This document shows positions 1 through 64,000 of a stretch of 64,000 nt of DNA, piece by piece. Within the stretch, counting starts at the first letter, position 1. Each line of letters begins with the position of its first letter. Origin of the DNA: Mycobacteroides immunogenum. Lineage in GTDB: Bacteria > Actinomycetota > Actinomycetes > Mycobacteriales > Mycobacteriaceae. Where the stretch lies: contig NZ_CP011530.1 of the NCBI RefSeq assembly GCF_001605725.1, positions 372,001 through 436,000 on the forward strand. Reading direction: 5' to 3'. The notes under the pieces were generated by a model. It worked only from the letters and a program-made list of their open reading frames with translations. It was not told where the DNA came from and ran no database searches. The position numbers were made by a program, and so were the translations under genes.

Positions 1-1
1 A

Positions 2-2020
2 CGCGCCGAAGGCCCGTATGTCTACCTGGATTCGGGGATCACCGAAGCCCCCATCTGGCTCATTGAGCTGCTGACCAAACCCACCCGTGTCGAGGGACAG
101 CGCGACGGCCAGGACACCCGCTCGGAGGCAGTGGCGGCATGGGAAGACGGAACCGCGTGGGCCGCACTGCTTGAACCGCGCGGCTGGACACCGACCGGCA
201 ACACCGAGACATGCGGATGCTCGACGTGGACCCGCCCCGGCAAGAACGTGGCGGGAGCGAAATCGGCGGTCGCACACGAGGCCGCATGCGATGCCCTCGG
301 GGAATCGAGCAAGGTCGGTGCGCTGCACCTCTACAGCGATGCTGGACCCGCCGAGCTGGGCGGCGAACGCACCTGGTCCAAGGTGGCATTCGTCGCGGCG
401 ATGGAAGGACTGTCCATTCCCGAGGCCAAGACTCAGCTCGGCATTGTGGACGCCGCGCCAGAGGTTGACCTACCCGTCCTGGGAGCCGAGTTGGGCCGCA
501 AGCTGGGTGAGAAGCTCGCCGCCAAGAGAGCGCATCTGTCGGTCGTGCCCGACGACAACGACAACGAGAAGTCCGTCAAGGCCGACTCTGCCGTCGAGAA
601 GAACCCGTTCGGTGTGGAGCCCTTGCATCCGTCGCAGCTTCCCGCTATCGAAGGGGATTTCTGGGACCGTTCGCCGATCCTGCAGTGGCTTGCCAAAGAC
701 GCCGAAACAGAAGGGGTGTCGGCGTGGGCGCAGCTTGGTGTGGCGCTGGCGCACGTGAGCACCTATGTTCCGCACCACGTGGTGCTGCCCACGGCGTCGG
801 GTGCGGCCCCGCGCACTCTCGGTGAGGGCGGTTCGCTGAACTTCGCGTGCGTCCTGGTGGGCGAGTCCGGTGCGGGAAAGTCCCAGATTCTGCGGCACAT
901 GCAGGCGGTGCTTCCGCCGGATTGCTTGGTGGTCGGTGCGGGCACCGGACAAGGGTGGGTCAAGAAGTATGTGCATACCGAGACTGAGACCGACCCGCAG
1001 ACCAAGCAGAAGTTGAAGGTTCGCGTGCGTGACCGCTACACGATGCTCGTGGCCGCACCCGAAATCGACAGCTTCATGGCGGACTTCTACCGCGCCGGAA
1101 GCAAGACAGGCTCGGTGCTACGCGAACTGCTGTCAGGTGATGCCACCTCGAACGTGACTGCCGAAGCCGACCGTGAAGCCACGCTGAAAGCAGGCTCGTA
1201 TCGGTTCGCGGTCACCATGGGAGCCCAGCCTTCGCACATGGCCGCGATGTTCACCCCGGCAGAAATCAGCGGCGGTACACCGCAACGCTTCCCGCTGCTG
1301 CCGGTGTCCGCTGACCTGCGTTCACGCACCACGCCCTCCTCGGTGCCCACGCCGACGCTGCCGCTGTTCCCCTCGGCAGGGCCACAGTTCGTCTCGCCCG
1401 GGGACGCCGACGACGGGGAGGTGCTGCCCGCCCCACACGTCATTCCCTGGCCTGCAGCAGCCCGCGCCCACATGGCGCAGATCCGCGCCGAACGCGACAC
1501 ACTGGCCGCACGCGGCTACGTTCCCACATTGGGTATGAGCCCCGAAGAGCGCGAGGAGCACACCGCCCGCACCATCCAGAATCACACGGTCCTCACACGG
1601 CTGCGGGTGATGGCGCTACTGGCGATCCTGCACGGACGCAGCGAACCCACCGACGAGGACTGGGACGCCGCCGGGGTCTTCGTGCGCATCCACCTCGGCA
1701 TGCTCTCGGCAGTCTGGGCCGAACTCAAAGAGTCCGGCGACGCCGACGCCCGCGAGACGGGACGGCGCAACGGCATCGCCTACGCCGCCGCCGACGCCTC
1801 CAAGGCCGACGCCACCGCCGCATCAGTCGAACGTGTCGCCACACGACTACGCAAGCACCTGGCCGCTCACGGTCCGACAGCAGGAGCCGCACTGCGCCGC
1901 ACCCTCGCGAGTCGAGATCGACATCTGTTCCGTCACGCCGTCCAAGAACTGGCCGACAGCGGCCTGCTCGTCTTCGACGGCACCACCTATTCGACAGTCG
2001 TCGCCTTCCAGAGCGCCTGA
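2..2020 (+). CDS. Replication protein: primase-polymerase C-terminal part fused to helicase-like ATPase (5' truncated by window)
   Basis: The reading frame is open from base 2, so the gene begins left of the window; the first internal ATG (131) is not the real start. The visible N-terminus has YVYLDSG followed by PIWLIELL, resembling the end of the bifunctional primase/polymerase domain of AICE and phage Rep proteins. Next comes a WTRPGK element typical of these proteins, then an ATPase/helicase region with Walker A GESGAGKS near residue 287 counted from the window edge. The role would be autonomous replication of the excised element. It is followed closely by two small genes in the same direction. 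Assignment to the primase-helicase class is strong; the exact subfamily is inference. Confidence 0.8.
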   Translation, partial: RAEGPYVYLDSGITEAPIWLIELLTKPTRVEGQRDGQDTRSEAVAAWEDGTAWAALLEPRGWTPTGNTETCGCSTWTRPGKNVAGAKSAVAHEAACDALGESSKVGALHLYSDAGPAELGGERTWSKVAFVAAMEGLSIPEAKTQLGIVDAAPEVDLPVLGAELGRKLGEKLAAKRAHLSVVPDDNDNEKSVKADSAVEKNPFGVEPLHPSQLPAIEGDFWDRSPILQWLAKDAETEGVSAWAQLGVALAHVSTYVPHHVVLPTASGAAPRTLGEGGSLNFACVLVGESGAGKSQILRHMQAVLPPDCLVVGAGTGQGWVKKYVHTETETDPQTKQKLKVRVRDRYTMLVAAPEIDSFMADFYRAGSKTGSVLRELLSGDATSNVTAEADREATLKAGSYRFAVTMGAQPSHMAAMFTPAEISGGTPQRFPLLPVSADLRSRTTPSSVPTPTLPLFPSAGPQFVSPGDADDGEVLPAPHVIPWPAAARAHMAQIRAERDTLAARGYVPTLGMSPEEREEHTARTIQNHTVLTRLRVMALLAILHGRSEPTDEDWDAAGVFVRIHLGMLSAVWAELKESGDADARETGRRNGIAYAAADASKADATAASVERVATRLRKHLAAHGPTAGAALRRTLASRDRHLFRHAVQELADSGLLVFDGTTYSTVVAFQSA

Positions 2021-2040
2021 AAAGAAGGAGAGTGAACACC

Positions 2041-2490
2041 ATGACGACCCATCAACTCATCGACGGCAGGATCACCAGCCGCGCCGACCGACTCGCACCC
2101 GAACGGTGCCAACGGTGCGGATATCGCGGCGCGAGCTTGGCCCCCAACGCCAACGGGCGGCTCACCTGCTCGCTGTGCGACCCCACAGGCTGGGATGTGC
2201 CACTTGCGCCCAAGCGCGGCGGCGCGGCGCTAATACTGGCAGTTGGCCCAGACGCCTGGTTCCGCCCGTTCAACATCGAAAGATTGATTGAGCGGGCCGA
2301 GCACGAGGCCAGGCTGCGCGGCGGTGAGCGGGCCGTCGAGGAGCTGCGCGCCGAAGTCACTCGGCTCCGCGACGAGCTGGATGTACGCATCGCCGCGCAG
2401 CGAGGCACGTGGCCCGCGTTCCAACGGCAAATAGTCCGCGAGGTCATCGAGGAAGCCCTCAACAACGGGGACGTGACACCGCATGAGTAG
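2041..2490 (+). CDS. Small zinc-ribbon protein with C-terminal coiled coil
   Basis: The 149-aa protein has two CxxC pairs about 20 residues apart (CQRC and CSLC, near residues 22-46), the pattern of a small zinc ribbon. A charged helical segment follows with regularly spaced Leu, Ala and Glu, probably a coiled coil. The ATG at 2041 sits 10 bases after the GGAG of an AAGGAG box; the upstream GTG at 2032 is too close to that box. The gene lies between the replication protein and a membrane protein, whose start it overlaps by 8 bases. No specific function can be assigned; accessory DNA binding in replication or transfer is a guess. Confidence 0.65.
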   Translation: MTTHQLIDGRITSRADRLAPERCQRCGYRGASLAPNANGRLTCSLCDPTGWDVPLAPKRGGAALILAVGPDAWFRPFNIERLIERAEHEARLRGGERAVEELRAEVTRLRDELDVRIAAQRGTWPAFQRQIVREVIEEALNNGDVTPHE

Positions 2491-3415
2491 TCAAACCCCC
2501 TCCAGCCCAACAACAATCAGTGCCATGAGCACCTTGACAGACCGCGCCGAGTCCGACGCCGAACGCGCCAAGGCACACCGCTTCTTCTGGCGCTGGCTCA
2601 TCGGAGCCACCGCACTCACGCTGCTGGGGAACGCGGCTCATGCTTTGCTGGCTTACATCCCTCCCACCCTCATCAGGCTTTCGGTGTATCTCATCCCGCC
2701 GCTGATTGCGCTCATCAGCATCCACGCGGTGACCGTGCTTGCCCGCGTCGGCAAGATGCACCGAGCACGCTCCGCAGCATCCTGGCGGGACGCAGGCGGC
2801 ACCGCCATCCTGGCCGTCTCGGTCACCGCCAGCTTGGCACTCATCGCCGCCGTGCTGTCCTACTCGGGCCTGCTCGGCGTCGCGCTCGCGGGTGGTCTGA
2901 GCCCGCGCTTGGCCTGGCTGTTCCCGTTGACGATCGACGCGGGGATCGCCGTGTCCTCCGTGGCCCTCGTCGTGCTGCGTCCTCTCAGTGGGGCCGACGA
3001 GCGCGCCATGCGCCTGGCTCAGCGCGCCGCGCAACCCCAGGTCAGCAAAGTCCCCGTACCACCCACCGCGCCGCGCCAAGCACCCTCAACCGCACCCACC
3101 ACCGCGCCTCTCGCGCCGCGTCCCGCCTCTCCGGGCGCGCCCGCCGCACCGCGTCCCGCGCCGTCCAGCGCGCCCCAGGTGGCTCCTGACGCGCCGAATC
3201 CCACGCCCGAGACGGTCGCGCTGGCCGAGAGGATTGTGGAGTCCAAGGCCGTGCGCCAACCCGTCGCTGTCGTGGCGAGGATCCTCGAATTGGCCGAGTC
3301 GGAGTCACGGAAGAACATCGTGGCCGAGCGGGCGGGAGTCCACCATTCGGTCGTGACGAAAGTGCTTTCCGAAGCCGAGTCCCAGCGCCGCCACGGACTC
3401 CAAGCCGTCTCCTGA
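2483..3415 (+). CDS. DUF2637-type membrane protein with C-terminal helix-turn-helix-like segment
   Basis: The 310-aa protein has about four hydrophobic segments between residues 35 and 175, the last including PLTIDAGIAVSSVALVV, which matches the DUF2637 family common on actinomycete plasmids and AICEs (Spd-type spread proteins). A long Pro/Ala-rich linker (about residues 185-245) joins it to a C-terminal domain with an AERAGVHHSVVTKVL segment resembling a helix-turn-helix. Proteins of this type are thought to act with the TraB translocase in plasmid spread within mycelia or between cells. ATG 2483 overlaps the preceding stop; ATG 2525 is an alternative start. The fusion of membrane and DNA-binding-like parts suggests it tethers element DNA at the membrane, which is inference. 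Confidence 0.7.
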   Translation: MSSQTPSSPTTISAMSTLTDRAESDAERAKAHRFFWRWLIGATALTLLGNAAHALLAYIPPTLIRLSVYLIPPLIALISIHAVTVLARVGKMHRARSAASWRDAGGTAILAVSVTASLALIAAVLSYSGLLGVALAGGLSPRLAWLFPLTIDAGIAVSSVALVVLRPLSGADERAMRLAQRAAQPQVSKVPVPPTAPRQAPSTAPTTAPLAPRPASPGAPAAPRPAPSSAPQVAPDAPNPTPETVALAERIVESKAVRQPVAVVARILELAESESRKNIVAERAGVHHSVVTKVLSEAESQRRHGLQAVS

Positions 3416-3457
3416 GCCTCTTTGCCCGACCGCCTGACCCGCTGGTGGCCCCGAAAA

Positions 3458-3525
3458 CGTAAGACCGCGTGGAAGACGAGGCGTAAGACTGGTCGTAAGA
3501 GGCTCCGTAAGACGGGCCGTAAGAT
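3458..3525 (+). repeat. Six-unit 12-bp tandem array with CGTAAGAC core (candidate clt/TRS or iterons)
   Basis: CGTAAGA occurs at 3458, 3482, 3494, 3506 and 3518, with a degenerate copy (TGGAAGAC) in the missing slot at 3470. The starts are exactly 12 bp apart. The 8-bp core is CGTAAGAC in three copies; the others end G or T. Extra isolated CGTAAG or CGTAAA copies lie at 3645 and 3712. The array is in non-coding DNA between the DUF2637 gene and the tra-type operon. Known TraB translocases recognise short 8-bp direct repeats at the clt locus; iterons of a replication origin are the other possibility. A short open frame crosses it but looks non-protein-like. Confidence 0.7.
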
Positions 3526-4009
3526 TCCGAGAACCCTCGCTCACGCCATCGAGCACACTCCCATATGCCCTGCTAGAGAACCCCTTCTACAGCCATCCGA
3601 GCGCCCCTCGCACGCCCGCTCCCGAGCCCTCTCATAACGCCCGCCGTAAGGCCACCTGACGGCCCATTTCCTCCGCCCCAGAACGCCTCTCAGCCACCCG
3701 TATCCCCGTTCCGTAAACCACCCAGCACCTGCCGAACCTCCCACCGCACCGTGGCGCAGCCACGGCACGGCGCTCGCGGCGAACCTTCTGGCCACCGAAT
3801 CCCTCCAGCGACCTGGCCTTTTCCTTCCAGCCCTTCTCCACCTCAACCACTCTGACCTGCGAAAACACCCAGCTCCCCGCACCTTTCATCCCCTCCGCAC
3901 TCCTCGTTTCCCCAGTTCAGCGGGTATTTCTGACCCAATAGCAAAGTGTGGTGTTAATGCCAGAGTAACGGGAAGTGCTGGTACGCACCGGGATTGGTGG
4001 GATTGAGGG

Positions 4010-4037
4010 TTGACATGGCAAAGATTTTGATTAGACT
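4010..4037 (+). promoter_or_regulatory. SigA-type promoter of the tra-type operon
   Basis: A perfect TTGACA at 4010-4015 is followed after 16 bp by TAGACT at 4032-4037, a 4/6 match to TATAAT, in the AT-richest part of the region. It points at the gene starting at 4127 and would drive the membrane protein and the FtsK/TraB-type gene. Confidence 0.6.
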
Positions 4038-4043
4038 TATTAA

Positions 4044-4071
4044 CGACGAACTCCTCTAACTCCGTTCGTCG
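4044..4071. promoter_or_regulatory. Inverted-repeat operator just downstream of the tra-type promoter
   Basis: CGACGAAC at 4044-4051 and GTTCGTCG at 4064-4071 form perfect 8-bp arms around a 12-bp spacer, immediately after the predicted -10 element. This is where a repressor of transfer genes (KorSA/TraR, GntR-type, in related elements) would bind. No such repressor gene is visible in the window. Confidence 0.55.
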
Positions 4072-4126
4072 GATTAAGAGAAGAGGGGTCTGGCAAAGAG
4101 CCCTCGGAGAGCCAGGAGGTGCGCAG

Positions 4127-4456
4127 ATGGGCAAGTTCGTTGGAGCTGCTGTCTTGGCCTTCCTGGGTCTCGGACTGGTCGGTGACTATCCGCTCATCGG
4201 ATTCGGATTCTTGACCGTCGCTGGACTTCTCGTGTGGATGGGACTCCAGGGCCGTGCATCGGCAAGGGTCGAACGGGCTCGTCCCGTGGCCGCGCGTTCG
4301 GCGCGCATGGACGTGCAGCAAGAAGTGAACTCGGCGCAGCGTGACGCGAACAAGCAGATGCGCCGCGCGGTCGAGCGCGCTCGTCGCGAGGCCCAGCGGA
4401 ATGTTGACGCGGCGGTGGCGCGCGTCCGCGCCGAGCAGACGGAGCGGTGGGTGTGA
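4127..4456 (+). CDS. Small membrane protein with coiled-coil tail
   Basis: The 109-aa protein starts at ATG 4127 behind a strong AGGAGG box. It has two hydrophobic helices in residues 3-40, then an Arg/Ala/Glu-rich helical tail that is probably a coiled coil. Its stop overlaps the next start as TGATG, so it is translationally coupled to the FtsK/TraB-type gene. I do not recognise the family. A membrane-anchored partner of the translocase is a reasonable inference from position only. Confidence 0.6.
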   Translation: MGKFVGAAVLAFLGLGLVGDYPLIGFGFLTVAGLLVWMGLQGRASARVERARPVAARSARMDVQQEVNSAQRDANKQMRRAVERARREAQRNVDAAVARVRAEQTERWV

Positions 4457-6327
4457 TGACGCGTCAGCAAAAGAGGGCCGCGATGGCTCGTCGTGCCGAG
4501 CGCTGGGAAGACTTCATGAGGCAGCGCGGCGTGAAGCGCGCTGACGCGCGCCTGGACGCTATTGAGCGCGACGCCGACCAAGCCGAGCGCGAGTGGGAAA
4601 AGCTGCCTGAGCGGCTCGCGGCCATCGAGCTTCGAGCGCGCCAGGACATTGAGAAGGCGGTCGCGGAGATTGTGCGTCAGGCGACCTCCGAGGAGCGTCG
4701 TGTTCTCTCGACTCCATTGACTCGGTATAGCGGCGCGGGGTTCGGTCGTCCCGCGACCTGGGTGTGGCATGTGAAAGCCGCGATGCCAAGTGGGCTTGCG
4801 CAGCGAGTTGGAATCGACAGCCGCGAGGGCGGGCCGATGCTTGTTCTGCGCGCGGGTGGAGGAGTTGCTGAGTCCGACCTTGCGCCAGCGGTCATCTCCA
4901 GCGAGCTGCCCGAGCTGGCGCACGATGCGAGTTTCATCGGATGGAGTGACCAGACAATTTCGTTGCTTCCCGAGGTGGCGCAGCGCTATTCGATTCTTGA
5001 GCGGCTGCGTGACGACACCTGGCTCGCCGGACTGCTGGAAGCCGCTGGGATCACCGTTTCGAGCACATCGACCGAATCGGTGCAAGGCACGTATGGGGTC
5101 GTTGAGCGGAAAGTCACGATCACATCAGTGCCGAGCCTGTCGGACGTTCGTGTGGGGCGCACTGGACTGCGCCTCACGTTCGCGCATCAGCCTGGCCGCT
5201 CCGCGAAGGACTGGAACGCCAAGGCTGATGCACTCCGCGCGGGGCTCAAGGCGGCGGGGCTCGCAGCCGACAACATGCGGATTTCGGACGGTGACGGCGG
5301 CGAAGTCGTCCTGCATCTCAACGACGTTGACCCGTTCAGTGGCACTACTCCCGACTCGGGACTTTTCGACGCCGAGAGGGGGCGAAGCCTGCTCGGCATC
5401 ACCGAGTCTGGCGACGAGGCATGGATTACGTGGAACGGCTCCAGCGGCCTGGTGGTTGGTGGTGTGCCCGGCAGCGGAAAGACAGCGAGCCTCTTGCCCG
5501 TGTTCTCCGGAATGGCTGGGAAAGCCGAACTGCACGTGTTCGACGGGAAGTCGGGCTTCGACTTGCACCCCCTCCGTCATATTTCCAGCACGTACGACAG
5601 GTCGGGCGACATCGCCGCTCCGCTCGAAACTCTGCGGAAGCTGGACGCTCTGCGCACCGCGCGGGCCGAGGCCATGTACTCGGTGCTGGGAGCCAACAAC
5701 TTTTGGAATCTGACTGCTGAGCAGAAGAACAAGCTCGACGTGAAGCCCGTGTTCATCGTGCTCGATGAGTGCCAGACGTGGCTGGACCAGTCGGGCATGG
5801 ACAAAGAGGAGAAGAATGCTTCCGATGAAGTCCGCAAGCTCGTTCGGACACTTATCCAGAAGGGCCGCTCGGCTGGTGTTGTAGTGGTGTTGACGACTCA
5901 AAAGCCCGATGCCACTTCGGTTCCCACTGTCATCAGAGACAACGCTGCACTCAAGATTTGCTTCCGTGTGAGCACGCCTGAGCAGGCAGTGACTGTCCTT
6001 GGTCGCCAGGCACCTGGCGCGCCAGATCCTACGGAAATCCTGATGTCCAACAAAGGTCGCGGCGTCATGGAAACGGAAGGGCTCGGAATCGTCCTGTTCC
6101 AAGCTGGCTATCGCGACCCCGCTGATTTGGACTCCGAGCTGTCCCGCTGCGAGCCCGTCGAAGACCAGTCCGCCGTGGCTGCACGGCTCCTCAACCGAAC
6201 CGAAAAAGTCGTGTCACGTCCCACCGCGCGCGAGACCGACGAGCAGCCCGAAGGGGCTGTCACGCCCCCTGCGGTCGAGCGCGACGAGGACACGGGAAGC
6301 ACTGGAGTGGAGGGGTTCTCACTGTGA
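4456..6327 (+). CDS. FtsK/SpoIIIE-type DNA translocase (TraB-like transfer protein)
   Basis: The 623-aa protein has a charged coiled-coil N-terminus, a middle region without recognised motifs, and one FtsK/SpoIIIE ATPase core: Walker A GGVPGSGKT near residues 335-343, Walker B VFIVLDE near 432-438, and a later TTQKPDATSVPTVIRDN segment typical of the family. Single-core FtsK-like proteins on actinomycete elements are the sole transfer motors, pumping double-stranded DNA between cells. There is no three-ATPase EccC layout, so it is not a type VII core ATPase. The ATG at 4456 overlaps the preceding stop; in-frame GTG codons slightly upstream are alternatives. The C-terminal ~60 residues are acidic and loosely structured, so a DNA-reading winged helix is not obvious. 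Confidence 0.8.
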   Translation: MTRQQKRAAMARRAERWEDFMRQRGVKRADARLDAIERDADQAEREWEKLPERLAAIELRARQDIEKAVAEIVRQATSEERRVLSTPLTRYSGAGFGRPATWVWHVKAAMPSGLAQRVGIDSREGGPMLVLRAGGGVAESDLAPAVISSELPELAHDASFIGWSDQTISLLPEVAQRYSILERLRDDTWLAGLLEAAGITVSSTSTESVQGTYGVVERKVTITSVPSLSDVRVGRTGLRLTFAHQPGRSAKDWNAKADALRAGLKAAGLAADNMRISDGDGGEVVLHLNDVDPFSGTTPDSGLFDAERGRSLLGITESGDEAWITWNGSSGLVVGGVPGSGKTASLLPVFSGMAGKAELHVFDGKSGFDLHPLRHISSTYDRSGDIAAPLETLRKLDALRTARAEAMYSVLGANNFWNLTAEQKNKLDVKPVFIVLDECQTWLDQSGMDKEEKNASDEVRKLVRTLIQKGRSAGVVVVLTTQKPDATSVPTVIRDNAALKICFRVSTPEQAVTVLGRQAPGAPDPTEILMSNKGRGVMETEGLGIVLFQAGYRDPADLDSELSRCEPVEDQSAVAARLLNRTEKVVSRPTARETDEQPEGAVTPPAVERDEDTGSTGVEGFSL

Positions 6328-6953
6328 GCAGGTTTGTTGTCGGACTTGATTGTGTAGTGACTGGAGTGTCCGTCGCCGCATTCGTCGAGGGCGCTCCGAG
6401 CCCCGTCACCAAGTTCGTGCGTGCACCGCGCATCGACAACTTCGACGTGATGCACCAGGTTGCTCGGACGCTGACGACAGCCGAACTGACACTGGAATCG
6501 GTGCTGCGGTCGGGTGTTCCCGAACTGGTCGTGATGATGAAACCGAGCATGGGAGACGCACGGAAAGACACGTCTGCACCGCGCCGCATGATGCTCGCCG
6601 GGGAGATTCAGCGACGGCTTGTGGAGGCCAGGATCCCCGTGTGTGAAGTGTCGGCCATGGCGTTGGTGTCGTGGCTTCTCGGTGGCGGACGGAAATATCC
6701 CCCAAGAGACTTCGGCGCGCTGGAGCAGGCTGTGCGGGACGCCTGGCGACCAGATGATGTCGAGCCAGAGTTCCGTTTGACGACTGTCGGCGTGGCCGCT
6801 GCGGGTGCTGTCATCACGGGGATCCCGACACGACGGAAGGTCGAGAACTCGGCTCTCGCTGCGCTGCGCGAGATGCGACTGCCGAGCGGCTGGGCGCTGC
6901 CAGAACGCGCGAGCGAGTGGAACAAGCAGTACGTGAAATCAGAAGTTGCATAG
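6324..6953 (+). CDS. Hypothetical protein, possible RuvC/RNase H-fold
   Basis: The 209-aa product starts at GTG 6324, overlapping the translocase stop by 4 bases, with purine-rich ribosome-binding sequence before it. The N-terminus (VVGLDCVVTGVSVAAF) resembles the first strand and hairpin of RuvC-like nucleases, including an Asp in the right place, and a later VPELVVMMKPS could be the second acidic strand. However, the expected second acidic residue and the C-terminal acidic pair are not evident. It may be an inactive or very divergent RNase H-fold protein. Operon position ties it to DNA transfer or maintenance. Confidence 0.45.
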   Translation: MSRFVVGLDCVVTGVSVAAFVEGAPSPVTKFVRAPRIDNFDVMHQVARTLTTAELTLESVLRSGVPELVVMMKPSMGDARKDTSAPRRMMLAGEIQRRLVEARIPVCEVSAMALVSWLLGGGRKYPPRDFGALEQAVRDAWRPDDVEPEFRLTTVGVAAAGAVITGIPTRRKVENSALAALREMRLPSGWALPERASEWNKQYVKSEVA

Positions 6954-6967
6954 GAAAGGAAAGAACG

Positions 6968-7378
6968 ATGAGCACAGACGAAGAAATGATGTGGAAGGTG
7001 ATGAATCAGCGCAGCGACGACCTCGCTGACCGCTGGTACAAGCCCGCAGGAATCGGCTTGCTGGTTGGAATCATCGGCACAGCAATTGCCGTGAGCAATC
7101 ACCCGACACCCACGTGGGCAGTCGCGGTGGCGGCGGTCGGCGGTCTGGTGTGCCTGGGCTCCTTCGCTATCCCCATGAGCACCGTCTACAAAGAGGGGAA
7201 CCGCCTGGAGCAGCACGTCAACTCGATGGCGGATTACCCCGAGGACTTCGATGACGACGAGGACTTCGACGAGGACGAGGACTATCCCCACGCCGTCGAG
7301 CCCGTCTCTGCACCAGCTCAGCCCGCGCCACCAGCGGGCGGGAGCCTGCTGTCCTCGCTGAGGCAGCAGCCCCAATAG
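6968..7378 (+). CDS. Small two-helix membrane protein with acidic tail
   Basis: The 136-aa protein starts at ATG 6968 after GGAAAGGAAAG; the longer upstream frame would overlap the previous gene and lacks a binding site. Residues 24-75 contain two hydrophobic helices, followed by an Asp/Glu-rich stretch (about residues 90-105) and a Pro/Ala-rich end. The family is not recognised. It belongs to the element's membrane protein set and precedes the lipoprotein genes. Confidence 0.6.
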   Translation: MSTDEEMMWKVMNQRSDDLADRWYKPAGIGLLVGIIGTAIAVSNHPTPTWAVAVAAVGGLVCLGSFAIPMSTVYKEGNRLEQHVNSMADYPEDFDDDEDFDEDEDYPHAVEPVSAPAQPAPPAGGSLLSSLRQQPQ

Positions 7379-7433
7379 ACCAGTCGCCCAGACAATTCGA
7401 CCAGACCGACCAGTCGCAGAAAGGAATGACAAG

Positions 7434-7925
7434 ATGAAGAAGAACATGGTCGCCGCCAGCGCGGCGCTGGCGCTCACGGTCGGTCTGTCCGCGTGCGGGA
7501 GCCACACCAGCGCTCCCGAGGCTCAAGGCCCACTGCCCGACGTATTCCCCGTCGAGCAGGGTTGCACCGACATCCCGAAGCCCAGCGACCCGCACGGTCT
7601 CATCGGAGATAACTGGCTCAAGGACAACCCCTGTGCCATCTTCAACATGAACCGTCCAGGCGCTGGTGTTGACTCGGAGCAGGGTGTCAGGATTGTCTAC
7701 GACGCGCGCATGAAAGCCCTCGCAGGGAAGCGTGACCTCGCCCTTTTGGCTCGTCAGGGCACCGAGCAGGCGGACAATCCCAATGGGGTGACCACCGATT
7801 TCAAGGGTGCCATCGCCCAGCGCCGCGCATCGCTCAAGGCCGAAATCAACGCTAGCGGCCTCGCCCTCCAGGGCAAGGCCCCCGAGGGATTCCGCATCTC
7901 TTACTTGAAGGGTGAGGGACGATGA
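7434..7925 (+). CDS. Lipoprotein, accessory gene 1 of 3
   Basis: The 163-aa protein starts MKKN, has a hydrophobic core and a clear lipobox LSAC, so Cys at about residue 21 would be lipid-anchored. The mature part has two further Cys (GCTD and NPCAIFN) that could form a disulphide. It overlaps the next lipoprotein gene by 4 bases. A 10-bp direct repeat (GACCAGTCGC) lies in its leader at 7378 and 7408. Three consecutive lipoproteins on a conjugative element suggest a surface role such as exclusion or mating contact, but no family is recognised. Confidence 0.65.
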   Translation: MKKNMVAASAALALTVGLSACGSHTSAPEAQGPLPDVFPVEQGCTDIPKPSDPHGLIGDNWLKDNPCAIFNMNRPGAGVDSEQGVRIVYDARMKALAGKRDLALLARQGTEQADNPNGVTTDFKGAIAQRRASLKAEINASGLALQGKAPEGFRISYLKGEGR

Positions 7926-8323
7926 AACTCCAGTTGGCTGTGGGAATCACGGCTGTTGCTCTGCTCGGTTCCGCATGCAGCGCGACGCCCGTGACCGCCC
8001 CGAGTTCGAGTGAGGTGCATTCGGCGAGCCCTGGTCTTGCTCCCCGGGAACACACACGGTCTGTTCCTGACGACTGCGCGGCTCAGGCAGCCACGGCACC
8101 AGGTAAGTACGCGGACATGAAAGATGTCGTGCTGGCTGCCATCCGTGAGGGAGTTCCCGCGCACGTTCCAGGAGCGGCGTACCGTCGCATCCCCACCGAC
8201 CAGCCCTGGAGCCGCGCGTTCATGGCGCTCTCGACCGAGAACGTGTGCGTTGTGGATGCCCTCTCGACGGCATGGGGTGTCGATGTTCGAGGATGGATTT
8301 ACACGAAGGAGAGCGGAAAGTGA
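7922..8323 (+). CDS. Lipoprotein, accessory gene 2 of 3
   Basis: The 133-aa protein starts at ATG 7922 inside the previous stop codon. The signal peptide ends in lipobox GSAC (Cys near residue 19). The mature part is short, with two further Cys residues (DDCAAQ and NVCVVD), a pattern similar to the preceding protein. Tight coupling on both sides indicates co-translation with its neighbours. Confidence 0.6.
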   Translation: MKLQLAVGITAVALLGSACSATPVTAPSSSEVHSASPGLAPREHTRSVPDDCAAQAATAPGKYADMKDVVLAAIREGVPAHVPGAAYRRIPTDQPWSRAFMALSTENVCVVDALSTAWGVDVRGWIYTKESGK

Positions 8324-8808
8324 TGAAATCCCTGGCGGTGCTTGCCCTCACGTTCGGCGTGGGGGCAAGCACCATCGGGTGCTCGGGAGCGAGCACTCCC
8401 ACAGCCCCGCTGTCGAGCACGATCAGCACCACGGCTCCGTCTCGTGCTCTGGTGGACGCGGCGGCTGTGTGGGCCGAGCACCCGCTGCCGCCGTGCCCTG
8501 ACTACCCCGGAGAACGAGGCGGAGCGACGCCTCCTGGACTCTCCTTGCCAGACCATGACAGTGTGGAGAAGCAGCTTGCTGGCGTGCAAAGCCCAGGAGA
8601 CGTGGGCTGGGTGCGAACCAAGCTCGGGTGGCTGACGCAATGGCTGTCGCAGACCCGTGGGGGAATCATCAAAGCCAACAACCCTACAGACACCTGGGCA
8701 CAAGACGACTTCAACGATTACGTCCAACACGTCAAGGCTGAACTGCAAGCGGGGCATGATGTCTCGGATTCAGCACTGGACGGCGACTACCCCGAGAGGT
8801 GCATCTGA
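8323..8808 (+). CDS. Lipoprotein, accessory gene 3 of 3
   Basis: The 161-aa protein is best started at ATG 8323, which overlaps the previous stop as TGATG and follows GAAGGAGAG; longer upstream frames start within the neighbour. The signal peptide ends in STIGC (Cys near residue 20), followed by a Ser/Thr/Pro linker and a soluble domain with Cys at PPCPDY and at the C-terminus. No known family is recognised. Confidence 0.6.
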   Translation: MKSLAVLALTFGVGASTIGCSGASTPTAPLSSTISTTAPSRALVDAAAVWAEHPLPPCPDYPGERGGATPPGLSLPDHDSVEKQLAGVQSPGDVGWVRTKLGWLTQWLSQTRGGIIKANNPTDTWAQDDFNDYVQHVKAELQAGHDVSDSALDGDYPERCI

Positions 8809-8809
8809 G

Positions 8810-10786
8810 ATGGCACCACAGCATGACCTTGAGAAGCCCATGGACGACCCTTACTCTCTGGTCGGGGATTCCTGGCCGTCTGAGAGCGAGAACTCGTACC
8901 ACACAGCGAAGGTCGCCGCCGAAGACGCCTCGACCGCTGCGTCCGTGCAGTCCGAGAGTGCGACGGACGCTGGCTCCAAGATGGGTGATGAGCACGGGAA
9001 GACCGCTGACGCGGTGTCCAGTGGATATAGTGCTGCCGCAAGGCAGTTGAGCGAACAGAGCCGAAACTTCACCACGATTTCCGCTTGGATGGAGGACGCG
9101 GCTGTCAAAGTGTTGGATGCCAAGCGGCACATCCGTCATCTCGTCCGCACCGCCACGCCGGAAATCCGCGACGCCCTGGATTCTGAACTCCACGGCACCC
9201 TCGTCCCCCCGTCATCCGCAGACCTAATCACCAAGTACCACAGTGACATTGCCACAGTCGCGAGCACTCTCACAGCCGACTTGGACGCGATTGGGCACTC
9301 GCTCGCGGGTGACCCTGGCGCTTCCCGCAGTCCGAGCTACACAAGTGTTTCCACAGCACCGACACCCGAACGCCCCGACCCCCACATGTCCGCCGCGTCC
9401 TACACGGGTGACCCCAATGCTCCCGCCGTCGAGCCGCAGCAGCTTCCCCCGATGCCCCGCGCCGTGAGCCCATCGACCGCCGAATCACCAAGCGGAGCAA
9501 GCGCTCCAAGTGCTCCGAGTGCGCCAGCCGCCCCACACTCCACTCTCGCCAACCTCATCGGCGGGCAGGGGAGTACCCCCACGGGCACCCCGACCACGGG
9601 CACCTCCACGCCGCACACCTCCTCCCCGAACACAGGCACGCCGAGCCCGCAAGCTCACCAGCCCACCGAGCGCCCCAATCCACCGAAACCCGCTGGGCTC
9701 CCGAACATCCCGAACATCTCGCTGCCAGACATCGCCGCTGCGGCAGAGACCATCACCACCGCCGTGTCCAGTGCCACGGCACACCAACTCTCCACGGCGG
9801 CTCCGAGCACGATCACGCCGAGCACCCCCGCGTCTACGGGCATCACCCCTGGCGTGCCTGGCACGTCTCCCACGGCACCCATGACTCCCATGACCCCAGG
9901 GCTCGCGCCCATCGGAGGAGGCGGAGGTCTCGCCACGCCCGCTGTCACGCAACCCGCACCCCAGGCGGCACCAGCCGCTCCGCCTGCTGCGTCCCAGCAG
10001 ACCCCGACTCGTGGTCCCGCCGCCGACCTGAACTGGATTCAGAGGAACTACGGACTCGCCCCTGGCGTGGAACTCCCGAAGCCCGAGCCCCTCTCTGTAC
10101 CAGCCCTTTTCATCGTTGACCTCCCCGAACACATGGCACGCCTGCACCGCGTGCTGGGCACCCTCCGTCAAGCTTTCGACGGCGCGGGATGGACTCCGCC
10201 CCTAGCTGTGGCGACCATCAAGAAGGGACTGGAATCCCGCACGGTCTACGTGACAGCGGATGCCATCTCCATCCACCCCGAGGGCGTTCTCTTGCCCTCG
10301 GGAGTCCTCCCGTTGGACGAGATTCCCAATGCACCAGCCAGTTCCGACCTTTCGGGAAGCATCATGGTCACCGACAAAATCAAGTCGCTCATTCCCCGTG
10401 GATGGGAAGTCCAAAGCATGTTGAGCACCCTGCCCGCCGACGAGAACCACCAGAGCCCCGAGCAATACCAGGAGTTAGTTGGGGCGGGTAAACTGTTGCC
10501 GTGCAAGGTGTCTCGTGGTCGGGATGACGTGGAGGTGGGTGAAGCCATGAGGGTGTTCGCACGTGCGGCGATTGGCTCGGCGGGATGCTCGGACTTGGAC
10601 GTGGAGAGTTCTCGGCTCCGAGGGAGTCGGTGGGTCGGCGTCCAGCCCTCGGGATACCTGGAGGTGCTGGGTCGTTGGTATCTCTCGGACGCCGCCGAGT
10701 CGATGAGCGAGGGGCGCTGGGGCGACGCCGTGTACGCCAGCGAGAAGTACCTGGGACTTGTAGAACCGAAATCACAAGCGGCATAA
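8810..10786 (+). CDS. Large modular protein: helical N-terminus, Pro/Ser/Thr linker, globular C-terminal domain
   Basis: The 658-aa product starts at ATG 8810 one base after the preceding stop, with GAGAGG upstream; a longer frame (8657) lies inside the neighbour and is rejected. Residues 1-170 are Ala/Ser-rich and helical, like WXG/EspB-type secreted substrates. Residues 180-410 are a low-complexity Pro/Ser/Thr/Gly linker. Residues 410-658 form a globular domain starting LNWIQRNYGLAPGVELP. No signal peptide is present. This architecture is common among type VII-secreted or ESX-associated mycobacterial proteins. I cannot name the C-terminal domain securely; DUF5631/5632-type mycobacterial domains are possible. 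Confidence 0.55.
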   Translation: MAPQHDLEKPMDDPYSLVGDSWPSESENSYHTAKVAAEDASTAASVQSESATDAGSKMGDEHGKTADAVSSGYSAAARQLSEQSRNFTTISAWMEDAAVKVLDAKRHIRHLVRTATPEIRDALDSELHGTLVPPSSADLITKYHSDIATVASTLTADLDAIGHSLAGDPGASRSPSYTSVSTAPTPERPDPHMSAASYTGDPNAPAVEPQQLPPMPRAVSPSTAESPSGASAPSAPSAPAAPHSTLANLIGGQGSTPTGTPTTGTSTPHTSSPNTGTPSPQAHQPTERPNPPKPAGLPNIPNISLPDIAAAAETITTAVSSATAHQLSTAAPSTITPSTPASTGITPGVPGTSPTAPMTPMTPGLAPIGGGGGLATPAVTQPAPQAAPAAPPAASQQTPTRGPAADLNWIQRNYGLAPGVELPKPEPLSVPALFIVDLPEHMARLHRVLGTLRQAFDGAGWTPPLAVATIKKGLESRTVYVTADAISIHPEGVLLPSGVLPLDEIPNAPASSDLSGSIMVTDKIKSLIPRGWEVQSMLSTLPADENHQSPEQYQELVGAGKLLPCKVSRGRDDVEVGEAMRVFARAAIGSAGCSDLDVESSRLRGSRWVGVQPSGYLEVLGRWYLSDAAESMSEGRWGDAVYASEKYLGLVEPKSQAA

Positions 10787-10795
10787 GGAGAGAAG

Positions 10796-11053
10796 ATGTA
10801 TACACCGAAGCAAAGTCGGGCAATCCAAGCGGCGTACGCCCGTGCGGCGGAACGGCGCGTGGCGCTCGATGCCGTGTTCGTGTGCATCGAGGCGACTGAT
10901 TGGGTCAACCGCCCGACCGCACACGAGGAGTTCATGTCCGCGATGAATGAACTCGACCGAATGCAGCGGGCGAGCAACGCGCAACTCGATTTCGAAATCG
11001 ACCTTGCGCTAGGAAAATTCGACAATCTGGCTGAGCTGGGGCGAGGTCAATGA
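10796..11053 (+). CDS. Small hypothetical protein of the element
   Basis: The 85-aa helical protein starts at ATG 10796 behind AAGGAGAG. It has no signal peptide or membrane segment. Its stop overlaps the next start (ATGA). It is the first of four tightly packed small genes. No family is recognised. Confidence 0.55.
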   Translation: MYTPKQSRAIQAAYARAAERRVALDAVFVCIEATDWVNRPTAHEEFMSAMNELDRMQRASNAQLDFEIDLALGKFDNLAELGRGQ

Positions 11054-11199
11054 GAACCCAAGAGGCGCTGGGGCAGCGCGCCGCCGAGCTGTCCGAGCGC
11101 TCCCGTGCCGCGAGTGCACGAGCAGCCGAGTCGTTGAAAGCACAGTGGCTGGCCGCGCCGAATGGAACTTATGTCATCGAGAAGAAGGAGAAGGACTGA
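11050..11199 (+). CDS. Very small helical protein (49 aa)
   Basis: ATG 11050 overlaps the preceding stop and its own TGA (11197-11199) overlaps the next ATG, so this 49-aa frame is held between two coupled genes. The peptide is Ala/Glu/Arg-rich and helical, ending in a Lys/Glu run whose codons also supply GAAGGAGAAGGA as ribosome-binding sequence for the next gene. Function unknown. Confidence 0.5.
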   Translation: MRTQEALGQRAAELSERSRAASARAAESLKAQWLAAPNGTYVIEKKEKD

Positions 11200-11480
11200 T
11201 GTCATCAACAGTTGCAACAACGGGTGACCCCATCGTGCAGCTCCACCGAGCCACTGCGCAGTCGGCGCGGTCGGCGGCGGGTGCTTTGCCTGTCGTGAGT
11301 GCGGTCGGTATAAGGGCGAGTCACGCGGGGATCCTGACCGACGCGCTGGCGGAGACACGGAAGGTGCTGGCCGAGCTGGCTCACGTAGGGGATGTTGGTG
11401 CGAGTGGTGCCGAGGGGCTGAGCGGCCAGGACCACGAGAGCGGTCAGAAGTTCGGGACGGTGAGGGAGGCCCGACGATGA
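11199..11480 (+). CDS. Small helical protein, possible partner of the EspC-like protein
   Basis: The 93-aa protein is started at ATG 11199, which follows a good binding site and overlaps the preceding stop; the upstream frame from 11145 has no support. It is Ala-rich with two probable helices and no signal peptide. Its stop overlaps the start of the EspC-like gene, so the two could be a pair, as is usual for WXG-type proteins. It lacks a WXG motif itself. Confidence 0.5.
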   Translation: MSSTVATTGDPIVQLHRATAQSARSAAGALPVVSAVGIRASHAGILTDALAETRKVLAELAHVGDVGASGAEGLSGQDHESGQKFGTVREARR

Positions 11481-11836
11481 CCGACCTGTTGCAGGTAGAC
11501 CCAGAGGCCCTGCTGAGCTTCGCACAACAGTTGGACGGGCGGGCCGACGACCTGGAAGCTGGCCTGGCAGCTCAGCGGATGAAGGTGGAATCGGTGGTCG
11601 CGCGGTCTGGGAGCTTGTACACCCGCGATGGGCGGGTGGCCCCCGTGTTCAAGCCGATGGGGAGCGCGCTGGCGGGGGTGCTTGATCACGCGGAAGAGAA
11701 CGTCGGCGCGGTCACGGCGACATTGAGGCATGACGCCGAGCTGCTCAGGGAGTTCGTCGCGCAGCACGAAGCCGCCGAGCAGCGAGCGGTGCACGGTTGG
11801 GAATCGGGCGAGCTTCAGGTGAAGCCTCGCGGGTAG
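11477..11836 (+). CDS. EspC/DUF2580-like (WXG-superfamily-like) protein
   Basis: The 119-aa protein begins MTDLLQVDPEALLSFAQQL, close to the usual start of mycobacterial EspC-type (DUF2580) proteins. It is predicted to be two long helices joined near residues 45-62, with no signal peptide. Such proteins are ESX-associated secreted partners. A clear YxxxD/E secretion signal is not visible at the C-terminus, so export is uncertain. Its presence on a conjugative element is notable because ESX systems influence mycobacterial conjugation. Confidence 0.55.
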   Translation: MTDLLQVDPEALLSFAQQLDGRADDLEAGLAAQRMKVESVVARSGSLYTRDGRVAPVFKPMGSALAGVLDHAEENVGAVTATLRHDAELLREFVAQHEAAEQRAVHGWESGELQVKPRG

Positions 11837-11851
11837 AGAAGGAGAGAAGTG

Positions 11852-11944
11852 ATGGAGAAGAACAGTCAGTGCGGGTGCTCGGAGCATCCCGTTTGGGATG
11901 TGCTCGATGAGCAGGGAGTCGAGTACGAGCGCATCGAGCAGTGA
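11852..11944 (+). CDS. Cys-containing micro-protein (30 aa)
   Basis: ATG 11852 follows GAAGGAGAG at good spacing and opens a 30-codon frame with a CGC motif near residues 7-9 and an acidic C-terminus. It is the last frame before the strong hairpin at 11,962. The good binding site is the main support; the peptide matches nothing I recognise. Confidence 0.4.
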   Translation: MEKNSQCGCSEHPVWDVLDEQGVEYERIEQ

Positions 11945-11961
11945 CGGAAGGACGAGAACCC

Positions 11962-11995
11962 AAGAAGCCCTCGTGGATGTCCACGGGGGCTTCTT
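11962..11995 (+). terminator. Strong hairpin terminator at end of element operon
   Basis: A 15-bp stem (11962-11976 with 11981-11995, one G-T pair) closes a 4-base ATGT loop and is followed by a short T-rich stretch. It lies 17 bases after the last small frame and would end the long plus-strand transcript. Confidence 0.8.
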
Positions 11996-12056
11996 TCTGC
12001 ACCAAGACCCCACGTCGTCCTGGCACCTAATGTGGGGAATTGGGGGGATTGATGTT

Positions 12057-12095
12057 TCAGGGGCGGCTCCCGATTTGCTCGAAAACCGCCCCTGA
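12057..12095. terminator. Hairpin beside the tRNA-Ser 3' end
   Basis: TCAGGGGCGG (12057-12066) and CCGCCCCTGA (12086-12095) make a perfect 10-bp stem with a 19-base loop, only 5 bases from the tRNA 3' end. It could terminate tRNA transcription, which runs leftward, or be an arm-type site of the integration region. There is no T-run. Confidence 0.5.
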
Positions 12096-12099
12096 CCTG

Positions 12100-12185
12100 C
12101 GGAGGATAGGGGATTTGAACCCCTGAGGGCTATTAACCCAACCCGCGTTCCAGGCGAGCGCCATAGGCCACTAGGCGAATCCTCC
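12100..12185 (-). tRNA. tRNA-Ser (anticodon GGA)
   Basis: On the minus strand the sequence folds with acceptor arms GGAGGAT/ATCCTCC, discriminator G, an anticodon arm CTCGC-CTGGAAC-GCGGG giving anticodon GGA, the long variable arm typical of Ser tRNAs, and a T-arm containing GGTTCAAATCC. CCA is not encoded. The 3' end faces the mobile element, so the gene is its probable attachment site. The MFS transporter gene ends 5 bases upstream of the tRNA 5' end, on the same strand. Confidence 0.95.
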
Positions 12186-12190
12186 GTCGG

Positions 12191-13405
12191 TCATGGTAGC
12201 GGACTGGACGGGGTGCTGATGTCCACCACTGCCTTGACCGGCCCCGATACCCGTCGTGAGCTGGCCACTAGGGCTGCTCCGCCGATCAGCGCGGCAACCA
12301 GGACACCCAGCAGCGGACGGAACCCGAGGGCGTGCGCAAGGTAGGGAGCCGAGCTGGCGCCCAGGAAGACGGTGAATCCGTACAGCGCGGTGCCCGCCCC
12401 GCGCCGGGGAGCTGCCCGATCGCCGAACATGGTGACCATCGCCGTGGAGGCGACGGCGATGCCGGCGACGAAGATATTGCTGCCGAGGATGATGATCGGC
12501 ACCGAGGTGGCTCCCAGCGCTTCGACCGCCAGCCCGGCCGCAGCCAGCAGATAACCGACCAGCGCCCCGGTGTCGGTGCCGACCTTGCTCACCCATGACC
12601 CCACGAACGGGGCCACCAACATGCCGGGAATGCCGGCCAGCCGAATGGTGGTGCCCATGGACTCGGGCAGGTGCAACGCCTCCACCAGCTGGGTGGCCAA
12701 GCCCGTGTACATCGCGACGAACGACAACATCAGCACGAAGACCGCAACCAGCGGCACCGCGATGTCGGCCCGGGTCAACAGGCGGGCCTGGGCGGCGAAG
12801 CCGGATATCACCCGGGAAGAGGGATCACCGCCGCGCTGCTCGTGCATGACGAGCGCCAGCAGTGCGACGTTGACCGCGAGCCCGGCGGCGCTCACCCAGA
12901 AGAGCCATTGCCAACCCCGTGCGTCAGTGATGACGGAAGCCATCACCTGGCCAAGCACACCCGCCATCAGGTAGGCGGTGGATACCGCGCCGATCGCGGT
13001 GGTCGCCGTCCGTCGCGGCAGCGCCTCCCCGAGATAGCTCAGTGCGGACGGCGAGAACGCGCCGCCGGCGAAACCTTGCAGCACCCGGAGCAATCCGAAG
13101 AGTGCGGGTGTCGGCGCGAAGGGCACCAGAAAGGTGAGGACGGCCATCGCGGTCACCCCGGTGAGCAGCACAGGACGACGGCCGAACCGGTCGGTGACGG
13201 GCCCGAACAGGAGGAAGCCCGCCGCGTAGCCGAAGAGTGCGGCAGACAGCGCGGGGGTCATGTTGTGCCCGGCGTAGGAGGCAGAGACGGCGTCGTGGAT
13301 CGGGATCCACACATAGAGCTGCATGGTGACCTGCAGCGCGCACAGCACGATCAGGACCACCCGCGTCACTTCTGCACTATTGGCCGGGCGCGGGCGCGGC
13401 GGCAA
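12191..13405 (-). CDS. Major facilitator superfamily transporter
   Basis: The 404-aa protein has about 12 hydrophobic segments and the MFS signature GPVTDRFGRRPVLL between segments 2 and 3. Overall it resembles the YnfM/arabinose-efflux-like drug:proton antiporters. It could export a product of the neighbouring gene cluster, but that link is only positional. It ends just before the tRNA-Ser and is divergent from the esterase gene across 81 bp. Confidence 0.85.
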   Translation of the reverse strand: MPPRPRPANSAEVTRVVLIVLCALQVTMQLYVWIPIHDAVSASYAGHNMTPALSAALFGYAAGFLLFGPVTDRFGRRPVLLTGVTAMAVLTFLVPFAPTPALFGLLRVLQGFAGGAFSPSALSYLGEALPRRTATTAIGAVSTAYLMAGVLGQVMASVITDARGWQWLFWVSAAGLAVNVALLALVMHEQRGGDPSSRVISGFAAQARLLTRADIAVPLVAVFVLMLSFVAMYTGLATQLVEALHLPESMGTTIRLAGIPGMLVAPFVGSWVSKVGTDTGALVGYLLAAAGLAVEALGATSVPIIILGSNIFVAGIAVASTAMVTMFGDRAAPRRGAGTALYGFTVFLGASSAPYLAHALGFRPLLGVLVAALIGGAALVASSRRVSGPVKAVVDISTPSSPLP

Positions 13406-13486
13406 CCATCAGTGGCATTGTCCGTCACGTCCGAGACCCACTGATTCCCAGCGATTCTCCAGAATGGCGAGGATGTTTTTTCAGGA

Positions 13487-14881
13487 ATGGCGGCGACAAT
13501 TCGGGGCGTGCCGCCGTCGGGGACATTGGTGCTGGCCGAGCTGCCCGCGTATGCGCGGAACAATCCGCTCTACGCGGGTCCTTCGCTCATCCACGGCTGG
13601 CTGCCGGTAGCGATTCAAATTCTGGCCGCGTTGGCGGTGGCTATCGGCCTCTACCGCCGGCCCCGGAGCTGGCTGCGGGTGTGGGTGCCCAGCGCCTTGC
13701 TATGCGGTGTGTCAGTAGGCGCGCTGGCGTACTGGTACATCACCTCGCAGGGGATGGCGGATAACCCTCCGCCAATCCTGCTGTGGGTGTGGATCGGTTT
13801 GGCCGCAGTGGCATTGGTGGTGCTGATCGCGGGCTGGATGCGCACGCGCTGGCCACGGCGCGGCGCCATGGTGTTGGCAGTGCCGCTGTGTCTGATCGCC
13901 GCCGCGACCGTGCTCAATCAGTGGATCGACTATTACGACACGCTGCGATTGGCCTGGGCGGCGGTGACCGCCGGTCCATTGCCCAACGAGGCAGACATGG
14001 CGACGGTGCGGGTTCTGAAAGGCAAGGGCACCACGGCAACCGGACGGATTGTTCCCGTCGATATTTCCGCGGATGAGTCGGGATTTCGGCACCGCACCGA
14101 GTACGTCTATCTGCCGCCCGCATGGTTCGCGCGGCCCGCGCCGCCGCCGCTTCCCGCCATCGTGATGATCTCCGGGGCGTGGTCGACGCCGGCTGACTGG
14201 GTGCGTCAGGGCAACGCGGCGGCCGCCATGGATCGCTTCGCGCAGTCTCATCAGGGCGCAGCACCGGTACTGGTCTTCGTCGACACCGGGGGCAGGTTCA
14301 ATAACGACACCGAATGCGTGAACGGGCCGCGCGGAAACGTTGCCGATCACATCACCAAAGAGGTTGTTCCGTACGTGAATTCAGAGTTTGGAACAAACGC
14401 CGTCGACTGGGGTGTGGTGGGTTGGTCAATGGGTGGGACCTGCGCGGCCGATCTGACGATCACCCACCCGGAGCTCTTCCACGCCTTCGTCGATATGGCA
14501 GGCGACCTCACGCCCAACGCGGGCACCAAGGATCAGACGGTGCAGCGGCTCTACGGCGGTGACGAAGACCAGTGGAGCCGATTCGACACACTGTCGGCGA
14601 TGCGTAGCCACGGACGGTATCAAGATGTGGCGGGCTGGCTGGACGTCTCGACCACCGCCAAGATCAGAGCAGGCCAGGAGCAGCTGACCGGCCCCGTCGC
14701 GGCGAGCCGGCTGTGCGAGGCCGCGCAATCGGTTGGAATCGAGTGCGCGGTGGTGCGGCGTACCGGCAACCACGATTGGGTGTACGCGCAAGAGGCCTTT
14801 GCGCAGGCCTTTCCCTGGATCGCCGGGCGGCTCGGTACGCCCGGCGTCGCGCGGATATCGCTGCCCGCTTCAGGGCCGTGA
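13487..14881 (+). CDS. Membrane-anchored alpha/beta-hydrolase (esterase family)
   Basis: The 464-aa protein has about four N-terminal membrane helices (residues 35-150) followed by an extracytoplasmic hydrolase domain. The nucleophile elbow GWSMGG and a late His in GNHDWVY are visible, the layout of the putative-esterase (mycolyltransferase/EstD) family. Membrane-tethered esterases of this type occur in mycobacterial envelopes; the substrate is unknown. ATG 13487 follows CAGGA. Confidence 0.7.
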   Translation: MAATIRGVPPSGTLVLAELPAYARNNPLYAGPSLIHGWLPVAIQILAALAVAIGLYRRPRSWLRVWVPSALLCGVSVGALAYWYITSQGMADNPPPILLWVWIGLAAVALVVLIAGWMRTRWPRRGAMVLAVPLCLIAAATVLNQWIDYYDTLRLAWAAVTAGPLPNEADMATVRVLKGKGTTATGRIVPVDISADESGFRHRTEYVYLPPAWFARPAPPPLPAIVMISGAWSTPADWVRQGNAAAAMDRFAQSHQGAAPVLVFVDTGGRFNNDTECVNGPRGNVADHITKEVVPYVNSEFGTNAVDWGVVGWSMGGTCAADLTITHPELFHAFVDMAGDLTPNAGTKDQTVQRLYGGDEDQWSRFDTLSAMRSHGRYQDVAGWLDVSTTAKIRAGQEQLTGPVAASRLCEAAQSVGIECAVVRRTGNHDWVYAQEAFAQAFPWIAGRLGTPGVARISLPASGP

Positions 14882-14947
14882 ATCGCAATCATTGGCAACG
14901 CAATCCGTCACGTTGTGAGGGGCTCGGCCATACCGCAAGATGTGTGC

Positions 14948-15922
14948 ATGCGCGCCGCCTATATCGAGCAGCGAGGACCAGCAGAAAACATCAGGTACGG
15001 CACGCTTCCGGAACCGGTCGTACGCGCGGGTGAAGTGCTTGTGCGGGTTGACGCGGTCGCGGTCAATCCGGTCGATACGTTCGTACGGTCGGGTTCGTAC
15101 CTCACCGAGATTCCGTTGCCGTTTGTGGTGGGACGTGACCTGGTGGGCACTGTCGCCGATGCCGCCGCGGGATTTCGGGCGGGGGATCGGGTGTGGTGCA
15201 GCAGCCTCGGGTACGACGGAAGGCAAGGTGCCACAGCAGAATTGGCTGCGGTCCCGGCAGAAAGATTATACGAGTTGCCGGCGCGGGTAGATCCGCTGAC
15301 CGCGGTCGCGGTCGCCCACCCCGCTTCCACGGCTTACCTGGCGACCGTCGAATACGGTGAGATCAAGGCCGGGGAAACGGTCTTGATCCTCGGCGCGGGC
15401 GGAAATGTCGGGTCGGTGGCCGTAGCGCTGGCGGTCCGCTCGGGTGCGCGGGTCATCGCGGTGGCATCGGGACGCAGTCTGGACAGATGCGCAGCGCTGG
15501 GAGCCGCCGAGGTGTACGACTACACCTCGGACTGGGTGCCGTCGGTCCGCAAGGCACACCACGGCGTCATCGATGTCTACCTGGATACCTCGGGTGTCAA
15601 CGACGTCGCCACAGCGGTCGATTTGCTTGCGCCGCATGGCCGGATCGTGCTGTTGTCGGGAGACGGGACGCCGGACACCCAGCGACCAGTACCGCTCGGG
15701 CCGCTGTACCGCAAGAGCGGCTCCATTCGCGGGTTTGTCATGTCCAGGGCGACCGTGCGTCAGCTCGCCGACGCCGCGCGGCGCACCGCGCTGCTGCTGG
15801 CCTCAGGCGAGATATCGCCGAACGCCATTGATCTCATGCAGTTTTCGGAAGCGGCACGGGCGCATCGGCGCATCGAGACCGAGGTCATGGGCGGCACCCG
15901 GCTGGTGCTGCTCCCCGCCTGA
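14948..15922 (+). CDS. Quinone oxidoreductase-like MDR family NADPH-dependent reductase
   Basis: The 324-aa protein is started at ATG 14948 (MRAAYIEQ); an upstream GTG at 14915 lacks a binding site. It shows the zinc-free medium-chain reductase layout: N-terminal GroES-like domain, VNPVDTFVRSGSY, and a Rossmann motif GAGGNVGSVAVALA near residues 150-165. Members reduce quinones or enones. It precedes operon A by about 120 bp and may be independent of it. Confidence 0.8.
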   Translation: MRAAYIEQRGPAENIRYGTLPEPVVRAGEVLVRVDAVAVNPVDTFVRSGSYLTEIPLPFVVGRDLVGTVADAAAGFRAGDRVWCSSLGYDGRQGATAELAAVPAERLYELPARVDPLTAVAVAHPASTAYLATVEYGEIKAGETVLILGAGGNVGSVAVALAVRSGARVIAVASGRSLDRCAALGAAEVYDYTSDWVPSVRKAHHGVIDVYLDTSGVNDVATAVDLLAPHGRIVLLSGDGTPDTQRPVPLGPLYRKSGSIRGFVMSRATVRQLADAARRTALLLASGEISPNAIDLMQFSEAARAHRRIETEVMGGTRLVLLPA

Positions 15923-15963
15923 TTCCTGCCCGCAACCAGGTGTTTACTGTCATCGCCGTACCG

Positions 15964-15996
15964 ACTTGACGGACCCGAAAATCAACTTGACGGACC
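15964..15996 (+). promoter_or_regulatory. Two direct repeats ACTTGACGGACC upstream of operon A
   Basis: The 12-mer occurs at 15964-15975 and again at 15985-15996, exactly 21 bp apart (two helical turns), within the 123-bp gap before the SRPBCC gene. Related TGACGGA-type sites occur before operon B and before the regulator gene. They could be activator binding sites; the TTGAC core could also serve as a -35 element. Confidence 0.5.
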
Positions 15997-16045
15997 TTTC
16001 GCGGATACATCGCTGCCCCTCAGCGCCGGTGCCAGCCTTTGATGC

Positions 16046-16594
16046 GTGACCCTCTTCGAAATCGAAACCAGCGCCTTCTGCCCCGCATCCCCCGACGAGC
16101 TGTACGCCTTGGTCAGCGACCTCCCCGAGAGTGGTCGATGGAGTCCCGAATGCATTGGTGGACAGTGGATATCCGGCGAACCGGGCCAGGTTGGCGCCCG
16201 CTTCCGCGGAAACAACAACCGTGCCACCGATGTCGTTGCCTGGGCGCCCGTGGTGCGTGGAGGATGGCAGACGGAAAGTGAGATCGTCGCCGCGCAAGCG
16301 CCGACTCAGTTCAGCTGGTCCATCCTGAACCGTTCCGGCGAACTGCAAGAGAGTGTTTGGAGCTACTTTGTGGACCCGGCCGAGGGCGGATCGACCCTGC
16401 GGCACCACTACCGGATGGGCAAGCCCACCGAAGGCATCACCGAGATCATGTCGCACCTCGACGAAGAGGGTAAGCAGCGATTTGTCCGTGAATGGGGTGA
16501 CAAGCTCCGCGTCGATATGCAGGCCACGGTCGACGCGATCGCACGCATCACCGAGGAGGCCAATATCGCCCAGGAAGCTGGAGCAACCCAATGA
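16046..16594 (+). CDS. SRPBCC (START/Bet v1-like) family protein, first gene of operon A
   Basis: The 182-aa protein starts at GTG 16046 and has the helix-grip features of SRPBCC proteins: N-terminal ASPDELYALVSDLPESGRW and Trp/Arg-rich middle strands. Such proteins bind hydrophobic or aromatic ligands or act as cyclases/aromatases. In this operon it may handle an aromatic intermediate. It overlaps the ligase gene by 4 bases (ATGA). Its catalytic role is not predictable from sequence. Confidence 0.7.
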   Translation: MTLFEIETSAFCPASPDELYALVSDLPESGRWSPECIGGQWISGEPGQVGARFRGNNNRATDVVAWAPVVRGGWQTESEIVAAQAPTQFSWSILNRSGELQESVWSYFVDPAEGGSTLRHHYRMGKPTEGITEIMSHLDEEGKQRFVREWGDKLRVDMQATVDAIARITEEANIAQEAGATQ

Positions 16595-18156
16595 TACTGC
16601 AGCGCATAGGAAACCGTGGCATCAAGCTCGGCACGCTCTTCGAGCGCGCTGCCCGCCGGTACCCGGCCAACACCCTCACCCTGGACCACCGGCCGTCGTT
16701 GGCTCCGCAATTGGAGGGCACCGCGACCATCGCGGCGGTGGCAGCTGCCGTTGATGACATCGCGCGGCGGCTGCGTGCCGCCGGAGTTGTCCCCGGGGAG
16801 AAACTCGTCATCCACAAGTCGGACGGCTTCGACATCACGCTGGCGGCATGTGCCGCGGCGCGCGTGGGTGCGGTACCAGTGCTGTTGTCCCCCAAGCTGG
16901 ATGGCCAGACGGTGGCCACCCTGATCGCACGCGTCGGTAACCCGGCGCTGCTGACCGACGCGGCCAAGCTCGACGGAGAGTTGGCCGGTCAGTCCATCGC
17001 CGACATCACGTCACGCATCCTGCTCGCCGAGGGCGAGCACCCTCAGGCCGTGACGCTCTCGGGGTTGACGCCCGCCGCGCCGGCCCCCGCGGTCATCCCC
17101 AGCCCGCACGACCCCGCGCTCATTACGCACACCTCCGGCACCACCGGCGTGCCCAAGCTGGCCGTGCACACCAACTTCACCTTCGAGGCAAGGTACCGCC
17201 CGCAGGCCGCCGTCGCCGCGCTGGTGCGCCGGCGCGAACCCATCGTCATCCACGTTTCTTTCGTGCATTCCAGGCTGGTGACCGCACTGGCCATCGCGAT
17301 TCTGCGCGGTTTCCCGGTTGTGGTGCTGGTTGACGACGAGCCCGAGCACGCCGCGGAGATCTTCTTGCGCGTCAAGCCTGGAATCCTTGAGGCTCACCCG
17401 AACACGTTCATCAATTGGGAGGCGCTGGCCGAAGACCCGCGCCGCCCGCTGGCCTCGGTGAAGTACTTCAGCAGCACCTTCGACGCGATTCATCCGCGCA
17501 CGGTGCGCACGCTGCTGTCCGCCTCGCAGCGTCGGCGCCCGCTGTTCGGGCAGCTCTATGGCCAAAGCGAGGTCGGGCCCATTGTGGCCCGCGGTTTCAG
17601 CCGGTTCCGCTCCGCCGACTCCGACGGGCGGTGCGTCGGCTATCCGTTCCCGGGCATGACCGATGTGCGGATCGTGTCGCGTAACGGTCAGCCGCCGTCA
17701 CCGGATAACCCCGGTTACATCGAGGTACGCACCGACGGGCGGATTCGTACTTACCTGGGTGAGCAGGAGCGTTACGAGAAGCAGCTCGACGACGGCTGGT
17801 GGCGGATGGGCGATGTGGGCTACCGGACCCGCTGGGGCTGCATCCACCTGCTTGATCGCGAGGTCGATCTCATCGAGGGCTTCGGCAGCACCTTGGCGGC
17901 CGAGGATCGTTTGTTCCTGGCCGTCGATGAGCTCACCGAGGTGATCATCGTCTCCGGCCCTAATGGACTTGCCCAGCCCGTGGTGTGCACGAAAAACGAT
18001 GTGCCGCTCAACCGTAACGCCTGGGATGCGGCAGCAGCGCAGCTGCCGCCGATGGCGCCGCCGCTACAGCTGCGCCTTGATGAGCTTCCGCAGACGGCCA
18101 CCACGAAGATCAAGAGACTGGAACTGTCGGCACGTATCGGAGCGGGGGCCTTCTGA
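16591..18156 (+). CDS. Class I adenylate-forming enzyme (acyl-CoA ligase-like; possible CreM-type diazotase)
   Basis: The 521-aa protein has the ANL core motifs: THTSGTTGVPK near residues 179-189, YGQSEVGP, WWRMGDVGY, and a C-terminal TATTKIKR with the catalytic Lys near residue 505. It adenylates a carboxylate, or in the CreM subgroup activates nitrous acid to diazotise an aromatic amine. Because the same operon appears to encode nitrous acid biosynthesis, a diazotase role is attractive; an aryl-CoA or aryl-AMP ligase for 3-hydroxyanthranilate is the alternative. It is coupled to the preceding gene and linked to the next by an 11-codon frame. Confidence 0.7.
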   Translation: MILQRIGNRGIKLGTLFERAARRYPANTLTLDHRPSLAPQLEGTATIAAVAAAVDDIARRLRAAGVVPGEKLVIHKSDGFDITLAACAAARVGAVPVLLSPKLDGQTVATLIARVGNPALLTDAAKLDGELAGQSIADITSRILLAEGEHPQAVTLSGLTPAAPAPAVIPSPHDPALITHTSGTTGVPKLAVHTNFTFEARYRPQAAVAALVRRREPIVIHVSFVHSRLVTALAIAILRGFPVVVLVDDEPEHAAEIFLRVKPGILEAHPNTFINWEALAEDPRRPLASVKYFSSTFDAIHPRTVRTLLSASQRRRPLFGQLYGQSEVGPIVARGFSRFRSADSDGRCVGYPFPGMTDVRIVSRNGQPPSPDNPGYIEVRTDGRIRTYLGEQERYEKQLDDGWWRMGDVGYRTRWGCIHLLDREVDLIEGFGSTLAAEDRLFLAVDELTEVIIVSGPNGLAQPVVCTKNDVPLNRNAWDAAAAQLPPMAPPLQLRLDELPQTATTKIKRLELSARIGAGAF

Positions 18157-18191
18157 TGAGCCGCTTGCGCGAAGAGAATGGAGCCCGGTGA
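18156..18191 (+). CDS. 11-codon bridging mini-frame between ligase and monooxygenase genes
   Basis: An ATG overlapping the ligase stop (TGATG, 18154-18158) opens a frame of 11 sense codons whose TGA (18189-18191) overlaps the monooxygenase ATG. Both the mini-frame and the monooxygenase begin with ATGAGCCG and encode MSRL. It probably relays ribosomes between the two genes rather than making a functional peptide. Confidence 0.4.
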   Translation: MSRLREENGAR

Positions 18192-19396
18192 TGAGCCGGC
18201 TCATCGTGATCGGCGGCGGCATCGGCGGGTTAGCCGTCGCGTTGACCGCTGCCGCCTCGGGTAACGAGGTGGTGGTGCTGGAGCGGGCTCGTGAATTCGC
18301 TGAAATCGGGGCAGGAATCCAGCTTGCTCCCAACGGATTACATGCACTTGAGCTGTTGGGTCTGGGCGGCAAGATCGCAGACATCGGCGTGCGGGTGGAC
18401 TCGCTGCGGTTGTTCGACGCCACCGTCGACCGCTTGATCAACACCATGAGTCTGGGTGCGGATTACCAGCACCGATTCAACAGCCCCTACCTGGTTGTGC
18501 ATCGCGCGGAGCTGCACCGAATTCTGGTCAGTGCGTGCGAGGCGGATAGCCGCATCGAACTGCGGAGCCGCAGCGAGGTATTCGGATACCAACAGGATGC
18601 CGCGGGAGTGCGCGCTTTGCTTGCAGGCGGCAGCAGTGTCGAAGGTGACGGCCTCGTCGGAGCCGACGGCATCAATTCGACCATCCGGCGCACCCTGCTT
18701 GCCGATGGCGAACCTCGGGTCGCCGGGATAACCGTCTACCGCACCACGGTGCCCATCGACAAGGTCGGCCAGAGCCTGCAATCCAACTCGGTCACCTGGT
18801 GGACCGGGCCGGGATGCCACCTGGTGACCTATCCGATCGCCGGCGGTTCACTGCTCAACCTGGCGGCCAGCCGCACCGACGGTGCTACGGAGGCGTTCTC
18901 GGGAGTCTCGGTCAGTGAGGCCCGGGTGCTCCACGAGTTGGCACCGTTGCGCGGGACCGCTCGCAGCCTGCTCGAGCTGGGCCGGGACTGGAGGTCCTGG
19001 GCGCTCGTGGACCGTGACCCGGTGCGGCAGTGGTCCGACGGGCGCGTGGTGCTGCTGGGGGATGCGGCGCACCCCATGCTGCACTACGCGGCGCAGGGCG
19101 CCAGTCAGGCGCTCGAGGACGCTGTGGTGTTCGGCGCGCTGATCGGTGCCGACCCCGATCGCATCCCGGGCCGATTCGCCCGATTTGCCGAAGCGCGGCG
19201 CGACCGCACCGCAGATGTGACGCTGGCGGCCCGCGCCAGTATCGGCATCTGGCACGCCGCAGGGGACGCGGCCATGGAACGTAACGAAAAGCTGGGCGCC
19301 ATGCGTGATTCAGATCTGCATGAGGCGCTGGCCTGGATGCACGGCGACACCGACTTCGGGTTGGCCGCGGTGACGTCGACGGCGGGGGTGCGATAG
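18191..19396 (+). CDS. FAD-dependent aromatic monooxygenase (salicylate/3-hydroxybenzoate hydroxylase type)
   Basis: The 401-aa protein starts at ATG 18191 (MSRLIVIGGGIGG). It has the N-terminal FAD Rossmann motif GGGIGG, the later LLGDAAHPM motif near residue 295, and the length of class A flavoprotein hydroxylases. These use NAD(P)H and oxygen to hydroxylate phenolic acids ortho or para to OH. In the cremeomycin cluster a hydroxylase of this class (CreL) acts on the aminobenzoate core; here 3-hydroxyanthranilate or a diazo/deaminated derivative is a candidate substrate. It is coupled to the next gene by close spacing (stop, then ATG). Confidence 0.8.
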   Translation: MSRLIVIGGGIGGLAVALTAAASGNEVVVLERAREFAEIGAGIQLAPNGLHALELLGLGGKIADIGVRVDSLRLFDATVDRLINTMSLGADYQHRFNSPYLVVHRAELHRILVSACEADSRIELRSRSEVFGYQQDAAGVRALLAGGSSVEGDGLVGADGINSTIRRTLLADGEPRVAGITVYRTTVPIDKVGQSLQSNSVTWWTGPGCHLVTYPIAGGSLLNLAASRTDGATEAFSGVSVSEARVLHELAPLRGTARSLLELGRDWRSWALVDRDPVRQWSDGRVVLLGDAAHPMLHYAAQGASQALEDAVVFGALIGADPDRIPGRFARFAEARRDRTADVTLAARASIGIWHAAGDAAMERNEKLGAMRDSDLHEALAWMHGDTDFGLAAVTSTAGVR

Positions 19397-21325
19397 ATGT
19401 CGGATCATCAGATTTGCATCATCGGTGCGGGACCGCGCGGGCTGGCGGTGCTGGAACGCTTGTGCGCCAACGAACGTCACGCACCCAGCGCGGACAGGAT
19501 CATCGTGCACGTGGTGGACCCCTATTCGCCCGGTGCCGGATCGGTGTGGCGTACCAACCAGTCCTGGCATCTGTTGATGAACACTGTCGCGTCGCAGATC
19601 ACCGTCTTCACCGACGACAGCGTGGCCATCGATGGCCCCATCGAGCCCGGGCCGACGCTCTTCGAATGGGCGCAAAGCCTTGCCTTGTTGGGCGATCCGT
19701 CGCGTAGTGGTGAGAAGGCCATCGAAGAGGCGCGCACGTTGCGCTCGAACTCATACCCCACGCGCGCGCTCTACGGCCACTACCTCAGTGATAGTTTCGC
19801 TCGCGTTGTCGGTTGGGCGCCCGAGCATGTGACGGTTCGGGTGCACCGCTCTCGCGCGGTGGCGCTGGCCGATACTCATGGCGATATCGATGGCCCACAA
19901 GGCGTTCGGCTGGAGAACGGAACTCGCCTGCACGATCTCAAGGCCGTCATTCTCGCGGTCGGCCATGTGCCTGCGGGGCTGCGCCCGGGTGAGGCGCGCG
20001 CCGCCTCGCTCGCACGCATCCACGGGCTCACCTACGTCACGCCGGCCAATCCGGCCGATATTGACCTCTCGGCCATCAAGGCCGGTGAGCCCGTGGCCGT
20101 TCGCGGTTTGGGCCTGAACTTCTTCGATTACATGGCCTTGCTGACGGTGGGCCGGGGCGGGAAGTTCGTGCGGGACGGGGCGAGCCTGGTGTACCGCCCC
20201 TCGGGACAGGAACCCGTCCTGTACGCGAGTTCGCGCCGGGGCATTCCTTACCACGCGCGCGGCGAGAACCAGAAGGGATCCTCGGGTCGTTACTTCCCCC
20301 GGCTGCTCACGGTCGAGCGCATCGCCGGGCTGCGCGAGGAGCTGGGTGGGCTGCTGCAATTCCGCCGCGACCTTTGGCCGCTCATCGCCCGCGAGGTGGA
20401 ATGTGTCTATTACGAGCGGCATTTGACCCAGCGCGGCATACCCGCGCACGACTTCGCCGAGCGGTACCTCCATGCCCCGGAGACCGAGCTGTCCACGGTG
20501 CTTTCCGAGCACGATCTGCTTGATATCGTCTGGAAATGGGATGATCTCGACCGCCCGTGGGGCGAGCGTGAGTTCAGCGATCCCGAGGATTTCACCGCGT
20601 GGATTCTGGAGCATCTGCGTGCCGATGTCGTCATGGCACGGGAAGGCAATGTCGACGGGCCGGTGAAGGCCGCGCTGGACGTGTTGCGGGACTTGCGCAA
20701 TGAGATCCGGCTGGCGGTGGACCATGGCGGCCTGGATGGAAAGTCCTACCGGGACGAATTGGAGAGTTGGTACACGCCGCTGAACGCGTTCTTGTCGATC
20801 GGGCCTCCGGCCCAACGGATCGAGGAGATCATCGCGTTGGTGGAGGCGGGCGTCATGCATTTGGTGGGGCCGCGTATGCAGGTCCGATTCGACACTCACG
20901 ATCCCGCGGTGGTCATCGAATCGCCGCTGGTGCCAGGGTCGGTGGTGCGCACCCGCAGTCTCATCGAGGCACGTTTACACGAACCCGACCTGCGCCGCAG
21001 CAGCGATCCGCTGCTGGTGTTCCTGCAGGAGACCGGCCAGTGCCGACAGTACGAGATTCCCACGGACGACAATAACGCTTATCAGACAAAGGGATTGGCG
21101 GTCACCGAGCGCCCGTACCGGTTGATCGGTGCCGACGGGCGAGTGCATCCGCGCCGGTTCGCCTACGGCGTTCCCACCGAATCGGTGCACTGGGTAACCG
21201 CCGCCGGGATCAGACCCGGTGTGGATTCGGTGACACTCGGTGACGCCGATGCCATCGCGCGGGCCGCGTTGGCATCGGCACCCACGCCGGCTGCGGATGT
21301 GGGTGATCACGGGGTGCTGGTGTGA
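19397..21325 (+). CDS. CreE/FzmM-like flavin N-oxygenase (nitrosuccinate synthase candidate)
   Basis: The 642-aa protein starts immediately after the previous stop. It opens with an FAD-binding motif CIIGAGPRGLAVLERL, has a second dinucleotide-type glycine-rich segment (VRGLGLNFFDYMALL, near residue 240), and ends near ITAAG-like NAD(P) oxidase motifs (WVTAAGIRPGVDS). Size and motifs match the PF13454-type FAD/NAD(P) proteins to which CreE and FzmM belong; these oxidise aspartate to nitrosuccinate. The decisive context is the next gene, a CreD-type lyase overlapping by 4 bases. Assignment rests on pattern recognition; other N-oxygenases share the fold. Confidence 0.65.
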   Translation: MSDHQICIIGAGPRGLAVLERLCANERHAPSADRIIVHVVDPYSPGAGSVWRTNQSWHLLMNTVASQITVFTDDSVAIDGPIEPGPTLFEWAQSLALLGDPSRSGEKAIEEARTLRSNSYPTRALYGHYLSDSFARVVGWAPEHVTVRVHRSRAVALADTHGDIDGPQGVRLENGTRLHDLKAVILAVGHVPAGLRPGEARAASLARIHGLTYVTPANPADIDLSAIKAGEPVAVRGLGLNFFDYMALLTVGRGGKFVRDGASLVYRPSGQEPVLYASSRRGIPYHARGENQKGSSGRYFPRLLTVERIAGLREELGGLLQFRRDLWPLIAREVECVYYERHLTQRGIPAHDFAERYLHAPETELSTVLSEHDLLDIVWKWDDLDRPWGEREFSDPEDFTAWILEHLRADVVMAREGNVDGPVKAALDVLRDLRNEIRLAVDHGGLDGKSYRDELESWYTPLNAFLSIGPPAQRIEEIIALVEAGVMHLVGPRMQVRFDTHDPAVVIESPLVPGSVVRTRSLIEARLHEPDLRRSSDPLLVFLQETGQCRQYEIPTDDNNAYQTKGLAVTERPYRLIGADGRVHPRRFAYGVPTESVHWVTAAGIRPGVDSVTLGDADAIARAALASAPTPAADVGDHGVLV

Positions 21326-22704
21326 GCGGGTTCCTGGATGCCGGGCTGTTGTCGCCGGTCAGCGCGGGCACCGTCGCCGAGGCCGAACTGGCCGACGCGG
21401 CCTGGTTGCAGGCGATGCTCGACGCCGAGGTTGCGCTGGCCTGCGCGCAGGCCGATATCGGGGTGCTGCCGCGAGCGGCGGCTGATGTCATCGCCAAGGC
21501 GGCGGCTGCACACGATATCGACGTCCGCGCGGTAGCGCTCTCGGCGCGGGAGACGGCGAACCCTGTCGTCGGCCTGATCAAGGAGCTGACCCGGGTCGTG
21601 GGAGAGATCGAGCCGAGTGCCGCCGATTACGTCCACCGTGGATCGACCAGCCAGGACATTTTCGATACCGGGTCGATGATGGTGGCCAAGCGGGTACTGG
21701 AGTTGATCGCGGCGGACCTGGGCTATGTGGGCGCGGCGCTCGCCGAGCTGGCGGTGGAGCACCGTGGCACCGTGATGGCGGGCCGCACGCTGGCGGTGCA
21801 GGCCGTGCCGACGACGTTCGGGCTCAAGGTGTCCGGGTGGCGCGAGCTGATCTTGGAGGCGCGCGCGCGTGTACTCGGGGTGGCGGATGCGCTTCCCGTG
21901 TCGCTCGGGGGTGCTGCGGGAACGCTTGCCGGATATCTCGCGTACGCGGGACCGCAGGGCGCCGATCCCGCGGCGTTCGTCGAGAAACTGACCGCTGCAT
22001 TCGCCCGCACGACGGGTTTGGCCGTACCTGGACTGCCGTGGCATGCGCTACGCGCCCCGATCGCGGATATCGGCAGCATTGCCGCCTTTGTGACCGGGGC
22101 CCTCGGAAAGTTCGCGGTGGATGTGTTGACGTTGAGCCGCACCGAGATCGCGGAAGTGGCCGAGCCGGCCCCGCCGGGCCGGGGGGTGTCGTCGGCGATG
22201 CCACATAAAAGAAATCCGGTGTTGGCCACCATGATTCGCTCGGCGGCTCTGCAGGTTCCGGCGCTCAGCGTCGTGCTGACGCAGTCGCTGCTCAGCGAAG
22301 ACGAGCGATCGGCCGGTGGCTGGCACGCCGAATGGTTGGTGGTGCGGGAGTGCCTACGCCTTACCGGCGGCGCGGCCCAGACCGCCGTGGAGCTGAGCCG
22401 CGGCCTGCAGGTGCGTGCTGACCGCATGTCGGAGAACCTGGCCTTGCTCGGCGGGCAGCCTTCGGCGGAGCGGCTGTCGGCGGCACTGACCCCGCAGCTG
22501 GGCAAAGGCCCTGCCAAGGCCGTCGTCACCGAGGTGGTGGATGAGGCTGTCGCGCGTGGCCTGAGTTTGCGCGAGGCAAGTCTGGCCCGGCCCGAGATCA
22601 TCGCGTGGTTGAGTGCGGTCGAGATCGATGAACTGCTGGACCCTGCCACCTACACAGGAGCGGCAGGTCAGCTGGTTGCGGAGGCAATCGCGCCACGTTT
22701 CTGA
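21322..22704 (+). CDS. CreD-like nitrosuccinate lyase / carboxymuconate cycloisomerase-type lyase
   Basis: The 460-aa protein starts at GTG 21322 overlapping the previous stop. It belongs to the fumarase/aspartase superfamily: HRGSTSQDIFDT near residues 105-116 and the signature SSAMPHKRNP near residue 291. By sequence alone it could be called 3-carboxy-cis,cis-muconate cycloisomerase or adenylosuccinate lyase. Directly behind a CreE-like N-oxygenase it more likely releases nitrite and fumarate from nitrosuccinate. No other protocatechuate-pathway genes are nearby, which argues against cycloisomerase. It ends operon A. Confidence 0.65.
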   Translation: MSGFLDAGLLSPVSAGTVAEAELADAAWLQAMLDAEVALACAQADIGVLPRAAADVIAKAAAAHDIDVRAVALSARETANPVVGLIKELTRVVGEIEPSAADYVHRGSTSQDIFDTGSMMVAKRVLELIAADLGYVGAALAELAVEHRGTVMAGRTLAVQAVPTTFGLKVSGWRELILEARARVLGVADALPVSLGGAAGTLAGYLAYAGPQGADPAAFVEKLTAAFARTTGLAVPGLPWHALRAPIADIGSIAAFVTGALGKFAVDVLTLSRTEIAEVAEPAPPGRGVSSAMPHKRNPVLATMIRSAALQVPALSVVLTQSLLSEDERSAGGWHAEWLVVRECLRLTGGAAQTAVELSRGLQVRADRMSENLALLGGQPSAERLSAALTPQLGKGPAKAVVTEVVDEAVARGLSLREASLARPEIIAWLSAVEIDELLDPATYTGAAGQLVAEAIAPRF

Positions 22705-22744
22705 GAAGGCCACCTGCGTGAACTTCTGCTCAGCTTGATTCTTT

Positions 22745-22775
22745 GCGAACTGTTCGCGCGTAAGAGTCTTGACGG
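22745..22775. promoter_or_regulatory. Inverted repeat and TTGACGG box upstream of the cluster regulator
   Basis: GCGAAC-T-GTTCGC at 22745-22757 is a perfect 6-bp-arm palindrome. CTTGACGG at 22768-22775 matches the repeat found before operon A. Both lie in the 120-bp gap between the lyase and regulator genes and may be regulator or -35 sites. Confidence 0.4.
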
Positions 22776-22824
22776 TGCCATACCCCGCCCTTACCGTTGC
22801 CACGCACACACGGCAGACGGGTAG

Positions 22825-24684
22825 TTGGGATTGACTGACATACAGGTGAGTGGGGCGCGCGAAGGGGTTCCGAGTGTTGGCCACTCGGCGCTCTCGGTGC
22901 TCCGGTTACTGGCCTCCGGAACGGCTCCTGACGTATTCGAGGCCCGGCTCAAAGAGATGGCCCGCGAATCCTCGCCGCCCTGGAGCGCGACGGATCTGCA
23001 CCGGGCCCGCGGATACGCCGAGCGCATCTACGGTCTCATCGAGGGCCAGAACCAGCGCGAGGCACGATTGTCCAACTTGGTGGGCGTCGGTATCGATCTG
23101 CTCGGCTGCCATGATCTCGACGAGGCATCCACCACCCTGGTCAAACGGGCGCGGATCATGCTCGACGCCGATTTCTCGTTCATTTCGGTGCGCGATGATT
23201 CGGGGACCGAGGTACGACACCACGTGCGCTACGTCGATGGGCCCACCACGGCGATCAATCATGGACTCTTCTTTCCCATCGGCGACGACGTTGGGCTGGT
23301 GAGCCTGTATCGCCCGGGGCAGGGCCCGGTCTGGACCGCGGATTACCCGTCCGACACCAGGTTCAGCAGAGCCAGCCACGGTGATGCCGCCATGCGCTCC
23401 GAAGGCGTACACAGCCTGATGGTCATGCCGATGGAGCATGAGGGACAGCATTTCGGGAACCTCTATGTCGGGTCGCGCACGGTGCGCAGCTTCAGCCCCG
23501 CCGAGAGATCCTTGTTCGCGAGCCTGTGCTCGTTCGCGGGTATCGCGCTGGCGCGGGCAAGCGAGTTCTCCAGTAACACAGCACAAATCTGTGCCCTGGA
23601 ACGTCGCCTCGAGTTGCGGACCGTCCTGCTGGACACCGGTGCCGGTCCGGCCGGTATGGACGGTTTCGTCCTCACCGCGGGAGAGCAGCTGGGCGTCGCG
23701 ATGCGTGTGACGGGGCATGACGGCTCCGAGATCGCCTCCTATAAATGGAAACCCGAGGCGCGCGGCATCCTGACCACGGCGCTGACCATCGGTGATGACT
23801 ACCATGGCGAGTTATCCGTGGCCAGCCTCGATGATGGTCTTGTTTCGTTGTACCCGTTGAAGATTCAGGATCTGGCCACCACTGCGGCGGTGGTGATGTG
23901 TGGCGACAACAGGATGTCGCTGTCGGTGTCGCAGCTGCGCAATGACCTGCTGCATGACGTGCTGGATTATCGCCAGCGCGACAGCAGGCTGGTCCAGATA
24001 TACGCCCGCCGTTTGGCTTTGGATCTCAACCAGCCGCATGTCGTCGTCATCGTGCGGCCAGAACGTGGTGGGCTGGACCGGGCATCACTGTGGTCGGCTT
24101 CGTTCGCCTCGCGAGTGGGCGGGTTGCGGGCCACCCAGGACGAGGTGGTGGTGCTACTCATTCCGGGAACGGATCCGGGCCGCACCGCCCAGACGGTGTG
24201 GGACGAGACCACCGCACACCTGCGGATGCCGGTCACGGTGTCGTCGGCCGGGCCGTCGGATCGGATCGAGTCCATCGAAGAGACCTATCAAGACGCGATG
24301 CGATGTCTGGACGCGATGAGCGCGTTGGGTGCTCTCGGCACAGCAGCCGCCGCCAACGAACTGGGATTCTTGGGGGTGCTGCTCTCGCGCCACCAGGATG
24401 TGGAGGGTTTCGTCAGATCGATGGTGGGCCCCGTCATCGACTACGACGAGGACCGTGACACCGATCTGCTCCAGACGCTCGACGTGTATTTCACCGTCGG
24501 CGCCAGCCCCACCCGGGCCGCGAAAATCCTTCACACCCACCCCAATACCGTGGTCCGCCGCCTCGATCGGGTGAACGAGCTACTTGGCGAAGGGTGGCAG
24601 GATGCCGAGCGGCTCCTGGACACGCAGCTCGCCATCAAGCTGTGGAAAGTGAGAGGCTCGCTGCTCACTCGCCAGACCGGGTGA
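22825..24684 (+). CDS. GAF-domain PucR/CdaR-type transcriptional regulator
   Basis: The 619-aa protein has an N-terminal helical region, a GAF-like sensor (about residues 85-255, with HGLFFPIGDDVGLVSLY and LMVMPMEHEGQHFGNLYVGS), a middle dimerisation region, and a C-terminal PucR-type helix-turn-helix (HPNTVVRRLDRVNELLG, about residues 573-589). Such regulators activate catabolic or biosynthetic operons in response to small aromatic or other ligands. It lies between operons A and B and probably controls both. The start is uncertain: TTG 22825 is the first in frame and GTG 22846 is an alternative. Its last 105 bases overlap the transposase-like gene on the other strand. Confidence 0.75.
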   Translation: MGLTDIQVSGAREGVPSVGHSALSVLRLLASGTAPDVFEARLKEMARESSPPWSATDLHRARGYAERIYGLIEGQNQREARLSNLVGVGIDLLGCHDLDEASTTLVKRARIMLDADFSFISVRDDSGTEVRHHVRYVDGPTTAINHGLFFPIGDDVGLVSLYRPGQGPVWTADYPSDTRFSRASHGDAAMRSEGVHSLMVMPMEHEGQHFGNLYVGSRTVRSFSPAERSLFASLCSFAGIALARASEFSSNTAQICALERRLELRTVLLDTGAGPAGMDGFVLTAGEQLGVAMRVTGHDGSEIASYKWKPEARGILTTALTIGDDYHGELSVASLDDGLVSLYPLKIQDLATTAAVVMCGDNRMSLSVSQLRNDLLHDVLDYRQRDSRLVQIYARRLALDLNQPHVVVIVRPERGGLDRASLWSASFASRVGGLRATQDEVVVLLIPGTDPGRTAQTVWDETTAHLRMPVTVSSAGPSDRIESIEETYQDAMRCLDAMSALGALGTAAAANELGFLGVLLSRHQDVEGFVRSMVGPVIDYDEDRDTDLLQTLDVYFTVGASPTRAAKILHTHPNTVVRRLDRVNELLGEGWQDAERLLDTQLAIKLWKVRGSLLTRQTG

Positions 24685-25866
24685 TACCAGGCATCCGACC
24701 GTCGCGGCGATGGATACCAGTGTGGCGTGCCGGTGCCATCCGGTGAACGACCGGCCCGCGAAGTCCTGCATACCCATGCGGTTGGCCAGGTGTAGGTATC
24801 CCTGCTGTACGTGATCGGCCAAGGCCACCTGGTGTGCCTGCGACGACGTGGAGAACTCGGGGTCGTTGGTCAGCCAGAGTTCGGTGCGCGCACGCGGGTG
24901 GTCCAGGGGAGTCATCCCGACCAGGGTCAGCGGCGTCCGGGAACGTGCCGCTGCGGGGTCGGCCAACTGCACCTTGGCGATGCTGATCAGGTGACGGCGT
25001 CCCTGGTAGACGTACTGCTCGGTGCGTCGTGAGCCCTTGGTGGCCTGCACAATCTGGGCGGCGGGCAGTACGCGGCCCTGGTAGCCGGCGAATGCCGGAT
25101 CGACCACCTGCAGCTGCAGGTCGCTGGGCACCCGTGTGGTCGCAACCTGGTGAGTGAGGGTCCCGAAGAGCTGCGCGAGGTCGGTGCCGTTGGCGCCGAG
25201 CAGGTCGAAGATCACCGGCGCCTTCGCGGGACGCGCTACCCGGACGAACTCCTGGAACGACGACAGCGCGCAGCCGCTCACTGACTCCAGCGGGTAGTCC
25301 TCGGGAATGGAGGTCTTGGACTTCTTGGTAGTGGATTCCAGCCAGGGCTGCGACAGGTGCAACCGCCAGCTCACCGGAACCGCGAAACCATCGGCCGCGA
25401 GCCACACGCTGAGGGCCAGTTGGCCGTTCACCGCGCGTCCGGCGCGGGGGCAGTAACGCCGATCCACACCCACCGAGTGCACGCCGGCCTTGGGGATCAG
25501 CATGGGGGTCACCACCCACGCGGCCGCGTGATACGCACTGGTGAGGTACGAGGTCAAATCCCGGCGCACCGCCCACCAGTCCCAGGTAGAGCTGTTCACG
25601 AAGTGGTGCAGGTTCTGCTCGCTCACTTCGCGACCCATCGATTGGCCCATGGTGGCCGCCATGTTCCGCGCCGACTTGCGCCCGCGCACCTTCAGCAGGC
25701 CGGTGACATAGTCCTCTCCCTTGGCGCGCTGATCGCAGCGTGGCAGTGATCGCAGCACCTCCGGGCATACATGCGCGGCTACCGATGCCATGGCGTCGAC
25801 CGAGCTGACGCGCGGGCGCGTATCGAACAGATCGGTCGCGGCCTGGGTCTTGGTCGCAGAAGTCAT
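24580..25866 (-). CDS. IS701-like transposase-derived protein with lost catalytic residues
   Basis: The 428-aa protein shares the IS701 DDE framework: HSVGVDRRYC after the first catalytic motif, and GRSFTGWHRHATL near residues 371-383. The residues where family members have the first catalytic Asp pair are Thr-Pro (120-121, in WVVTPMLIP), and the Glu of the third motif aligns with Gln (about 354, in HVQQGY). An Asp (221) may keep the second position. No terminal inverted repeats or target duplication are apparent. It therefore looks like a domesticated protein, perhaps a regulator, not an active insertion sequence. It is divergent from operon B. Confidence 0.65.
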   Translation of the reverse strand: MTSATKTQAATDLFDTRPRVSSVDAMASVAAHVCPEVLRSLPRCDQRAKGEDYVTGLLKVRGRKSARNMAATMGQSMGREVSEQNLHHFVNSSTWDWWAVRRDLTSYLTSAYHAAAWVVTPMLIPKAGVHSVGVDRRYCPRAGRAVNGQLALSVWLAADGFAVPVSWRLHLSQPWLESTTKKSKTSIPEDYPLESVSGCALSSFQEFVRVARPAKAPVIFDLLGANGTDLAQLFGTLTHQVATTRVPSDLQLQVVDPAFAGYQGRVLPAAQIVQATKGSRRTEQYVYQGRRHLISIAKVQLADPAAARSRTPLTLVGMTPLDHPRARTELWLTNDPEFSTSSQAHQVALADHVQQGYLHLANRMGMQDFAGRSFTGWHRHATLVSIAATVGCLVSPGLASEQRASHFPQLDGELRVQEPLGILPPFAK

Positions 25867-26155
25867 GCTGACGCACCTCGATGAATTAGCGGATGTTCAA
25901 TGTCGACCCAAGAATGGGCGAGATCTCGGCTGAGGAACAGGTATTGGCGCCACACAAAGTGACGGACTATGCGGGTGCCCCGCTACACCCACCTTGGTGG
26001 ACTAATGCAAGATGACTGATTGGTAAACAACCCGCTGACCTGCTAAACGTTCGTTCCGGCCTGAGTGATTAGGTGGCGCAATAGGTGGTCAGAGGGGTCG
26101 ACCTGACGGATTGTCTCCGAACTGACGAATTGAATTCGCGATTGTTTGGCGGGCG
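25867..26155. promoter_or_regulatory. 289-bp divergent control region before operon B
   Basis: This gap separates the leftward transposase-like gene and rightward operon B. It contains GTGACGGACT at 25959, and CTGACGGATTG (26103-26113) and CTGACGAATTG (26122-26132), two near-identical 11-mers 19 bp apart. These resemble the repeats before operon A. The mid region (about 26005-26060) is AT-richer. No gene is seen. Confidence 0.45.
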
Positions 26156-27805
26156 ATGCCGCATCCCGAAGATAGAGGGGTGATCACCCGGCGTGCGTTG
26201 CTAGGAACGACTTTTGCATTGGCTGGCGCGGCGGCGCTCGCCGGTTGCGGCTCCCAGGCTCGCGCGGCGGACCCGCAAGTTTCGGTGACTGCGGGTGCGA
26301 TTCGTGGTGAGACCACCGGCACGGTGCACGTGTTCCGCGGCATCCCCTATGCACAGCCGCCGACGGGAGAGAATCGGTTCCGTTCTCCCCGGCCGGTGAA
26401 TCCGTGGGGAGATACCTTGAACGCCACCCGGTTCGGGTCCGACTTCATTCAGCCCGCCGGTGGTGATCCGGTGCTCCAGGAAGACGCCCTGTACGCCAAT
26501 GTATGGACACCGTCGGTGGACGGGGGCGCCAAGCTGCCCGTGATCGTCTACATCCACGGCGGCGGCTGGTCCCGTGGTGCGGGCAGCCTTCCTGTCTATG
26601 ACGGGGCCGCTCTTGCCGAACGCGCCGGTGCGGTCGTCGTCAACTTCAACTACCGGCTGGGCGCCTTCGGGTTCTGCGGCCATCCGGCTCTCGAAGACCC
26701 GGTCACCGGGCTGCACACCAACTGGGGTCTGCAAGACCAGATCGCGTTGTTGCACTGGGTCAGTGAGAACGCCAGGGCATTCGGCGGCGATCCCGGGAAC
26801 ATCACGCTGGTGGGGACCTCGGCGGGTGGTGCGAGTACCTGGCAGTTATCGCTGCATCCGCAGACACGGCCGCTGCTGCGCCGGATCATCAGCATCAGCC
26901 AGGCGCATGTGTGGAGCCCGTACCTGAGTTTGACCCCGGAGGACGCCACCGCCACGTTCGATGCGCTGGCCGCCGCCCAGGGGGTCGCGGTGAAGAATCT
27001 GAAGGGCGTGCCGGCGGATCGGATTCGCGACTGGTGGGTCGCGCAGTTCGCGCAGCCAAGGTCGCAGCGGGTGGTCCGCAGCGGTCGCCAGTACCGCGGG
27101 CCGGTGCTGGATCCGGTGCTGCTTCCGGCTTTCGATGTCAATCAGCCACTGCCGGATATCCCCACCATCTCGATCTACACCAGCACCGAGGGTGCGTTCT
27201 TCACCGGACCCAACGCACCCGAACCGCAGGCGCAGCCCACCGACGCCGCGTCTCTGCACGCCGCGTTCCGGGACATCCTGGAGCAGGGGGTGCCGTCGGT
27301 GTCTGATGCGGTGGTCGCCGATGCCGTCGCTCTGTATACGGATTCAGCGAAGCAGGATGGGCGCCCCGCCGACCCGCTGTCGTTGTGGACGGAACTGTGG
27401 GGAGATGCTCTGATCCGCCACGACATCCTCGCCTTCACCCGCCGCGCGGCTGCCGAACGGCGTGCGCCGCTGTATCTGATGGAGTACGCGCATCCGGTCA
27501 AGCCGCCGTACTTCGGTGTGCCGCACGAGTCGACATCGCCGTTCCTGTTCGGTACGTACGCACATCCGGCCAATGTGGCCAAGTTCGGCGATGGGCCTAA
27601 GGAACAGGAAACCTCGGCAGCCTTCATGGATTTGGTGGCGGAGTTCGTACACGGCAAGCCGCCGGCCAGTCCCCGGCTCCCGCAATGGAATCCAGTCGAC
27701 CATGACCTGCGCCAGCTCGTGCTGCGCGACGGATCCGGGACCATCACCGCACCTACCAAGACCACGCAGCTGGGCGTTCTCGACGCAGTCCAGTGGGGCA
27801 AGTGA
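26156..27805 (+). CDS. Type-B carboxylesterase, exported lipoprotein-like, first gene of operon B
   Basis: The 549-aa protein has a Tat-like TRR motif, hydrophobic core and lipobox LAGC in its first 35 residues, so it is probably exported and lipid-anchored. The mature enzyme has FRGIPYAQPPTGENRF, the oxyanion-hole segment YIHGGGW and nucleophile motif GTSAGGAS near residues 223-230, all typical of carboxylesterase family B. GTG 26180 would also give a good signal peptide. Its position heading a 3-hydroxyanthranilate operon suggests ester or amide processing of the product outside the membrane, which is inference. Confidence 0.75.
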   Translation: MPHPEDRGVITRRALLGTTFALAGAAALAGCGSQARAADPQVSVTAGAIRGETTGTVHVFRGIPYAQPPTGENRFRSPRPVNPWGDTLNATRFGSDFIQPAGGDPVLQEDALYANVWTPSVDGGAKLPVIVYIHGGGWSRGAGSLPVYDGAALAERAGAVVVNFNYRLGAFGFCGHPALEDPVTGLHTNWGLQDQIALLHWVSENARAFGGDPGNITLVGTSAGGASTWQLSLHPQTRPLLRRIISISQAHVWSPYLSLTPEDATATFDALAAAQGVAVKNLKGVPADRIRDWWVAQFAQPRSQRVVRSGRQYRGPVLDPVLLPAFDVNQPLPDIPTISIYTSTEGAFFTGPNAPEPQAQPTDAASLHAAFRDILEQGVPSVSDAVVADAVALYTDSAKQDGRPADPLSLWTELWGDALIRHDILAFTRRAAAERRAPLYLMEYAHPVKPPYFGVPHESTSPFLFGTYAHPANVAKFGDGPKEQETSAAFMDLVAEFVHGKPPASPRLPQWNPVDHDLRQLVLRDGSGTITAPTKTTQLGVLDAVQWGK

Positions 27806-27836
27806 ATCAGAAATCAAACGAATGGAGATCACGGGA

Positions 27837-29003
27837 ATGACTGCGCCATCACTGCTGCTCGATACCGGACGCGCTGTGCAACAGCCGGTCTGGGAGAACC
27901 ACGTACACCTGGAACGGGTGCGTTCGGAACTCAGCGAGCTGCCCGCACTGGTCGGGGCCGACGAGATTCGGACCCTGCGCACGCTGCTGAGCACCGTCGC
28001 GCAGGGCCGCGCCACCATCATCCAGGCGGGCGACTGCGCCGAGGATCCGCAGGAGTCGACCGACGCGCACGTGGCTCGCAAGGTCGCGCTGCTCAATGTC
28101 CTGGCCGGCGCCATGCGGATGAAGACGTACCGGCCGGTCCTGCGCGTCGGACGTATCGGCGGTCAGTACGCCAAGCCGCGATCCAAGCCCACCGAGACCG
28201 TCGACGGTGTCGAGCTGGCTTCTTTCCGTGGGCATCTCGTCAACAGCCCGCAGCCCCATCCGGTGCATCGCCGCGCCAACCCGGACCGGATGCTGGCCGG
28301 ATACTGGGCGGCGAACCGGGTGATGGGTCACCTGGGGTGGCGGGTGCCTTCCTCGCTGTCGGTCATCGAGCCGCCGGTCTGGACATCGCATGAGGCGCTG
28401 CTGCTCGACTACGAGGTGCCCCAATTGCGCCGCGATGGGGAGAACCGCATGGTGCTCACCTCCACCCACTGGCCCTGGATCGGCGACCGGACCCGGCATC
28501 TGGATGGGCCGCACGTCGAATTGTTCTCCCGCATTGCCAATCCCGTGGCGTGCAAGGTGGGCCCGTCGATGACTGTCGAGGATCTGCTTGCCTTGTGCGA
28601 GAAGCTGGACCCGGAGCGTGAGAGCGGCAGGCTGACGTTGATCGCCCGGCTGGGTGCCGCGGCGGTGCGCGACAAACTTCCCGAACTGGTCGCCGCCGTG
28701 CGTGATTCCGGACATCCGGTGATCTGGCTGTGCGATCCGCTGCACGCCAACACGGTGTCGACGGATTCGGGGTACAAGACGCGTCACGTGCAGACGGCCA
28801 TCGATGAGGTGCGCGGCTTCCGTGAGGTTCTCGCGGATGCGGATGTGCATGCCGGCGGGCTGCACCTCGAGGCCACACCGGACGATGTGGTCGAGTGCGT
28901 CTTCGACGGCTCGCAGAATCACGAAGTCGGTGAGCGCTATTCGACACTGTGCGACCCGCGCCTCAACACCGCTCAGGCCACTGAGGTGGTGTCCGCATGG
29001 TAG
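27837..29003 (+). CDS. phzC: PhzC-type class II DAHP synthase
   Basis: The 388-aa enzyme has class II DAHP synthase motifs: IIQAGDCAED near residue 60, RVGRIGGQYAKPRS near residue 103, and C-terminal GGLHLEATPDDVVEC. It condenses PEP and erythrose-4-phosphate, the first shikimate step. Dedicated copies of this short type (about 390 residues, shorter than primary-metabolism class II enzymes) boost chorismate supply in phenazine clusters. ATG 27837 has GGAG 9 bases upstream; ATG 27822 is an alternative. Its stop overlaps the next gene by 7 bases. Confidence 0.85.
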   Translation: MTAPSLLLDTGRAVQQPVWENHVHLERVRSELSELPALVGADEIRTLRTLLSTVAQGRATIIQAGDCAEDPQESTDAHVARKVALLNVLAGAMRMKTYRPVLRVGRIGGQYAKPRSKPTETVDGVELASFRGHLVNSPQPHPVHRRANPDRMLAGYWAANRVMGHLGWRVPSSLSVIEPPVWTSHEALLLDYEVPQLRRDGENRMVLTSTHWPWIGDRTRHLDGPHVELFSRIANPVACKVGPSMTVEDLLALCEKLDPERESGRLTLIARLGAAAVRDKLPELVAAVRDSGHPVIWLCDPLHANTVSTDSGYKTRHVQTAIDEVRGFREVLADADVHAGGLHLEATPDDVVECVFDGSQNHEVGERYSTLCDPRLNTAQATEVVSAW

Positions 29004-29755
29004 CGGTGGTCACCGGCGCGGGTGGCGGAGTCGGTTCCCGCGTGGTCACCGCGCTGGCGCGCCGCGACGAGCGCGTGGTTGCGGTGGACATCGATGAGGT
29101 GGCCATCAAGCAGCTGGTGGAATACGCCGCCGATGAGGGGCTGGATATCGTCGGGCAGGTCCTCGACATCACCGACGACACCGCGGTGGCGGTAGGTGTG
29201 GCCGATATCGAATCCCGGATAGGTCCCATCACGTCACTGGTCAACGGGGCAGGTGTGCTCAGAACCGGTGCGGCGGTCGAATTTTCCGATGCCGACTGGG
29301 CACGCACCTTCGACGTGAATGTGCGTGCGCCCTTTGTGCTGAGCCGTGAGGCGGCGCGGTACATGATTCCGCGCCGTGCGGGCGGCATCGTGACCATCGC
29401 GTCCAACGCCGCGTTGGTGGCCCGCAAGGGCATGACGGCGTATGCGGCATCCAAGGCGGCCGCCAACGCCTTCACCAAGAGCCTCGGCCTGGAGCTCGCC
29501 GAGTACGGAATCCGTTGTAACGTGGTGGCACCCGGATCCACGGACACCCCCATGCTGCGGGCGATGCTCGGTGATTCCTCCGATGCCGGCCTGGTCGCCG
29601 GAAGCCTTGACGACTACAAGCCCGGGATTCCCTTGGGGCGTGTTGCCCAGCCACAGCACATCGCCGATGCCGTGGCCTTCCTGCTCTCCGACCAAGCTGC
29701 CCACATCACCATGCACACGCTGGTGGTTGATGGCGGCGCGACACTAGGGGTTTGA
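28997..29755 (+). CDS. EntA/DhbA-like short-chain dehydrogenase (2,3-dihydro-3-hydroxyanthranilate dehydrogenase candidate)
   Basis: The 252-aa SDR has NAD motif TGAGGGVG at residues 6-13 and active-site YAASK (Tyr149, Lys153), with a Ser about 13 residues earlier. It resembles 2,3-dihydro-2,3-dihydroxybenzoate dehydrogenases. Sandwiched between PhzC and PhzD/PhzE, its likely substrate is the amino analogue DHHA, which it would aromatise to 3-hydroxyanthranilate. This replaces the PhzF isomerisation used for phenazines. It overlaps PhzC and lies 3 bases before PhzD. Confidence 0.75.
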   Translation: MVAVVTGAGGGVGSRVVTALARRDERVVAVDIDEVAIKQLVEYAADEGLDIVGQVLDITDDTAVAVGVADIESRIGPITSLVNGAGVLRTGAAVEFSDADWARTFDVNVRAPFVLSREAARYMIPRRAGGIVTIASNAALVARKGMTAYAASKAAANAFTKSLGLELAEYGIRCNVVAPGSTDTPMLRAMLGDSSDAGLVAGSLDDYKPGIPLGRVAQPQHIADAVAFLLSDQAAHITMHTLVVDGGATLGV

Positions 29756-29758
29756 CCA

Positions 29759-30394
29759 ATGACCACCGTGACACGCGGTATTCCGATCATCGCCGAGTAC
29801 GAGCTGCCGACTGCCGATCTGCTCCCGGCCAACACGGCGAACTGGCAGATCGACCCAGAGCGCGCGGTGCTGCTCATTCATGACATGCAGCGCTATTTCC
29901 TGGCACCGCTGCCTGTTTCGCTTCGTGCCGAGCTGGTGAGCAATGTAGCGGCCATCCGTGATCGCAGCGTGGCCGCGGGCATCCCGATCGCCTACACCGC
30001 ACAGCCCGGCAGCATGACTCAGGAACAGCGCGGCTTGCTCAAGGATTTCTGGGGCCCGGGGATGCGTGTTGACGAGGAACATCGTCAGATCGTCGACCCG
30101 ATCGCTCCGGACGCGGGGGACTGGGTGTTCACGAAATGGCGCTACAGCGCGTTTCACCGTTCCGCACTGCTGGAACGGATGCACGCGGCCGGGCGCGACC
30201 AACTGGTGATCTGTGGCGTCTACGCGCATGTTGGCGTGTTGATGACTGCGGTAGATGCCTTCACCCACGATATCGAGACCTTCTTGGTCGCCGATGCGAT
30301 CGCGGACTTTGATGACGAATCACACTGGATGGCTTTGGAATACGCGGCTCGGCGGTGCGCCGTGCTGACCGTCACGGATGAGGTGCTGACATGA
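29759..30394 (+). CDS. phzD: PhzD-type isochorismatase (ADIC hydrolase)
   Basis: The 211-aa enzyme has [10 protein letters not shown] with the catalytic Asp at residue 42 and TKWRYSAF with Lys at 126, both four positions after the Asp38 and Lys122 of characterised Phz[13 protein letters not shown] replaces the CysxxxCys-containing segment of other cysteine hydrolase relatives, as in PhzD. It hydrolyses the vinyl ether of 2-amino-2-deoxyisochorismate, giving DHHA and pyruvate. It overlaps the PhzE gene by 4 bases. Confidence 0.9.
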
Positions 30395-32247
30395 GCGATC
30401 TGCTGGGGAGGGTACTGGCCGGACAAGCCGGACCGTTCGCACTGCTGTACCGTCCGGAATCCGGTGCGCCCGATAGTGTCGACGTCTTCACCGGTGCGGT
30501 GACCGCCGTCGACCGCATCGCCGACCTGCCGTTGCGGGATGAGCACCTGGGGCATGACCTGTTGGCGCTGGTGCCGTACCGGCAGATCGTCGAGCGGGGA
30601 TTTGTGGCTCCCGATGACGGTGCTCCGCTGTTGGCGCTCGCGATCGAACAGCAGGACAAGGCACCGCTGTCGCAGGTGCTGGATCGCATCCCGGAACACC
30701 CGGTAGTGGTGGGCCACAGCGATTTCGACATAGACGACGAGGAGTACGCGCGGTTGGCGGCGGGGATCATCTCCGAGGAGATCGGCCAGGGTGCCGGCGC
30801 GAATTTTGTGTTGAAGCGCAACCTGCTGGTCCAGCTGCACGACTACTCGATCAATACCGCACTGACGCTCTTCCGCAGGCTGCTGGAGCGTGAGAAGGGT
30901 GCCTACTGGACTTTCCTGGTGAACACCGGGGAGCAGGTCTTCATCGGTGCCACGCCCGAACGCCATATCAGCGTGCAGGATTCGTTGGCGGTGATGAACC
31001 CGATCAGCGGCACCTACCGGTACGAGGCCAACGGCCCCAGCCTGGACGCCGTCATGGAATTCCTTGCCGACACCAAGGAATCCGATGAGCTCTACATGGT
31101 GGTGGACGAGGAACTGAAGATGATGGCTCGTATCTGCCCCGAAGGTGGTCAGGTACAAGGGCCGTATCTCAAAGAGATGGCCCGGTTGGCGCATACCGAG
31201 TATCTGATTTCAGGTATCACGGATCGGGACCCGCGAGAGATTTTGGCCGAGACCATGTTCGCACCCACCGTGACCGGGAGCCCGCTGGAGAACGCGTGCC
31301 GCGTCATCCAGCGGTACGAACCCGCGGGGCGCCGGTATTACAGTGGCGTCGCGGCGCTGGTCAGCACCGATGCGACCGGCAGGCGGCAGCTCGATTCCGC
31401 GATTCTGATTCGCACCGCCGAGATCTCCCCCGATGGAGCCCTGGCGGCCGGTACCGGCGCCACCATCGTTCGGCATTCCAATCCGGCCAGCGAGGCGGCC
31501 GAAACACGCAGCAAGGCAGCGGGTTTGCTGTCGGTACTGACGACGCGACGTGAGCTGCGTAGCCATCCCCGGGTCACCGAGGCTCTGGCCAGTCGCAACA
31601 CCGGCATCGGAACCTTCTGGCTGGGTCATGGGTCGGTGGAGAGTGCCGTGAATCTGGCGGGCCGCACCGCGCTGGTGGTCGACGCCGAGGACACATTTAC
31701 CTCGATGATCGGATTGCAGCTGCGGGCCCTGGGATTGCGGGTCGATATCCGCAGGTTTGATGAGGATATCCACCTCGGATCACACGACTTCTTGGTGTTG
31801 GGACCTGGTCCGGGCGATCCGACGGCGATTGATGTGCCGAAGATCGCGGCGCTTACCGCGTTGACGAAGACCGCGCTGACACAGCGTGTTCCGTTCCTGT
31901 CCATCTGCCTGAGTCATCAGGTGCTGTGCCGGCAACTGGGCCTACCCATCAGGCGCAGGGAGCAGCCGAATCAGGGTGTGCAGCGGCAGATCGACCTGTT
32001 CGGCACCGAGCGGTATGTCGGCTTCTACAACACCTTCGCCGCGGTGACCGGCGGAGAGTGGGTGGACACCGCGGCGGGCCGGGTGCAGATCAGTTCGGAT
32101 GCCGCGTCGGGTGAGGTGCATGCGTTGCGCGCGAAGCGATTCGCATCGATCCAGTTCCACGCCGAATCCATTCTGACCCGGGACGGTGTCGGGATTTTCG
32201 GGGAGCTGTTGACTCCGCTGGCGACGGGGGTCCCGGTACTAGCATGA
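30391..32247 (+). CDS. phzE: PhzE-type ADIC synthase (chorismate aminase fused to glutamine amidotransferase)
   Basis: The 618-aa protein fuses an N-terminal chorismate-binding (TrpE-like) domain to a C-terminal class I glutamine amidotransferase domain, the PhzE arrangement. The amidotransferase nucleophile is Cys506 in LSICLSHQ, with His-x-Glu in FHAES near residue 590. The chorismate domain includes [11 protein letters not shown] and [10 protein letters not shown]. It converts chorismate and glutamine into 2-amino-2-deoxyisochorismate. It overlaps both neighbours by 4 bases. An anthranilate synthase is less likely because a PhzD gene is directly coupled. Confidence 0.9.
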
Positions 32248-33203
32248 CAAGTGTGCGCATCGACATACACGCTCACCTGTGGTCCGACGAGTACCTTTCG
32301 CTGCTGGACAGTTATGGGCGTCCCGGCACCGATGTCCATCGTGGTCTGGGTGCTGGGGCCACGCGGGACGATCTGGACGGTCGTTTCGCGTTGATGGATG
32401 AGGCGGGCGTTGACCTGCAGATCCTTACCGCGACACCGGCATCGCCGCATTTCGAGGACGAGACGGCTGCCGTGGCAAGTGCGCGGTTTATCAACGACGA
32501 GTACGCGAAGCTCTCCCGTGAGTATCCGGAGCGATTCCGGGCGCTGGCGTCACTACCGCTGCCGCACATCCCGGCCGCGTTGGACGAACTGGCGCGGGCG
32601 ATGGACGAGCTGGACATGTTTGGCGCGTCGATCACCACCTCGGTACTCGGTCGATCCATCGCCGACCCGATCTTCGACCCGCTCTATGAGGAGCTGAACC
32701 GAAGGGGTGCAATCCTTTTCGTGCACCCGGCTGGGTGCGGCGCGGAATCGTCGCTGATTACCGATCACTCGCTGACCTGGTCGATCGGAGCTCCGATCGA
32801 AGACACCGTCGCGATCATGCACCTCATTGTGGCGGGCATTCCGTCGCGGTATCCGGACATGAAGATCGTGACCTGTCATTTGGGTGGAGCGTTGCCGATG
32901 GTGTTGGAGCGTGCGGACCGGCAGGTCACCGAATGGGAAGCGACGCAGTGCCCTGAAGCGCCCAAGGATGCGGCCCGCCGGCTTTGGTATGACACCGTGG
33001 GGCATGACCACACGCCCGCGTTGCGAGCGGCCGTCGAGTCCCTGGGTGCCGACCGGCTGGTATTCGGTTCGGACTTCCCGTACCAAGGCGGTGCGCGGTA
33101 CGTCAGCTCGGCGACCTACATCGAGGATGGTGTGTCTGCCGAAGATGCGTCGTTGATTCTCGACCACAACGGCGCGGAGTTATTGGGGTTGAGGAGCCCT
33201 TAA
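32244..33203 (+). CDS. ACMSD-type metal-dependent amidohydrolase/decarboxylase
   Basis: The 319-aa protein has the amidohydrolase-2 metal motifs: N-terminal DIHAH (residues 7-11), FVHPAG, TCHLGGALP and GSDFPY near residue 276. Family members decarboxylate aromatic or muconate acids (ACMSD, gamma-resorcylate decarboxylase). Relatives in benzoxazole clusters (NatAM, BomN) close a benzoxazole from two 3-hydroxyanthranilate units. At the end of a 3-hydroxyanthranilate operon either decarboxylation or ring closure is plausible. The start overlaps the PhzE stop; a terminator follows. Confidence 0.75.
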   Translation: MTSVRIDIHAHLWSDEYLSLLDSYGRPGTDVHRGLGAGATRDDLDGRFALMDEAGVDLQILTATPASPHFEDETAAVASARFINDEYAKLSREYPERFRALASLPLPHIPAALDELARAMDELDMFGASITTSVLGRSIADPIFDPLYEELNRRGAILFVHPAGCGAESSLITDHSLTWSIGAPIEDTVAIMHLIVAGIPSRYPDMKIVTCHLGGALPMVLERADRQVTEWEATQCPEAPKDAARRLWYDTVGHDHTPALRAAVESLGADRLVFGSDFPYQGGARYVSSATYIEDGVSAEDASLILDHNGAELLGLRSP

Positions 33204-33225
33204 ACCCCTTTCGCCCCAATAGTTT

Positions 33226-33252
33226 CACCCGCCACAAAGCGGGGGTGGTTTT
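33226..33252 (+). terminator. Terminator of operon B
   Basis: CACCCGC (33226-33232) pairs with GCGGGGGTG (33239-33247) with a two-G bulge and CACAAA-type loop, followed by a GTTTT run. It lies 23 bases after the amidohydrolase stop and marks the end of the cluster. Confidence 0.65.
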
Positions 33253-33279
33253 GTCGGTGGCTGCGGTTAGTATTCGAAC

Positions 33280-34581
33280 ATGAGTTCGATCGGGGTGTTG
33301 GAGGTGGCGGTTGATGCCTTCTGCGCTGAGTCGATCGAGGACCTGACGGCCGCTGAAGCCTTGGCGGTGTTGGCGCGCCTGGAGGTGGTGTCGCGCCGGT
33401 TAGCGTCGCGGGGGCTGGGTTTGATCCCCGCCGTGACCGGGCAAGCCTCCCCGGTGGAACTTGGGGGCACGTCGTTTCCGGATGTGTTGTCGCGGCGGTT
33501 GCATATTGGTAAGGGGGCGGCGCGGCGCCGGATCGCCGATGCCGAGCAGCTGGCGCCGCGGCGCGCGATCACCGGTGAGCAGCTGGCGCCGGTGTTGCCG
33601 AATGTGGCCGTGGCCCTTGAACGCGGCGATATCGGTGAGGAACATGTCCGGATCATCCGGCAGTTCTTCGATCGGCTCCCGGTAGTGGTCGATGCCCCCA
33701 CACGGGAGGCGGCCGAAGCACAGCTGGCGGTGATGGCCACCCAGTTTGGGCCCGAGGCGCTGCGCGTCGGTGCCGACCGCATGATGGCCCTACTGAACCC
33801 GGACGGGCAGTTTTCTGATGTGGATCGGGCGCGCCGGCGCGGGGTGAGTATCGGGCCGCAGGGTTTTGATGGCATGTCAGCCATTAGTGGCTTGTTGGAT
33901 CCAGAGACCCGCGCCTACCTGGATGCGGTGTTCTCCAAACTCGCCGCCCCCGGCATGTGCAACCCGAACGATCAAAGCCCCCTAGTCGACGGTGAACCAG
34001 CCCCCGAGGCCGCTGAACGCGACACCCGCAGCAGTGCGCAACGCCACCACGACGCCCTACGCGCAGCCCTGCGCTCCACCCTGGCCAGCGCAGAGCTGGG
34101 TTCACACCACGGACTACCCGTCACCGTCGTCATCACCACCACACTCAAAGAGTTGGAAGACGGCGCCGGAATCGCGATGACGGGCGCGGGCACCCGCCTG
34201 CCGATGCGCGACCTGATCCGGATGGCCACCCACGCCCACCACTACCTAGCGATCTTCGATGACAACGGCCGCGCCCTGTACCTCGGACGTTCAAAACGCA
34301 TCGCCACCCCCGAACAGCGCCTCGTGCTCCACGCCCGCGACCGCGGCTGCACCCACCCCGGCTGCCATGTGCCCGGATACCTCTGCGAAGTCCACCACAT
34401 CACTGAATGGGCCCACGGCGGCCCCACGGACATCGACAACCTCACCTTCGCCTGCGGCCCCCACCACCGCCTCCTGGGCCACGGCTGGAACACCCGAAAA
34501 CGACCAGATGGGACCACCGAATGGATACCTCCACCGCAGTTGATGCTGGGGGAGGAAAGACAGCTGACCCCGTCCTATTAG
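33280..34581 (+). CDS. DUF222 / HNH endonuclease domain protein (13E12 type)
   Basis: The 433-aa protein has the N-terminal DUF222 domain abundant in mycobacteria and a C-terminal HNH motif (GCTHPGCHVPGYLCEVHH then GGPTDIDNL and CGPHH). Many copies occur in mycobacterial genomes, often at insertion-prone sites (REP13E12 elements). Nuclease activity is plausible. It lies between the biosynthetic cluster and the SRP RNA gene, ending about 9 bases before that RNA. Confidence 0.85.
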   Translation: MSSIGVLEVAVDAFCAESIEDLTAAEALAVLARLEVVSRRLASRGLGLIPAVTGQASPVELGGTSFPDVLSRRLHIGKGAARRRIADAEQLAPRRAITGEQLAPVLPNVAVALERGDIGEEHVRIIRQFFDRLPVVVDAPTREAAEAQLAVMATQFGPEALRVGADRMMALLNPDGQFSDVDRARRRGVSIGPQGFDGMSAISGLLDPETRAYLDAVFSKLAAPGMCNPNDQSPLVDGEPAPEAAERDTRSSAQRHHDALRAALRSTLASAELGSHHGLPVTVVITTTLKELEDGAGIAMTGAGTRLPMRDLIRMATHAHHYLAIFDDNGRALYLGRSKRIATPEQRLVLHARDRGCTHPGCHVPGYLCEVHHITEWAHGGPTDIDNLTFACGPHHRLLGHGWNTRKRPDGTTEWIPPPQLMLGEERQLTPSY

Positions 34582-34589
34582 ACTGGGAG

Positions 34590-34683
34590 GCCGGACCCCG
34601 CGCGGCGTCTATCCTGTGAACTCCCCCAGGGCTGGAAGGCAGCAAGGGTCAACGGGCTCTGGCGGGTGCGCGGGGTCCCCTTT
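34590..34683 (+). ncRNA. ffs: Signal recognition particle RNA (4.5S-type)
   Basis: The domain IV core is recognisable (CCCCCAGGGCTGGAAGGCAG followed by AGCAAGGG), and the terminal stem pairs GGACCCCGCG (34593-34602) with CGCGGGGTCC (34669-34678), followed by CCCTTT. The length of about 94 nt fits the short bacterial form. Ends are estimated. It lies beside the Rv3722c-type aminotransferase as I recall for M. tuberculosis. Confidence 0.9.
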
Positions 34684-34724
34684 CCGAAGATCGCGCCCTC
34701 CGGATGCCCCACAGGGGCGAATAG

Positions 34725-36670
<1,946 letters not shown>

Positions 36671-36704
36671 AGGGCTTCCCCCTCAACCGTTGGAGCGGAT
36701 TCAC

Positions 36705-37439
36705 TTAGGGAGCGTTCTGCACCTTGGCGATCTGCTTGTTGAGTAGATCCAACACCAACGTGTCCTGCTCGGGTGTCCATGGATCGATGAATCGGTCGAC
36801 CTCGATCCTGACGGTCGTTCCCCGAGGGTGCGCGACCGCGATATGTGATTCGACACCGATTTGATCGCCGTCGGGTCCAAGAAGTCCACCGATTTTCACC
36901 AGCTTGGCCTCGACGGCGGCACCAGGTAGGTCTGCGATGGAGACTTTCGCCTTCATCGCCACCCCGTCACCCTCCATCTGCACTGATGCGCATTCCTGGG
37001 CTCGCGCGGCAAGGTCATCGAACGACTGCTTGATACCGAGTCCGACACTGCTCTCCGCCGTCACGGTATCGGCCTCGTATTTGGCGCGCGCCCGGTCGTA
37101 GTCGCCGTCTCCCTCTGAGATGAAGTCGTAGCATCCGGGCGGATTGACCTTCTCCGGCTTGGGCTTGCCGGTCTTTTCCTTATCCAGCTGTGCCCTGTCC
37201 TCAACGGTGAACTTCCCCTCCGCTGCGGGGAAGTCTTCACGGGTGAGCAACAGCGCTGCCGCCGGGCCCGCGGGCAACTTCACGGTCGGTGTGGCCGGCT
37301 GCTGCGAACTTGATGACGGCGCCGATTGATTGTCCGGCGATTCCTTGGATTCCTTGGAACAAGCGGAGGTAAATGCGAGTGCGAACACACTCGCGCCCAC
37401 CGCCAACACAGTGCTCACATCAATGCAACGTGTCTTCAT
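36705..37439 (-). CDS. Lipoprotein, tandem paralogue
   Basis: The 244-aa protein has lipobox TSAC, a Ser/Pro-rich linker, a PAALLLTREDFP segment corresponding to AKLLLPRQDF in its neighbour, matching Cys residues, and the shared C-terminal LLNKQIAKVQNAP. The pair clearly arose by tandem duplication. It is divergent from dnaX across about 95 bp. Confidence 0.75.
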   Translation of the reverse strand: MKTRCIDVSTVLAVGASVFALAFTSACSKESKESPDNQSAPSSSSQQPATPTVKLPAGPAAALLLTREDFPAAEGKFTVEDRAQLDKEKTGKPKPEKVNPPGCYDFISEGDGDYDRARAKYEADTVTAESSVGLGIKQSFDDLAARAQECASVQMEGDGVAMKAKVSIADLPGAAVEAKLVKIGGLLGPDGDQIGVESHIAVAHPRGTTVRIEVDRFIDPWTPEQDTLVLDLLNKQIAKVQNAP

Positions 37440-37534
37440 GCGCGGACTTTAGCGAACAAGATCACCCCGTGTGGCCGTTTGTTCGCGAGGGAGCCGGGTA
37501 GAACAGTCTGTGGGCGCCGGTACCCTTGCTCTCC

Positions 37535-39550
37535 GTGGCCCTGTACCGCAAGTATCGCCCGGCGACTTTCGCCGAAGTCGTCGGCCAGGAGCATGTCACC
37601 GGACCGTTGACCACTGCCCTTGATGCCGGCCGGATCAACCACGCCTATCTGTTCTCCGGACCCCGCGGCTGCGGCAAGACGTCCTCGGCCCGCATCCTGG
37701 CGCGCTCCCTGAACTGCGTGCAGGGACCCACCTCGACGCCGTGTGGAACGTGCGATTCGTGTGTCGCACTGGCACCCAATGGTTCGGGCAACGTCGATGT
37801 CATCGAGCTCGACGCCGCCAGCCATGGTGGCGTTGACGACACCCGTGAGCTACGCGACCGTGCCTTCTATGCGCCCGCTCAATCGCGCTACCGCATCTTC
37901 ATCATCGACGAAGCGCACATGGTCACCACGGCGGGTTTCAACGCGCTGCTCAAGATCGTCGAGGAGCCGCCGGAGCATCTGATTTTCGTGTTCGCCACCA
38001 CTGAGCCCGAGAAGGTGCTGCCCACCATCCGGTCGCGTACTCACCACTACCCGTTCCGGCTGCTGGCGCCCAAGACGATGCGCACGCTCGTGGAGGGCAT
38101 CTGCGCGCAGGAGAACGTAGCCGTCGACGATCCGGTGTATCCACTGGTGATCCGGGCCGGTGCCGGGTCCCCGCGTGACACGCTGTCGGTGCTTGATCAG
38201 CTTCTTGCCGGCGCCGACGAAGAACGTGTCACCTATCAGCGGGCACTTTCGCTCTTGGGTGTCACCGATATCGCGCTGATTGACGACGCGGTGGACGCGC
38301 TGGCGGCAGGGGATGGCGCCGCGGTGTTCGGGGCCATCGAGGGGGTGATGGATGCCGGACACGATCCGCGCCGTTTCGGCACCGACCTGCTGGAGCGTTT
38401 CCGCGATCTGATTGTGCTGCAGGCTGTTCCGGATGCGGTGGAGCGTGGCGTGGTCGACGCGCCGCAGGATGTGCTCGAGCGCATGCGCGAACAGGCCGAG
38501 CGCATCGGGCCCGCTACGTTGACCCGGTATGCCGAGGTGCTGCATGCGGGGCTGGGGGAGATGCGTGGTGCGACGGCGCCGCGACTGCTGCTGGAAGTGG
38601 CCTGCGCCAGGCTGCTGCTGCCCTCGGCCACCGATGCCGAATCGGCTGTGCTGCAACGTGTGGAGCGTATCGAGAAGCGCCTGGACATGTCGGTACCGGA
38701 GGCCGGCGGCGCTGGGGAGGCGCCGCGTTTTGTCCGTAAGTCTCAGGCGGCTGCGGCCCCGGCTGCCGAAGCTACGGCACCGCCCGCTCCGGTTCCGGCG
38801 CCCGAACCCCCCACGCCGACGCCAGCGCCCCCGGCACCGGCACCTGCGCCGACCCCTGCACCACCCGTGCCGACGCCTGAGCCCCCTGCGCCTCAGCCAG
38901 AGCCAGAGTCTGAGCCCGCTCCGGAACCGGCACCAGTGCCTCCCACGCCTGAGCCGGAGCCCATCGCGGTCCCCGAGCCTGAGCCGGAACCCATTGCGGT
39001 CTCGGAACCTGAGCCTGAGCCCGCCCCGCGTCAGCCCGGTGCTCTCGATACCACTTCCGTGCGCAATGCCTGGGCGGAGATCCGCTCCAAGGTTCGCGAC
39101 CGGAGCCGCACCACCGAGGTCATGCTGTCGGGTGCCACCGTGCGCGCCATCGAGGGCAACACCCTTGTGTTGTCCCATGATTCGCCGCCATTGGCCAAGC
39201 GCATCACCGAGTCGCGCAACGCCGAGGTTATTCGTGAGGCGTTGCGGGATGCCCTCGGTGTGAATTGGGAGATCCGCTGTGATGTAGGCAGTGCCGAGGC
39301 GGCGACACCGTCAGCGGCCTCGCGTCCTGCCAAGGCCGCCCCGCGGGTGGTGACCAGGCCTAGCCGCCCAACGCCCGAACCCGAGCCTGTTCCCGAACCG
39401 GAGCCCGAGCCGCCGTCACCCGAGGACGAGGAAGAGCAGATGCTCGCCGAGGCCGGGCAGAGTGAGGCGGGGCCACGGCGAGATCCCGAAGAGGTTGCGC
39501 TGGAACTACTTCAGAACGAGCTGGGCGCGCGCAAGATCGATCCCAGCTAG
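37535..39550 (+). CDS. dnaX: DNA polymerase III subunits gamma/tau
   Basis: The 671-aa clamp-loader ATPase begins MALYRKYRPATFAEVVGQ when GTG 37535 is used; a TTG at 37526 would add three residues. It has Walker A GPRGCGKTS, a four-Cys zinc module (CVQGPTSTPCGTCDSC), IIDEAHM and sensor motifs in the first 240 residues. A very long Pro/Glu/Ala-rich linker (about residues 400-510) precedes the conserved C-terminal tau-like domain ending LELLQNELGARKI. The linker is longer than I recall for M. tuberculosis. It overlaps the convergent methyltransferase gene by 4 bases. Confidence 0.95.
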   Translation: MALYRKYRPATFAEVVGQEHVTGPLTTALDAGRINHAYLFSGPRGCGKTSSARILARSLNCVQGPTSTPCGTCDSCVALAPNGSGNVDVIELDAASHGGVDDTRELRDRAFYAPAQSRYRIFIIDEAHMVTTAGFNALLKIVEEPPEHLIFVFATTEPEKVLPTIRSRTHHYPFRLLAPKTMRTLVEGICAQENVAVDDPVYPLVIRAGAGSPRDTLSVLDQLLAGADEERVTYQRALSLLGVTDIALIDDAVDALAAGDGAAVFGAIEGVMDAGHDPRRFGTDLLERFRDLIVLQAVPDAVERGVVDAPQDVLERMREQAERIGPATLTRYAEVLHAGLGEMRGATAPRLLLEVACARLLLPSATDAESAVLQRVERIEKRLDMSVPEAGGAGEAPRFVRKSQAAAAPAAEATAPPAPVPAPEPPTPTPAPPAPAPAPTPAPPVPTPEPPAPQPEPESEPAPEPAPVPPTPEPEPIAVPEPEPEPIAVSEPEPEPAPRQPGALDTTSVRNAWAEIRSKVRDRSRTTEVMLSGATVRAIEGNTLVLSHDSPPLAKRITESRNAEVIREALRDALGVNWEIRCDVGSAEAATPSAASRPAKAAPRVVTRPSRPTPEPEPVPEPEPEPPSPEDEEEQMLAEAGQSEAGPRRDPEEVALELLQNELGARKIDPS

Positions 39551-40857
39551 GGCTGCCACCACGGGCGCAGTGGCAGCGCGGAACCGCCACGCTCGTCCAG
39601 TTTGGTGGCCAGCACCTGGTGTAGCTGAACTACGTTGCGTTCGAAGCCCAGTCGCGAACCGGCCATGTACAGCCCCCACACCTTCGCGGTGGCCTCGCCC
39701 ACCTCGGCGACCGCCTCATCCCAGTGCTCGACGAGATTGGCGCACCATTCCTTGAGGGTCAACGCATAGTGATGGCGCAGGTTCTCCTCGTGTAGCACCT
39801 CAAGGCCGACGTTCTGCATCTCGGTGATAATTCTGCCGGAGCCGGTGAGTTCCCCATCGGGAAAGACATAGCGATCGATGAAGTACCCTGCGACAGCCGA
39901 GGTTCGATTGTCCGGACGGGTGATGCAGTGATTGAGCAATAGCCCCCCGGTCTTCAACCGCGACTGCAGAAACCGGAAGTACGAGGGGTAGTTCGCGATA
40001 CCGATGTGTTCGGTGAGCCCTATCGACGAGACGGCATCGAAGTCGCGCTCCGTGATATCGCGGTAGTCGGCGTGGCGAACCTCGGCCAAATCCGCCAGCC
40101 CCTCATCGGCGATGGCCTTCTGCGCCCACGCCGCTTGCTCGGCCGACAGCGTCACACCGGTGGCTCGTACCCCGCGCCGCGCGGCGTGCCGGACCATTGA
40201 GCCCCATCCGCAGCCCACATCCAGCAGCCGGTCACCAGGCTTGAGTGCCAGCTTCTCGAACACCAGCCGGTACTTGTTCTCCTGCGCCTCCTCGAGGCTG
40301 GCATCGGCGCGGGGATAGCAGGCGCATGTGTAGGTCATGGACGAGCCAAGCACCCACTCGTAGAACGTGTTAGAGACGTCGTAGTGATGGTGGATGGCCT
40401 CGGAGTCGCGAGTCTTACTGTGTCGGACCCCCTCGACTACCCGCCGCCAGCGGGGCAACGCCTCCTGTGGGGGCGGTGCGATGGGTCGCAGGTGCTCAAA
40501 GCCGATCGACCGGACGATGTTGGCTAGCACGCGGGCCGGCGGCCGCTTGAAATCCAGCCGCTCGGCCATGGCCTTCAACAGTTCATAGGGGTCGCCCGGG
40601 TGGACTCCCTGCATCTCGATATCGCCGGAGACGTAGGCACGGGCCAGTCCCAAATCACCGGGGGCCGTCGCCAGATACGTTGTGCCGCGGGGTGTCAGCA
40701 AATCAAGGCCCAGTTCCGCGTTCTCGGGCCCGGCCTTGCTGCCGTCGTACGCACTGAAACGCAGCGGCAGATCTCCGGCGGCCATGAGCTCCAAGATTTC
40801 CGCCAGCGACAGCTTGCCGTTCGCTCCGCGCTCGTTCTTGTTCTGAGTTGTGGTCAT
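39547..40857 (-). CDS. Cyclopropane-fatty-acid-synthase-like SAM methyltransferase (Rv3720/TmsB-like)
   Basis: The 436-aa protein has the SAM motif LLDVGCGWGSMVRHAA near residue 210 and CFA-synthase signatures SKTRDSEAIHHHYDVSN and GLTEHIG. With the coupled FAD reductase it resembles the TmsB/TmsA pair that makes 10-methyl branched fatty acids: the methyltransferase adds a methylene and the flavoprotein reduces it. Whether this locus makes tuberculostearic acid or another lipid is unknown. It is downstream of the reductase with a 4-base overlap. Confidence 0.8.
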   Translation of the reverse strand: MTTTQNKNERGANGKLSLAEILELMAAGDLPLRFSAYDGSKAGPENAELGLDLLTPRGTTYLATAPGDLGLARAYVSGDIEMQGVHPGDPYELLKAMAERLDFKRPPARVLANIVRSIGFEHLRPIAPPPQEALPRWRRVVEGVRHSKTRDSEAIHHHYDVSNTFYEWVLGSSMTYTCACYPRADASLEEAQENKYRLVFEKLALKPGDRLLDVGCGWGSMVRHAARRGVRATGVTLSAEQAAWAQKAIADEGLADLAEVRHADYRDITERDFDAVSSIGLTEHIGIANYPSYFRFLQSRLKTGGLLLNHCITRPDNRTSAVAGYFIDRYVFPDGELTGSGRIITEMQNVGLEVLHEENLRHHYALTLKEWCANLVEHWDEAVAEVGEATAKVWGLYMAGSRLGFERNVVQLHQVLATKLDERGGSALPLRPWWQP

Positions 40858-42224
40858 TGTCGCCGCACCGCCTTCGCGTAAAGATCCAGCAATCGGTTAT
40901 CCGGGTCGTACGTCTTCTTCAACGTCCGATAGTGCTCGCCGCCGTACAGCGATTCGAATTCATCACGTGTATAGAAGGATTCGGAATACAGCGATTTGTG
41001 CCCGCCCAGCTCGCTCACCTTGTGTTCGATGAGCCGGTTGGTCGCTCCCTCTTCGGAGCCGGCAGGCACCGAGGACCAGAATCCGATATTGACGTACGTC
41101 TGTCCCGGCCGTATCGGATACAGGGGCCACCCCGCGTTGTCGCGTAACCGCAACGGACACAGCCATACCGGCTCGATCGGTATTTCATCGAGGAACCAGC
41201 GTACGAACTCCTCGGTGCGTGAAATCGGCACCTCGACGTCCTGCACCACACGTTCCCGGGCCGGGCGCCCGTTAAACCTCTCGATACGGTCGGCGATGTC
41301 ATAGCGTTGATCCAGGCCGATCAGCTTCCAGTACACGCTGCTGCGCCGGTACTTTCGCGGCCACAGCCGGCGGATGCGCGGGTTCTGCGCACCGAATGCC
41401 CTGGAACACCAGAACCAGTCGGTGTCCCAGCGCCACAGGTAATCGTGAATTGTCAGCCGGTCGTTGCTGATTCCATGCGGATGTTGGATGGATCGGTAGT
41501 AGACGCGCTGCCCGGTATAGTCGCTCACCGGGCCCGGAACCGCAGTTCGGGTACCCAGGGACAGGTAGGACTCATCGGGGCTGAACACCACCCCATCCAG
41601 ATAGTCGACGGGTTCGCCCTGGTAGGAAGCCGAGCCCGCGATCGTCTCCATGGCGGCCACCAGCTCGGCGAGGTCATGGAAGCGGATGTGCCGCAGGGCA
41701 ACGAACTGTTCAACGGGTTCGAGTTCGATGCGCAGTCGCACCGAGTAGCCGAGCGTGCCGTATGAGTTGGGGAATCCGCGGTACAGGTCCGGATGACGAT
41801 CTGGTGCCGCGGTGACGATCTCACCGGAGCCGGTGAGGATGTCCATTTCGAGAACGGACTCGTGCGGAAGTCCGTTGCGGAAGGATGCTGATTCGATACC
41901 CAGCCCGGTTACCGCCCCGCCCAGGGTGATGGTCTTGAGCTGCGGCACCACCAAGGGTGAGAGCCCGTGCGCAAGTGTGGCCGCGACCAGGTCTTCGTAC
42001 GTGCACATACCGGCCACGTCGGCCGTCCTGTTGACGGTGTCCACGTCGATGACACCGGTGAGCCCCGAGGTATCCAGGCCCGGTGTAGTCGACTTTGCCC
42101 TCGTACGGAACAGATTTGACGTGGGCTTAGCCAAACGGACAGTCGCCGTCGTGGGTATGGCCCGGTAACTTCGCAGTAGCCGGTCCACTCCCTCGGCGTG
42201 CGCCGATCCCAATGCGATAGGCAC
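40854..42224 (-). CDS. FAD-binding oxidoreductase (Rv3719/TmsA/DHCR24-like)
   Basis: Started at GTG 42224 (MPIALGSAHAEGV), the 456-aa protein has a PCMH/VAO-type FAD domain: VIDVDTVNRTADVAGMCTYEDL and VVPQLKTITLGG, followed by a cap domain with a YGEHYRTLKK-like end. Longer frames upstream (to 42575) read into the neighbouring gene and look like shadow sequence. It is the likely reductase partner of the adjacent methyltransferase. Confidence 0.8.
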   Translation of the reverse strand: MPIALGSAHAEGVDRLLRSYRAIPTTATVRLAKPTSNLFRTRAKSTTPGLDTSGLTGVIDVDTVNRTADVAGMCTYEDLVAATLAHGLSPLVVPQLKTITLGGAVTGLGIESASFRNGLPHESVLEMDILTGSGEIVTAAPDRHPDLYRGFPNSYGTLGYSVRLRIELEPVEQFVALRHIRFHDLAELVAAMETIAGSASYQGEPVDYLDGVVFSPDESYLSLGTRTAVPGPVSDYTGQRVYYRSIQHPHGISNDRLTIHDYLWRWDTDWFWCSRAFGAQNPRIRRLWPRKYRRSSVYWKLIGLDQRYDIADRIERFNGRPARERVVQDVEVPISRTEEFVRWFLDEIPIEPVWLCPLRLRDNAGWPLYPIRPGQTYVNIGFWSSVPAGSEEGATNRLIEHKVSELGGHKSLYSESFYTRDEFESLYGGEHYRTLKKTYDPDNRLLDLYAKAVRRQ

Positions 42225-42289
42225 AATTCCTACGCTAGCCCGGTTCCGGGCGGTCCGCACCCGAGATCTTGATTCGGGACCGAGCGTGA

Positions 42290-43564
42290 CTAACCGAGGG
42301 TCAATCTCCCCAGCCGAATCGGCGCTCCGCCAAGCTGTTCGTCGATGCGGAGCAGCTCGTTCCACTTGGCAGTGCGTTCGGATCTGGTGATGGAGCCCAC
42401 CTTGAGTTGCTCGGCGCCCCATCCGACTGCCAGATGCGCGACGGTGACATCCTCGCTCTCGCCCGACCGCGCGGAGACGATGGTGTCCCATCCGCAGTCG
42501 TGAGCGGTGTCGTGCGCAGTCTTGGCGGCAGTGAGTGTTCCCGCTTGATTCGGCTTCACCAGTAGGCCGTTGCACGCGCCGGCCTCGGTTGCTCGCCGCA
42601 CCCGCGCGGCGTCGGTCACCGTGAAGTCATCTCCGACAACCAGGACGCGATGTCCCACTGCTTGCGTGAAGGCGGCCAGCGCCCCGGGATCGTCCTCGGC
42701 CAGGGGATCTTCGATGGACGCGATTGGATACTTATCGATCCAGCCGATCAGAATCTCCGACCACGCGTCGGAGTCGAGCTCGGCTCCGTCGAGCCCAAGG
42801 CGGTAGCGGCCGCCGCTGCCGAACTCGCTCGACGCGATGTCCAGTGCGATGCTGACCTGGGTTCCCGGCTGCAACCCGGCGCGCTCGATGGAAGTCACCA
42901 GCAACTCCAGCGCGTCCTCATTGGAATCCACCACCGGCCACCAGCCACCCTCGTCGGCAACTCCGGCAAGTCGGCCTCGCTCGGAAAGTATTGCTCCGCA
43001 AGCACGATGAATCTCCGCTACCCAGTTGAGCCCCTGCTCGATGCTGTCGGCGGCGGCGGGCACCACCATGAAATCCTGGACATCGGTACGGCGCGCGGCG
43101 TGCGCACCCCCTCCTATCACCTGAATCTCCGGCAACGGCATAGCGGCTTGACGATCGCCGATCAGATACCGCCACAAGGGAATTCCGTGCGATGCGGCAG
43201 CGGCGTGGGCGGCGGCCATGGATATTGCCACCGCGGTGTTGCCGCCGATGGCCGCGAACTCGGCCGAACTGTCGGCGGCGGACAGGGCGGCGTCGACGGC
43301 CTGCTGGTCCGTGGCATCGACGCCAACGAGATGCTGGGCCAGGCCGCGCGCCGCGCTCACGGCGCCGGTCACGTCGTACCCGGCGAAGGCCGGGCCACCG
43401 TCGCGCAAATCGGTGGCTTCACCGCTGCCTCGGGATGCGCCGGCCGGAGCGATCGCACGGCCGACGCTGCCGTCGCCCAGGCGCAGCTCTGCCTCCACGG
43501 TCGGCCGCCCCCGCGAGTCCCATACGCGCCGGGCATGTACACCGCTGATCTGTGTTCCGGTCAT
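42290..43564 (-). CDS. Enolase-superfamily paralogue with altered active site
   Basis: The 424-aa protein aligns along its length with phosphopyruvate hydratase: DSRGRPTVEAEL, metal ligands Asp242, Glu285 and Asp312, Lys337, Lys388 and Glu205 are kept. Key changes are Ala365 in SARSGES where enolase has the catalytic His, Ala41 in PAGASRG where enolase has the loop Ser that binds the second magnesium, and Asp164 for Glu in the QEFM motif. It is therefore probably not the housekeeping enolase. It overlaps a kinase gene by 4 bases, suggesting it acts on a phosphorylated compound. Confidence 0.75.
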   Translation of the reverse strand: MTGTQISGVHARRVWDSRGRPTVEAELRLGDGSVGRAIAPAGASRGSGEATDLRDGGPAFAGYDVTGAVSAARGLAQHLVGVDATDQQAVDAALSAADSSAEFAAIGGNTAVAISMAAAHAAAASHGIPLWRYLIGDRQAAMPLPEIQVIGGGAHAARRTDVQDFMVVPAAADSIEQGLNWVAEIHRACGAILSERGRLAGVADEGGWWPVVDSNEDALELLVTSIERAGLQPGTQVSIALDIASSEFGSGGRYRLGLDGAELDSDAWSEILIGWIDKYPIASIEDPLAEDDPGALAAFTQAVGHRVLVVGDDFTVTDAARVRRATEAGACNGLLVKPNQAGTLTAAKTAHDTAHDCGWDTIVSARSGESEDVTVAHLAVGWGAEQLKVGSITRSERTAKWNELLRIDEQLGGAPIRLGRLTLG

Positions 43565-44535
43565 AACCCTTCCAACTGTTGTGTGACGGCCCAGGGATCG
43601 GTGTCCGATTCATGCAGGGCTCTTCCCGCGCGAACGCGCAATGAATCCCGTTGCGCACCAGACAGGTAATCCACCGGCGAGCGCCCATCGAGGCGGGCCA
43701 ACGCCAACGCGGGCAGGAGCCGCGCGATGCGGGCCGCTGTTGCGTCCGGCGGCTCCCAGGTAACGCCCCGCAGGTACGCGGAGAGGAACGCGGTACTTGT
43801 CTGGCGCAGTTGATCGCGGTGCTGCGGCTTCCATATGCGTTTGAGCAGTAAATGATTGAGGCAGAAGGCGGAGTCGAAGGCCGGGTCGCCGTACCAGGCG
43901 CATTCGGCGTCGGTCAATACCGGCCCGCTATCCGTGGCAATGATGTTCTTTGGACTCACGTCCCCGTGCACCAGCGCGATGTGTGTACCGGCCAGGTCGT
44001 CGGCAAGTTGCGATAAGACGGCGGCATGTTCAGGCATGTGTTCGGCTGGGTACCGCAGATACGGCTCGACCCGCAGCGCGTCGAACAGCTCGTCGGATGC
44101 GAATTCGCCTGCGGTGGCGCCATCGCCGGCAGTGTGGGAATGAACGGCGGCCAGGCGTGTGCCTAGTAGCGTGCCGACCTCCGGGTCGATGCGTCCGGCC
44201 GCCAGATCCTCCCGCCAGGACGGAACAGGCCCCAGATCGACCATCGCGAACGCGTGCAGATCTTCATCGGCCACCACAACCTCCGGCACGAAGGCCGGAA
44301 CGATCTTCGACACGACCGTCAAGTAGCGTGTCTCAAAGGTATTGCGCTCCAGCGGAACTACCCAGTGCGCTGATACGCGCAGCCGCTCCACGGCACGCTT
44401 GACCACCACCGAATCCCCAGAGCTCAACCACACCCGCCATACGTCGGAAGACACTCCTCCGGTCAGTGGTTGCACCTCCGACGGCGTGAGTTCGGCGCGG
44501 GAGAGAAGTGCGACCACCCAGTCAGGTGGTGCCAT
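43561..44535 (-). CDS. APH/choline-kinase-fold small-molecule kinase
   Basis: The 324-aa protein has the phosphotransferase motifs LTGGVSSDVWRV (nucleotide loop), VVVKRA (Lys), ALVHGDVSPKNII (catalytic Asp) and VLTDAECAWYGDPAFD (metal Asp). It resembles sugar or methylthioribose-type kinases more than antibiotic kinases. It is coupled to the enolase-like gene downstream and overlaps the upstream TetR gene by 14 bases, so the three are one operon. The substrate is unknown. Confidence 0.75.
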   Translation of the reverse strand: MAPPDWVVALLSRAELTPSEVQPLTGGVSSDVWRVWLSSGDSVVVKRAVERLRVSAHWVVPLERNTFETRYLTVVSKIVPAFVPEVVVADEDLHAFAMVDLGPVPSWREDLAAGRIDPEVGTLLGTRLAAVHSHTAGDGATAGEFASDELFDALRVEPYLRYPAEHMPEHAAVLSQLADDLAGTHIALVHGDVSPKNIIATDSGPVLTDAECAWYGDPAFDSAFCLNHLLLKRIWKPQHRDQLRQTSTAFLSAYLRGVTWEPPDATAARIARLLPALALARLDGRSPVDYLSGAQRDSLRVRAGRALHESDTDPWAVTQQLEGL

Positions 44536-45187
44536 GTGCGCCTTCGGATTTCCACCACAGCGCGTTGAACCAGATGCGGGCCAGTGTGTCGATGGCCTCC
44601 TCGTCGGTCACCGAGCTGCGCCCTCTTTCGCCGCCCTCGACCAGCCAGACGTAACAGAAGTAGTCCATCATGGCCCCGATCGCCGAGGCGGTGATGTCGG
44701 GATCCATGCCGGGGCAGTATTCGCGCGTTTGCAGATGCCGGATGTTGTTGGCGATCATCGTGCGCGCCGGGGCGCGTAGGTTGCGCCAGTAGTCCACGAA
44801 CGTGGGGTCGATCTGTGCGGCCTGGAACACCCCGGAGAGAACCGGTGCGTGCTCGCGATAGGTGGTCCAGTACACCGTGACGATATCTCTGATGACGTCG
44901 TGCGGCGCCCGATCGCTGGATGCGACGGTGTCCCCGCGCCGGTAGGCGTCGTCACGGAACTCGTCGACCATGGTGCGTAGCAGCTCGGCCTTGTCGGTGA
45001 AGTAGTTGTAGAAGACCCCGACCGACTTCCCCGCTTCGGTCGTGATGTCCACGACCCGGGTCTCGGGGTATCCCACGCGGGAGATCACCTCGCGCGCGGC
45101 GTCCATCAAGGCCCGGCGGGTGCTGCGGCCGCGTTGGGTCGAGGGCTGATCGGTGGCAGCGGACGGGCTCGCTGAATCGCTGGACAT
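44522..45187 (-). CDS. TetR-family transcriptional regulator
   Basis: The 221-aa protein has an N-terminal TetR helix-turn-helix (ALMDAAREVISRVGY, then VVDITTEAGKSVGVFYNYF) and a variable ligand domain. ATG 45187 is chosen over the GTGs just upstream. It is divergent from a flavin monooxygenase gene, with a perfect palindrome between them, so it probably represses that gene and its own operon. Confidence 0.85.
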   Translation of the reverse strand: MSSDSASPSAATDQPSTQRGRSTRRALMDAAREVISRVGYPETRVVDITTEAGKSVGVFYNYFTDKAELLRTMVDEFRDDAYRRGDTVASSDRAPHDVIRDIVTVYWTTYREHAPVLSGVFQAAQIDPTFVDYWRNLRAPARTMIANNIRHLQTREYCPGMDPDITASAIGAMMDYFCYVWLVEGGERGRSSVTDEEAIDTLARIWFNALWWKSEGAHGTT

Positions 45188-45210
45188 CACCACGCCGCCA
45201 AGGCTACATT

Positions 45211-45234
45211 AAACCTGAATCGTAATTCAGGTTT
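45211..45234. promoter_or_regulatory. TetR operator palindrome
   Basis: AAACCTGAAT (45211-45220) and ATTCAGGTTT (45225-45234) are perfect 10-bp arms around a 4-bp spacer in the 97-bp divergent gap. This is the expected layout of a TetR-family operator controlling both directions. Confidence 0.75.
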
Positions 45235-45284
45235 GGTCCGGTCGTGTGTCATCCATTAATGATTGCGCAGGTTGCGAGGTTTTG

Positions 45285-46478
45285 ATGACGAGTTCGACAG
45301 CAGTGCAGCCCGACGCCGTTCAGCGCGCACGTGAGCTCGCTCCGGCCATTGGCGCCAGGGCTCTGGAAGCGGAACGCCTGCGGCGGATGCCCGATGAGAC
45401 CATCGCAGAACTGTCCCGGTCGGGGCTCTTCAGTTTGATGGCGCCGCGACGCTACGGAGGCGACGAGGCAAGCCTGGAGACCCTGGTGAGTGCCGTCATC
45501 GAAGTGGGTAAGGTCTGCGGCTCGACCGCATGGATCTTGTGCATCTACGGGATTCATAACTGGCTCGCCGGGCTGTTCCCGGAGAAGCTGCAAGACGAGA
45601 TGTTCGGGTCGGTGCCGGCCGGTTCCCCCTTGCTGTTTCCGGGCAGCTGGTCACCTTCAGGTATCGCCACCCCGGTCGAGGGTGGCTACAAAATAACGGG
45701 GCGTTGGCAATTCGGTAGCGGTGTGTGGCACTCGTCATGGGCGTCCGTCGCCGCAGTGGTGCAGCATGCGGAGCCGCCGAAATACCCTGACCTGCGCACC
45801 TTCATGGTGCCGCGGGCCGAGCTGGAGATCATCGACACCTGGTTCACCTCGGGCCTGCGCGGCACCGGCAGCATGGATATCGCCGTCAACGATGTCTTCG
45901 TTCCCGACCATCGTGTGCAGGAATTCGGTCCGCTGGCGCGGGGGCAGTCGCCGTCCGCCGATCTGCACGGGTCCGCCATCTACCGGATACCGCTGTTCTG
46001 CGCTCTCTCCAATGTCGCGGCCGCACCGGCGGTCGGGATGGCGCTGGGTACCGCCGAGTTGTTCACCGAGAAGATCAAAACCCGGGTGATGCGGTACTCG
46101 ATGCAGGAACAGTCAAAGCTCGCGACGGCGCACCGTCGCGTGGGACATGTTGCCGCACAAGCAGAATCTGCCCGGGCTCTGTTGCTGGACACAGTGCGGA
46201 ATGTGGAGGACAAGCTGCGTTCGGGCGCGGGATTGACGACGGAGGATCGGGTGCGGGTGCGCCGCAACTGTGCCTACGTCGTGGAGGTGTGTAAACAGGC
46301 CATCGGTGAGGCGGTCGAGGCCTGCGGAGCGTCCGCGCAATACGAGGACTCGCCGCTGCAGCGTCACCTACGTGACGTGAACACTTTGTCCACACACGTT
46401 GTGTACGACACAGATTCGGCCTACGAGCTGTTCGGGCGGGTGGAACTCGGGCTGCCGCCGGGATCCGTCGCGTTCTGA
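45285..46478 (+). CDS. Acyl-CoA dehydrogenase-fold flavin monooxygenase (HsaA/DszC type)
   Basis: The 397-aa protein is started at ATG 45285. It has the group D flavin monooxygenase layout: RRMPDETIAELSRSGLFSLMAPRRYGG, CGSTAWILC, WQFGSGVWHSSW and a late ACGASAQYEDSPLQRHLRD. These use reduced flavin from a separate reductase to hydroxylate aromatic or other substrates; no reductase gene is adjacent. It is likely controlled by the divergent TetR protein and is followed by a hydratase-like gene. Confidence 0.8.
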   Translation: MTSSTAVQPDAVQRARELAPAIGARALEAERLRRMPDETIAELSRSGLFSLMAPRRYGGDEASLETLVSAVIEVGKVCGSTAWILCIYGIHNWLAGLFPEKLQDEMFGSVPAGSPLLFPGSWSPSGIATPVEGGYKITGRWQFGSGVWHSSWASVAAVVQHAEPPKYPDLRTFMVPRAELEIIDTWFTSGLRGTGSMDIAVNDVFVPDHRVQEFGPLARGQSPSADLHGSAIYRIPLFCALSNVAAAPAVGMALGTAELFTEKIKTRVMRYSMQEQSKLATAHRRVGHVAAQAESARALLLDTVRNVEDKLRSGAGLTTEDRVRVRRNCAYVVEVCKQAIGEAVEACGASAQYEDSPLQRHLRDVNTLSTHVVYDTDSAYELFGRVELGLPPGSVAF

Positions 46479-46491
46479 TGAGCGCCGGCTC

Positions 46492-47313
46492 GTGAACACC
46501 GAGGTGCCCGAGCTCGCCGGGTTGCGTTGTGCGCTCGAGGATCGCGTGCTGACCGTACTGTTCGACCACGGCGAGCTCAATCTCCTTGACGGGCCGCTCA
46601 TGTCGAGCCTGTCACGGTTGGCCCGCTGGCTCTCGGGCCGCGACGACGTGACGGTGGTGCTGTTCGGCAGCGCCAACCCGGATTTCTTCATCGCCCACCT
46701 GAATGTCGAGATTCTGCAGAAGGATTCGGCACGTACCCCGGATTCGGTCGAATCCTTTCAGCGATTGGTGGGCCGCTTTCGGGCCTTGCGGCAGGCGACG
46801 ATCGCCCTCATCGAGGGCAGGGTCGCGGGCGGCGGCAGTGAGTTCCTGCTCAACCTGGACATGCGGTTCGCGGTTCGCGGCAGGGCGATTTTCAATCAAG
46901 TGGAGACCGGTCTGGGCATCGTGCCCGCCGGATCAGGCCCGCAACACCTGGTGCGGGAGATGGGCCGGGCACGGGCGCTTGAGGTGATTTTGGGTCACGA
47001 GGATTTCGGCGCCGACCTGGCGGAGCAATACGGCTGGGTGAACCGTGCCCTGGACCCCGATGAGGGGTGGCGGTTCGTGAATCGGCTCGCCCGCCGTATC
47101 GCTGTCAATCCGCTGGAACTGATCGCCGGCGCCAAGGCCACGGTAGATGCGCTGGCCAGCGACCTGGAACCGGGATTGGCCGCCGAGCGCACAGCGATTG
47201 TTGCCGCGTTCGCCGACGCCCACAGCACCCGCCGCATCGAGCATTTTCTGCGACGAGGCGGCCAGACGCTGGAGGGGGAACGTGGCCTCGGCGATCTGGT
47301 GGGTGACCCCTAG
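46492..47313 (+). CDS. Enoyl-CoA hydratase/isomerase family protein
   Basis: The 273-aa protein is started at GTG 46492; longer frames lie inside the previous gene. It has crotonase-fold features: RVAGGGSEFLLNLDMRFAV (oxyanion hole) and FNQVETGLGIVPAGSG. It is more divergent than fatty-acid enzymes: Ser replaces the usual residue after AGGG and the first oxyanion segment reads FFIAHLNVE. The substrate is unknown; co-location suggests a pathway with the flavin monooxygenase. Confidence 0.75.
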   Translation: MNTEVPELAGLRCALEDRVLTVLFDHGELNLLDGPLMSSLSRLARWLSGRDDVTVVLFGSANPDFFIAHLNVEILQKDSARTPDSVESFQRLVGRFRALRQATIALIEGRVAGGGSEFLLNLDMRFAVRGRAIFNQVETGLGIVPAGSGPQHLVREMGRARALEVILGHEDFGADLAEQYGWVNRALDPDEGWRFVNRLARRIAVNPLELIAGAKATVDALASDLEPGLAAERTAIVAAFADAHSTRRIEHFLRRGGQTLEGERGLGDLVGDP

Positions 47314-47353
47314 ACTGCGACTACAACCAGTAGTAGAACCAAAGGGAGAACTC

Positions 47354-47794
47354 ATGGGTCAGGTCAGTGCGTCCAGCTCGGTGTTGATCGACGCGACGCC
47401 AGAGGCAGTGCTCACCGCGGTTGCCGATTACCAGAATGTGCGCCCGAAGATCTTGTCCAGCCACTACCGCGATTACCAGGTGCTTGAGGGTGGCCAGGGT
47501 GAGGGCACCGTCGCGTCCTGGAAACTGCAGGCCACCGAGTCGCGTGTGCGCGACATCAAGTCGAGCGTGAGCGTGGCGGGACACACCGTCATCGAGAAGG
47601 ACGCCAACTCCACCCTGGTGACCAGCTGGACTGTCGCACCCGCCGGAGCCGGTTCCTCTGTCACCACCAAGACCGAGTGGACCGGCGGCAGCGGTATCAA
47701 GGGATTCTTCGAGAAGACCTTTGCCCCGTTGGGACTCAAGAAGATTCAGGCTGAGGTGCTGGGCAATCTGAAGCAGGTCGTAGAAAAGGGCTAG
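47354..47794 (+). CDS. SRPBCC family protein (Rv3718c-type)
   Basis: The 146-aa protein starts at ATG 47354 behind AAAGGGAG and has a polyketide-cyclase/START-like fold signature, with IDATPEAVLTAVADYQNV at the N-terminus. It matches Rv3718c by position, next to the amidase. Function is unknown. It overlaps the convergent amidase gene by 4 bases. Confidence 0.75.
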   Translation: MGQVSASSSVLIDATPEAVLTAVADYQNVRPKILSSHYRDYQVLEGGQGEGTVASWKLQATESRVRDIKSSVSVAGHTVIEKDANSTLVTSWTVAPAGAGSSVTTKTEWTGGSGIKGFFEKTFAPLGLKKIQAEVLGNLKQVVEKG

Positions 47795-48615
47795 CCGCCG
47801 GCGGGAGCGGCCTCGGGTGCCGGGGCCGGTTCCGCGGCGGGCGCGGTACCGCTGAGGTACGCGACGATGCCCTGAACCACGGCCTGTGCGTACTTGGACC
47901 GGCCTTCGGGGCTGGTCATCATCGCGGCGTCCTGGGCGTTCTTCATGTTGCCGAGCTCGACGAGCACCTTCGGGTGCTGGGCGAGGTTGAGGCCCGCCAG
48001 ATCGGACCGGCCGTAGAGGCCCCCGGTACCGATGTACGTCGCCGGCGTCAGGCCGGCGGCCTGCAGGCTGTCGCGCATGGTCTTGGCGAAACGCAGTGTG
48101 GGCTCACCCTGCACGGCGTTCACCGGTGGGCTTGAGTAGTTGACGTGGAAGCCGTGGCCACCGGCCGGGCCGCCGTCAGCGTGGATGCTCACCACCGCGT
48201 CGGGGTTGTAGCCGTTCTCGATCTCGGCACGCTTGTCGATGCACGCCGCGAGCTTGTTGTCGTCACCGCGGGTCATGGCCGTGCGCACACCCAGCTGGGT
48301 CAGCTGCTGTCGGATGAGCAACACGGTGTTCCACGTGAAGGTGTGCTCGGGGTATCCGCCGTCGGTGGCGGTGCCGCTGGTCTGACAGCTTTTGGTGCCG
48401 CCGCGGCCGTCGGGCACCTGGTTGTTGATCGAGCCGTCATTGGCACCGTTGTGTCCGGGATCCAGTACGACGATGCGTCCGGCGACGCCGGGTGCCGCGC
48501 TCGCGCTGAAGATGGTGGACGCAGACGGTGTGACGGCGGGCAGCACCGAGACCGATGCCGCTGTCAGTAGCGCCGTCCCAGCCAGGCCCGCGGCGCGCCA
48601 GAAAGTCACTCGCAC
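47791..48615 (-). CDS. ami1: N-acetylmuramoyl-L-alanine amidase (Rv3717/Ami1-type)
   Basis: Started at GTG 48615, the 274-aa protein has an N-terminal signal peptide and an Amidase_3 domain with zinc ligands in LDPGHNG, YPEHTF and SIHAD, and the catalytic Glu in [10 protein letters not shown]. It cleaves the amide between MurNAc and the stem peptide in the periplasm. No cell-wall-binding domain is present, as in Rv3717. It ends in a Pro/Ala-rich tail. Confidence 0.9.
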
Positions 48616-48711
48616 GTGGCCACGGTAGCCCCGACGGCAGCTACCCTTGTTGACGACCCGCCGAGGCCCGGCGAGCGTGACCAAGTTGATACCCGTCTGT
48701 TAAGGAGACCC

Positions 48712-49056
48712 ATGCAACCCGGAGGCGCCCCGGATATGTCGGCCCTGCTCGCGCAGGCACAGCAGATGCAACAGCAGCTGATGGCTGCTCAGGCGCAGAT
48801 CGCGGCGGCCGAGGTCACCGGGGAGTCCGGCGGCGGCTTGGTGCGCATCACCGGTAAGGGCAGCGGTGAGGTGACCAACGTCCAGATCGATCCCAAGATC
48901 GTCGATCCGGAGGACGTGGAAACTCTGCAGGATCTGATCATCGGTGCTCTCGCCGATCTGTCGTCGAAGACCCAGGAGCTGGCCACACAGCGGCTGGGCC
49001 CACTGGCAGGCGGCCTCGGAGACCTTGGCGGAGGGCTGGGATTGCCCGGTGTTTGA
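48712..49056 (+). CDS. YbaB/EbfC nucleoid-associated protein
   Basis: The 114-aa protein starts at ATG 48712 after AAGGAGA. It has a Gln/Met/Ala-rich helix ([15 protein letters not shown]) and the [16 protein letters not shown] strand region of the YbaB family, which binds DNA and is usually encoded just before recR. Its stop overlaps the recR start region by 8 bases. Confidence 0.92.
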
Positions 49057-49657
49057 GGGCCCGGTCCAGGACCTCATTGACGAGCTGGGCAAGCTTCCCG
49101 GGGTAGGACCCAAAAGCGCGCAGCGCATCGCCTTCCATTTGTTGGGTGTGGAGGCGCCTGATATCGATCGATTGACCGCGGCCCTGACGCGCGTGCGCGA
49201 CGGGGTCCAGTTCTGCGAGGTGTGCGGGAACGTCTCCGATAAGGAGCGCTGCCGCATATGTGCGGACCCACGCCGCGATATCGCCCTCGTCTGTGTGGTC
49301 GAGGAACCCAAGGATGTGCAGGCCGTCGAGCGCACCCGCGAATTCCGCGGCCGCTATCACGTGCTCGGTGGGGCGCTGGATCCTCTCTCGGGCGTCGGGC
49401 CGGACCAGCTGCGGATTCGGGAGTTGTTGACCCGCATAGGAACCGAGGAGGACGGAGTCTCCATCTCCGAGGTCATCATCGCCACAGACCCGAACACCGA
49501 GGGCGAGGCCACCGCGACCTACCTGGTGCGGATGCTGCGGGACTTCCCCGGGTTGACGGTCACTCGACTTGCTTCCGGCCTGCCGATGGGCGGAGATCTG
49601 GAATTCGCCGACGAGCTGACCTTGGGCCGCGCGCTCTCCGGGCGCCGTCCGCTCTAA
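49049..49657 (+). CDS. recR: Recombination mediator RecR
   Basis: Started at GTG 49049 ([20 protein letters not shown]), the 202-aa protein has the helix-hairpin-helix, a four-Cys zinc finger ([16 protein letters not shown]) and Toprim motifs ([27 protein letters not shown]). With RecO it helps load RecA at gaps. Length and neighbourhood are standard. Confidence 0.95.
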
Positions 49658-49658
49658 A

Positions 49659-50372
49659 TCATTTGGCGGACAAGCGTTCCCTGCGCAGTCGCGCTATCTC
49701 ATCCAGGTCCAGGGCGGTCAGCTCGGGCACGTTCATGGCCCGGGCCAGCAGCAGGTCTGCCAGTTCGGGGTTGCGGGCCAGGCAGGGCCCGTGCATGTAG
49801 GTGGCGATCACACTGCCCTGCACCACGCCGTCGGCGCCGTCGCCGGCGCGGTTTCCCGCGCCGCGTGAGACCCTCGACAAAGGTGCTGCATCCGGCCCCA
49901 GAACCGTTCCGCCACGGTGATTCTCAAATCCGGTCAGGGTGTCTTGGAGTTCTTCCATGATCGGCACCCCGGCCAATTCGCCGATGGTGCGCGCGTCCTG
50001 GGGGCTGGTGGTCACATCCAGCAGGCCGACCCCCTCGACGCGCTCTCCGGATGAGGTCTCGTACCAATGCCCGAGTACCTGGATGGCCGCGCAGATGGCC
50101 AGCACCGGCGCCCCACGCTCGGCGGCGCGCTGCAATCCGGGATGCGCGATGAGGTGGCGGGTGGCCAGGCGCTGGGCGTAGTCCTCGGCCCCGCCCAACG
50201 TGTACACGTCCAGGGAATCGGGCACCGGATCGGCCAGGGTGATCTCCACGATCTCGGCGTCGATACCGCGCATCCGCAACCGCTGCCGCAGCACGACGGC
50301 GTTGCCGGAATCGCCGTAGGTACCCATGACGTCGGGCAGGACTAGACCCACGCGAACGGTGGATTCGCTCAT
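49659..50372 (-). CDS. gatD: Lipid II isoglutaminyl synthase, glutaminase subunit
   Basis: Started at ATG 50372, the 237-aa class I amidotransferase has MGTYGDSGNAVVL, nucleophile Cys in LAICAAIQVLGHWYE near residue 94, and His in YMHGPCLARNPELAD. It supplies ammonia to MurT for amidation of D-glutamate in lipid II. The pair overlap by 4 bases. An older annotation would be CobQ2-like. Confidence 0.9.
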   Translation of the reverse strand: MSESTVRVGLVLPDVMGTYGDSGNAVVLRQRLRMRGIDAEIVEITLADPVPDSLDVYTLGGAEDYAQRLATRHLIAHPGLQRAAERGAPVLAICAAIQVLGHWYETSSGERVEGVGLLDVTTSPQDARTIGELAGVPIMEELQDTLTGFENHRGGTVLGPDAAPLSRVSRGAGNRAGDGADGVVQGSVIATYMHGPCLARNPELADLLLARAMNVPELTALDLDEIARLRRERLSAK

Positions 50373-51637
50373 ACCGCACCACCTTTCGCCAGCGCACGGT
50401 TGAGATTGAGGAAGGCGGTGTAGTTCGCGATGACATCGACCCTGCCGGGTGGGCAGGCCTTGATTGCCTGTACCGGATCGTGCTGCAGGGTGTGCGTGAC
50501 GCTGGCGTAGGTAAGCCGGACCGCCAGATCGGTGCCGCGCTCTCCTGCCGCGACGACGGGAGGCACGGGGGATTCCTCGTTGTCGCAGGCGAAGTGTTCG
50601 AAGTTGACGTCCCACAGCCAGGACAGGTCCTCGCCGTCGGGCACCTGCCCGTTGACGGCGATGACGAGCCCGTCGGCGTCGGTGTCCACCATGGACAGTG
50701 CCTCTTGCCAGCCGGCCGGATTTTTGGCCAGCAGCAGCCGAACAGTGTGGTCGCCCAGGTCGATGCTGCGGTAGCGGCCTGCGACCTGATCGACGGCTGA
50801 TACCGCGTCGACGGCGGGGCCCGGACGCGCGCCCAGCTCGACGGCGGCGGCCACTGCCAGGGTGGCGTTGCCCCGGTTCGCGGTGCCGGGCAAGGTCAGC
50901 GACATGGGCAGGCTGATTCCGCTAGGGCCGTAGATGCGGTCGTCGTCGAACCACCAGTGTGGGTCGGGCCGGGAGAAGTCGGTTCCCGTGCTGTACCAAC
51001 GGTTTCCGTCGCGCATGATCAGTTCTCCGCTGCGCGGGCAGCTCACCGAGTCGCCGGCCCAGCCGCCGCCTGCCGCGACCCAGACGACATTGGGGTTGTC
51101 GTAGGCGGCCGAGGTCATCAAGACGTCATCGCAGTTCGCGACGATCACCGCGTCCCGGTGGCGGGACAGCCCCTTACGCAGGGTGCGTTCGATGTTGTTG
51201 ATCTCGCCCACGCGGTCGAGCTGGTCCCTGCTGAGATTGAGCAGCACGATGACCGCCGGGTCGACCGCGTCCGCGACATGCGGCACGTGCATCTCGTCGA
51301 CCTCGAGCACCGCGACCTCGGCCTCACGGGTGCCGGCCAGCGCGGCGACCAGACCGGCGTCCATGTTGGAGCCCTCGGTGTTGGTGGCCACCGGTCCCAC
51401 GGTCGCCAGCGCGGCGGCGGTCATCCGAGTGGTGGTGGACTTGCCATTGGTGCCGGTGATCAGGATTGTGCGGCGGCCGCGGCCCAGCTGCGCCAGAACC
51501 GAGCCGTCCAGCTTGAGCGCGACCAGCCCTCCGATCATGGAGCCCGCGCCCCGACCGCTGACCCGGGATGCCCAGCGCGCGGCGGAGCCCGCAGCGAGTG
51601 CGACCCGGCCGCGCGGCGATAGATGCTCGTTGGGCAT
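50369..51637 (-). CDS. murT: Lipid II isoglutaminyl synthase, Mur ligase-like subunit
   Basis: The 422-aa protein has Mur ligase ATP motif ITGTNGKSTTTRM near residues 62-74 and central-domain motifs ANTEGSNMDAGL and LLNLSRDQLDR. It lacks the N-terminal UDP-binding domain, as MurT does. The four-Cys ribbon of staphylococcal MurT is not apparent; only one Cys is seen in the corresponding SCPRSGE segment. It acts with GatD at the cytoplasmic face. Confidence 0.9.
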   Translation of the reverse strand: MPNEHLSPRGRVALAAGSAARWASRVSGRGAGSMIGGLVALKLDGSVLAQLGRGRRTILITGTNGKSTTTRMTAAALATVGPVATNTEGSNMDAGLVAALAGTREAEVAVLEVDEMHVPHVADAVDPAVIVLLNLSRDQLDRVGEINNIERTLRKGLSRHRDAVIVANCDDVLMTSAAYDNPNVVWVAAGGGWAGDSVSCPRSGELIMRDGNRWYSTGTDFSRPDPHWWFDDDRIYGPSGISLPMSLTLPGTANRGNATLAVAAAVELGARPGPAVDAVSAVDQVAGRYRSIDLGDHTVRLLLAKNPAGWQEALSMVDTDADGLVIAVNGQVPDGEDLSWLWDVNFEHFACDNEESPVPPVVAAGERGTDLAVRLTYASVTHTLQHDPVQAIKACPPGRVDVIANYTAFLNLNRALAKGGAV

Positions 51638-51661
51638 TCGCGCAGTTTATGGGAGGCGGTG

Positions 51662-51702
51662 GATCGCCCGTGCGGCTGGAGGGGACGGCCGCACGGGCGA
51701 TC
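51662..51702. terminator. Perfect 15-bp hairpin between PadR-like and murT genes
   Basis: GATCGCCCGTGCGGC (51662-51676) and its exact complement (51688-51702) flank an 11-base loop. It lies 11 bases past the stop of the leftward PadR-like gene and upstream of murT, so it probably separates the two transcripts. Confidence 0.7.
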
Positions 51703-51713
51703 GGGATTGCCCT

Positions 51714-52289
51714 TTAGGCAACCGCGCTCTGCAGTGACCGCTTGACCTCATTCACCGTGGCCAGGAGGGTGGTGCCGGCCTCGGCCAGCTTCTCCTTCTG
51801 CTCGTCGGTGCCGGTCAGTGCGATAACGCGCGCCAGGCCGGCGATCTCGGCCAGGCCCGAGCGGAGCTTGAGGACATTGATGAGCTTGGGGAAGACCTTG
51901 GCGCGGATCGCCTGCGCCGTGTGGCTGGTGATGCCGCGCTTCGCCAGCACCTTCAGGCCGAACTCTGTCAGCGCCGCTACGCCGTCCTCGGTCTTGACAA
52001 CACCCTTGTGCGCCAACCGCTCCAGGACACGCTCGACCACTGGCTCGGGTAGCAGGATCTCGCCGTCGGATGTGTCCGACACACGTTGCACGATCTGCGC
52101 CGCGCTGGCCGGACCGTCGAGCAGCAGGGAAGCGGTGACGGCGCGCTTGATGCGGAAGCCGAAGCCGGCGGGGCCGAATCCGGGGCCGCCCAATCCCGGT
52201 CCGCCGAAGCCGGGTCCACCAAATCCAGGCCCACCGAATCCGCCGAAACCGGAACCGGGCCCTTCAAAGCCTGCGAATGAATCAGACAT
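51714..52289 (-). CDS. PadR-like winged-helix protein with Gly/Phe repeat N-terminus
   Basis: The 191-aa protein begins with about 50 residues of GFGGP-type repeats and continues with a PadR-like winged helix (RAVTASLLLDGPASAAQIVQRV) and a helical C-terminal domain. PadR proteins are usually repressors acting on their own and neighbouring promoters. Two similar inverted repeats lie about 55-105 bases upstream. The repeat segment may vary in length by slippage. Confidence 0.7.
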   Translation of the reverse strand: MSDSFAGFEGPGSGFGGFGGPGFGGPGFGGPGLGGPGFGPAGFGFRIKRAVTASLLLDGPASAAQIVQRVSDTSDGEILLPEPVVERVLERLAHKGVVKTEDGVAALTEFGLKVLAKRGITSHTAQAIRAKVFPKLINVLKLRSGLAEIAGLARVIALTGTDEQKEKLAEAGTTLLATVNEVKRSLQSAVA

Positions 52290-52341
52290 CTAACTCTCCT
52301 TTTTTGATGATCAGGCAGCCGGCCGGTCGTCGGCTGAACCT

Positions 52342-52394
52342 GTATCAATCTCCTTGATACCTGCGCCGAATCGGCTATGTCAAGGTTCTTGATA
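52342..52394. promoter_or_regulatory. Paired inverted-repeat operators between PadR-like and MarR genes
   Basis: GTATCAA-N5-TTGATAC (52342-52360) is perfect, and TGTCAA-N5-TTGATA (52378-52394) is a second copy with one mismatch, centred about 35 bp away. They lie in the divergent gap and are likely sites for the PadR-like or MarR protein. Confidence 0.7.
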
Positions 52395-52536
52395 TGAGTT
52401 GGCTGAGAATTGCGTATGAATAGGTAATCCCTTGCGGGGCAAGGGCTCGATCGCTCACCAGGCGGAATCGGCCGAGGGTGTGCGGAGACCAGGGGTTTCC
52501 GCACCCTGCTGTGAGGTTCGTGCCAGGATGCTTGCG

Positions 52537-52974
52537 ATGAGTGAATCCGATGAGGTCGAGCCGCTCGGTTACCTGATGTTCCGGGCCGGCGCTGTGATGC
52601 GCCCGCGAGTGCTCGCCGCGTTGCGGCCACTAGGGCTCGGCATGCCGGAATTCATGTGCCTGCGGATGCTCAATGAGAGCCCCGGGCGGACCAGTGCCGA
52701 GCTGGCGCGTGAGAACAATGTTTCGGCGCAGGCGATGAATCAGGTGCTCAACGGGTTGCAGAATGTTTCGCTGGTTTCCCGGCCGACAGTGCCCGCCTCG
52801 GGTCGGGCGTTGCCGGCGAAGGTCACCGCCAAGGGCAAGGCGCTGCTCAGCCGGGTGGAACAGGCGATCTGGGCCGCGGAAGACGAGATGTTCGGCGGAT
52901 TGGGCGCCGACGATCAGCGCGAACTGCGGCGAATATTGGGGCGGCTGATCGAGACCGCGGGCGAAAATGAGTGA
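52537..52974 (+). CDS. MarR-family transcriptional regulator
   Basis: Started at ATG 52537 (CAGGA about 9 bases before), the 145-aa protein has the MarR winged helix: MPEFMCLRMLNESPGRTSAELARENNVSAQAMNQVLNGL by position, followed by the wing (VPASGRALPAKVTAKG). ATG 52528 would add three residues. It precedes the phosphotransferase/acyl-CoA dehydrogenase pair, which it may control. Confidence 0.8.
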   Translation: MSESDEVEPLGYLMFRAGAVMRPRVLAALRPLGLGMPEFMCLRMLNESPGRTSAELARENNVSAQAMNQVLNGLQNVSLVSRPTVPASGRALPAKVTAKGKALLSRVEQAIWAAEDEMFGGLGADDQRELRRILGRLIETAGENE

Positions 52975-52986
52975 GTGGCCGCCCTT

Positions 52987-53002
52987 CCAACCAGTCGGTT
53001 GG
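52987..53002. promoter_or_regulatory. Palindrome immediately upstream of the phosphotransferase gene
   Basis: CCAACC-AGTC-GGTTGG has perfect 6-bp arms and lies 22 bases before GTG 53025. It favours that start over one at 52971, because an operator and promoter would otherwise be inside the coding region. Confidence 0.55.
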
Positions 53003-53024
53003 GTTAGCCGCTAGGGTAACGCGT

Positions 53025-54065
53025 GTGTTCCGCGCCACATCAGAGACGATGCCGCAGGATTGGGCTGCGCTCTCGGCGTGGGTGACGCGGCAGGGACACA
53101 CGCTCGATACCTCGGTGGTCAAACAATTCGCCGGCGGCAGGGCGAACCTCAACTATCTGGTCACCCTCGACGGGCAACCGGCGGTGTTTCGCCGCCCGCC
53201 CGCGGGTCCGATTGCCGAAGGCGCCAACGACATGGCCCGCGAATGGCGGGTGCTCTCGCGGCTGAACGATGGCTTCACGCTGGCCCCGCGCGGGCTGCTG
53301 TACTGCGACGACATGGACGTGCTGGCCGCGCCCTTCCAGCTGATCGAGTACCGGGAAGGGTTGGTGATCGGTGGAGAGCTGCCCCCGGATCTGCCCGTGG
53401 ACGCCCCGGCGCGTATCACTGCCACCCTCATCGAGGCGATGACCTCGCTGCATCGGGTGGCACCCGAGAGCGTCGGATTGGGTGAGCTCGGTAAACCCGA
53501 GGGCCTGCTGGAGCGTCAGCTCACCGGCTGGACGCGCCGGGCGCACGCGGTCTGGCCGGAGGGCCTGCCCGGTGTTGTCACGGACCTGACCTCGCGGCTC
53601 GCGGAGCAGATTCCCGAGCCCACGGCGGTCACGCTGCTGCACATGGACCTCAAGCTCGACAACATGCTCGTCGACCGGGACACGTTGTCGCCCAAAGCGA
53701 TCATCGATTGGGATATGACCACCCGCGGCTGTCCGCTGTTCGACCTCGCGATTCTGGTGTCGTACTGGATGGGGCCGGATGATCCGCGCGAGGTGCAAGC
53801 AGTCAATCAGATGCCCACCACGGCAGAAGGTTTCGTCAAACGCCAAGATGTCATCGACGCCTACTTCGCGGCGGCAGGCATGACGCCACGGCCGCTGCAG
53901 TGGCACGTGGCCTGTGCGCGGCTTCGTCTTGCCGTCGCGTGGATGCAGCTGTTCCGCAAATGGCAGTCCGGTGACTTGGTGGGTGCGGACTACCCAGACT
54001 TCCAGAACATCGCCATGTCCGTTCTTGACTGGGCGGCAACACAATTCACCGAGGGAGAAATATGA
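53025..54065 (+). CDS. APH-family phosphotransferase paired with acyl-CoA dehydrogenase (ACAD10/11- or FadE36-like)
   Basis: The 346-aa protein has the kinase-fold motifs FAGGRANLNYLV, AVFRRPP, LLHMDLKLDNML and IIDWDMTTRG. In animals ACAD10/11 fuse this kinase to an acyl-CoA dehydrogenase to degrade 4-hydroxy fatty acids by phosphorylation and elimination; here the two are separate, overlapping genes. That makes hydroxyacyl-CoA a likely substrate. GTG 53025 is preferred as start. Confidence 0.75.
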   Translation: MFRATSETMPQDWAALSAWVTRQGHTLDTSVVKQFAGGRANLNYLVTLDGQPAVFRRPPAGPIAEGANDMAREWRVLSRLNDGFTLAPRGLLYCDDMDVLAAPFQLIEYREGLVIGGELPPDLPVDAPARITATLIEAMTSLHRVAPESVGLGELGKPEGLLERQLTGWTRRAHAVWPEGLPGVVTDLTSRLAEQIPEPTAVTLLHMDLKLDNMLVDRDTLSPKAIIDWDMTTRGCPLFDLAILVSYWMGPDDPREVQAVNQMPTTAEGFVKRQDVIDAYFAAAGMTPRPLQWHVACARLRLAVAWMQLFRKWQSGDLVGADYPDFQNIAMSVLDWAATQFTEGEI

Positions 54066-55243
54066 TCGACTTCAGCATTCCGGAAGAGCTGGCCGCTAAG
54101 GCGCAGCGGGTACGCGAGTTCGTCACCGAAACCGTGATTCCCTATGAGCGCGACCCTCGCCTGACCGCACACGGACCCACCGAAGAGCTGCGCGACGAGT
54201 TGGTAGGAAAGGCGCGGGCCGCCGGACTACTCACCGTTCAGGCGCCGGAATCCTATGGTGGCTGGGGTCTTTCACACATCGGCCAGGCAGTGATCTTCGA
54301 GGCGGCGGGATGGTCGACCCTGGGCCCCATCGCCATGAACTGCGCCGCGCCCGATGAAGGCAATATGTTCCTGCTCGGCAAGATCACCAACGAAGAGCAG
54401 TCCGAGAAGTTCCTGCGGCCCGTCATCGAGGGGCACCAGCGTTCGGCGTTCGCGATGACCGAACCTGACGGTGCCGGATCGGACCCGTCGCAGCTCAAGA
54501 CGTCGGCGACCTTCGACGGCCAGAATTTCGTCATCAACGGCCGTAAGTGGCTCATCACCGGCGCCCGCGGCGCCAAGACATGGATCATCATGGCCAACCT
54601 GGAGGCCAACGATCACCTGCCCGAGGGACCCACGTTGTTCCTCTGCGATGGCGAGACCGAAGGGATTGTCATCGAACGCATCATGAACACGATGGACCGC
54701 AACTATGCCGAGGGGCACGCTGTGGTGCGGTTCGACAATCTGACGCTGCCGCGGGAGGCGCTGCTCGGGGAGACCGGCCAGGCCTTCCGGTACGCGCAGC
54801 TGCGGCTCGCCCCGGCCCGGTTGACGCACTGTATGCGTTGGCTCGGGGCCGCCGCCCGTGCTCAGGACATCGCCGTGAACTACGCGCGCACCCGGACCTC
54901 GTTCGGTAAGACCATCGGCGAGCACCAGGGAGTCTCCTTCATGCTTGCCGACAATGAGATCGCGCTGCACCAATGTCGGCTCACCATCTGGCACGCCTGC
55001 TGGATGATGGACAACGGCGCCAAGGGGCGGCACGAGAGCTCGATGGCCAAGTCGTTCGTGTCCGAGGAGCTGTTCAAGGTCACCGACCGGTGTGTGCAGG
55101 TGCTCGGCGGTATCGGCATCAGTGACGAGACGCCGGTCGAGATGATCTTCCGCGATATGCGTGCCTTCCGTCTGTACGACGGCCCGACCGAGGTGCACAA
55201 GTACGCCATCGGGCGTCAGGTGCTGCGCACCCCGCGCGCCTAG
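54062..55243 (+). CDS. Acyl-CoA dehydrogenase (ACAD10/11-like)
   Basis: The 393-aa flavoprotein has FAMTEPDGAGSDPSQLKTSA, the FAD-contact region, RTRTSFGKTIGEHQGVSFMLAD and C-terminal DGPTEVHKYAIGRQVLR, typical of the ACAD11 subgroup. It overlaps the phosphotransferase gene by 4 bases and is likely its partner in hydroxy-fatty-acid breakdown. Confidence 0.85.
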   Translation: MIDFSIPEELAAKAQRVREFVTETVIPYERDPRLTAHGPTEELRDELVGKARAAGLLTVQAPESYGGWGLSHIGQAVIFEAAGWSTLGPIAMNCAAPDEGNMFLLGKITNEEQSEKFLRPVIEGHQRSAFAMTEPDGAGSDPSQLKTSATFDGQNFVINGRKWLITGARGAKTWIIMANLEANDHLPEGPTLFLCDGETEGIVIERIMNTMDRNYAEGHAVVRFDNLTLPREALLGETGQAFRYAQLRLAPARLTHCMRWLGAAARAQDIAVNYARTRTSFGKTIGEHQGVSFMLADNEIALHQCRLTIWHACWMMDNGAKGRHESSMAKSFVSEELFKVTDRCVQVLGGIGISDETPVEMIFRDMRAFRLYDGPTEVHKYAIGRQVLRTPRA

Positions 55244-55278
55244 AGCGGCTTGTCGGTCCCGCATGTCATCCTTCAGTC

Positions 55279-56262
55279 ATGCCGATCTGGGGGCAGATGC
55301 CCGACCATAGCCCCAAGTGGGTGGTGGTTGACCTGGAGACTTCCGGTTTTCAGCCAGGTCGGGCGCGTGTCATCAGTGTCGCGGCGCTCGCGCTGGACGC
55401 CGATGGGACCGTCACCGACAGTGTGGTGAGCCTGCTCAATCCGGGTGTCGATCCGGGGCCGACGCATGTGCACGGACTCACGCCGGAGATGTTGGAGGGC
55501 CAGCCGGAGTTCTCCGATGTCGTACCGGACCTCATCGCGCTGCTGCGGGGACGGACCCTGGTCGCCCACAACGTCGGTTTCGACTACTCGTTCTTGGCGG
55601 CCGAGGCCGAATTCGCCGGAGCCGAGCTGCCCACCGAGGCCGTGATGTGCACCGTCGAGCTGACCCGCCGGCTCAACCTCGATACCCCGAACCTGCGTCT
55701 GGAAACCCTTGCCGCGCATTGGGGTGTCGAGCAGCTCAAGGCGCACGACGCCTATGACGATGCCCGCGTACTGGCCGAGGTGCTGCCGAAGGTGCTGGAG
55801 CGGGCACGGGCGCGCGGCACCTGGCTGCCGATCCGTGAGACTACGCGCAAGCGCTGGCCCAACGGTCGCGTCACTCACGATGAGCTGCGCTCGCTCAAGA
55901 CGGTGGCGTCACGCCAGCCGTGCCACTGGCTGAATCCCGGTCCGTACACCGCCGGGCAGCCGTTGGTGCAAGGCATGCGTGTGGCATTGAGTTCCGAGGT
56001 GGCCCGCACCCACGAGGAACTGATCGAACAGCTCATGCAGGCCGGTCTCGCCTACGCCGACACGGTCGACGAGGACACCTCACTGGTGATCTGCAATCAG
56101 GAAAACCCGGAGCAGGGTAAGGGATTTCACGCACGGTCGCTGGGTGTTCCGTTGCTGGATGACGAGACATTCATGACCGAGGTGCGGCGCGTGGTCGGCG
56201 GTACGGATATCGAACAATTCACGGTTCCCAGTCGCGCCGGAGCACAGTACTCGCTGTTTTGA
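55279..56262 (+). CDS. DEDDh exonuclease with C-terminal BRCT-like domain (Rv3711c/DnaQ-like)
   Basis: The 327-aa protein has ExoI VVDLETSGF, ExoII AHNVGFDYSFL and ExoIII HDAYDDARVLAEVL, the DEDDh set of DnaQ-type 3'-5' exonucleases, in residues 10-175. The C-terminal 90 residues (GMRVALSSEVARTHEELIEQ onward) look like a BRCT domain. It corresponds by position to Rv3711c. The mycobacterial replicative polymerase proofreads by its own PHP domain, so this is an accessory nuclease. Confidence 0.85.
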   Translation: MPIWGQMPDHSPKWVVVDLETSGFQPGRARVISVAALALDADGTVTDSVVSLLNPGVDPGPTHVHGLTPEMLEGQPEFSDVVPDLIALLRGRTLVAHNVGFDYSFLAAEAEFAGAELPTEAVMCTVELTRRLNLDTPNLRLETLAAHWGVEQLKAHDAYDDARVLAEVLPKVLERARARGTWLPIRETTRKRWPNGRVTHDELRSLKTVASRQPCHWLNPGPYTAGQPLVQGMRVALSSEVARTHEELIEQLMQAGLAYADTVDEDTSLVICNQENPEQGKGFHARSLGVPLLDDETFMTEVRRVVGGTDIEQFTVPSRAGAQYSLF

Positions 56263-56275
56263 TGAACACACCCTG

Positions 56276-57427
56276 ATGCGTCGAATCCTCGCTGTAATGC
56301 TCACGGTTGCGTTGCTGGTCGGCGCGTGCGGGAGGCATTCGGCCATCACCGTCGCCGACTTGGACGCGCAGACTGCTACCAAGCTGGATACCGCCATCAA
56401 CGAGGTGCTGGCGCGCGCCGCGGTACCGGGCGCCATCGTCGGAGTGTGGGGTCCCAAGGGCAAGTATGTGCGGACCTTCGGACTCGCGAATACGACGACC
56501 CGGGCGCCGATGCGGCCGGACTTCTATCACCGGATCGGTAGCGTCACAAAGACCTTCACGGTCACGGCGGTGCTTCAACTCGTCGACGAGGGCAAGATCG
56601 GACTTGACGATCCGATTGCCAAGTATGTCGCCAAGGTGCCGAACGCTGACAAGATCACGCTGCGTGACCTGGCCCGAATGCAGAGCGGGCTCTTCAACTA
56701 CTCGATGTCGCTGGCTTTCAGCCGTGATCTGGAGACCGATCCGCGCCGCCAGTACAGCACCCGTCAGCTGCTCGATTACGCCTTCGCGCAGCCGCCCAAC
56801 TTCCCGCCGGGGCAGGGCTACGAGTACAGCAACACCAATGCGGTGCTCTTGGGGCAGGTGGTGGAAAAGGTCAGCGGGCAGCCGCTGCCTGCCTTTGTGC
56901 GCGATCACATCACCGAGCCACTCGGCATGAGCCACACCAGTTTTCCGGACACCAACGCGATCCCGGATCCGCATGCGCAGGGCTATACGCAGTTGACGCC
57001 GACAGGGCCGATCATCGATAGCACCGATTGGAGCCCGTCCTGGGCGTCCTGGGCGGGTGCCATGATCTCGACGCTGGACGACCTGCGGATCTGGGTGCCC
57101 GCGCTGGCCACCGGCGCGCTCCTGCGGCCCGATACCCGGGAACAACGGCTGCAGACTGTGGCCATGCCGCCCGTTCCCGACGATATTCGTTATGGCCTAG
57201 GAATTTTCGACGCGCGGGGATGGATCGGTCACAACGGAAGCATCCCCGGCTATCAGACCCTGGCCATCTATTCGCCTGCCGAGCAGACCACGGTGGTGGC
57301 CTTGCTCAACACCGATGTGGCCAAGCAGCCGGCGCAGCCCAGCACGCTGTTCGGCACCGCGATCACCAAGGTGATCAGCCCGGATCATGTGTTCTTGTTG
57401 GAGAACGCGATTCCGCAGCCGCGGTAG
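56276..57427 (+). CDS. Serine hydrolase lipoprotein, class C beta-lactamase/DD-peptidase family
   Basis: The 383-aa protein has a lipobox VGAC (Cys near residue 18) and the penicillin-recognising motifs SVTK near residue 88, YSN in YEYSNTNA, and HNGSIPG near residue 320. It is an exported, lipid-anchored beta-lactamase-fold hydrolase; family members act as esterases or D-alanyl-peptide hydrolases. The substrate is not predictable. Confidence 0.8.
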   Translation: MRRILAVMLTVALLVGACGRHSAITVADLDAQTATKLDTAINEVLARAAVPGAIVGVWGPKGKYVRTFGLANTTTRAPMRPDFYHRIGSVTKTFTVTAVLQLVDEGKIGLDDPIAKYVAKVPNADKITLRDLARMQSGLFNYSMSLAFSRDLETDPRRQYSTRQLLDYAFAQPPNFPPGQGYEYSNTNAVLLGQVVEKVSGQPLPAFVRDHITEPLGMSHTSFPDTNAIPDPHAQGYTQLTPTGPIIDSTDWSPSWASWAGAMISTLDDLRIWVPALATGALLRPDTREQRLQTVAMPPVPDDIRYGLGIFDARGWIGHNGSIPGYQTLAIYSPAEQTTVVALLNTDVAKQPAQPSTLFGTAITKVISPDHVFLLENAIPQPR

Positions 57428-57437
57428 TTCGGCTTGA

Positions 57438-57686
57438 TCAGGCGTAGGGCAGCAGCGCCATCTCGCGTGCGTTCTTGATCGCGTTCGCGACCTGACGCTG
57501 TTGTTGTACCGTCAGGCCCGTCACCCGGCGTGACCGGATTTTGCCGCGCTCGGACAAGAACATTCGCAGGGTGTTCGTGTCCTTATAGTCAACCTCTGAA
57601 ACACCCAACTTGGCAAAAAGATTGGGCTTGGCAGGTTTGGTGTCGACCAGCTTGGCGCGACGATTGCGCGTGGTCTTGGGAGCCAT
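57438..57686 (-). CDS. rpsR2: 30S ribosomal protein S18, zinc-independent paralogue
   Basis: The 82-aa protein has S18 motifs ([32 protein letters not shown]) and no Cys. It belongs to the alternative ribosomal protein set that mycobacteria make under zinc limitation. ATG 57686 overlaps the S14 stop. Confidence 0.92.
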
Positions 57687-57991
57687 CACCAGCTCGCTTT
57701 CCGCACGCCGGGCAGCGACCCGTCATGCACTAGTTCACGGACGCGCACGCGGGACAGTCCAAATTTGCGCAGGTACCCGCGCGGCCGGCCGTCGACGGCG
57801 TCGCGATTGCGCAGTCGCACCGCGCTGGCATCGCGTGGCTGGCGAGCCAACTCGGCCTGCGCGGCGATGCGCTGCTCTTGGGTGCTCGACGGCTGCCGGA
57901 TGATCTCCTTGAGTTCCGCGCGCCGCTCGGCATAGCGCTCGACGATGGCGCGGCGCTGTTCGTTCTTGGCGATCTTCGACTTCTTGGCCAT
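57686..57991 (-). CDS. rpsN2: 30S ribosomal protein S14, zinc-independent paralogue
   Basis: The 101-aa protein is the long S14 form without the CxxC zinc motifs of the short type, with the conserved C-terminal [20 protein letters not shown]. It is part of the rpmB2-rpmG-rpsN2-rpsR2 operon. Confidence 0.93.
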
Positions 57992-57992
57992 C

Positions 57993-58157
57993 TCAGCGCT
58001 CCTCTCTGAATTCCACGTGCTTACGCACTACTGGGTCGTACTTGCGCAGCACCATCCGGTCCGGATCGTTGCGGCGGTTCTTGCGGGTGACGTAGGTGTA
58101 TCCGGTGCCCGCGGTGGACCGCAGCTTCACAATGGGGCGAATTTCGTTGCGTGCCAT
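57993..58157 (-). CDS. rpmG: 50S ribosomal protein L33, zinc-independent paralogue
   Basis: A 54-codon frame on the minus strand from ATG 58157 gives [20 protein letters not shown] and continues with [19 protein letters not shown], clearly L33. The two CxxC pairs of zinc-binding L33 are absent. It is packed between L28 and S14 genes with one-base gaps or overlaps. Confidence 0.93.
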
Positions 58158-58393
58158 CAGAACTTCCGTCCCTGCGCGCGCAGCCGGGCTACCACGGCCT
58201 CGATACCGTCACGGTCGATCACCTTGATGCCCTTGGCGCTCACCCGGAGCTTGATGCGCCGGTCCTCGGAGGGCAGGTAGTAGGTCTTGAGTTGGATATT
58301 TGGTGACCAGCGGCGGCGGGTGCGGCGGTGCGAATGCGATACCGCGTTGCCGAAGCCCGGCGACCGCCCGGTCACCTCGCAGTGTGCGGACAA
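58157..58393 (-). CDS. rpmB2: 50S ribosomal protein L28, zinc-independent paralogue
   Basis: The start is set at TTG 58393 ([16 protein letters not shown]), which gives the usual 78-residue length and has GGAG 6 bases upstream; ATG 58405 would add four residues that are not typical. It keeps [14 protein letters not shown] and ends [12 protein letters not shown]. It is the first gene of the leftward operon, downstream of the Zur-like boxes. Confidence 0.9.
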
Positions 58394-58419
58394 GGGAAGC
58401 TCCATTCATACCCATTTGG

Positions 58420-58496
58420 TAATGGGAATCATTTTCGACAAGTGCTGTTCGAGACTGTACCGTGAACGCAGTAGTAATGAAAATCGTTTGCATTTA
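58420..58496. promoter_or_regulatory. Two Zur (FurB) box-like sequences in divergent control region
   Basis: TGGGAATCATTTTCG (within 58420-58438) and TGAAAATCGTTTGCA (within 58475-58496) match the TGAAAATcATTTTCA-type mycobacterial Zur consensus at 12 and 13 of 15 positions. One box faces each of the divergent operons, explaining joint induction under low zinc. Confidence 0.8.
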
Positions 58497-58524
58497 GCGG
58501 CAAACGTGCTGGAAAGGGAGAGTC

Positions 58525-59721
58525 ATGCGCACGCCGGTGGTACTCGTGTCCGGGCAGACCGACACCGATGCGGTCGTGCAGACCTTGGCGCGCGACCCGG
58601 GAACCGTGGTCGTCACGCACCGGTTCGACGGGCACATCGTGAAGCGATCGGTTGTATCCGGTGGTGGCGTCCGGGCTCCTCAAGTGACCGTTCTGGAGCT
58701 GGCCCATGGTTGTGTCTCGTGCACCATCCGCGACGACCTCCTGGTGCTCCTACGCAAGCTGCATCGGCGCGACGACGTGGGCAGGATCGTGCTGCATCTG
58801 GATCACTGGCTCGAAGCGGACCCAATCTGCTGGGCGATCAACACCGTGCCCGTCCGTGTGGGTCCGGGGTTCATCGACGGGCCGGCGGCGCGCGATGTCA
58901 AGATCGCCGGAGTGGTGAGCTGCGTCGACAGTGCGCACTGGATGGAGCAGGCGCTCGGCGACGATGAACTCCCGGATGGCCGCACGGTGGCGCAAGTGGT
59001 GATCGGTCAGGCCGAGTTCGCCGACGTGCTGTTGGTGCGCAATCCCGAACCCGAGGTGCTTTCGGTGTTGCGGCGTTTGGCGCCACGGGCGCGCATCACC
59101 GCGCGCGTCGGTCGCGTCGAACAGGCCCTCGACCACCTGGAGGACGACGCACGGTGTGGCCGTGCCGACAATCCCCATGGCGCGCTGCTTGCCGGGCAGC
59201 CCTCGCTGGCAGCCGACGGTCGCGTCGCGTTGGTGGAATTCAACGCGCGCAGACCATTTCATCCGCTGCGGCTGCATGCCGCCATTGACATGCTGCTCGA
59301 CGGCGTGATTCGTACCCGGGGCCGGCTCTGGCTGGCGACCCAGGACCAGCAGGCCATGTGGCTGGAGTCCGCCGGGGGCGGGTTGAGGGTATCTGCTGCT
59401 GGAAAGTGGCTAGCGGCAATGGATTCAACAGAGGTGCGGCGGGTCGACCTGGAGCGCCGGGCATTCGCCGACCTCATGTGGGACTACCAGTTCGGGGATC
59501 GCCACAATGCGATGACGGTGCTGGTCTGCGGTGCCGACAGCGTCGAGGTGCTCGACGCGCTACGCGGCGCGCTGTTGACTGACGACGAAATGGCAAGGCC
59601 CGCAGAATGGGATGAGTTTGAGGACCCGTTCGGCGACTGGCATGAGGATCCGTGCGAGCACCTGGCTGAGGCTGAGGCCTTCCTTTCCTACGGCGACCAC
59701 AACACAGAAGGGAACCACTGA
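58525..59721 (+). CDS. mrf: COG0523/CobW-family protein Mrf (Mpy recruitment factor type)
   Basis: The 398-aa protein resembles COG0523 metal-chaperone GTPases but its first loop reads SGQTDTDAV instead of GxxxxGKS/T, so the P-loop is degenerate. It keeps a HGCVSC metal-type motif near residue 66. Position and partners match Mrf of M. smegmatis, which recruits the hibernation factor Mpy to ribosomes in zinc starvation. It overlaps the L31 gene by one base. Confidence 0.85.
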
Positions 59722-59963
59722 TGAAACCCGGAATCCACCCCGACTACCATCCCGTCGTCTTCCAGGACGCCACCACCGGCAAGATGTTCTTGACCCGTTC
59801 GACGGTCACCAGCACGCGCACCGTCGAGTGGGAGGGGCAGGAATATCCTTTGATCACCGCCGAGGTGACCGCGGACTCCCATCCGTTTTGGACAGGAGAT
59901 CGCCGAATCGTGGATACCGCCGGTCAGGTCGAGAAGTTCCGCCGCCGGTACGGGACTCGCTAA
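59721..59963 (+). CDS. rpmE2: 50S ribosomal protein L31 type B, zinc-independent
   Basis: The 80-aa protein begins [16 protein letters not shown] and has SHPFWTG, diagnostic of type B L31. The Cys residues of zinc-binding L31 are missing. Start ATG overlaps the mrf stop (TGATG). Confidence 0.95.
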
Positions 59964-59974
59964 CCGGATCGAGA

Positions 59975-60020
59975 GCGAGCCTGACGCGGGAATTCGACTA
60001 AGAATCCGCGCCAGGCTCGC
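59975..60020. terminator. Bidirectional terminator between rpmE2 and leuA
   Basis: GCGAGCCTG pairs with CAGGCTCGC and the inner CGCGG with CCGCG, then GAATTC-type bases, making a long interrupted stem in the 71-bp gap between convergent genes. It could stop transcripts from both sides. Confidence 0.7.
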
Positions 60021-60034
60021 GTTCGAAGTGAGCG

Positions 60035-61933
<1,899 letters not shown>

Positions 61934-61949
<16 letters not shown>

Positions 61950-61975
61950 CGTCGGAGGAGGAGCGTCCGCTGCAT
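61934..61975 (-). CDS. leuA leader peptide (13 aa, three consecutive Leu codons)
   Basis: On the minus strand ATG at 61975 opens MQRTLLLRRRDRV followed by TGA, with three consecutive CTC codons. It is upstream of leuA and overlaps an attenuator-like hairpin, the standard layout of ribosome-mediated attenuation by leucyl-tRNA level in actinobacterial leuA genes. Confidence 0.75.
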
Positions 61976-62030
61976 AGAAGGGGACTCTACCAGCCGCGAG
62001 CGGCCTACTCATCTGGCAAGCTCGGAGAGC

Positions 62031-63086
62031 ATGTGGGTACGGAGGGGGATGGCGGCGCTGGCGATTCTGCTGGTGGCTACCGGCTGCACACGCACGGTCG
62101 CAGGGCAGGCGCACGGAGGCGAACCCGCGCCCGGAGCCGACTCCTTCTTCCAGGGCGGACCGCCGGATTACGGCCAAAAGCTGGACGCGCAGGAAGCGAC
62201 GACGCTCACCTATGCACGGGCGCTGCGGCGGGTGGACCCCTGTGGGTTCGCGGCCGGTCTCAAGGAGTTCGGCGACCCGGGACAGGTCGTCGGCGACTTT
62301 CAGATCTGTTATGCCAGCGTGAAAGTGACCGGCGACCCCAGTCTGACCGAGGTGTCCTATGAGTACTCGATGCAGGACAAACGCGGCGACTCCGCCGCTT
62401 TTCGGGTGGGGTCCGTTCCGGTCTACGCGACCGGAGACGAGTGCGGATACGAGGTCCCGCTCGGACTTGAACGGCTGCCGGGAGCGCCGTCGAGCCCCAC
62501 GCTGCAGGCCATGATGTCGGTCTCCGCGTATCTCTACGGATCGGAGGAGTATTCGGATCCGGATTGCCGAATCGCCAGACAGGTGGTGACGGGAATCGTC
62601 AAGCAGCTCCCCTCCGGGTTGCAGCCGCGTTCTGCGCTCAGCGCCTACCCCATCAAGCTGGCCGAACGGGACCCATGCGAGATCTTGGCGGAGTACCCGG
62701 GCAAGGCGCGTGAGGTGTCGATCGACCTGTTGGGTGACCCCTTTGGCTGTGACTTCGTGCTTCCGGATGCCGATATCAACTACACCGTGCGGCTCACCAG
62801 CAGCGTGGACGACTTTCCTGATGCCTACACCAAGTCCACGCGTGACGGTGTGACGTACTTCCAGAATGAGGACCCGTCGCGGCTCGCCGGGTGTCATGCG
62901 CTGGCGCTGGTTGGAGATCCGCTGTACCCCAGAGATATTGGTGGTGGGGCGGCCAACACCGACGCTGACGCGTACTTCCCCGCCGTGGTGGCCAGCGCCT
63001 ACACCGGCAGAGATCGCAAGGACTGTGGGCATATGCGGGAGATCCTGGACAAGGCGGTGCGGCTATTCGCAAAATCCGCCCGGTAG
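62031..63086 (+). CDS. Lipoprotein (DUF3558-like), first of a tandem pair
   Basis: Started at ATG 62031, the 351-aa protein has lipobox VATGC (Cys near residue 17). The mature part has two related halves, each with a DPCG/DPCEIL-type Cys motif (ALRRVDPCGFAAGL and IKLAERDPCEILAEYPGKA), resembling DUF3558 lipoproteins. It is divergent from leuA and partly overlaps the next gene. Confidence 0.75.
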   Translation: MWVRRGMAALAILLVATGCTRTVAGQAHGGEPAPGADSFFQGGPPDYGQKLDAQEATTLTYARALRRVDPCGFAAGLKEFGDPGQVVGDFQICYASVKVTGDPSLTEVSYEYSMQDKRGDSAAFRVGSVPVYATGDECGYEVPLGLERLPGAPSSPTLQAMMSVSAYLYGSEEYSDPDCRIARQVVTGIVKQLPSGLQPRSALSAYPIKLAERDPCEILAEYPGKAREVSIDLLGDPFGCDFVLPDADINYTVRLTSSVDDFPDAYTKSTRDGVTYFQNEDPSRLAGCHALALVGDPLYPRDIGGGAANTDADAYFPAVVASAYTGRDRKDCGHMREILDKAVRLFAKSAR

Positions 63087-64000
63087 CACTGCTGGTCGCC
63101 ACGCTGGTGGCGATCGCAGGATGCACCACCGTCGTCTCCGGTACCCCCACCGGGAGTCTGCCCGCGCCCACCGGTCAGATGTTGTTCGAGGGTGCGGTGC
63201 CGAGGTACGGCCAGAACCTGAACGAGAGGCAGACCGCGCAACTGGCCTACTTGCGGGCGCTGCGGCGGGTGGATCCCTGTGGTCTTTTGTTGAAACTCAA
63301 GGATATTGGCGCGCCCACATACATTTCCGGGGACGTGGGAGGCTGCTTCGGGTCCGTCAAGGTCGCGGGTTCGGCGAACCCGTCCAGTGTGGGGCTGTCG
63401 CTGATGTTGGGTGATTACTCGCGTGAGGAACCCGAGTTCAGACTCGGCGGAACACCGATCTATCACACCGCCGGGACGTGCGTGTACGAGTTTCCCGTGG
63501 CATTGGACAAGCTTCCGGGCGCGCCGAAGGTGACCAAGGTGGGTACGCCGGCGTTGCGCGTGGTGGTCGTCGATGGTTCTCGCAGCGCGCTGGGGCCGAA
63601 CTGCAAAATGGCACAACCTGTTATCGGTGTGCTGACCGGGATGAATCCCGCCGATATGCCGGTGCGCGACGCGTTGAGCGCGTATCCCATCAAGATGGCC
63701 GAGCGTGATCCGTGCGAAATCCTTGGGGAGTACCCGGGGCAAGCGGACGAGGTGAGGTCGTCACTCTTCGGCGATCCGTACGCGTGCCGGTTCTCATTGC
63801 AAGACATCGATACTCAATTTGAGCTGACCATCAGATCGGGTGTCGATCCGCCGTCGCGGTTGCGTGCGGAAGTCCGGGATGGCGTCGAGTACTTTCACGG
63901 CCAGGACGACAGTATGTGTACCAGCATGGTGCGTCTGGGCAAGCCGCTGTACGCCCGCGATGTGCCGGGCGGCGCCATCCAGGAGAGCAGCTCACCGGAG
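63065..64000 (+). CDS. Lipoprotein paralogue, cut by window end, non-standard start
   Basis: The frame encodes RKIRPVALLVATLVAIAGC, a good lipoprotein signal with lipobox AIAGC, and then mirrors its neighbour (ALRRVDPCG and SAYPIKMAERDPCEIL). No ATG, GTG or TTG occurs in frame at a sensible place; ATT 63065, 7 bases after AAGGCGG, fits best, and CTG farther upstream is an alternative. It overlaps the preceding gene by about 22 bases and continues beyond the window. Confidence 0.7.
   Translation, partial: MRKIRPVALLVATLVAIAGCTTVVSGTPTGSLPAPTGQMLFEGAVPRYGQNLNERQTAQLAYLRALRRVDPCGLLLKLKDIGAPTYISGDVGGCFGSVKVAGSANPSSVGLSLMLGDYSREEPEFRLGGTPIYHTAGTCVYEFPVALDKLPGAPKVTKVGTPALRVVVVDGSRSALGPNCKMAQPVIGVLTGMNPADMPVRDALSAYPIKMAERDPCEILGEYPGQADEVRSSLFGDPYACRFSLQDIDTQFELTIRSGVDPPSRLRAEVRDGVEYFHGQDDSMCTSMVRLGKPLYARDVPGGAIQESSSPE

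Follow-up and report, generated by a model that had tools for sequence, protein, structure and literature searches.

The core of cremeomycin is derived from 3,4-AHBA. Its pathway (cre) combines nitrous acid from CreE and CreD with ATP-dependent diazotisation of an aminohydroxybenzoic acid, and several known diazotases take anilines bearing an ortho or para hydroxyl group (PMC11705231). The avenalumate and p-coumarate pathways (ava, cma) similarly pair the aspartate-nitrosuccinate (ANS) pathway with a diazotase of the ANL superfamily (PMC10777205). In the penzonemycin (pzm) cluster of Streptomyces sp. SCSIO 40020, reported in 2022, CreD-, CreE- and CreM-like genes are joined to a 3-hydroxyanthranilate (3-HAA) pathway in a bioinformatic proposal; Pzm18 is 48% identical to CreM, and pzm19 and pzm13 are annotated as SRPBCC protein and quinone reductase, respectively (PMC9323291). 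The chorismate/DHHA route to 3-HAA was tested using recombinant Lim5 and Lim6 for the limazepines, which are pyrrolobenzodiazepines, and the abstract of that study mentions no nitrous acid branch (PMC5958127). Within the literature searched, only the pzm paper and a review connect 3-hydroxyanthranilate, nitrous acid and diazo chemistry.

We compared these systems with the window, that is, the whole stretch of 64,000 nucleotides from Mycobacteroides immunogenum that was analysed. It contains a biosynthetic insert of 22 kb flanked by a tRNA-Ser gene and an aminotransferase gene (Table 1), which we consider, with a probability of roughly 0.7, to be a horizontally acquired cluster of the penzonemycin kind in which 3-HAA, probably after ring hydroxylation, would be diazotised with enzymatically produced nitrite. 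As in cremeomycin biosynthesis, the genes predict nitrous acid formation by CreE and CreD together with ATP-dependent diazotisation of an aminohydroxybenzoic acid, but here with 3-HAA, made from chorismate, as the predicted amine; none of the insert ORFs scanned belonged to a 3,4-AHBA synthase family. The window shares the ANS pathway and a predicted ANL-superfamily diazotase with ava and cma, and the route to 3-HAA with the limazepines. The genes that the initial annotation had placed in two operons, A (ligase, FAD hydroxylase, creE and creD) and B (DAHP synthase to amidohydrolase), were recovered at their positions, with starts shifted to the likelier 18191 (rather than 17963) for the hydroxylase and 27822 (rather than 27516) for the DAHP synthase; in each operon, A here beginning with the SRPBCC gene, the genes overlap their neighbours or almost abut. 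The insert also carries genes absent from that earlier account, namely those for the quinone-reductase-like, SRPBCC, MFS, PucR-type and carboxylesterase proteins and an IS701-like ORF.

Table 1. Features of the insert and its left border, in order of position in the window
Feature	Coordinates	Strand	Evidence or remark
tRNA-Ser(gga)	12099..12185	-	ARAGORN; insert's left border
MFS transporter, candidate exporter	12191..13405	-	Pfam PF07690 127 bits; within insert
Esterase-like protein	13487..14881	+	Pfam PF00756
Quinone-reductase-like MDR dehydrogenase	14915..15922	+	Pfam ADH_N/ADH_zinc_N
SRPBCC (polyketide_cyc2) protein	16046..16594	+	Pfam PF10604; near-constant ligase partner
AMP-forming ligase, probable ATP-dependent arylamine diazotase (Pzm18-like)	16591..18156	+	Pfam PF00501; tree
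FAD aromatic hydroxylase, 3-hydroxybenzoate 6-monooxygenase-like	18191..19396	+	NF006021 378 bits, below cut-off 459
CreE, predicted L-aspartate N-hydroxylase forming nitrosuccinate	19397..21325	+	8cp2 637 bits; 56.7% identity
CreD, predicted nitrosuccinate lyase releasing nitrous acid	21322..22704	+	NF052556 666 bits; 5xny CreD 504 bits
GAF/PucR-type transcriptional regulator	22825..24684	+	Pfam HTH_30, GAF, GGDEF_2
IS701-transposase-like ORF, between operons	24580..25866	-	NF033540 221 bits, above cut-off 150
Carboxylesterase, upstream of DAHP synthase gene	26156..27805	+	Pfam PF00135 285 bits
Class II DAHP synthase (PhzC-like)	27822..29003	+	Pfam PF01474 420 bits; TIGR01358 384 bits, below cut-off 615
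EntA-like SDR, probable DHHA dehydrogenase forming 3-hydroxyanthranilate	28997..29755	+	TIGR04316 294.5 bits; 2fwm (EntA-type) 175 bits
PhzD-like isochorismatase forming DHHA	29759..30394	+	3r77 311 bits; PhzD 1nf9 306 bits
PhzE-like ADIC synthase (synthase + amidotransferase)	30391..32247	+	3r74 648 bits over residues 3-608
Amidohydrolase-2, probable metal-dependent decarboxylase	32244..33203	+	Start overlaps phzE stop

The sole solved relative found for CreE, 8cp2, shares 12 of 13 named residues with it, aspartate- and flavin-site residues among those checked; the single change is at R597, which the paper listing the functional CreE residues places at the tunnel entrance (PMC10404684). CreD is 60.2% identical to 5xny and retains 16/16 named residues, including S302, R341, E49/H118 and the SSxMPxKRNP loop (PMC13411527). 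It exceeds the cut-off of the curated NCBIfam nitrosuccinate lyase model (650 bits); against TIGR02426, the model for muconate cycloisomerase PcaB, it scores 344 bits, 11-12 bits short of the 356 required. At 57% and 60% identity to solved enzymes, the two proteins bear out their initial designation as CreE- and CreD-like, and the prediction that they constitute an ANS pathway making nitrous acid from aspartate is well supported.

Operon B brings together PhzE, PhzD and a probable DHHA dehydrogenase, the enzymes of the chorismate/DHHA pathway to 3-HAA; the SDR lies 5.5 bits below the TIGR04316 cut-off of 300. The best solved relatives of the amidohydrolase that ends the operon are ACMSD and carboxyvanillate/resorcylate decarboxylases, at no more than 93 bits, and its residues D7, H9, H11, H161, H212 and D277 are conserved across 97% or more of the 39 rows aligned, the window among them. 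It is 88-92% identical in the other Mycobacteroides-type genomes. Elsewhere, 28-31% matches occur at 4 of the 80 ligase loci described below (the best 80 of 384), 14 extended non-mycobacterial flanks yielded no match, and a scan of the neighbours of distant relatives (L182, L183) for catabolic context gave nothing informative.

The window ligase belongs to a clade, supported at 100/99, that includes ligases of a penzonemycin-like Streptomyces cluster, in a tree whose 70 rows were chosen by thinning a set of 110 ligases and the outgroups, and in which long outgroup branches were flagged. We infer that it is CreM-type, as first annotated, from gene association and from this kinship in a tree without CreM. 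AvaA6-like ligases form a distant, separate clade, and the window ligase reaches 72.9 bits against the AvaA6 model (NF058622; cut-off 975); across 296 genomes of the phylum this model gave two sub-cut-off matches, both in one genome, which served as outgroups only. A CreM orthologue was sought among ligases of 40-52% identity close to CreD and in gene clusters with DHQS-II (3,4-AHBA-type), and none was identified; five of six DHQS-linked clusters carry an AvaA6-like ligase and the sixth (L208) has neither type. Since a phylum-wide search found the ligase in only 5 of 396 genomes, too sparse a sample, Streptomyces was surveyed instead, counting places rather than genomes (G914, for example, has two copies), accepting only CreD matches of at least 600 bits (79 places) and leaving out four partial matches among 95 to the ligase. 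Ligases at least 60% identical to that of the window have CreD no more than 5 kb away at 17 of 21 places; for those of 46-49% identity, CreD lies within 30 kb at 4 of 39 places and none is near at the other 35; the 48% identity of Pzm18 to CreM falls in this range.

We then counted the neighbours of the best 80 of 384 ligase loci, a choice that over-represents close relatives and includes several loci that end at contig ends. Here an SRPBCC gene accompanies the ligase at 74 loci and a quinone-reductase-like homologue at 67; the window protein of the latter kind scores 145 bits against NCBIfam quinone_pig3, under its cut-off of 297. A likely nitrite source is present at 64 of the 80, either CreE/CreD or a nitrate-reductase-like set whose three proteins all score under their NCBIfam cut-offs; at the remaining 16, 8 of which have a 3-HAA operon, no nitrite source was found within the stretch examined. 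The 3-HAA operon occurs at 40 of these loci and the full set, hydroxylase and SRPBCC included, at 22, counts to be read knowing that additional flanks were obtained for 20 loci, mostly those with a nearby PhzE match, where finding 3-HAA operons and CreE was favoured.

The pzm cluster and the window have in common CreD, CreE, a CreM-like ligase, SRPBCC, quinone reductase, DAHP synthase, an anthranilate-synthase-like protein, isochorismatase and dehydrogenase, as well as a transposase-like gene separating DAHP synthase from CreD. The tailoring genes for penzonemycin in the published pzm cluster, which encode acetolactate synthase, an N-acetyltransferase and a second ligase (PMC9323291), were absent from the insert ORFs scanned. 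The F420 oxidoreductase and VOC protein listed for pzm are likewise missing from the window, which has instead an FAD hydroxylase, amidohydrolase-2, carboxylesterase and PucR regulator. A pzm-like cluster, recognised by its gene content and order, occurs in Streptomyces halstedii NRRL ISP-5068, which is not the published strain; compared with the window, its ligase is 66% identical, its CreE 63%, and its CreD and PhzE 59% each. Judged by sequence, the window thus contains the core of the pzm family: ANS genes, a Pzm18-like ligase, SRPBCC and a 3-HAA operon. The initial annotation had called the cluster undescribed. This does not hold for its kind, since the pzm paper already joins both pathways (PMC9323291) and the full set recurs at the 22 loci above, but for Mycobacteroides the literature searched gave no account of such a cluster. 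What is new is the setting, a 22-kb insert, and the make-up of this version, in which one enzyme resembles 3-hydroxybenzoate-6-hydroxylase and the amidohydrolase resembles decarboxylases.

In all nine relatives examined that lack the cluster at that place, the tRNA-Ser and aat genes are 187-218 bp apart. The gene set is syntenic in 8/8 Mycobacteroides-type genomes, the window included (three named Mycobacteroides and three Mycobacterium sp.), which were retrieved through the ligase or amidohydrolase of the cluster itself, so that this figure speaks for gene order and not for the frequency of the insert among Mycobacteroides. CreE/CreD, hydroxylase, SRPBCC, ligase and 3-HAA operon also co-occur in 16 loci of other actinomycetes (among the best 80 of 384), and this recurrence, together with the synteny, argues against a chance assembly. 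Homologues of the MFS transporter (83-90% identical) and of the esterase-like protein (78-87%) are present in 6/6 Mycobacteroides-type loci compared; the latter has no match in locus L022. Carboxylesterase homologues of at least 40% identity occur at 14 of the best 80 of 384 ligase loci, six of them Mycobacteroides-type, and we read the N-terminus of the window protein as twin-Arg/lipoprotein-like. The IS701-like ORF, which shares 105 bp with pucR where their 3' ends meet, occupies the same position in Mycobacteroides-type loci and is 93-97% identical where aligned in full. In 33/33 aligned rows, some representing one gene twice, Asp is absent from the stretch that we take to be the place of the usual first catalytic motif, and a guessed inverted-repeat pattern and a repeat scan revealed no convincing terminal repeats; the ORF is possibly domesticated and catalytically dead.

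The pathway that we infer for this insert would run as follows. PhzC, PhzE, PhzD and the SDR would convert chorismate to 3-hydroxyanthranilate; CreE would oxidise L-aspartate to nitrosuccinate, from which CreD would liberate nitrous acid; and the Pzm18-like ligase, with ATP and nitrite, would diazotise the aromatic amine, the adjacent hydroxyl stabilising an o-diazoquinone. All three parts had been put forward in the initial annotation, and they have good support from sequence, retained residues and the company that the genes keep. Weighing against the pathway as a whole are the 16 ligase loci at which no nitrite source was found, the scarcity of the amidohydrolase beside the ligase outside Mycobacteroides-type genomes, the sub-cut-off scores of hydroxylase and SDR, and the narrow margin by which CreD misses the TIGR02426 cut-off. 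The FAD hydroxylase, of the 3-hydroxybenzoate/salicylate type (its top solved relative, 4bjy at 183 bits, is deposited as a probable salicylate monooxygenase), probably hydroxylates the ring, by analogy at C6. This would leave the carboxylate between amino and hydroxyl groups, in a type of substrate open to decarboxylation by the resorcylate-type amidohydrolase. Both the SRPBCC protein and the quinone-reductase-like protein presumably work at or close to diazotisation. Export may fall to the MFS protein, and candidates for the product are a diazo compound, a phenoxazinone, a hydrazone and a deaminated phenol.

The deaminated phenol would result if the diazo group were only an intermediate replaced by hydride, perhaps through the quinone-reductase-like protein, to give a phenol or quinone lacking the N-N bond. 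There is precedent in ava/cma, where an NADPH enzyme removes the diazo group (PMC10777205), and a reductase-like gene lies beside the ligase at the 67 loci counted above; we nevertheless consider this outcome unlikely, since AvaA7 is likened to NADPH-dependent sugar epimerases (PMC10777205), making the MDR-family protein of the window probably another kind of enzyme, and since the penzonemycins, which are assigned to a related cluster, retain their N-N bond (PMC9323291). Very unlikely, in our estimate, is a phenoxazinone formed by oxidation of an o-aminophenol to an o-quinoneimine by the diazo-forming enzymes, as the authors of the crexazone study propose: 3-hydroxyanthranilate is itself an o-aminophenol, but that proposal concerns a 3,4-AHBA cluster, and a passage search of the paper gave none of the terms SRPBCC, amidohydrolase or 3-hydroxyanthranilate (PMC11429834).

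We give scant credence to a benzoxazole-type route, in which ligase and amidohydrolase would join 3-hydroxyanthranilate units and nitrite would be used in another step. Nataxazole-type enzymes (NatL2/NatAM) couple such units with a ligase and an amidohydrolase, and this cluster does have an ANL ligase alongside its 3-HAA operon, as well as an amidohydrolase gene whose start overlaps the phzE stop; however, relatives of the ligase accompany CreE/CreD or the nitrate-reductase-like set among the best 80 of 384 loci, not the amidohydrolase, which resembles decarboxylases. A phenazine or plain 3-HAA pigment pathway with CreE/CreD as unrelated neighbours, suggested by PhzC/D/E-like genes common to phenazine pathways, has a negligible chance, given the EntA-like SDR inside the operon and the recurrence of CreE/CreD with the operon across genera (best 80 of 384 loci). 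The PhzF family was absent from the insert ORFs scanned; PhzA/B (PF03284) is unmatched in the genome and equally so in control genomes.

A penzonemycin-type insert diazotising 3-HAA is our preferred reading, and a broader view can be offered tentatively, as a possibility that we hold to be doubtful: the window may represent the Mycobacteroides branch of a large actinomycete cluster class, for the most part unassigned, in which a fixed quinone reductase/SRPBCC/ligase cassette nitrosates aromatic amines, with nitrite from an exchangeable CreE/CreD or nitrate transporter/nitrate reductase set, and the Mycobacteroides product would be a novel hydroxylated, decarboxylated compound of the diazohydroquinone type.

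Mycobacteroides is a group known chiefly for opportunistic infection. The findings place an apparently complete predicted pathway for nitrous acid formation and diazotisation in Mycobacteroides-type genomes, and they provide a diazotase-like clade with an obvious candidate substrate, 3-hydroxyanthranilate. With the full set at 22 of the best 80 of 384 loci, pzm is no one-off, and the assignment of a single product would help to explain many orphan clusters.

ORF and profile scans recovered every gene named in the initial annotation, two of them with a more probable start assigned. The genome around the window measures 5.57 Mb on a single contig. The AMP-forming ligase of the window places it as Mycobacteroides-like, the closest among the best 80 of 384 relatives, and in the tree, being that of M. 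franklinii (96% identity). The start of the amidohydrolase-2 gene overlaps the stop of phzE, and an MFS transporter is also part of the ~22-kb insert between tRNA-Ser(gga) and aat.

Features of the cluster, in window positions
Feature	Position	Strand	Content or place
Quinone-reductase-like gene	14915-15922	+	Upstream of operon A
Operon A	16046-22704	+	SRPBCC protein, AMP-forming ligase (16591-18156), FAD aromatic hydroxylase, CreE, CreD, in order
Between operons			PucR-type regulator, then IS701-like ORF, then carboxylesterase
IS701-like ORF	24580-25866	Opposite	
Operon B	27822-33203		DAHP synthase, SDR, PhzD, PhzE, amidohydrolase-2, in order
DUF222/HNH ORF	33280-34581		Right end of insert

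In all nine relatives fetched, out of 20 other genomes of the same genus searched for aat, tRNA-Ser(gga) and aat lie 187-218 bp apart with no cluster genes between them; in the window they are 22,548 bp apart. Seven other Mycobacteroides-type genomes, which were found via the ligase or the amidohydrolase, carry the insert in synteny with genes 78-97% identical, and we read it as old and inherited by descent. As it sits 5' of the tRNA gene, it does not have the look of classic 3'-end integration. The DUF222/HNH ORF found no match in the stretches of two loci from other genomes (L130 and L185), and its full-length alignments show 71-80% identity; it is probably a mobile ORF that inserted separately. 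The IS701-like ORF occupies the same position in the Mycobacteroides-type loci, is convergent with a PucR gene in several loci and has counterparts of 33-38% identity in clusters of other actinomycetes. None of its 33 aligned rows (some of which represent one gene twice) has an Asp in the stretch where the first catalytic motif usually lies, and the protein may thus have been domesticated for DNA binding. In the published penzonemycin (pzm) cluster of Streptomyces sp. SCSIO 40020, pzm10 is annotated as a transposase (PMC9323291).

CreD scores 666 bits against the curated NCBIfam model for nitrosuccinate lyase (cut-off 650) and is 60.2% identical to the solved CreD 5xny, keeping 16/16 of the residues studied or named in PMC13411527, while CreE shares 56.7% identity with the aspartate N-hydroxylase 8cp2 and keeps 12 of 13 residues taken from PMC10404684. 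CreD-type models and structures are well ahead of those of cycloisomerases, of which NF006554 gives 360 bits (cut-off 595) and structure 1re5 gives 253 bits, although the PcaB model TIGR02426 (344 bits) falls short of its cut-off of 356 by only 11 bits. The original assignment of the FAD protein and lyase as CreE and CreD stands. Twelve CreD homologues at other loci (L005-L016), all of them next to a CreE gene (49-54%), reach 533-623 bits and fall under the cut-off of 650, which may exclude genuine nitrosuccinate lyases. At L004, from another genus of the family, CreE (69%), CreD (60%, above the cut-off) and a PucR-like gene (39%) are adjacent.

For the 3-hydroxyanthranilate (3-HAA) branch, PhzE matches 3r74 (648 bits, residues 3-608), PhzD matches 3r77 (311 bits) and the SDR is EntA-like, with 175 bits to an EntA-type structure and 294.5 bits to TIGR04316 (cut-off 300). 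In the case of limazepine, recombinant enzymes have been used to test the chorismate/DHHA route to 3-HAA (PMC5958127). The initial annotation took the joining of these two branches to be possibly undescribed; however, the combination is of a known kind, since the pzm paper already joins CreD-, CreE- and CreM-like genes to a 3-HAA pathway (PMC9323291) and a review restates that proposal, adding that more data are required (PMC11705231). The observation of the cluster in the window is confirmed, its genes are as identified, and at the level of sequence a diazo-pathway function is well supported.

A profile search of genome contigs gave 384 ligase relatives, the best 80 of which were analysed. 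In a tree of 70 rows, built without the cremeomycin diazotase CreM itself, the window ligase falls in a 41-row clade (support 100/99) that also holds the two ligases of the pzm-like cluster of S. halstedii NRRL ISP-5068, far from ligases like AvaA6, the diazotase of the avenalumate pathway. A second ligase of this clade, 58-60% identical to that of the window, stands beside the first at six loci (L048, L047, L055, L059, L060 and L064), which include the pzm-like cluster (L048). With ~10 kb taken on each side where the contig permits, the best 80 loci hold SRPBCC (74), quinone reductase (62), CreE (46), hydroxylase (41) and a nitrate-reductase-like protein (30). Once 20 of these loci had been extended by extra flanks, 50 of the 80 held CreE or CreD, 64 held a likely source of nitrite of one kind or the other, and 40 held the 3-HAA operon; the full set of CreE/CreD, 3-HAA operon, hydroxylase and SRPBCC occurs in 22, six of them Mycobacteroides-type. 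No nitrite source was found in 16 of the 80 loci, or in 7 of the 57 of at least 21.5 kb. M. abscessus records are absent from these best 80 loci; a 94% identical, shorter match to the window ligase (425 aa) that a protein search gave in M. abscessus subsp. abscessus is named 'fatty-acid-CoA ligase FadD', probably wrongly. Across 246 genomes of one Streptomyces genus, scored for the distance of CreD to the ligase by identity class, 17 of 21 places with at least 60% ligase identity have CreD no more than 5 kb away, and within 30 kb it is found at 14/26 (50-59%), 4/39 (46-49%) and 3/5 (40-45%). The 48% identity to CreM reported for Pzm18 (PMC9323291) falls in the range where CreD is missing from the vicinity of most relatives of the window ligase.

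At 14 of the best 80 of 384 loci (L028, L042, L044, L056, L061, L068, L069, L072, L073, L080, L081, L086, L090 and L091) no CreE or CreD was found and a nitrate-reductase-like protein stands beside the ligase, usually with a NarK-like transporter and a NirB-like flavoprotein; NarK-, NasC- and NirB-like proteins occur together in 29 of the 30 loci with a nitrate-reductase-like protein. Their best NCBIfam matches are nitrate reductase NasC, NarU/NarK and NirB, all below cut-off. The NirB-like protein covers only model positions 1-467 of 794 and may therefore assist the nitrate reductase, in which case nitrite would not be reduced. Nitrate reduction may be an alternative supply of nitrite for diazotisation.

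Several known diazotases take anilines whose amine has a hydroxyl in the ortho or para position (PMC11705231); in 3-HAA the hydroxyl is ortho. In the window cluster, diazotisation would more probably take place on the amine of 3-HAA itself. The hydroxylase groups by profile and structure matches with 3-hydroxybenzoate 6-monooxygenase and salicylate-type enzymes, and the amidohydrolase resembles resorcylate-type enzymes and keeps metal-type residues in the alignment. Judged from family membership, the former would hydroxylate the ring at position 6, leaving the carboxylate between the amino and hydroxyl groups, and this product would be a suitable substrate for decarboxylation by the latter. 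The amidohydrolase is present in 8/8 Mycobacteroides-type genomes and is not a regular neighbour elsewhere, so it probably tailors the product of the Mycobacteroides branch. Six related clusters (L079, L083, L088, L027, L046 and L067) carry KAS III and arylamine N-acetyltransferase-like genes close to phzE, pointing to acylated amine products. The tailoring genes of pzm are missing from the window, which has in addition the hydroxylase, amidohydrolase, esterase and PucR regulator. The window thus offers a new variant in a new host group, and the comparison a large class of relatives still unassigned.
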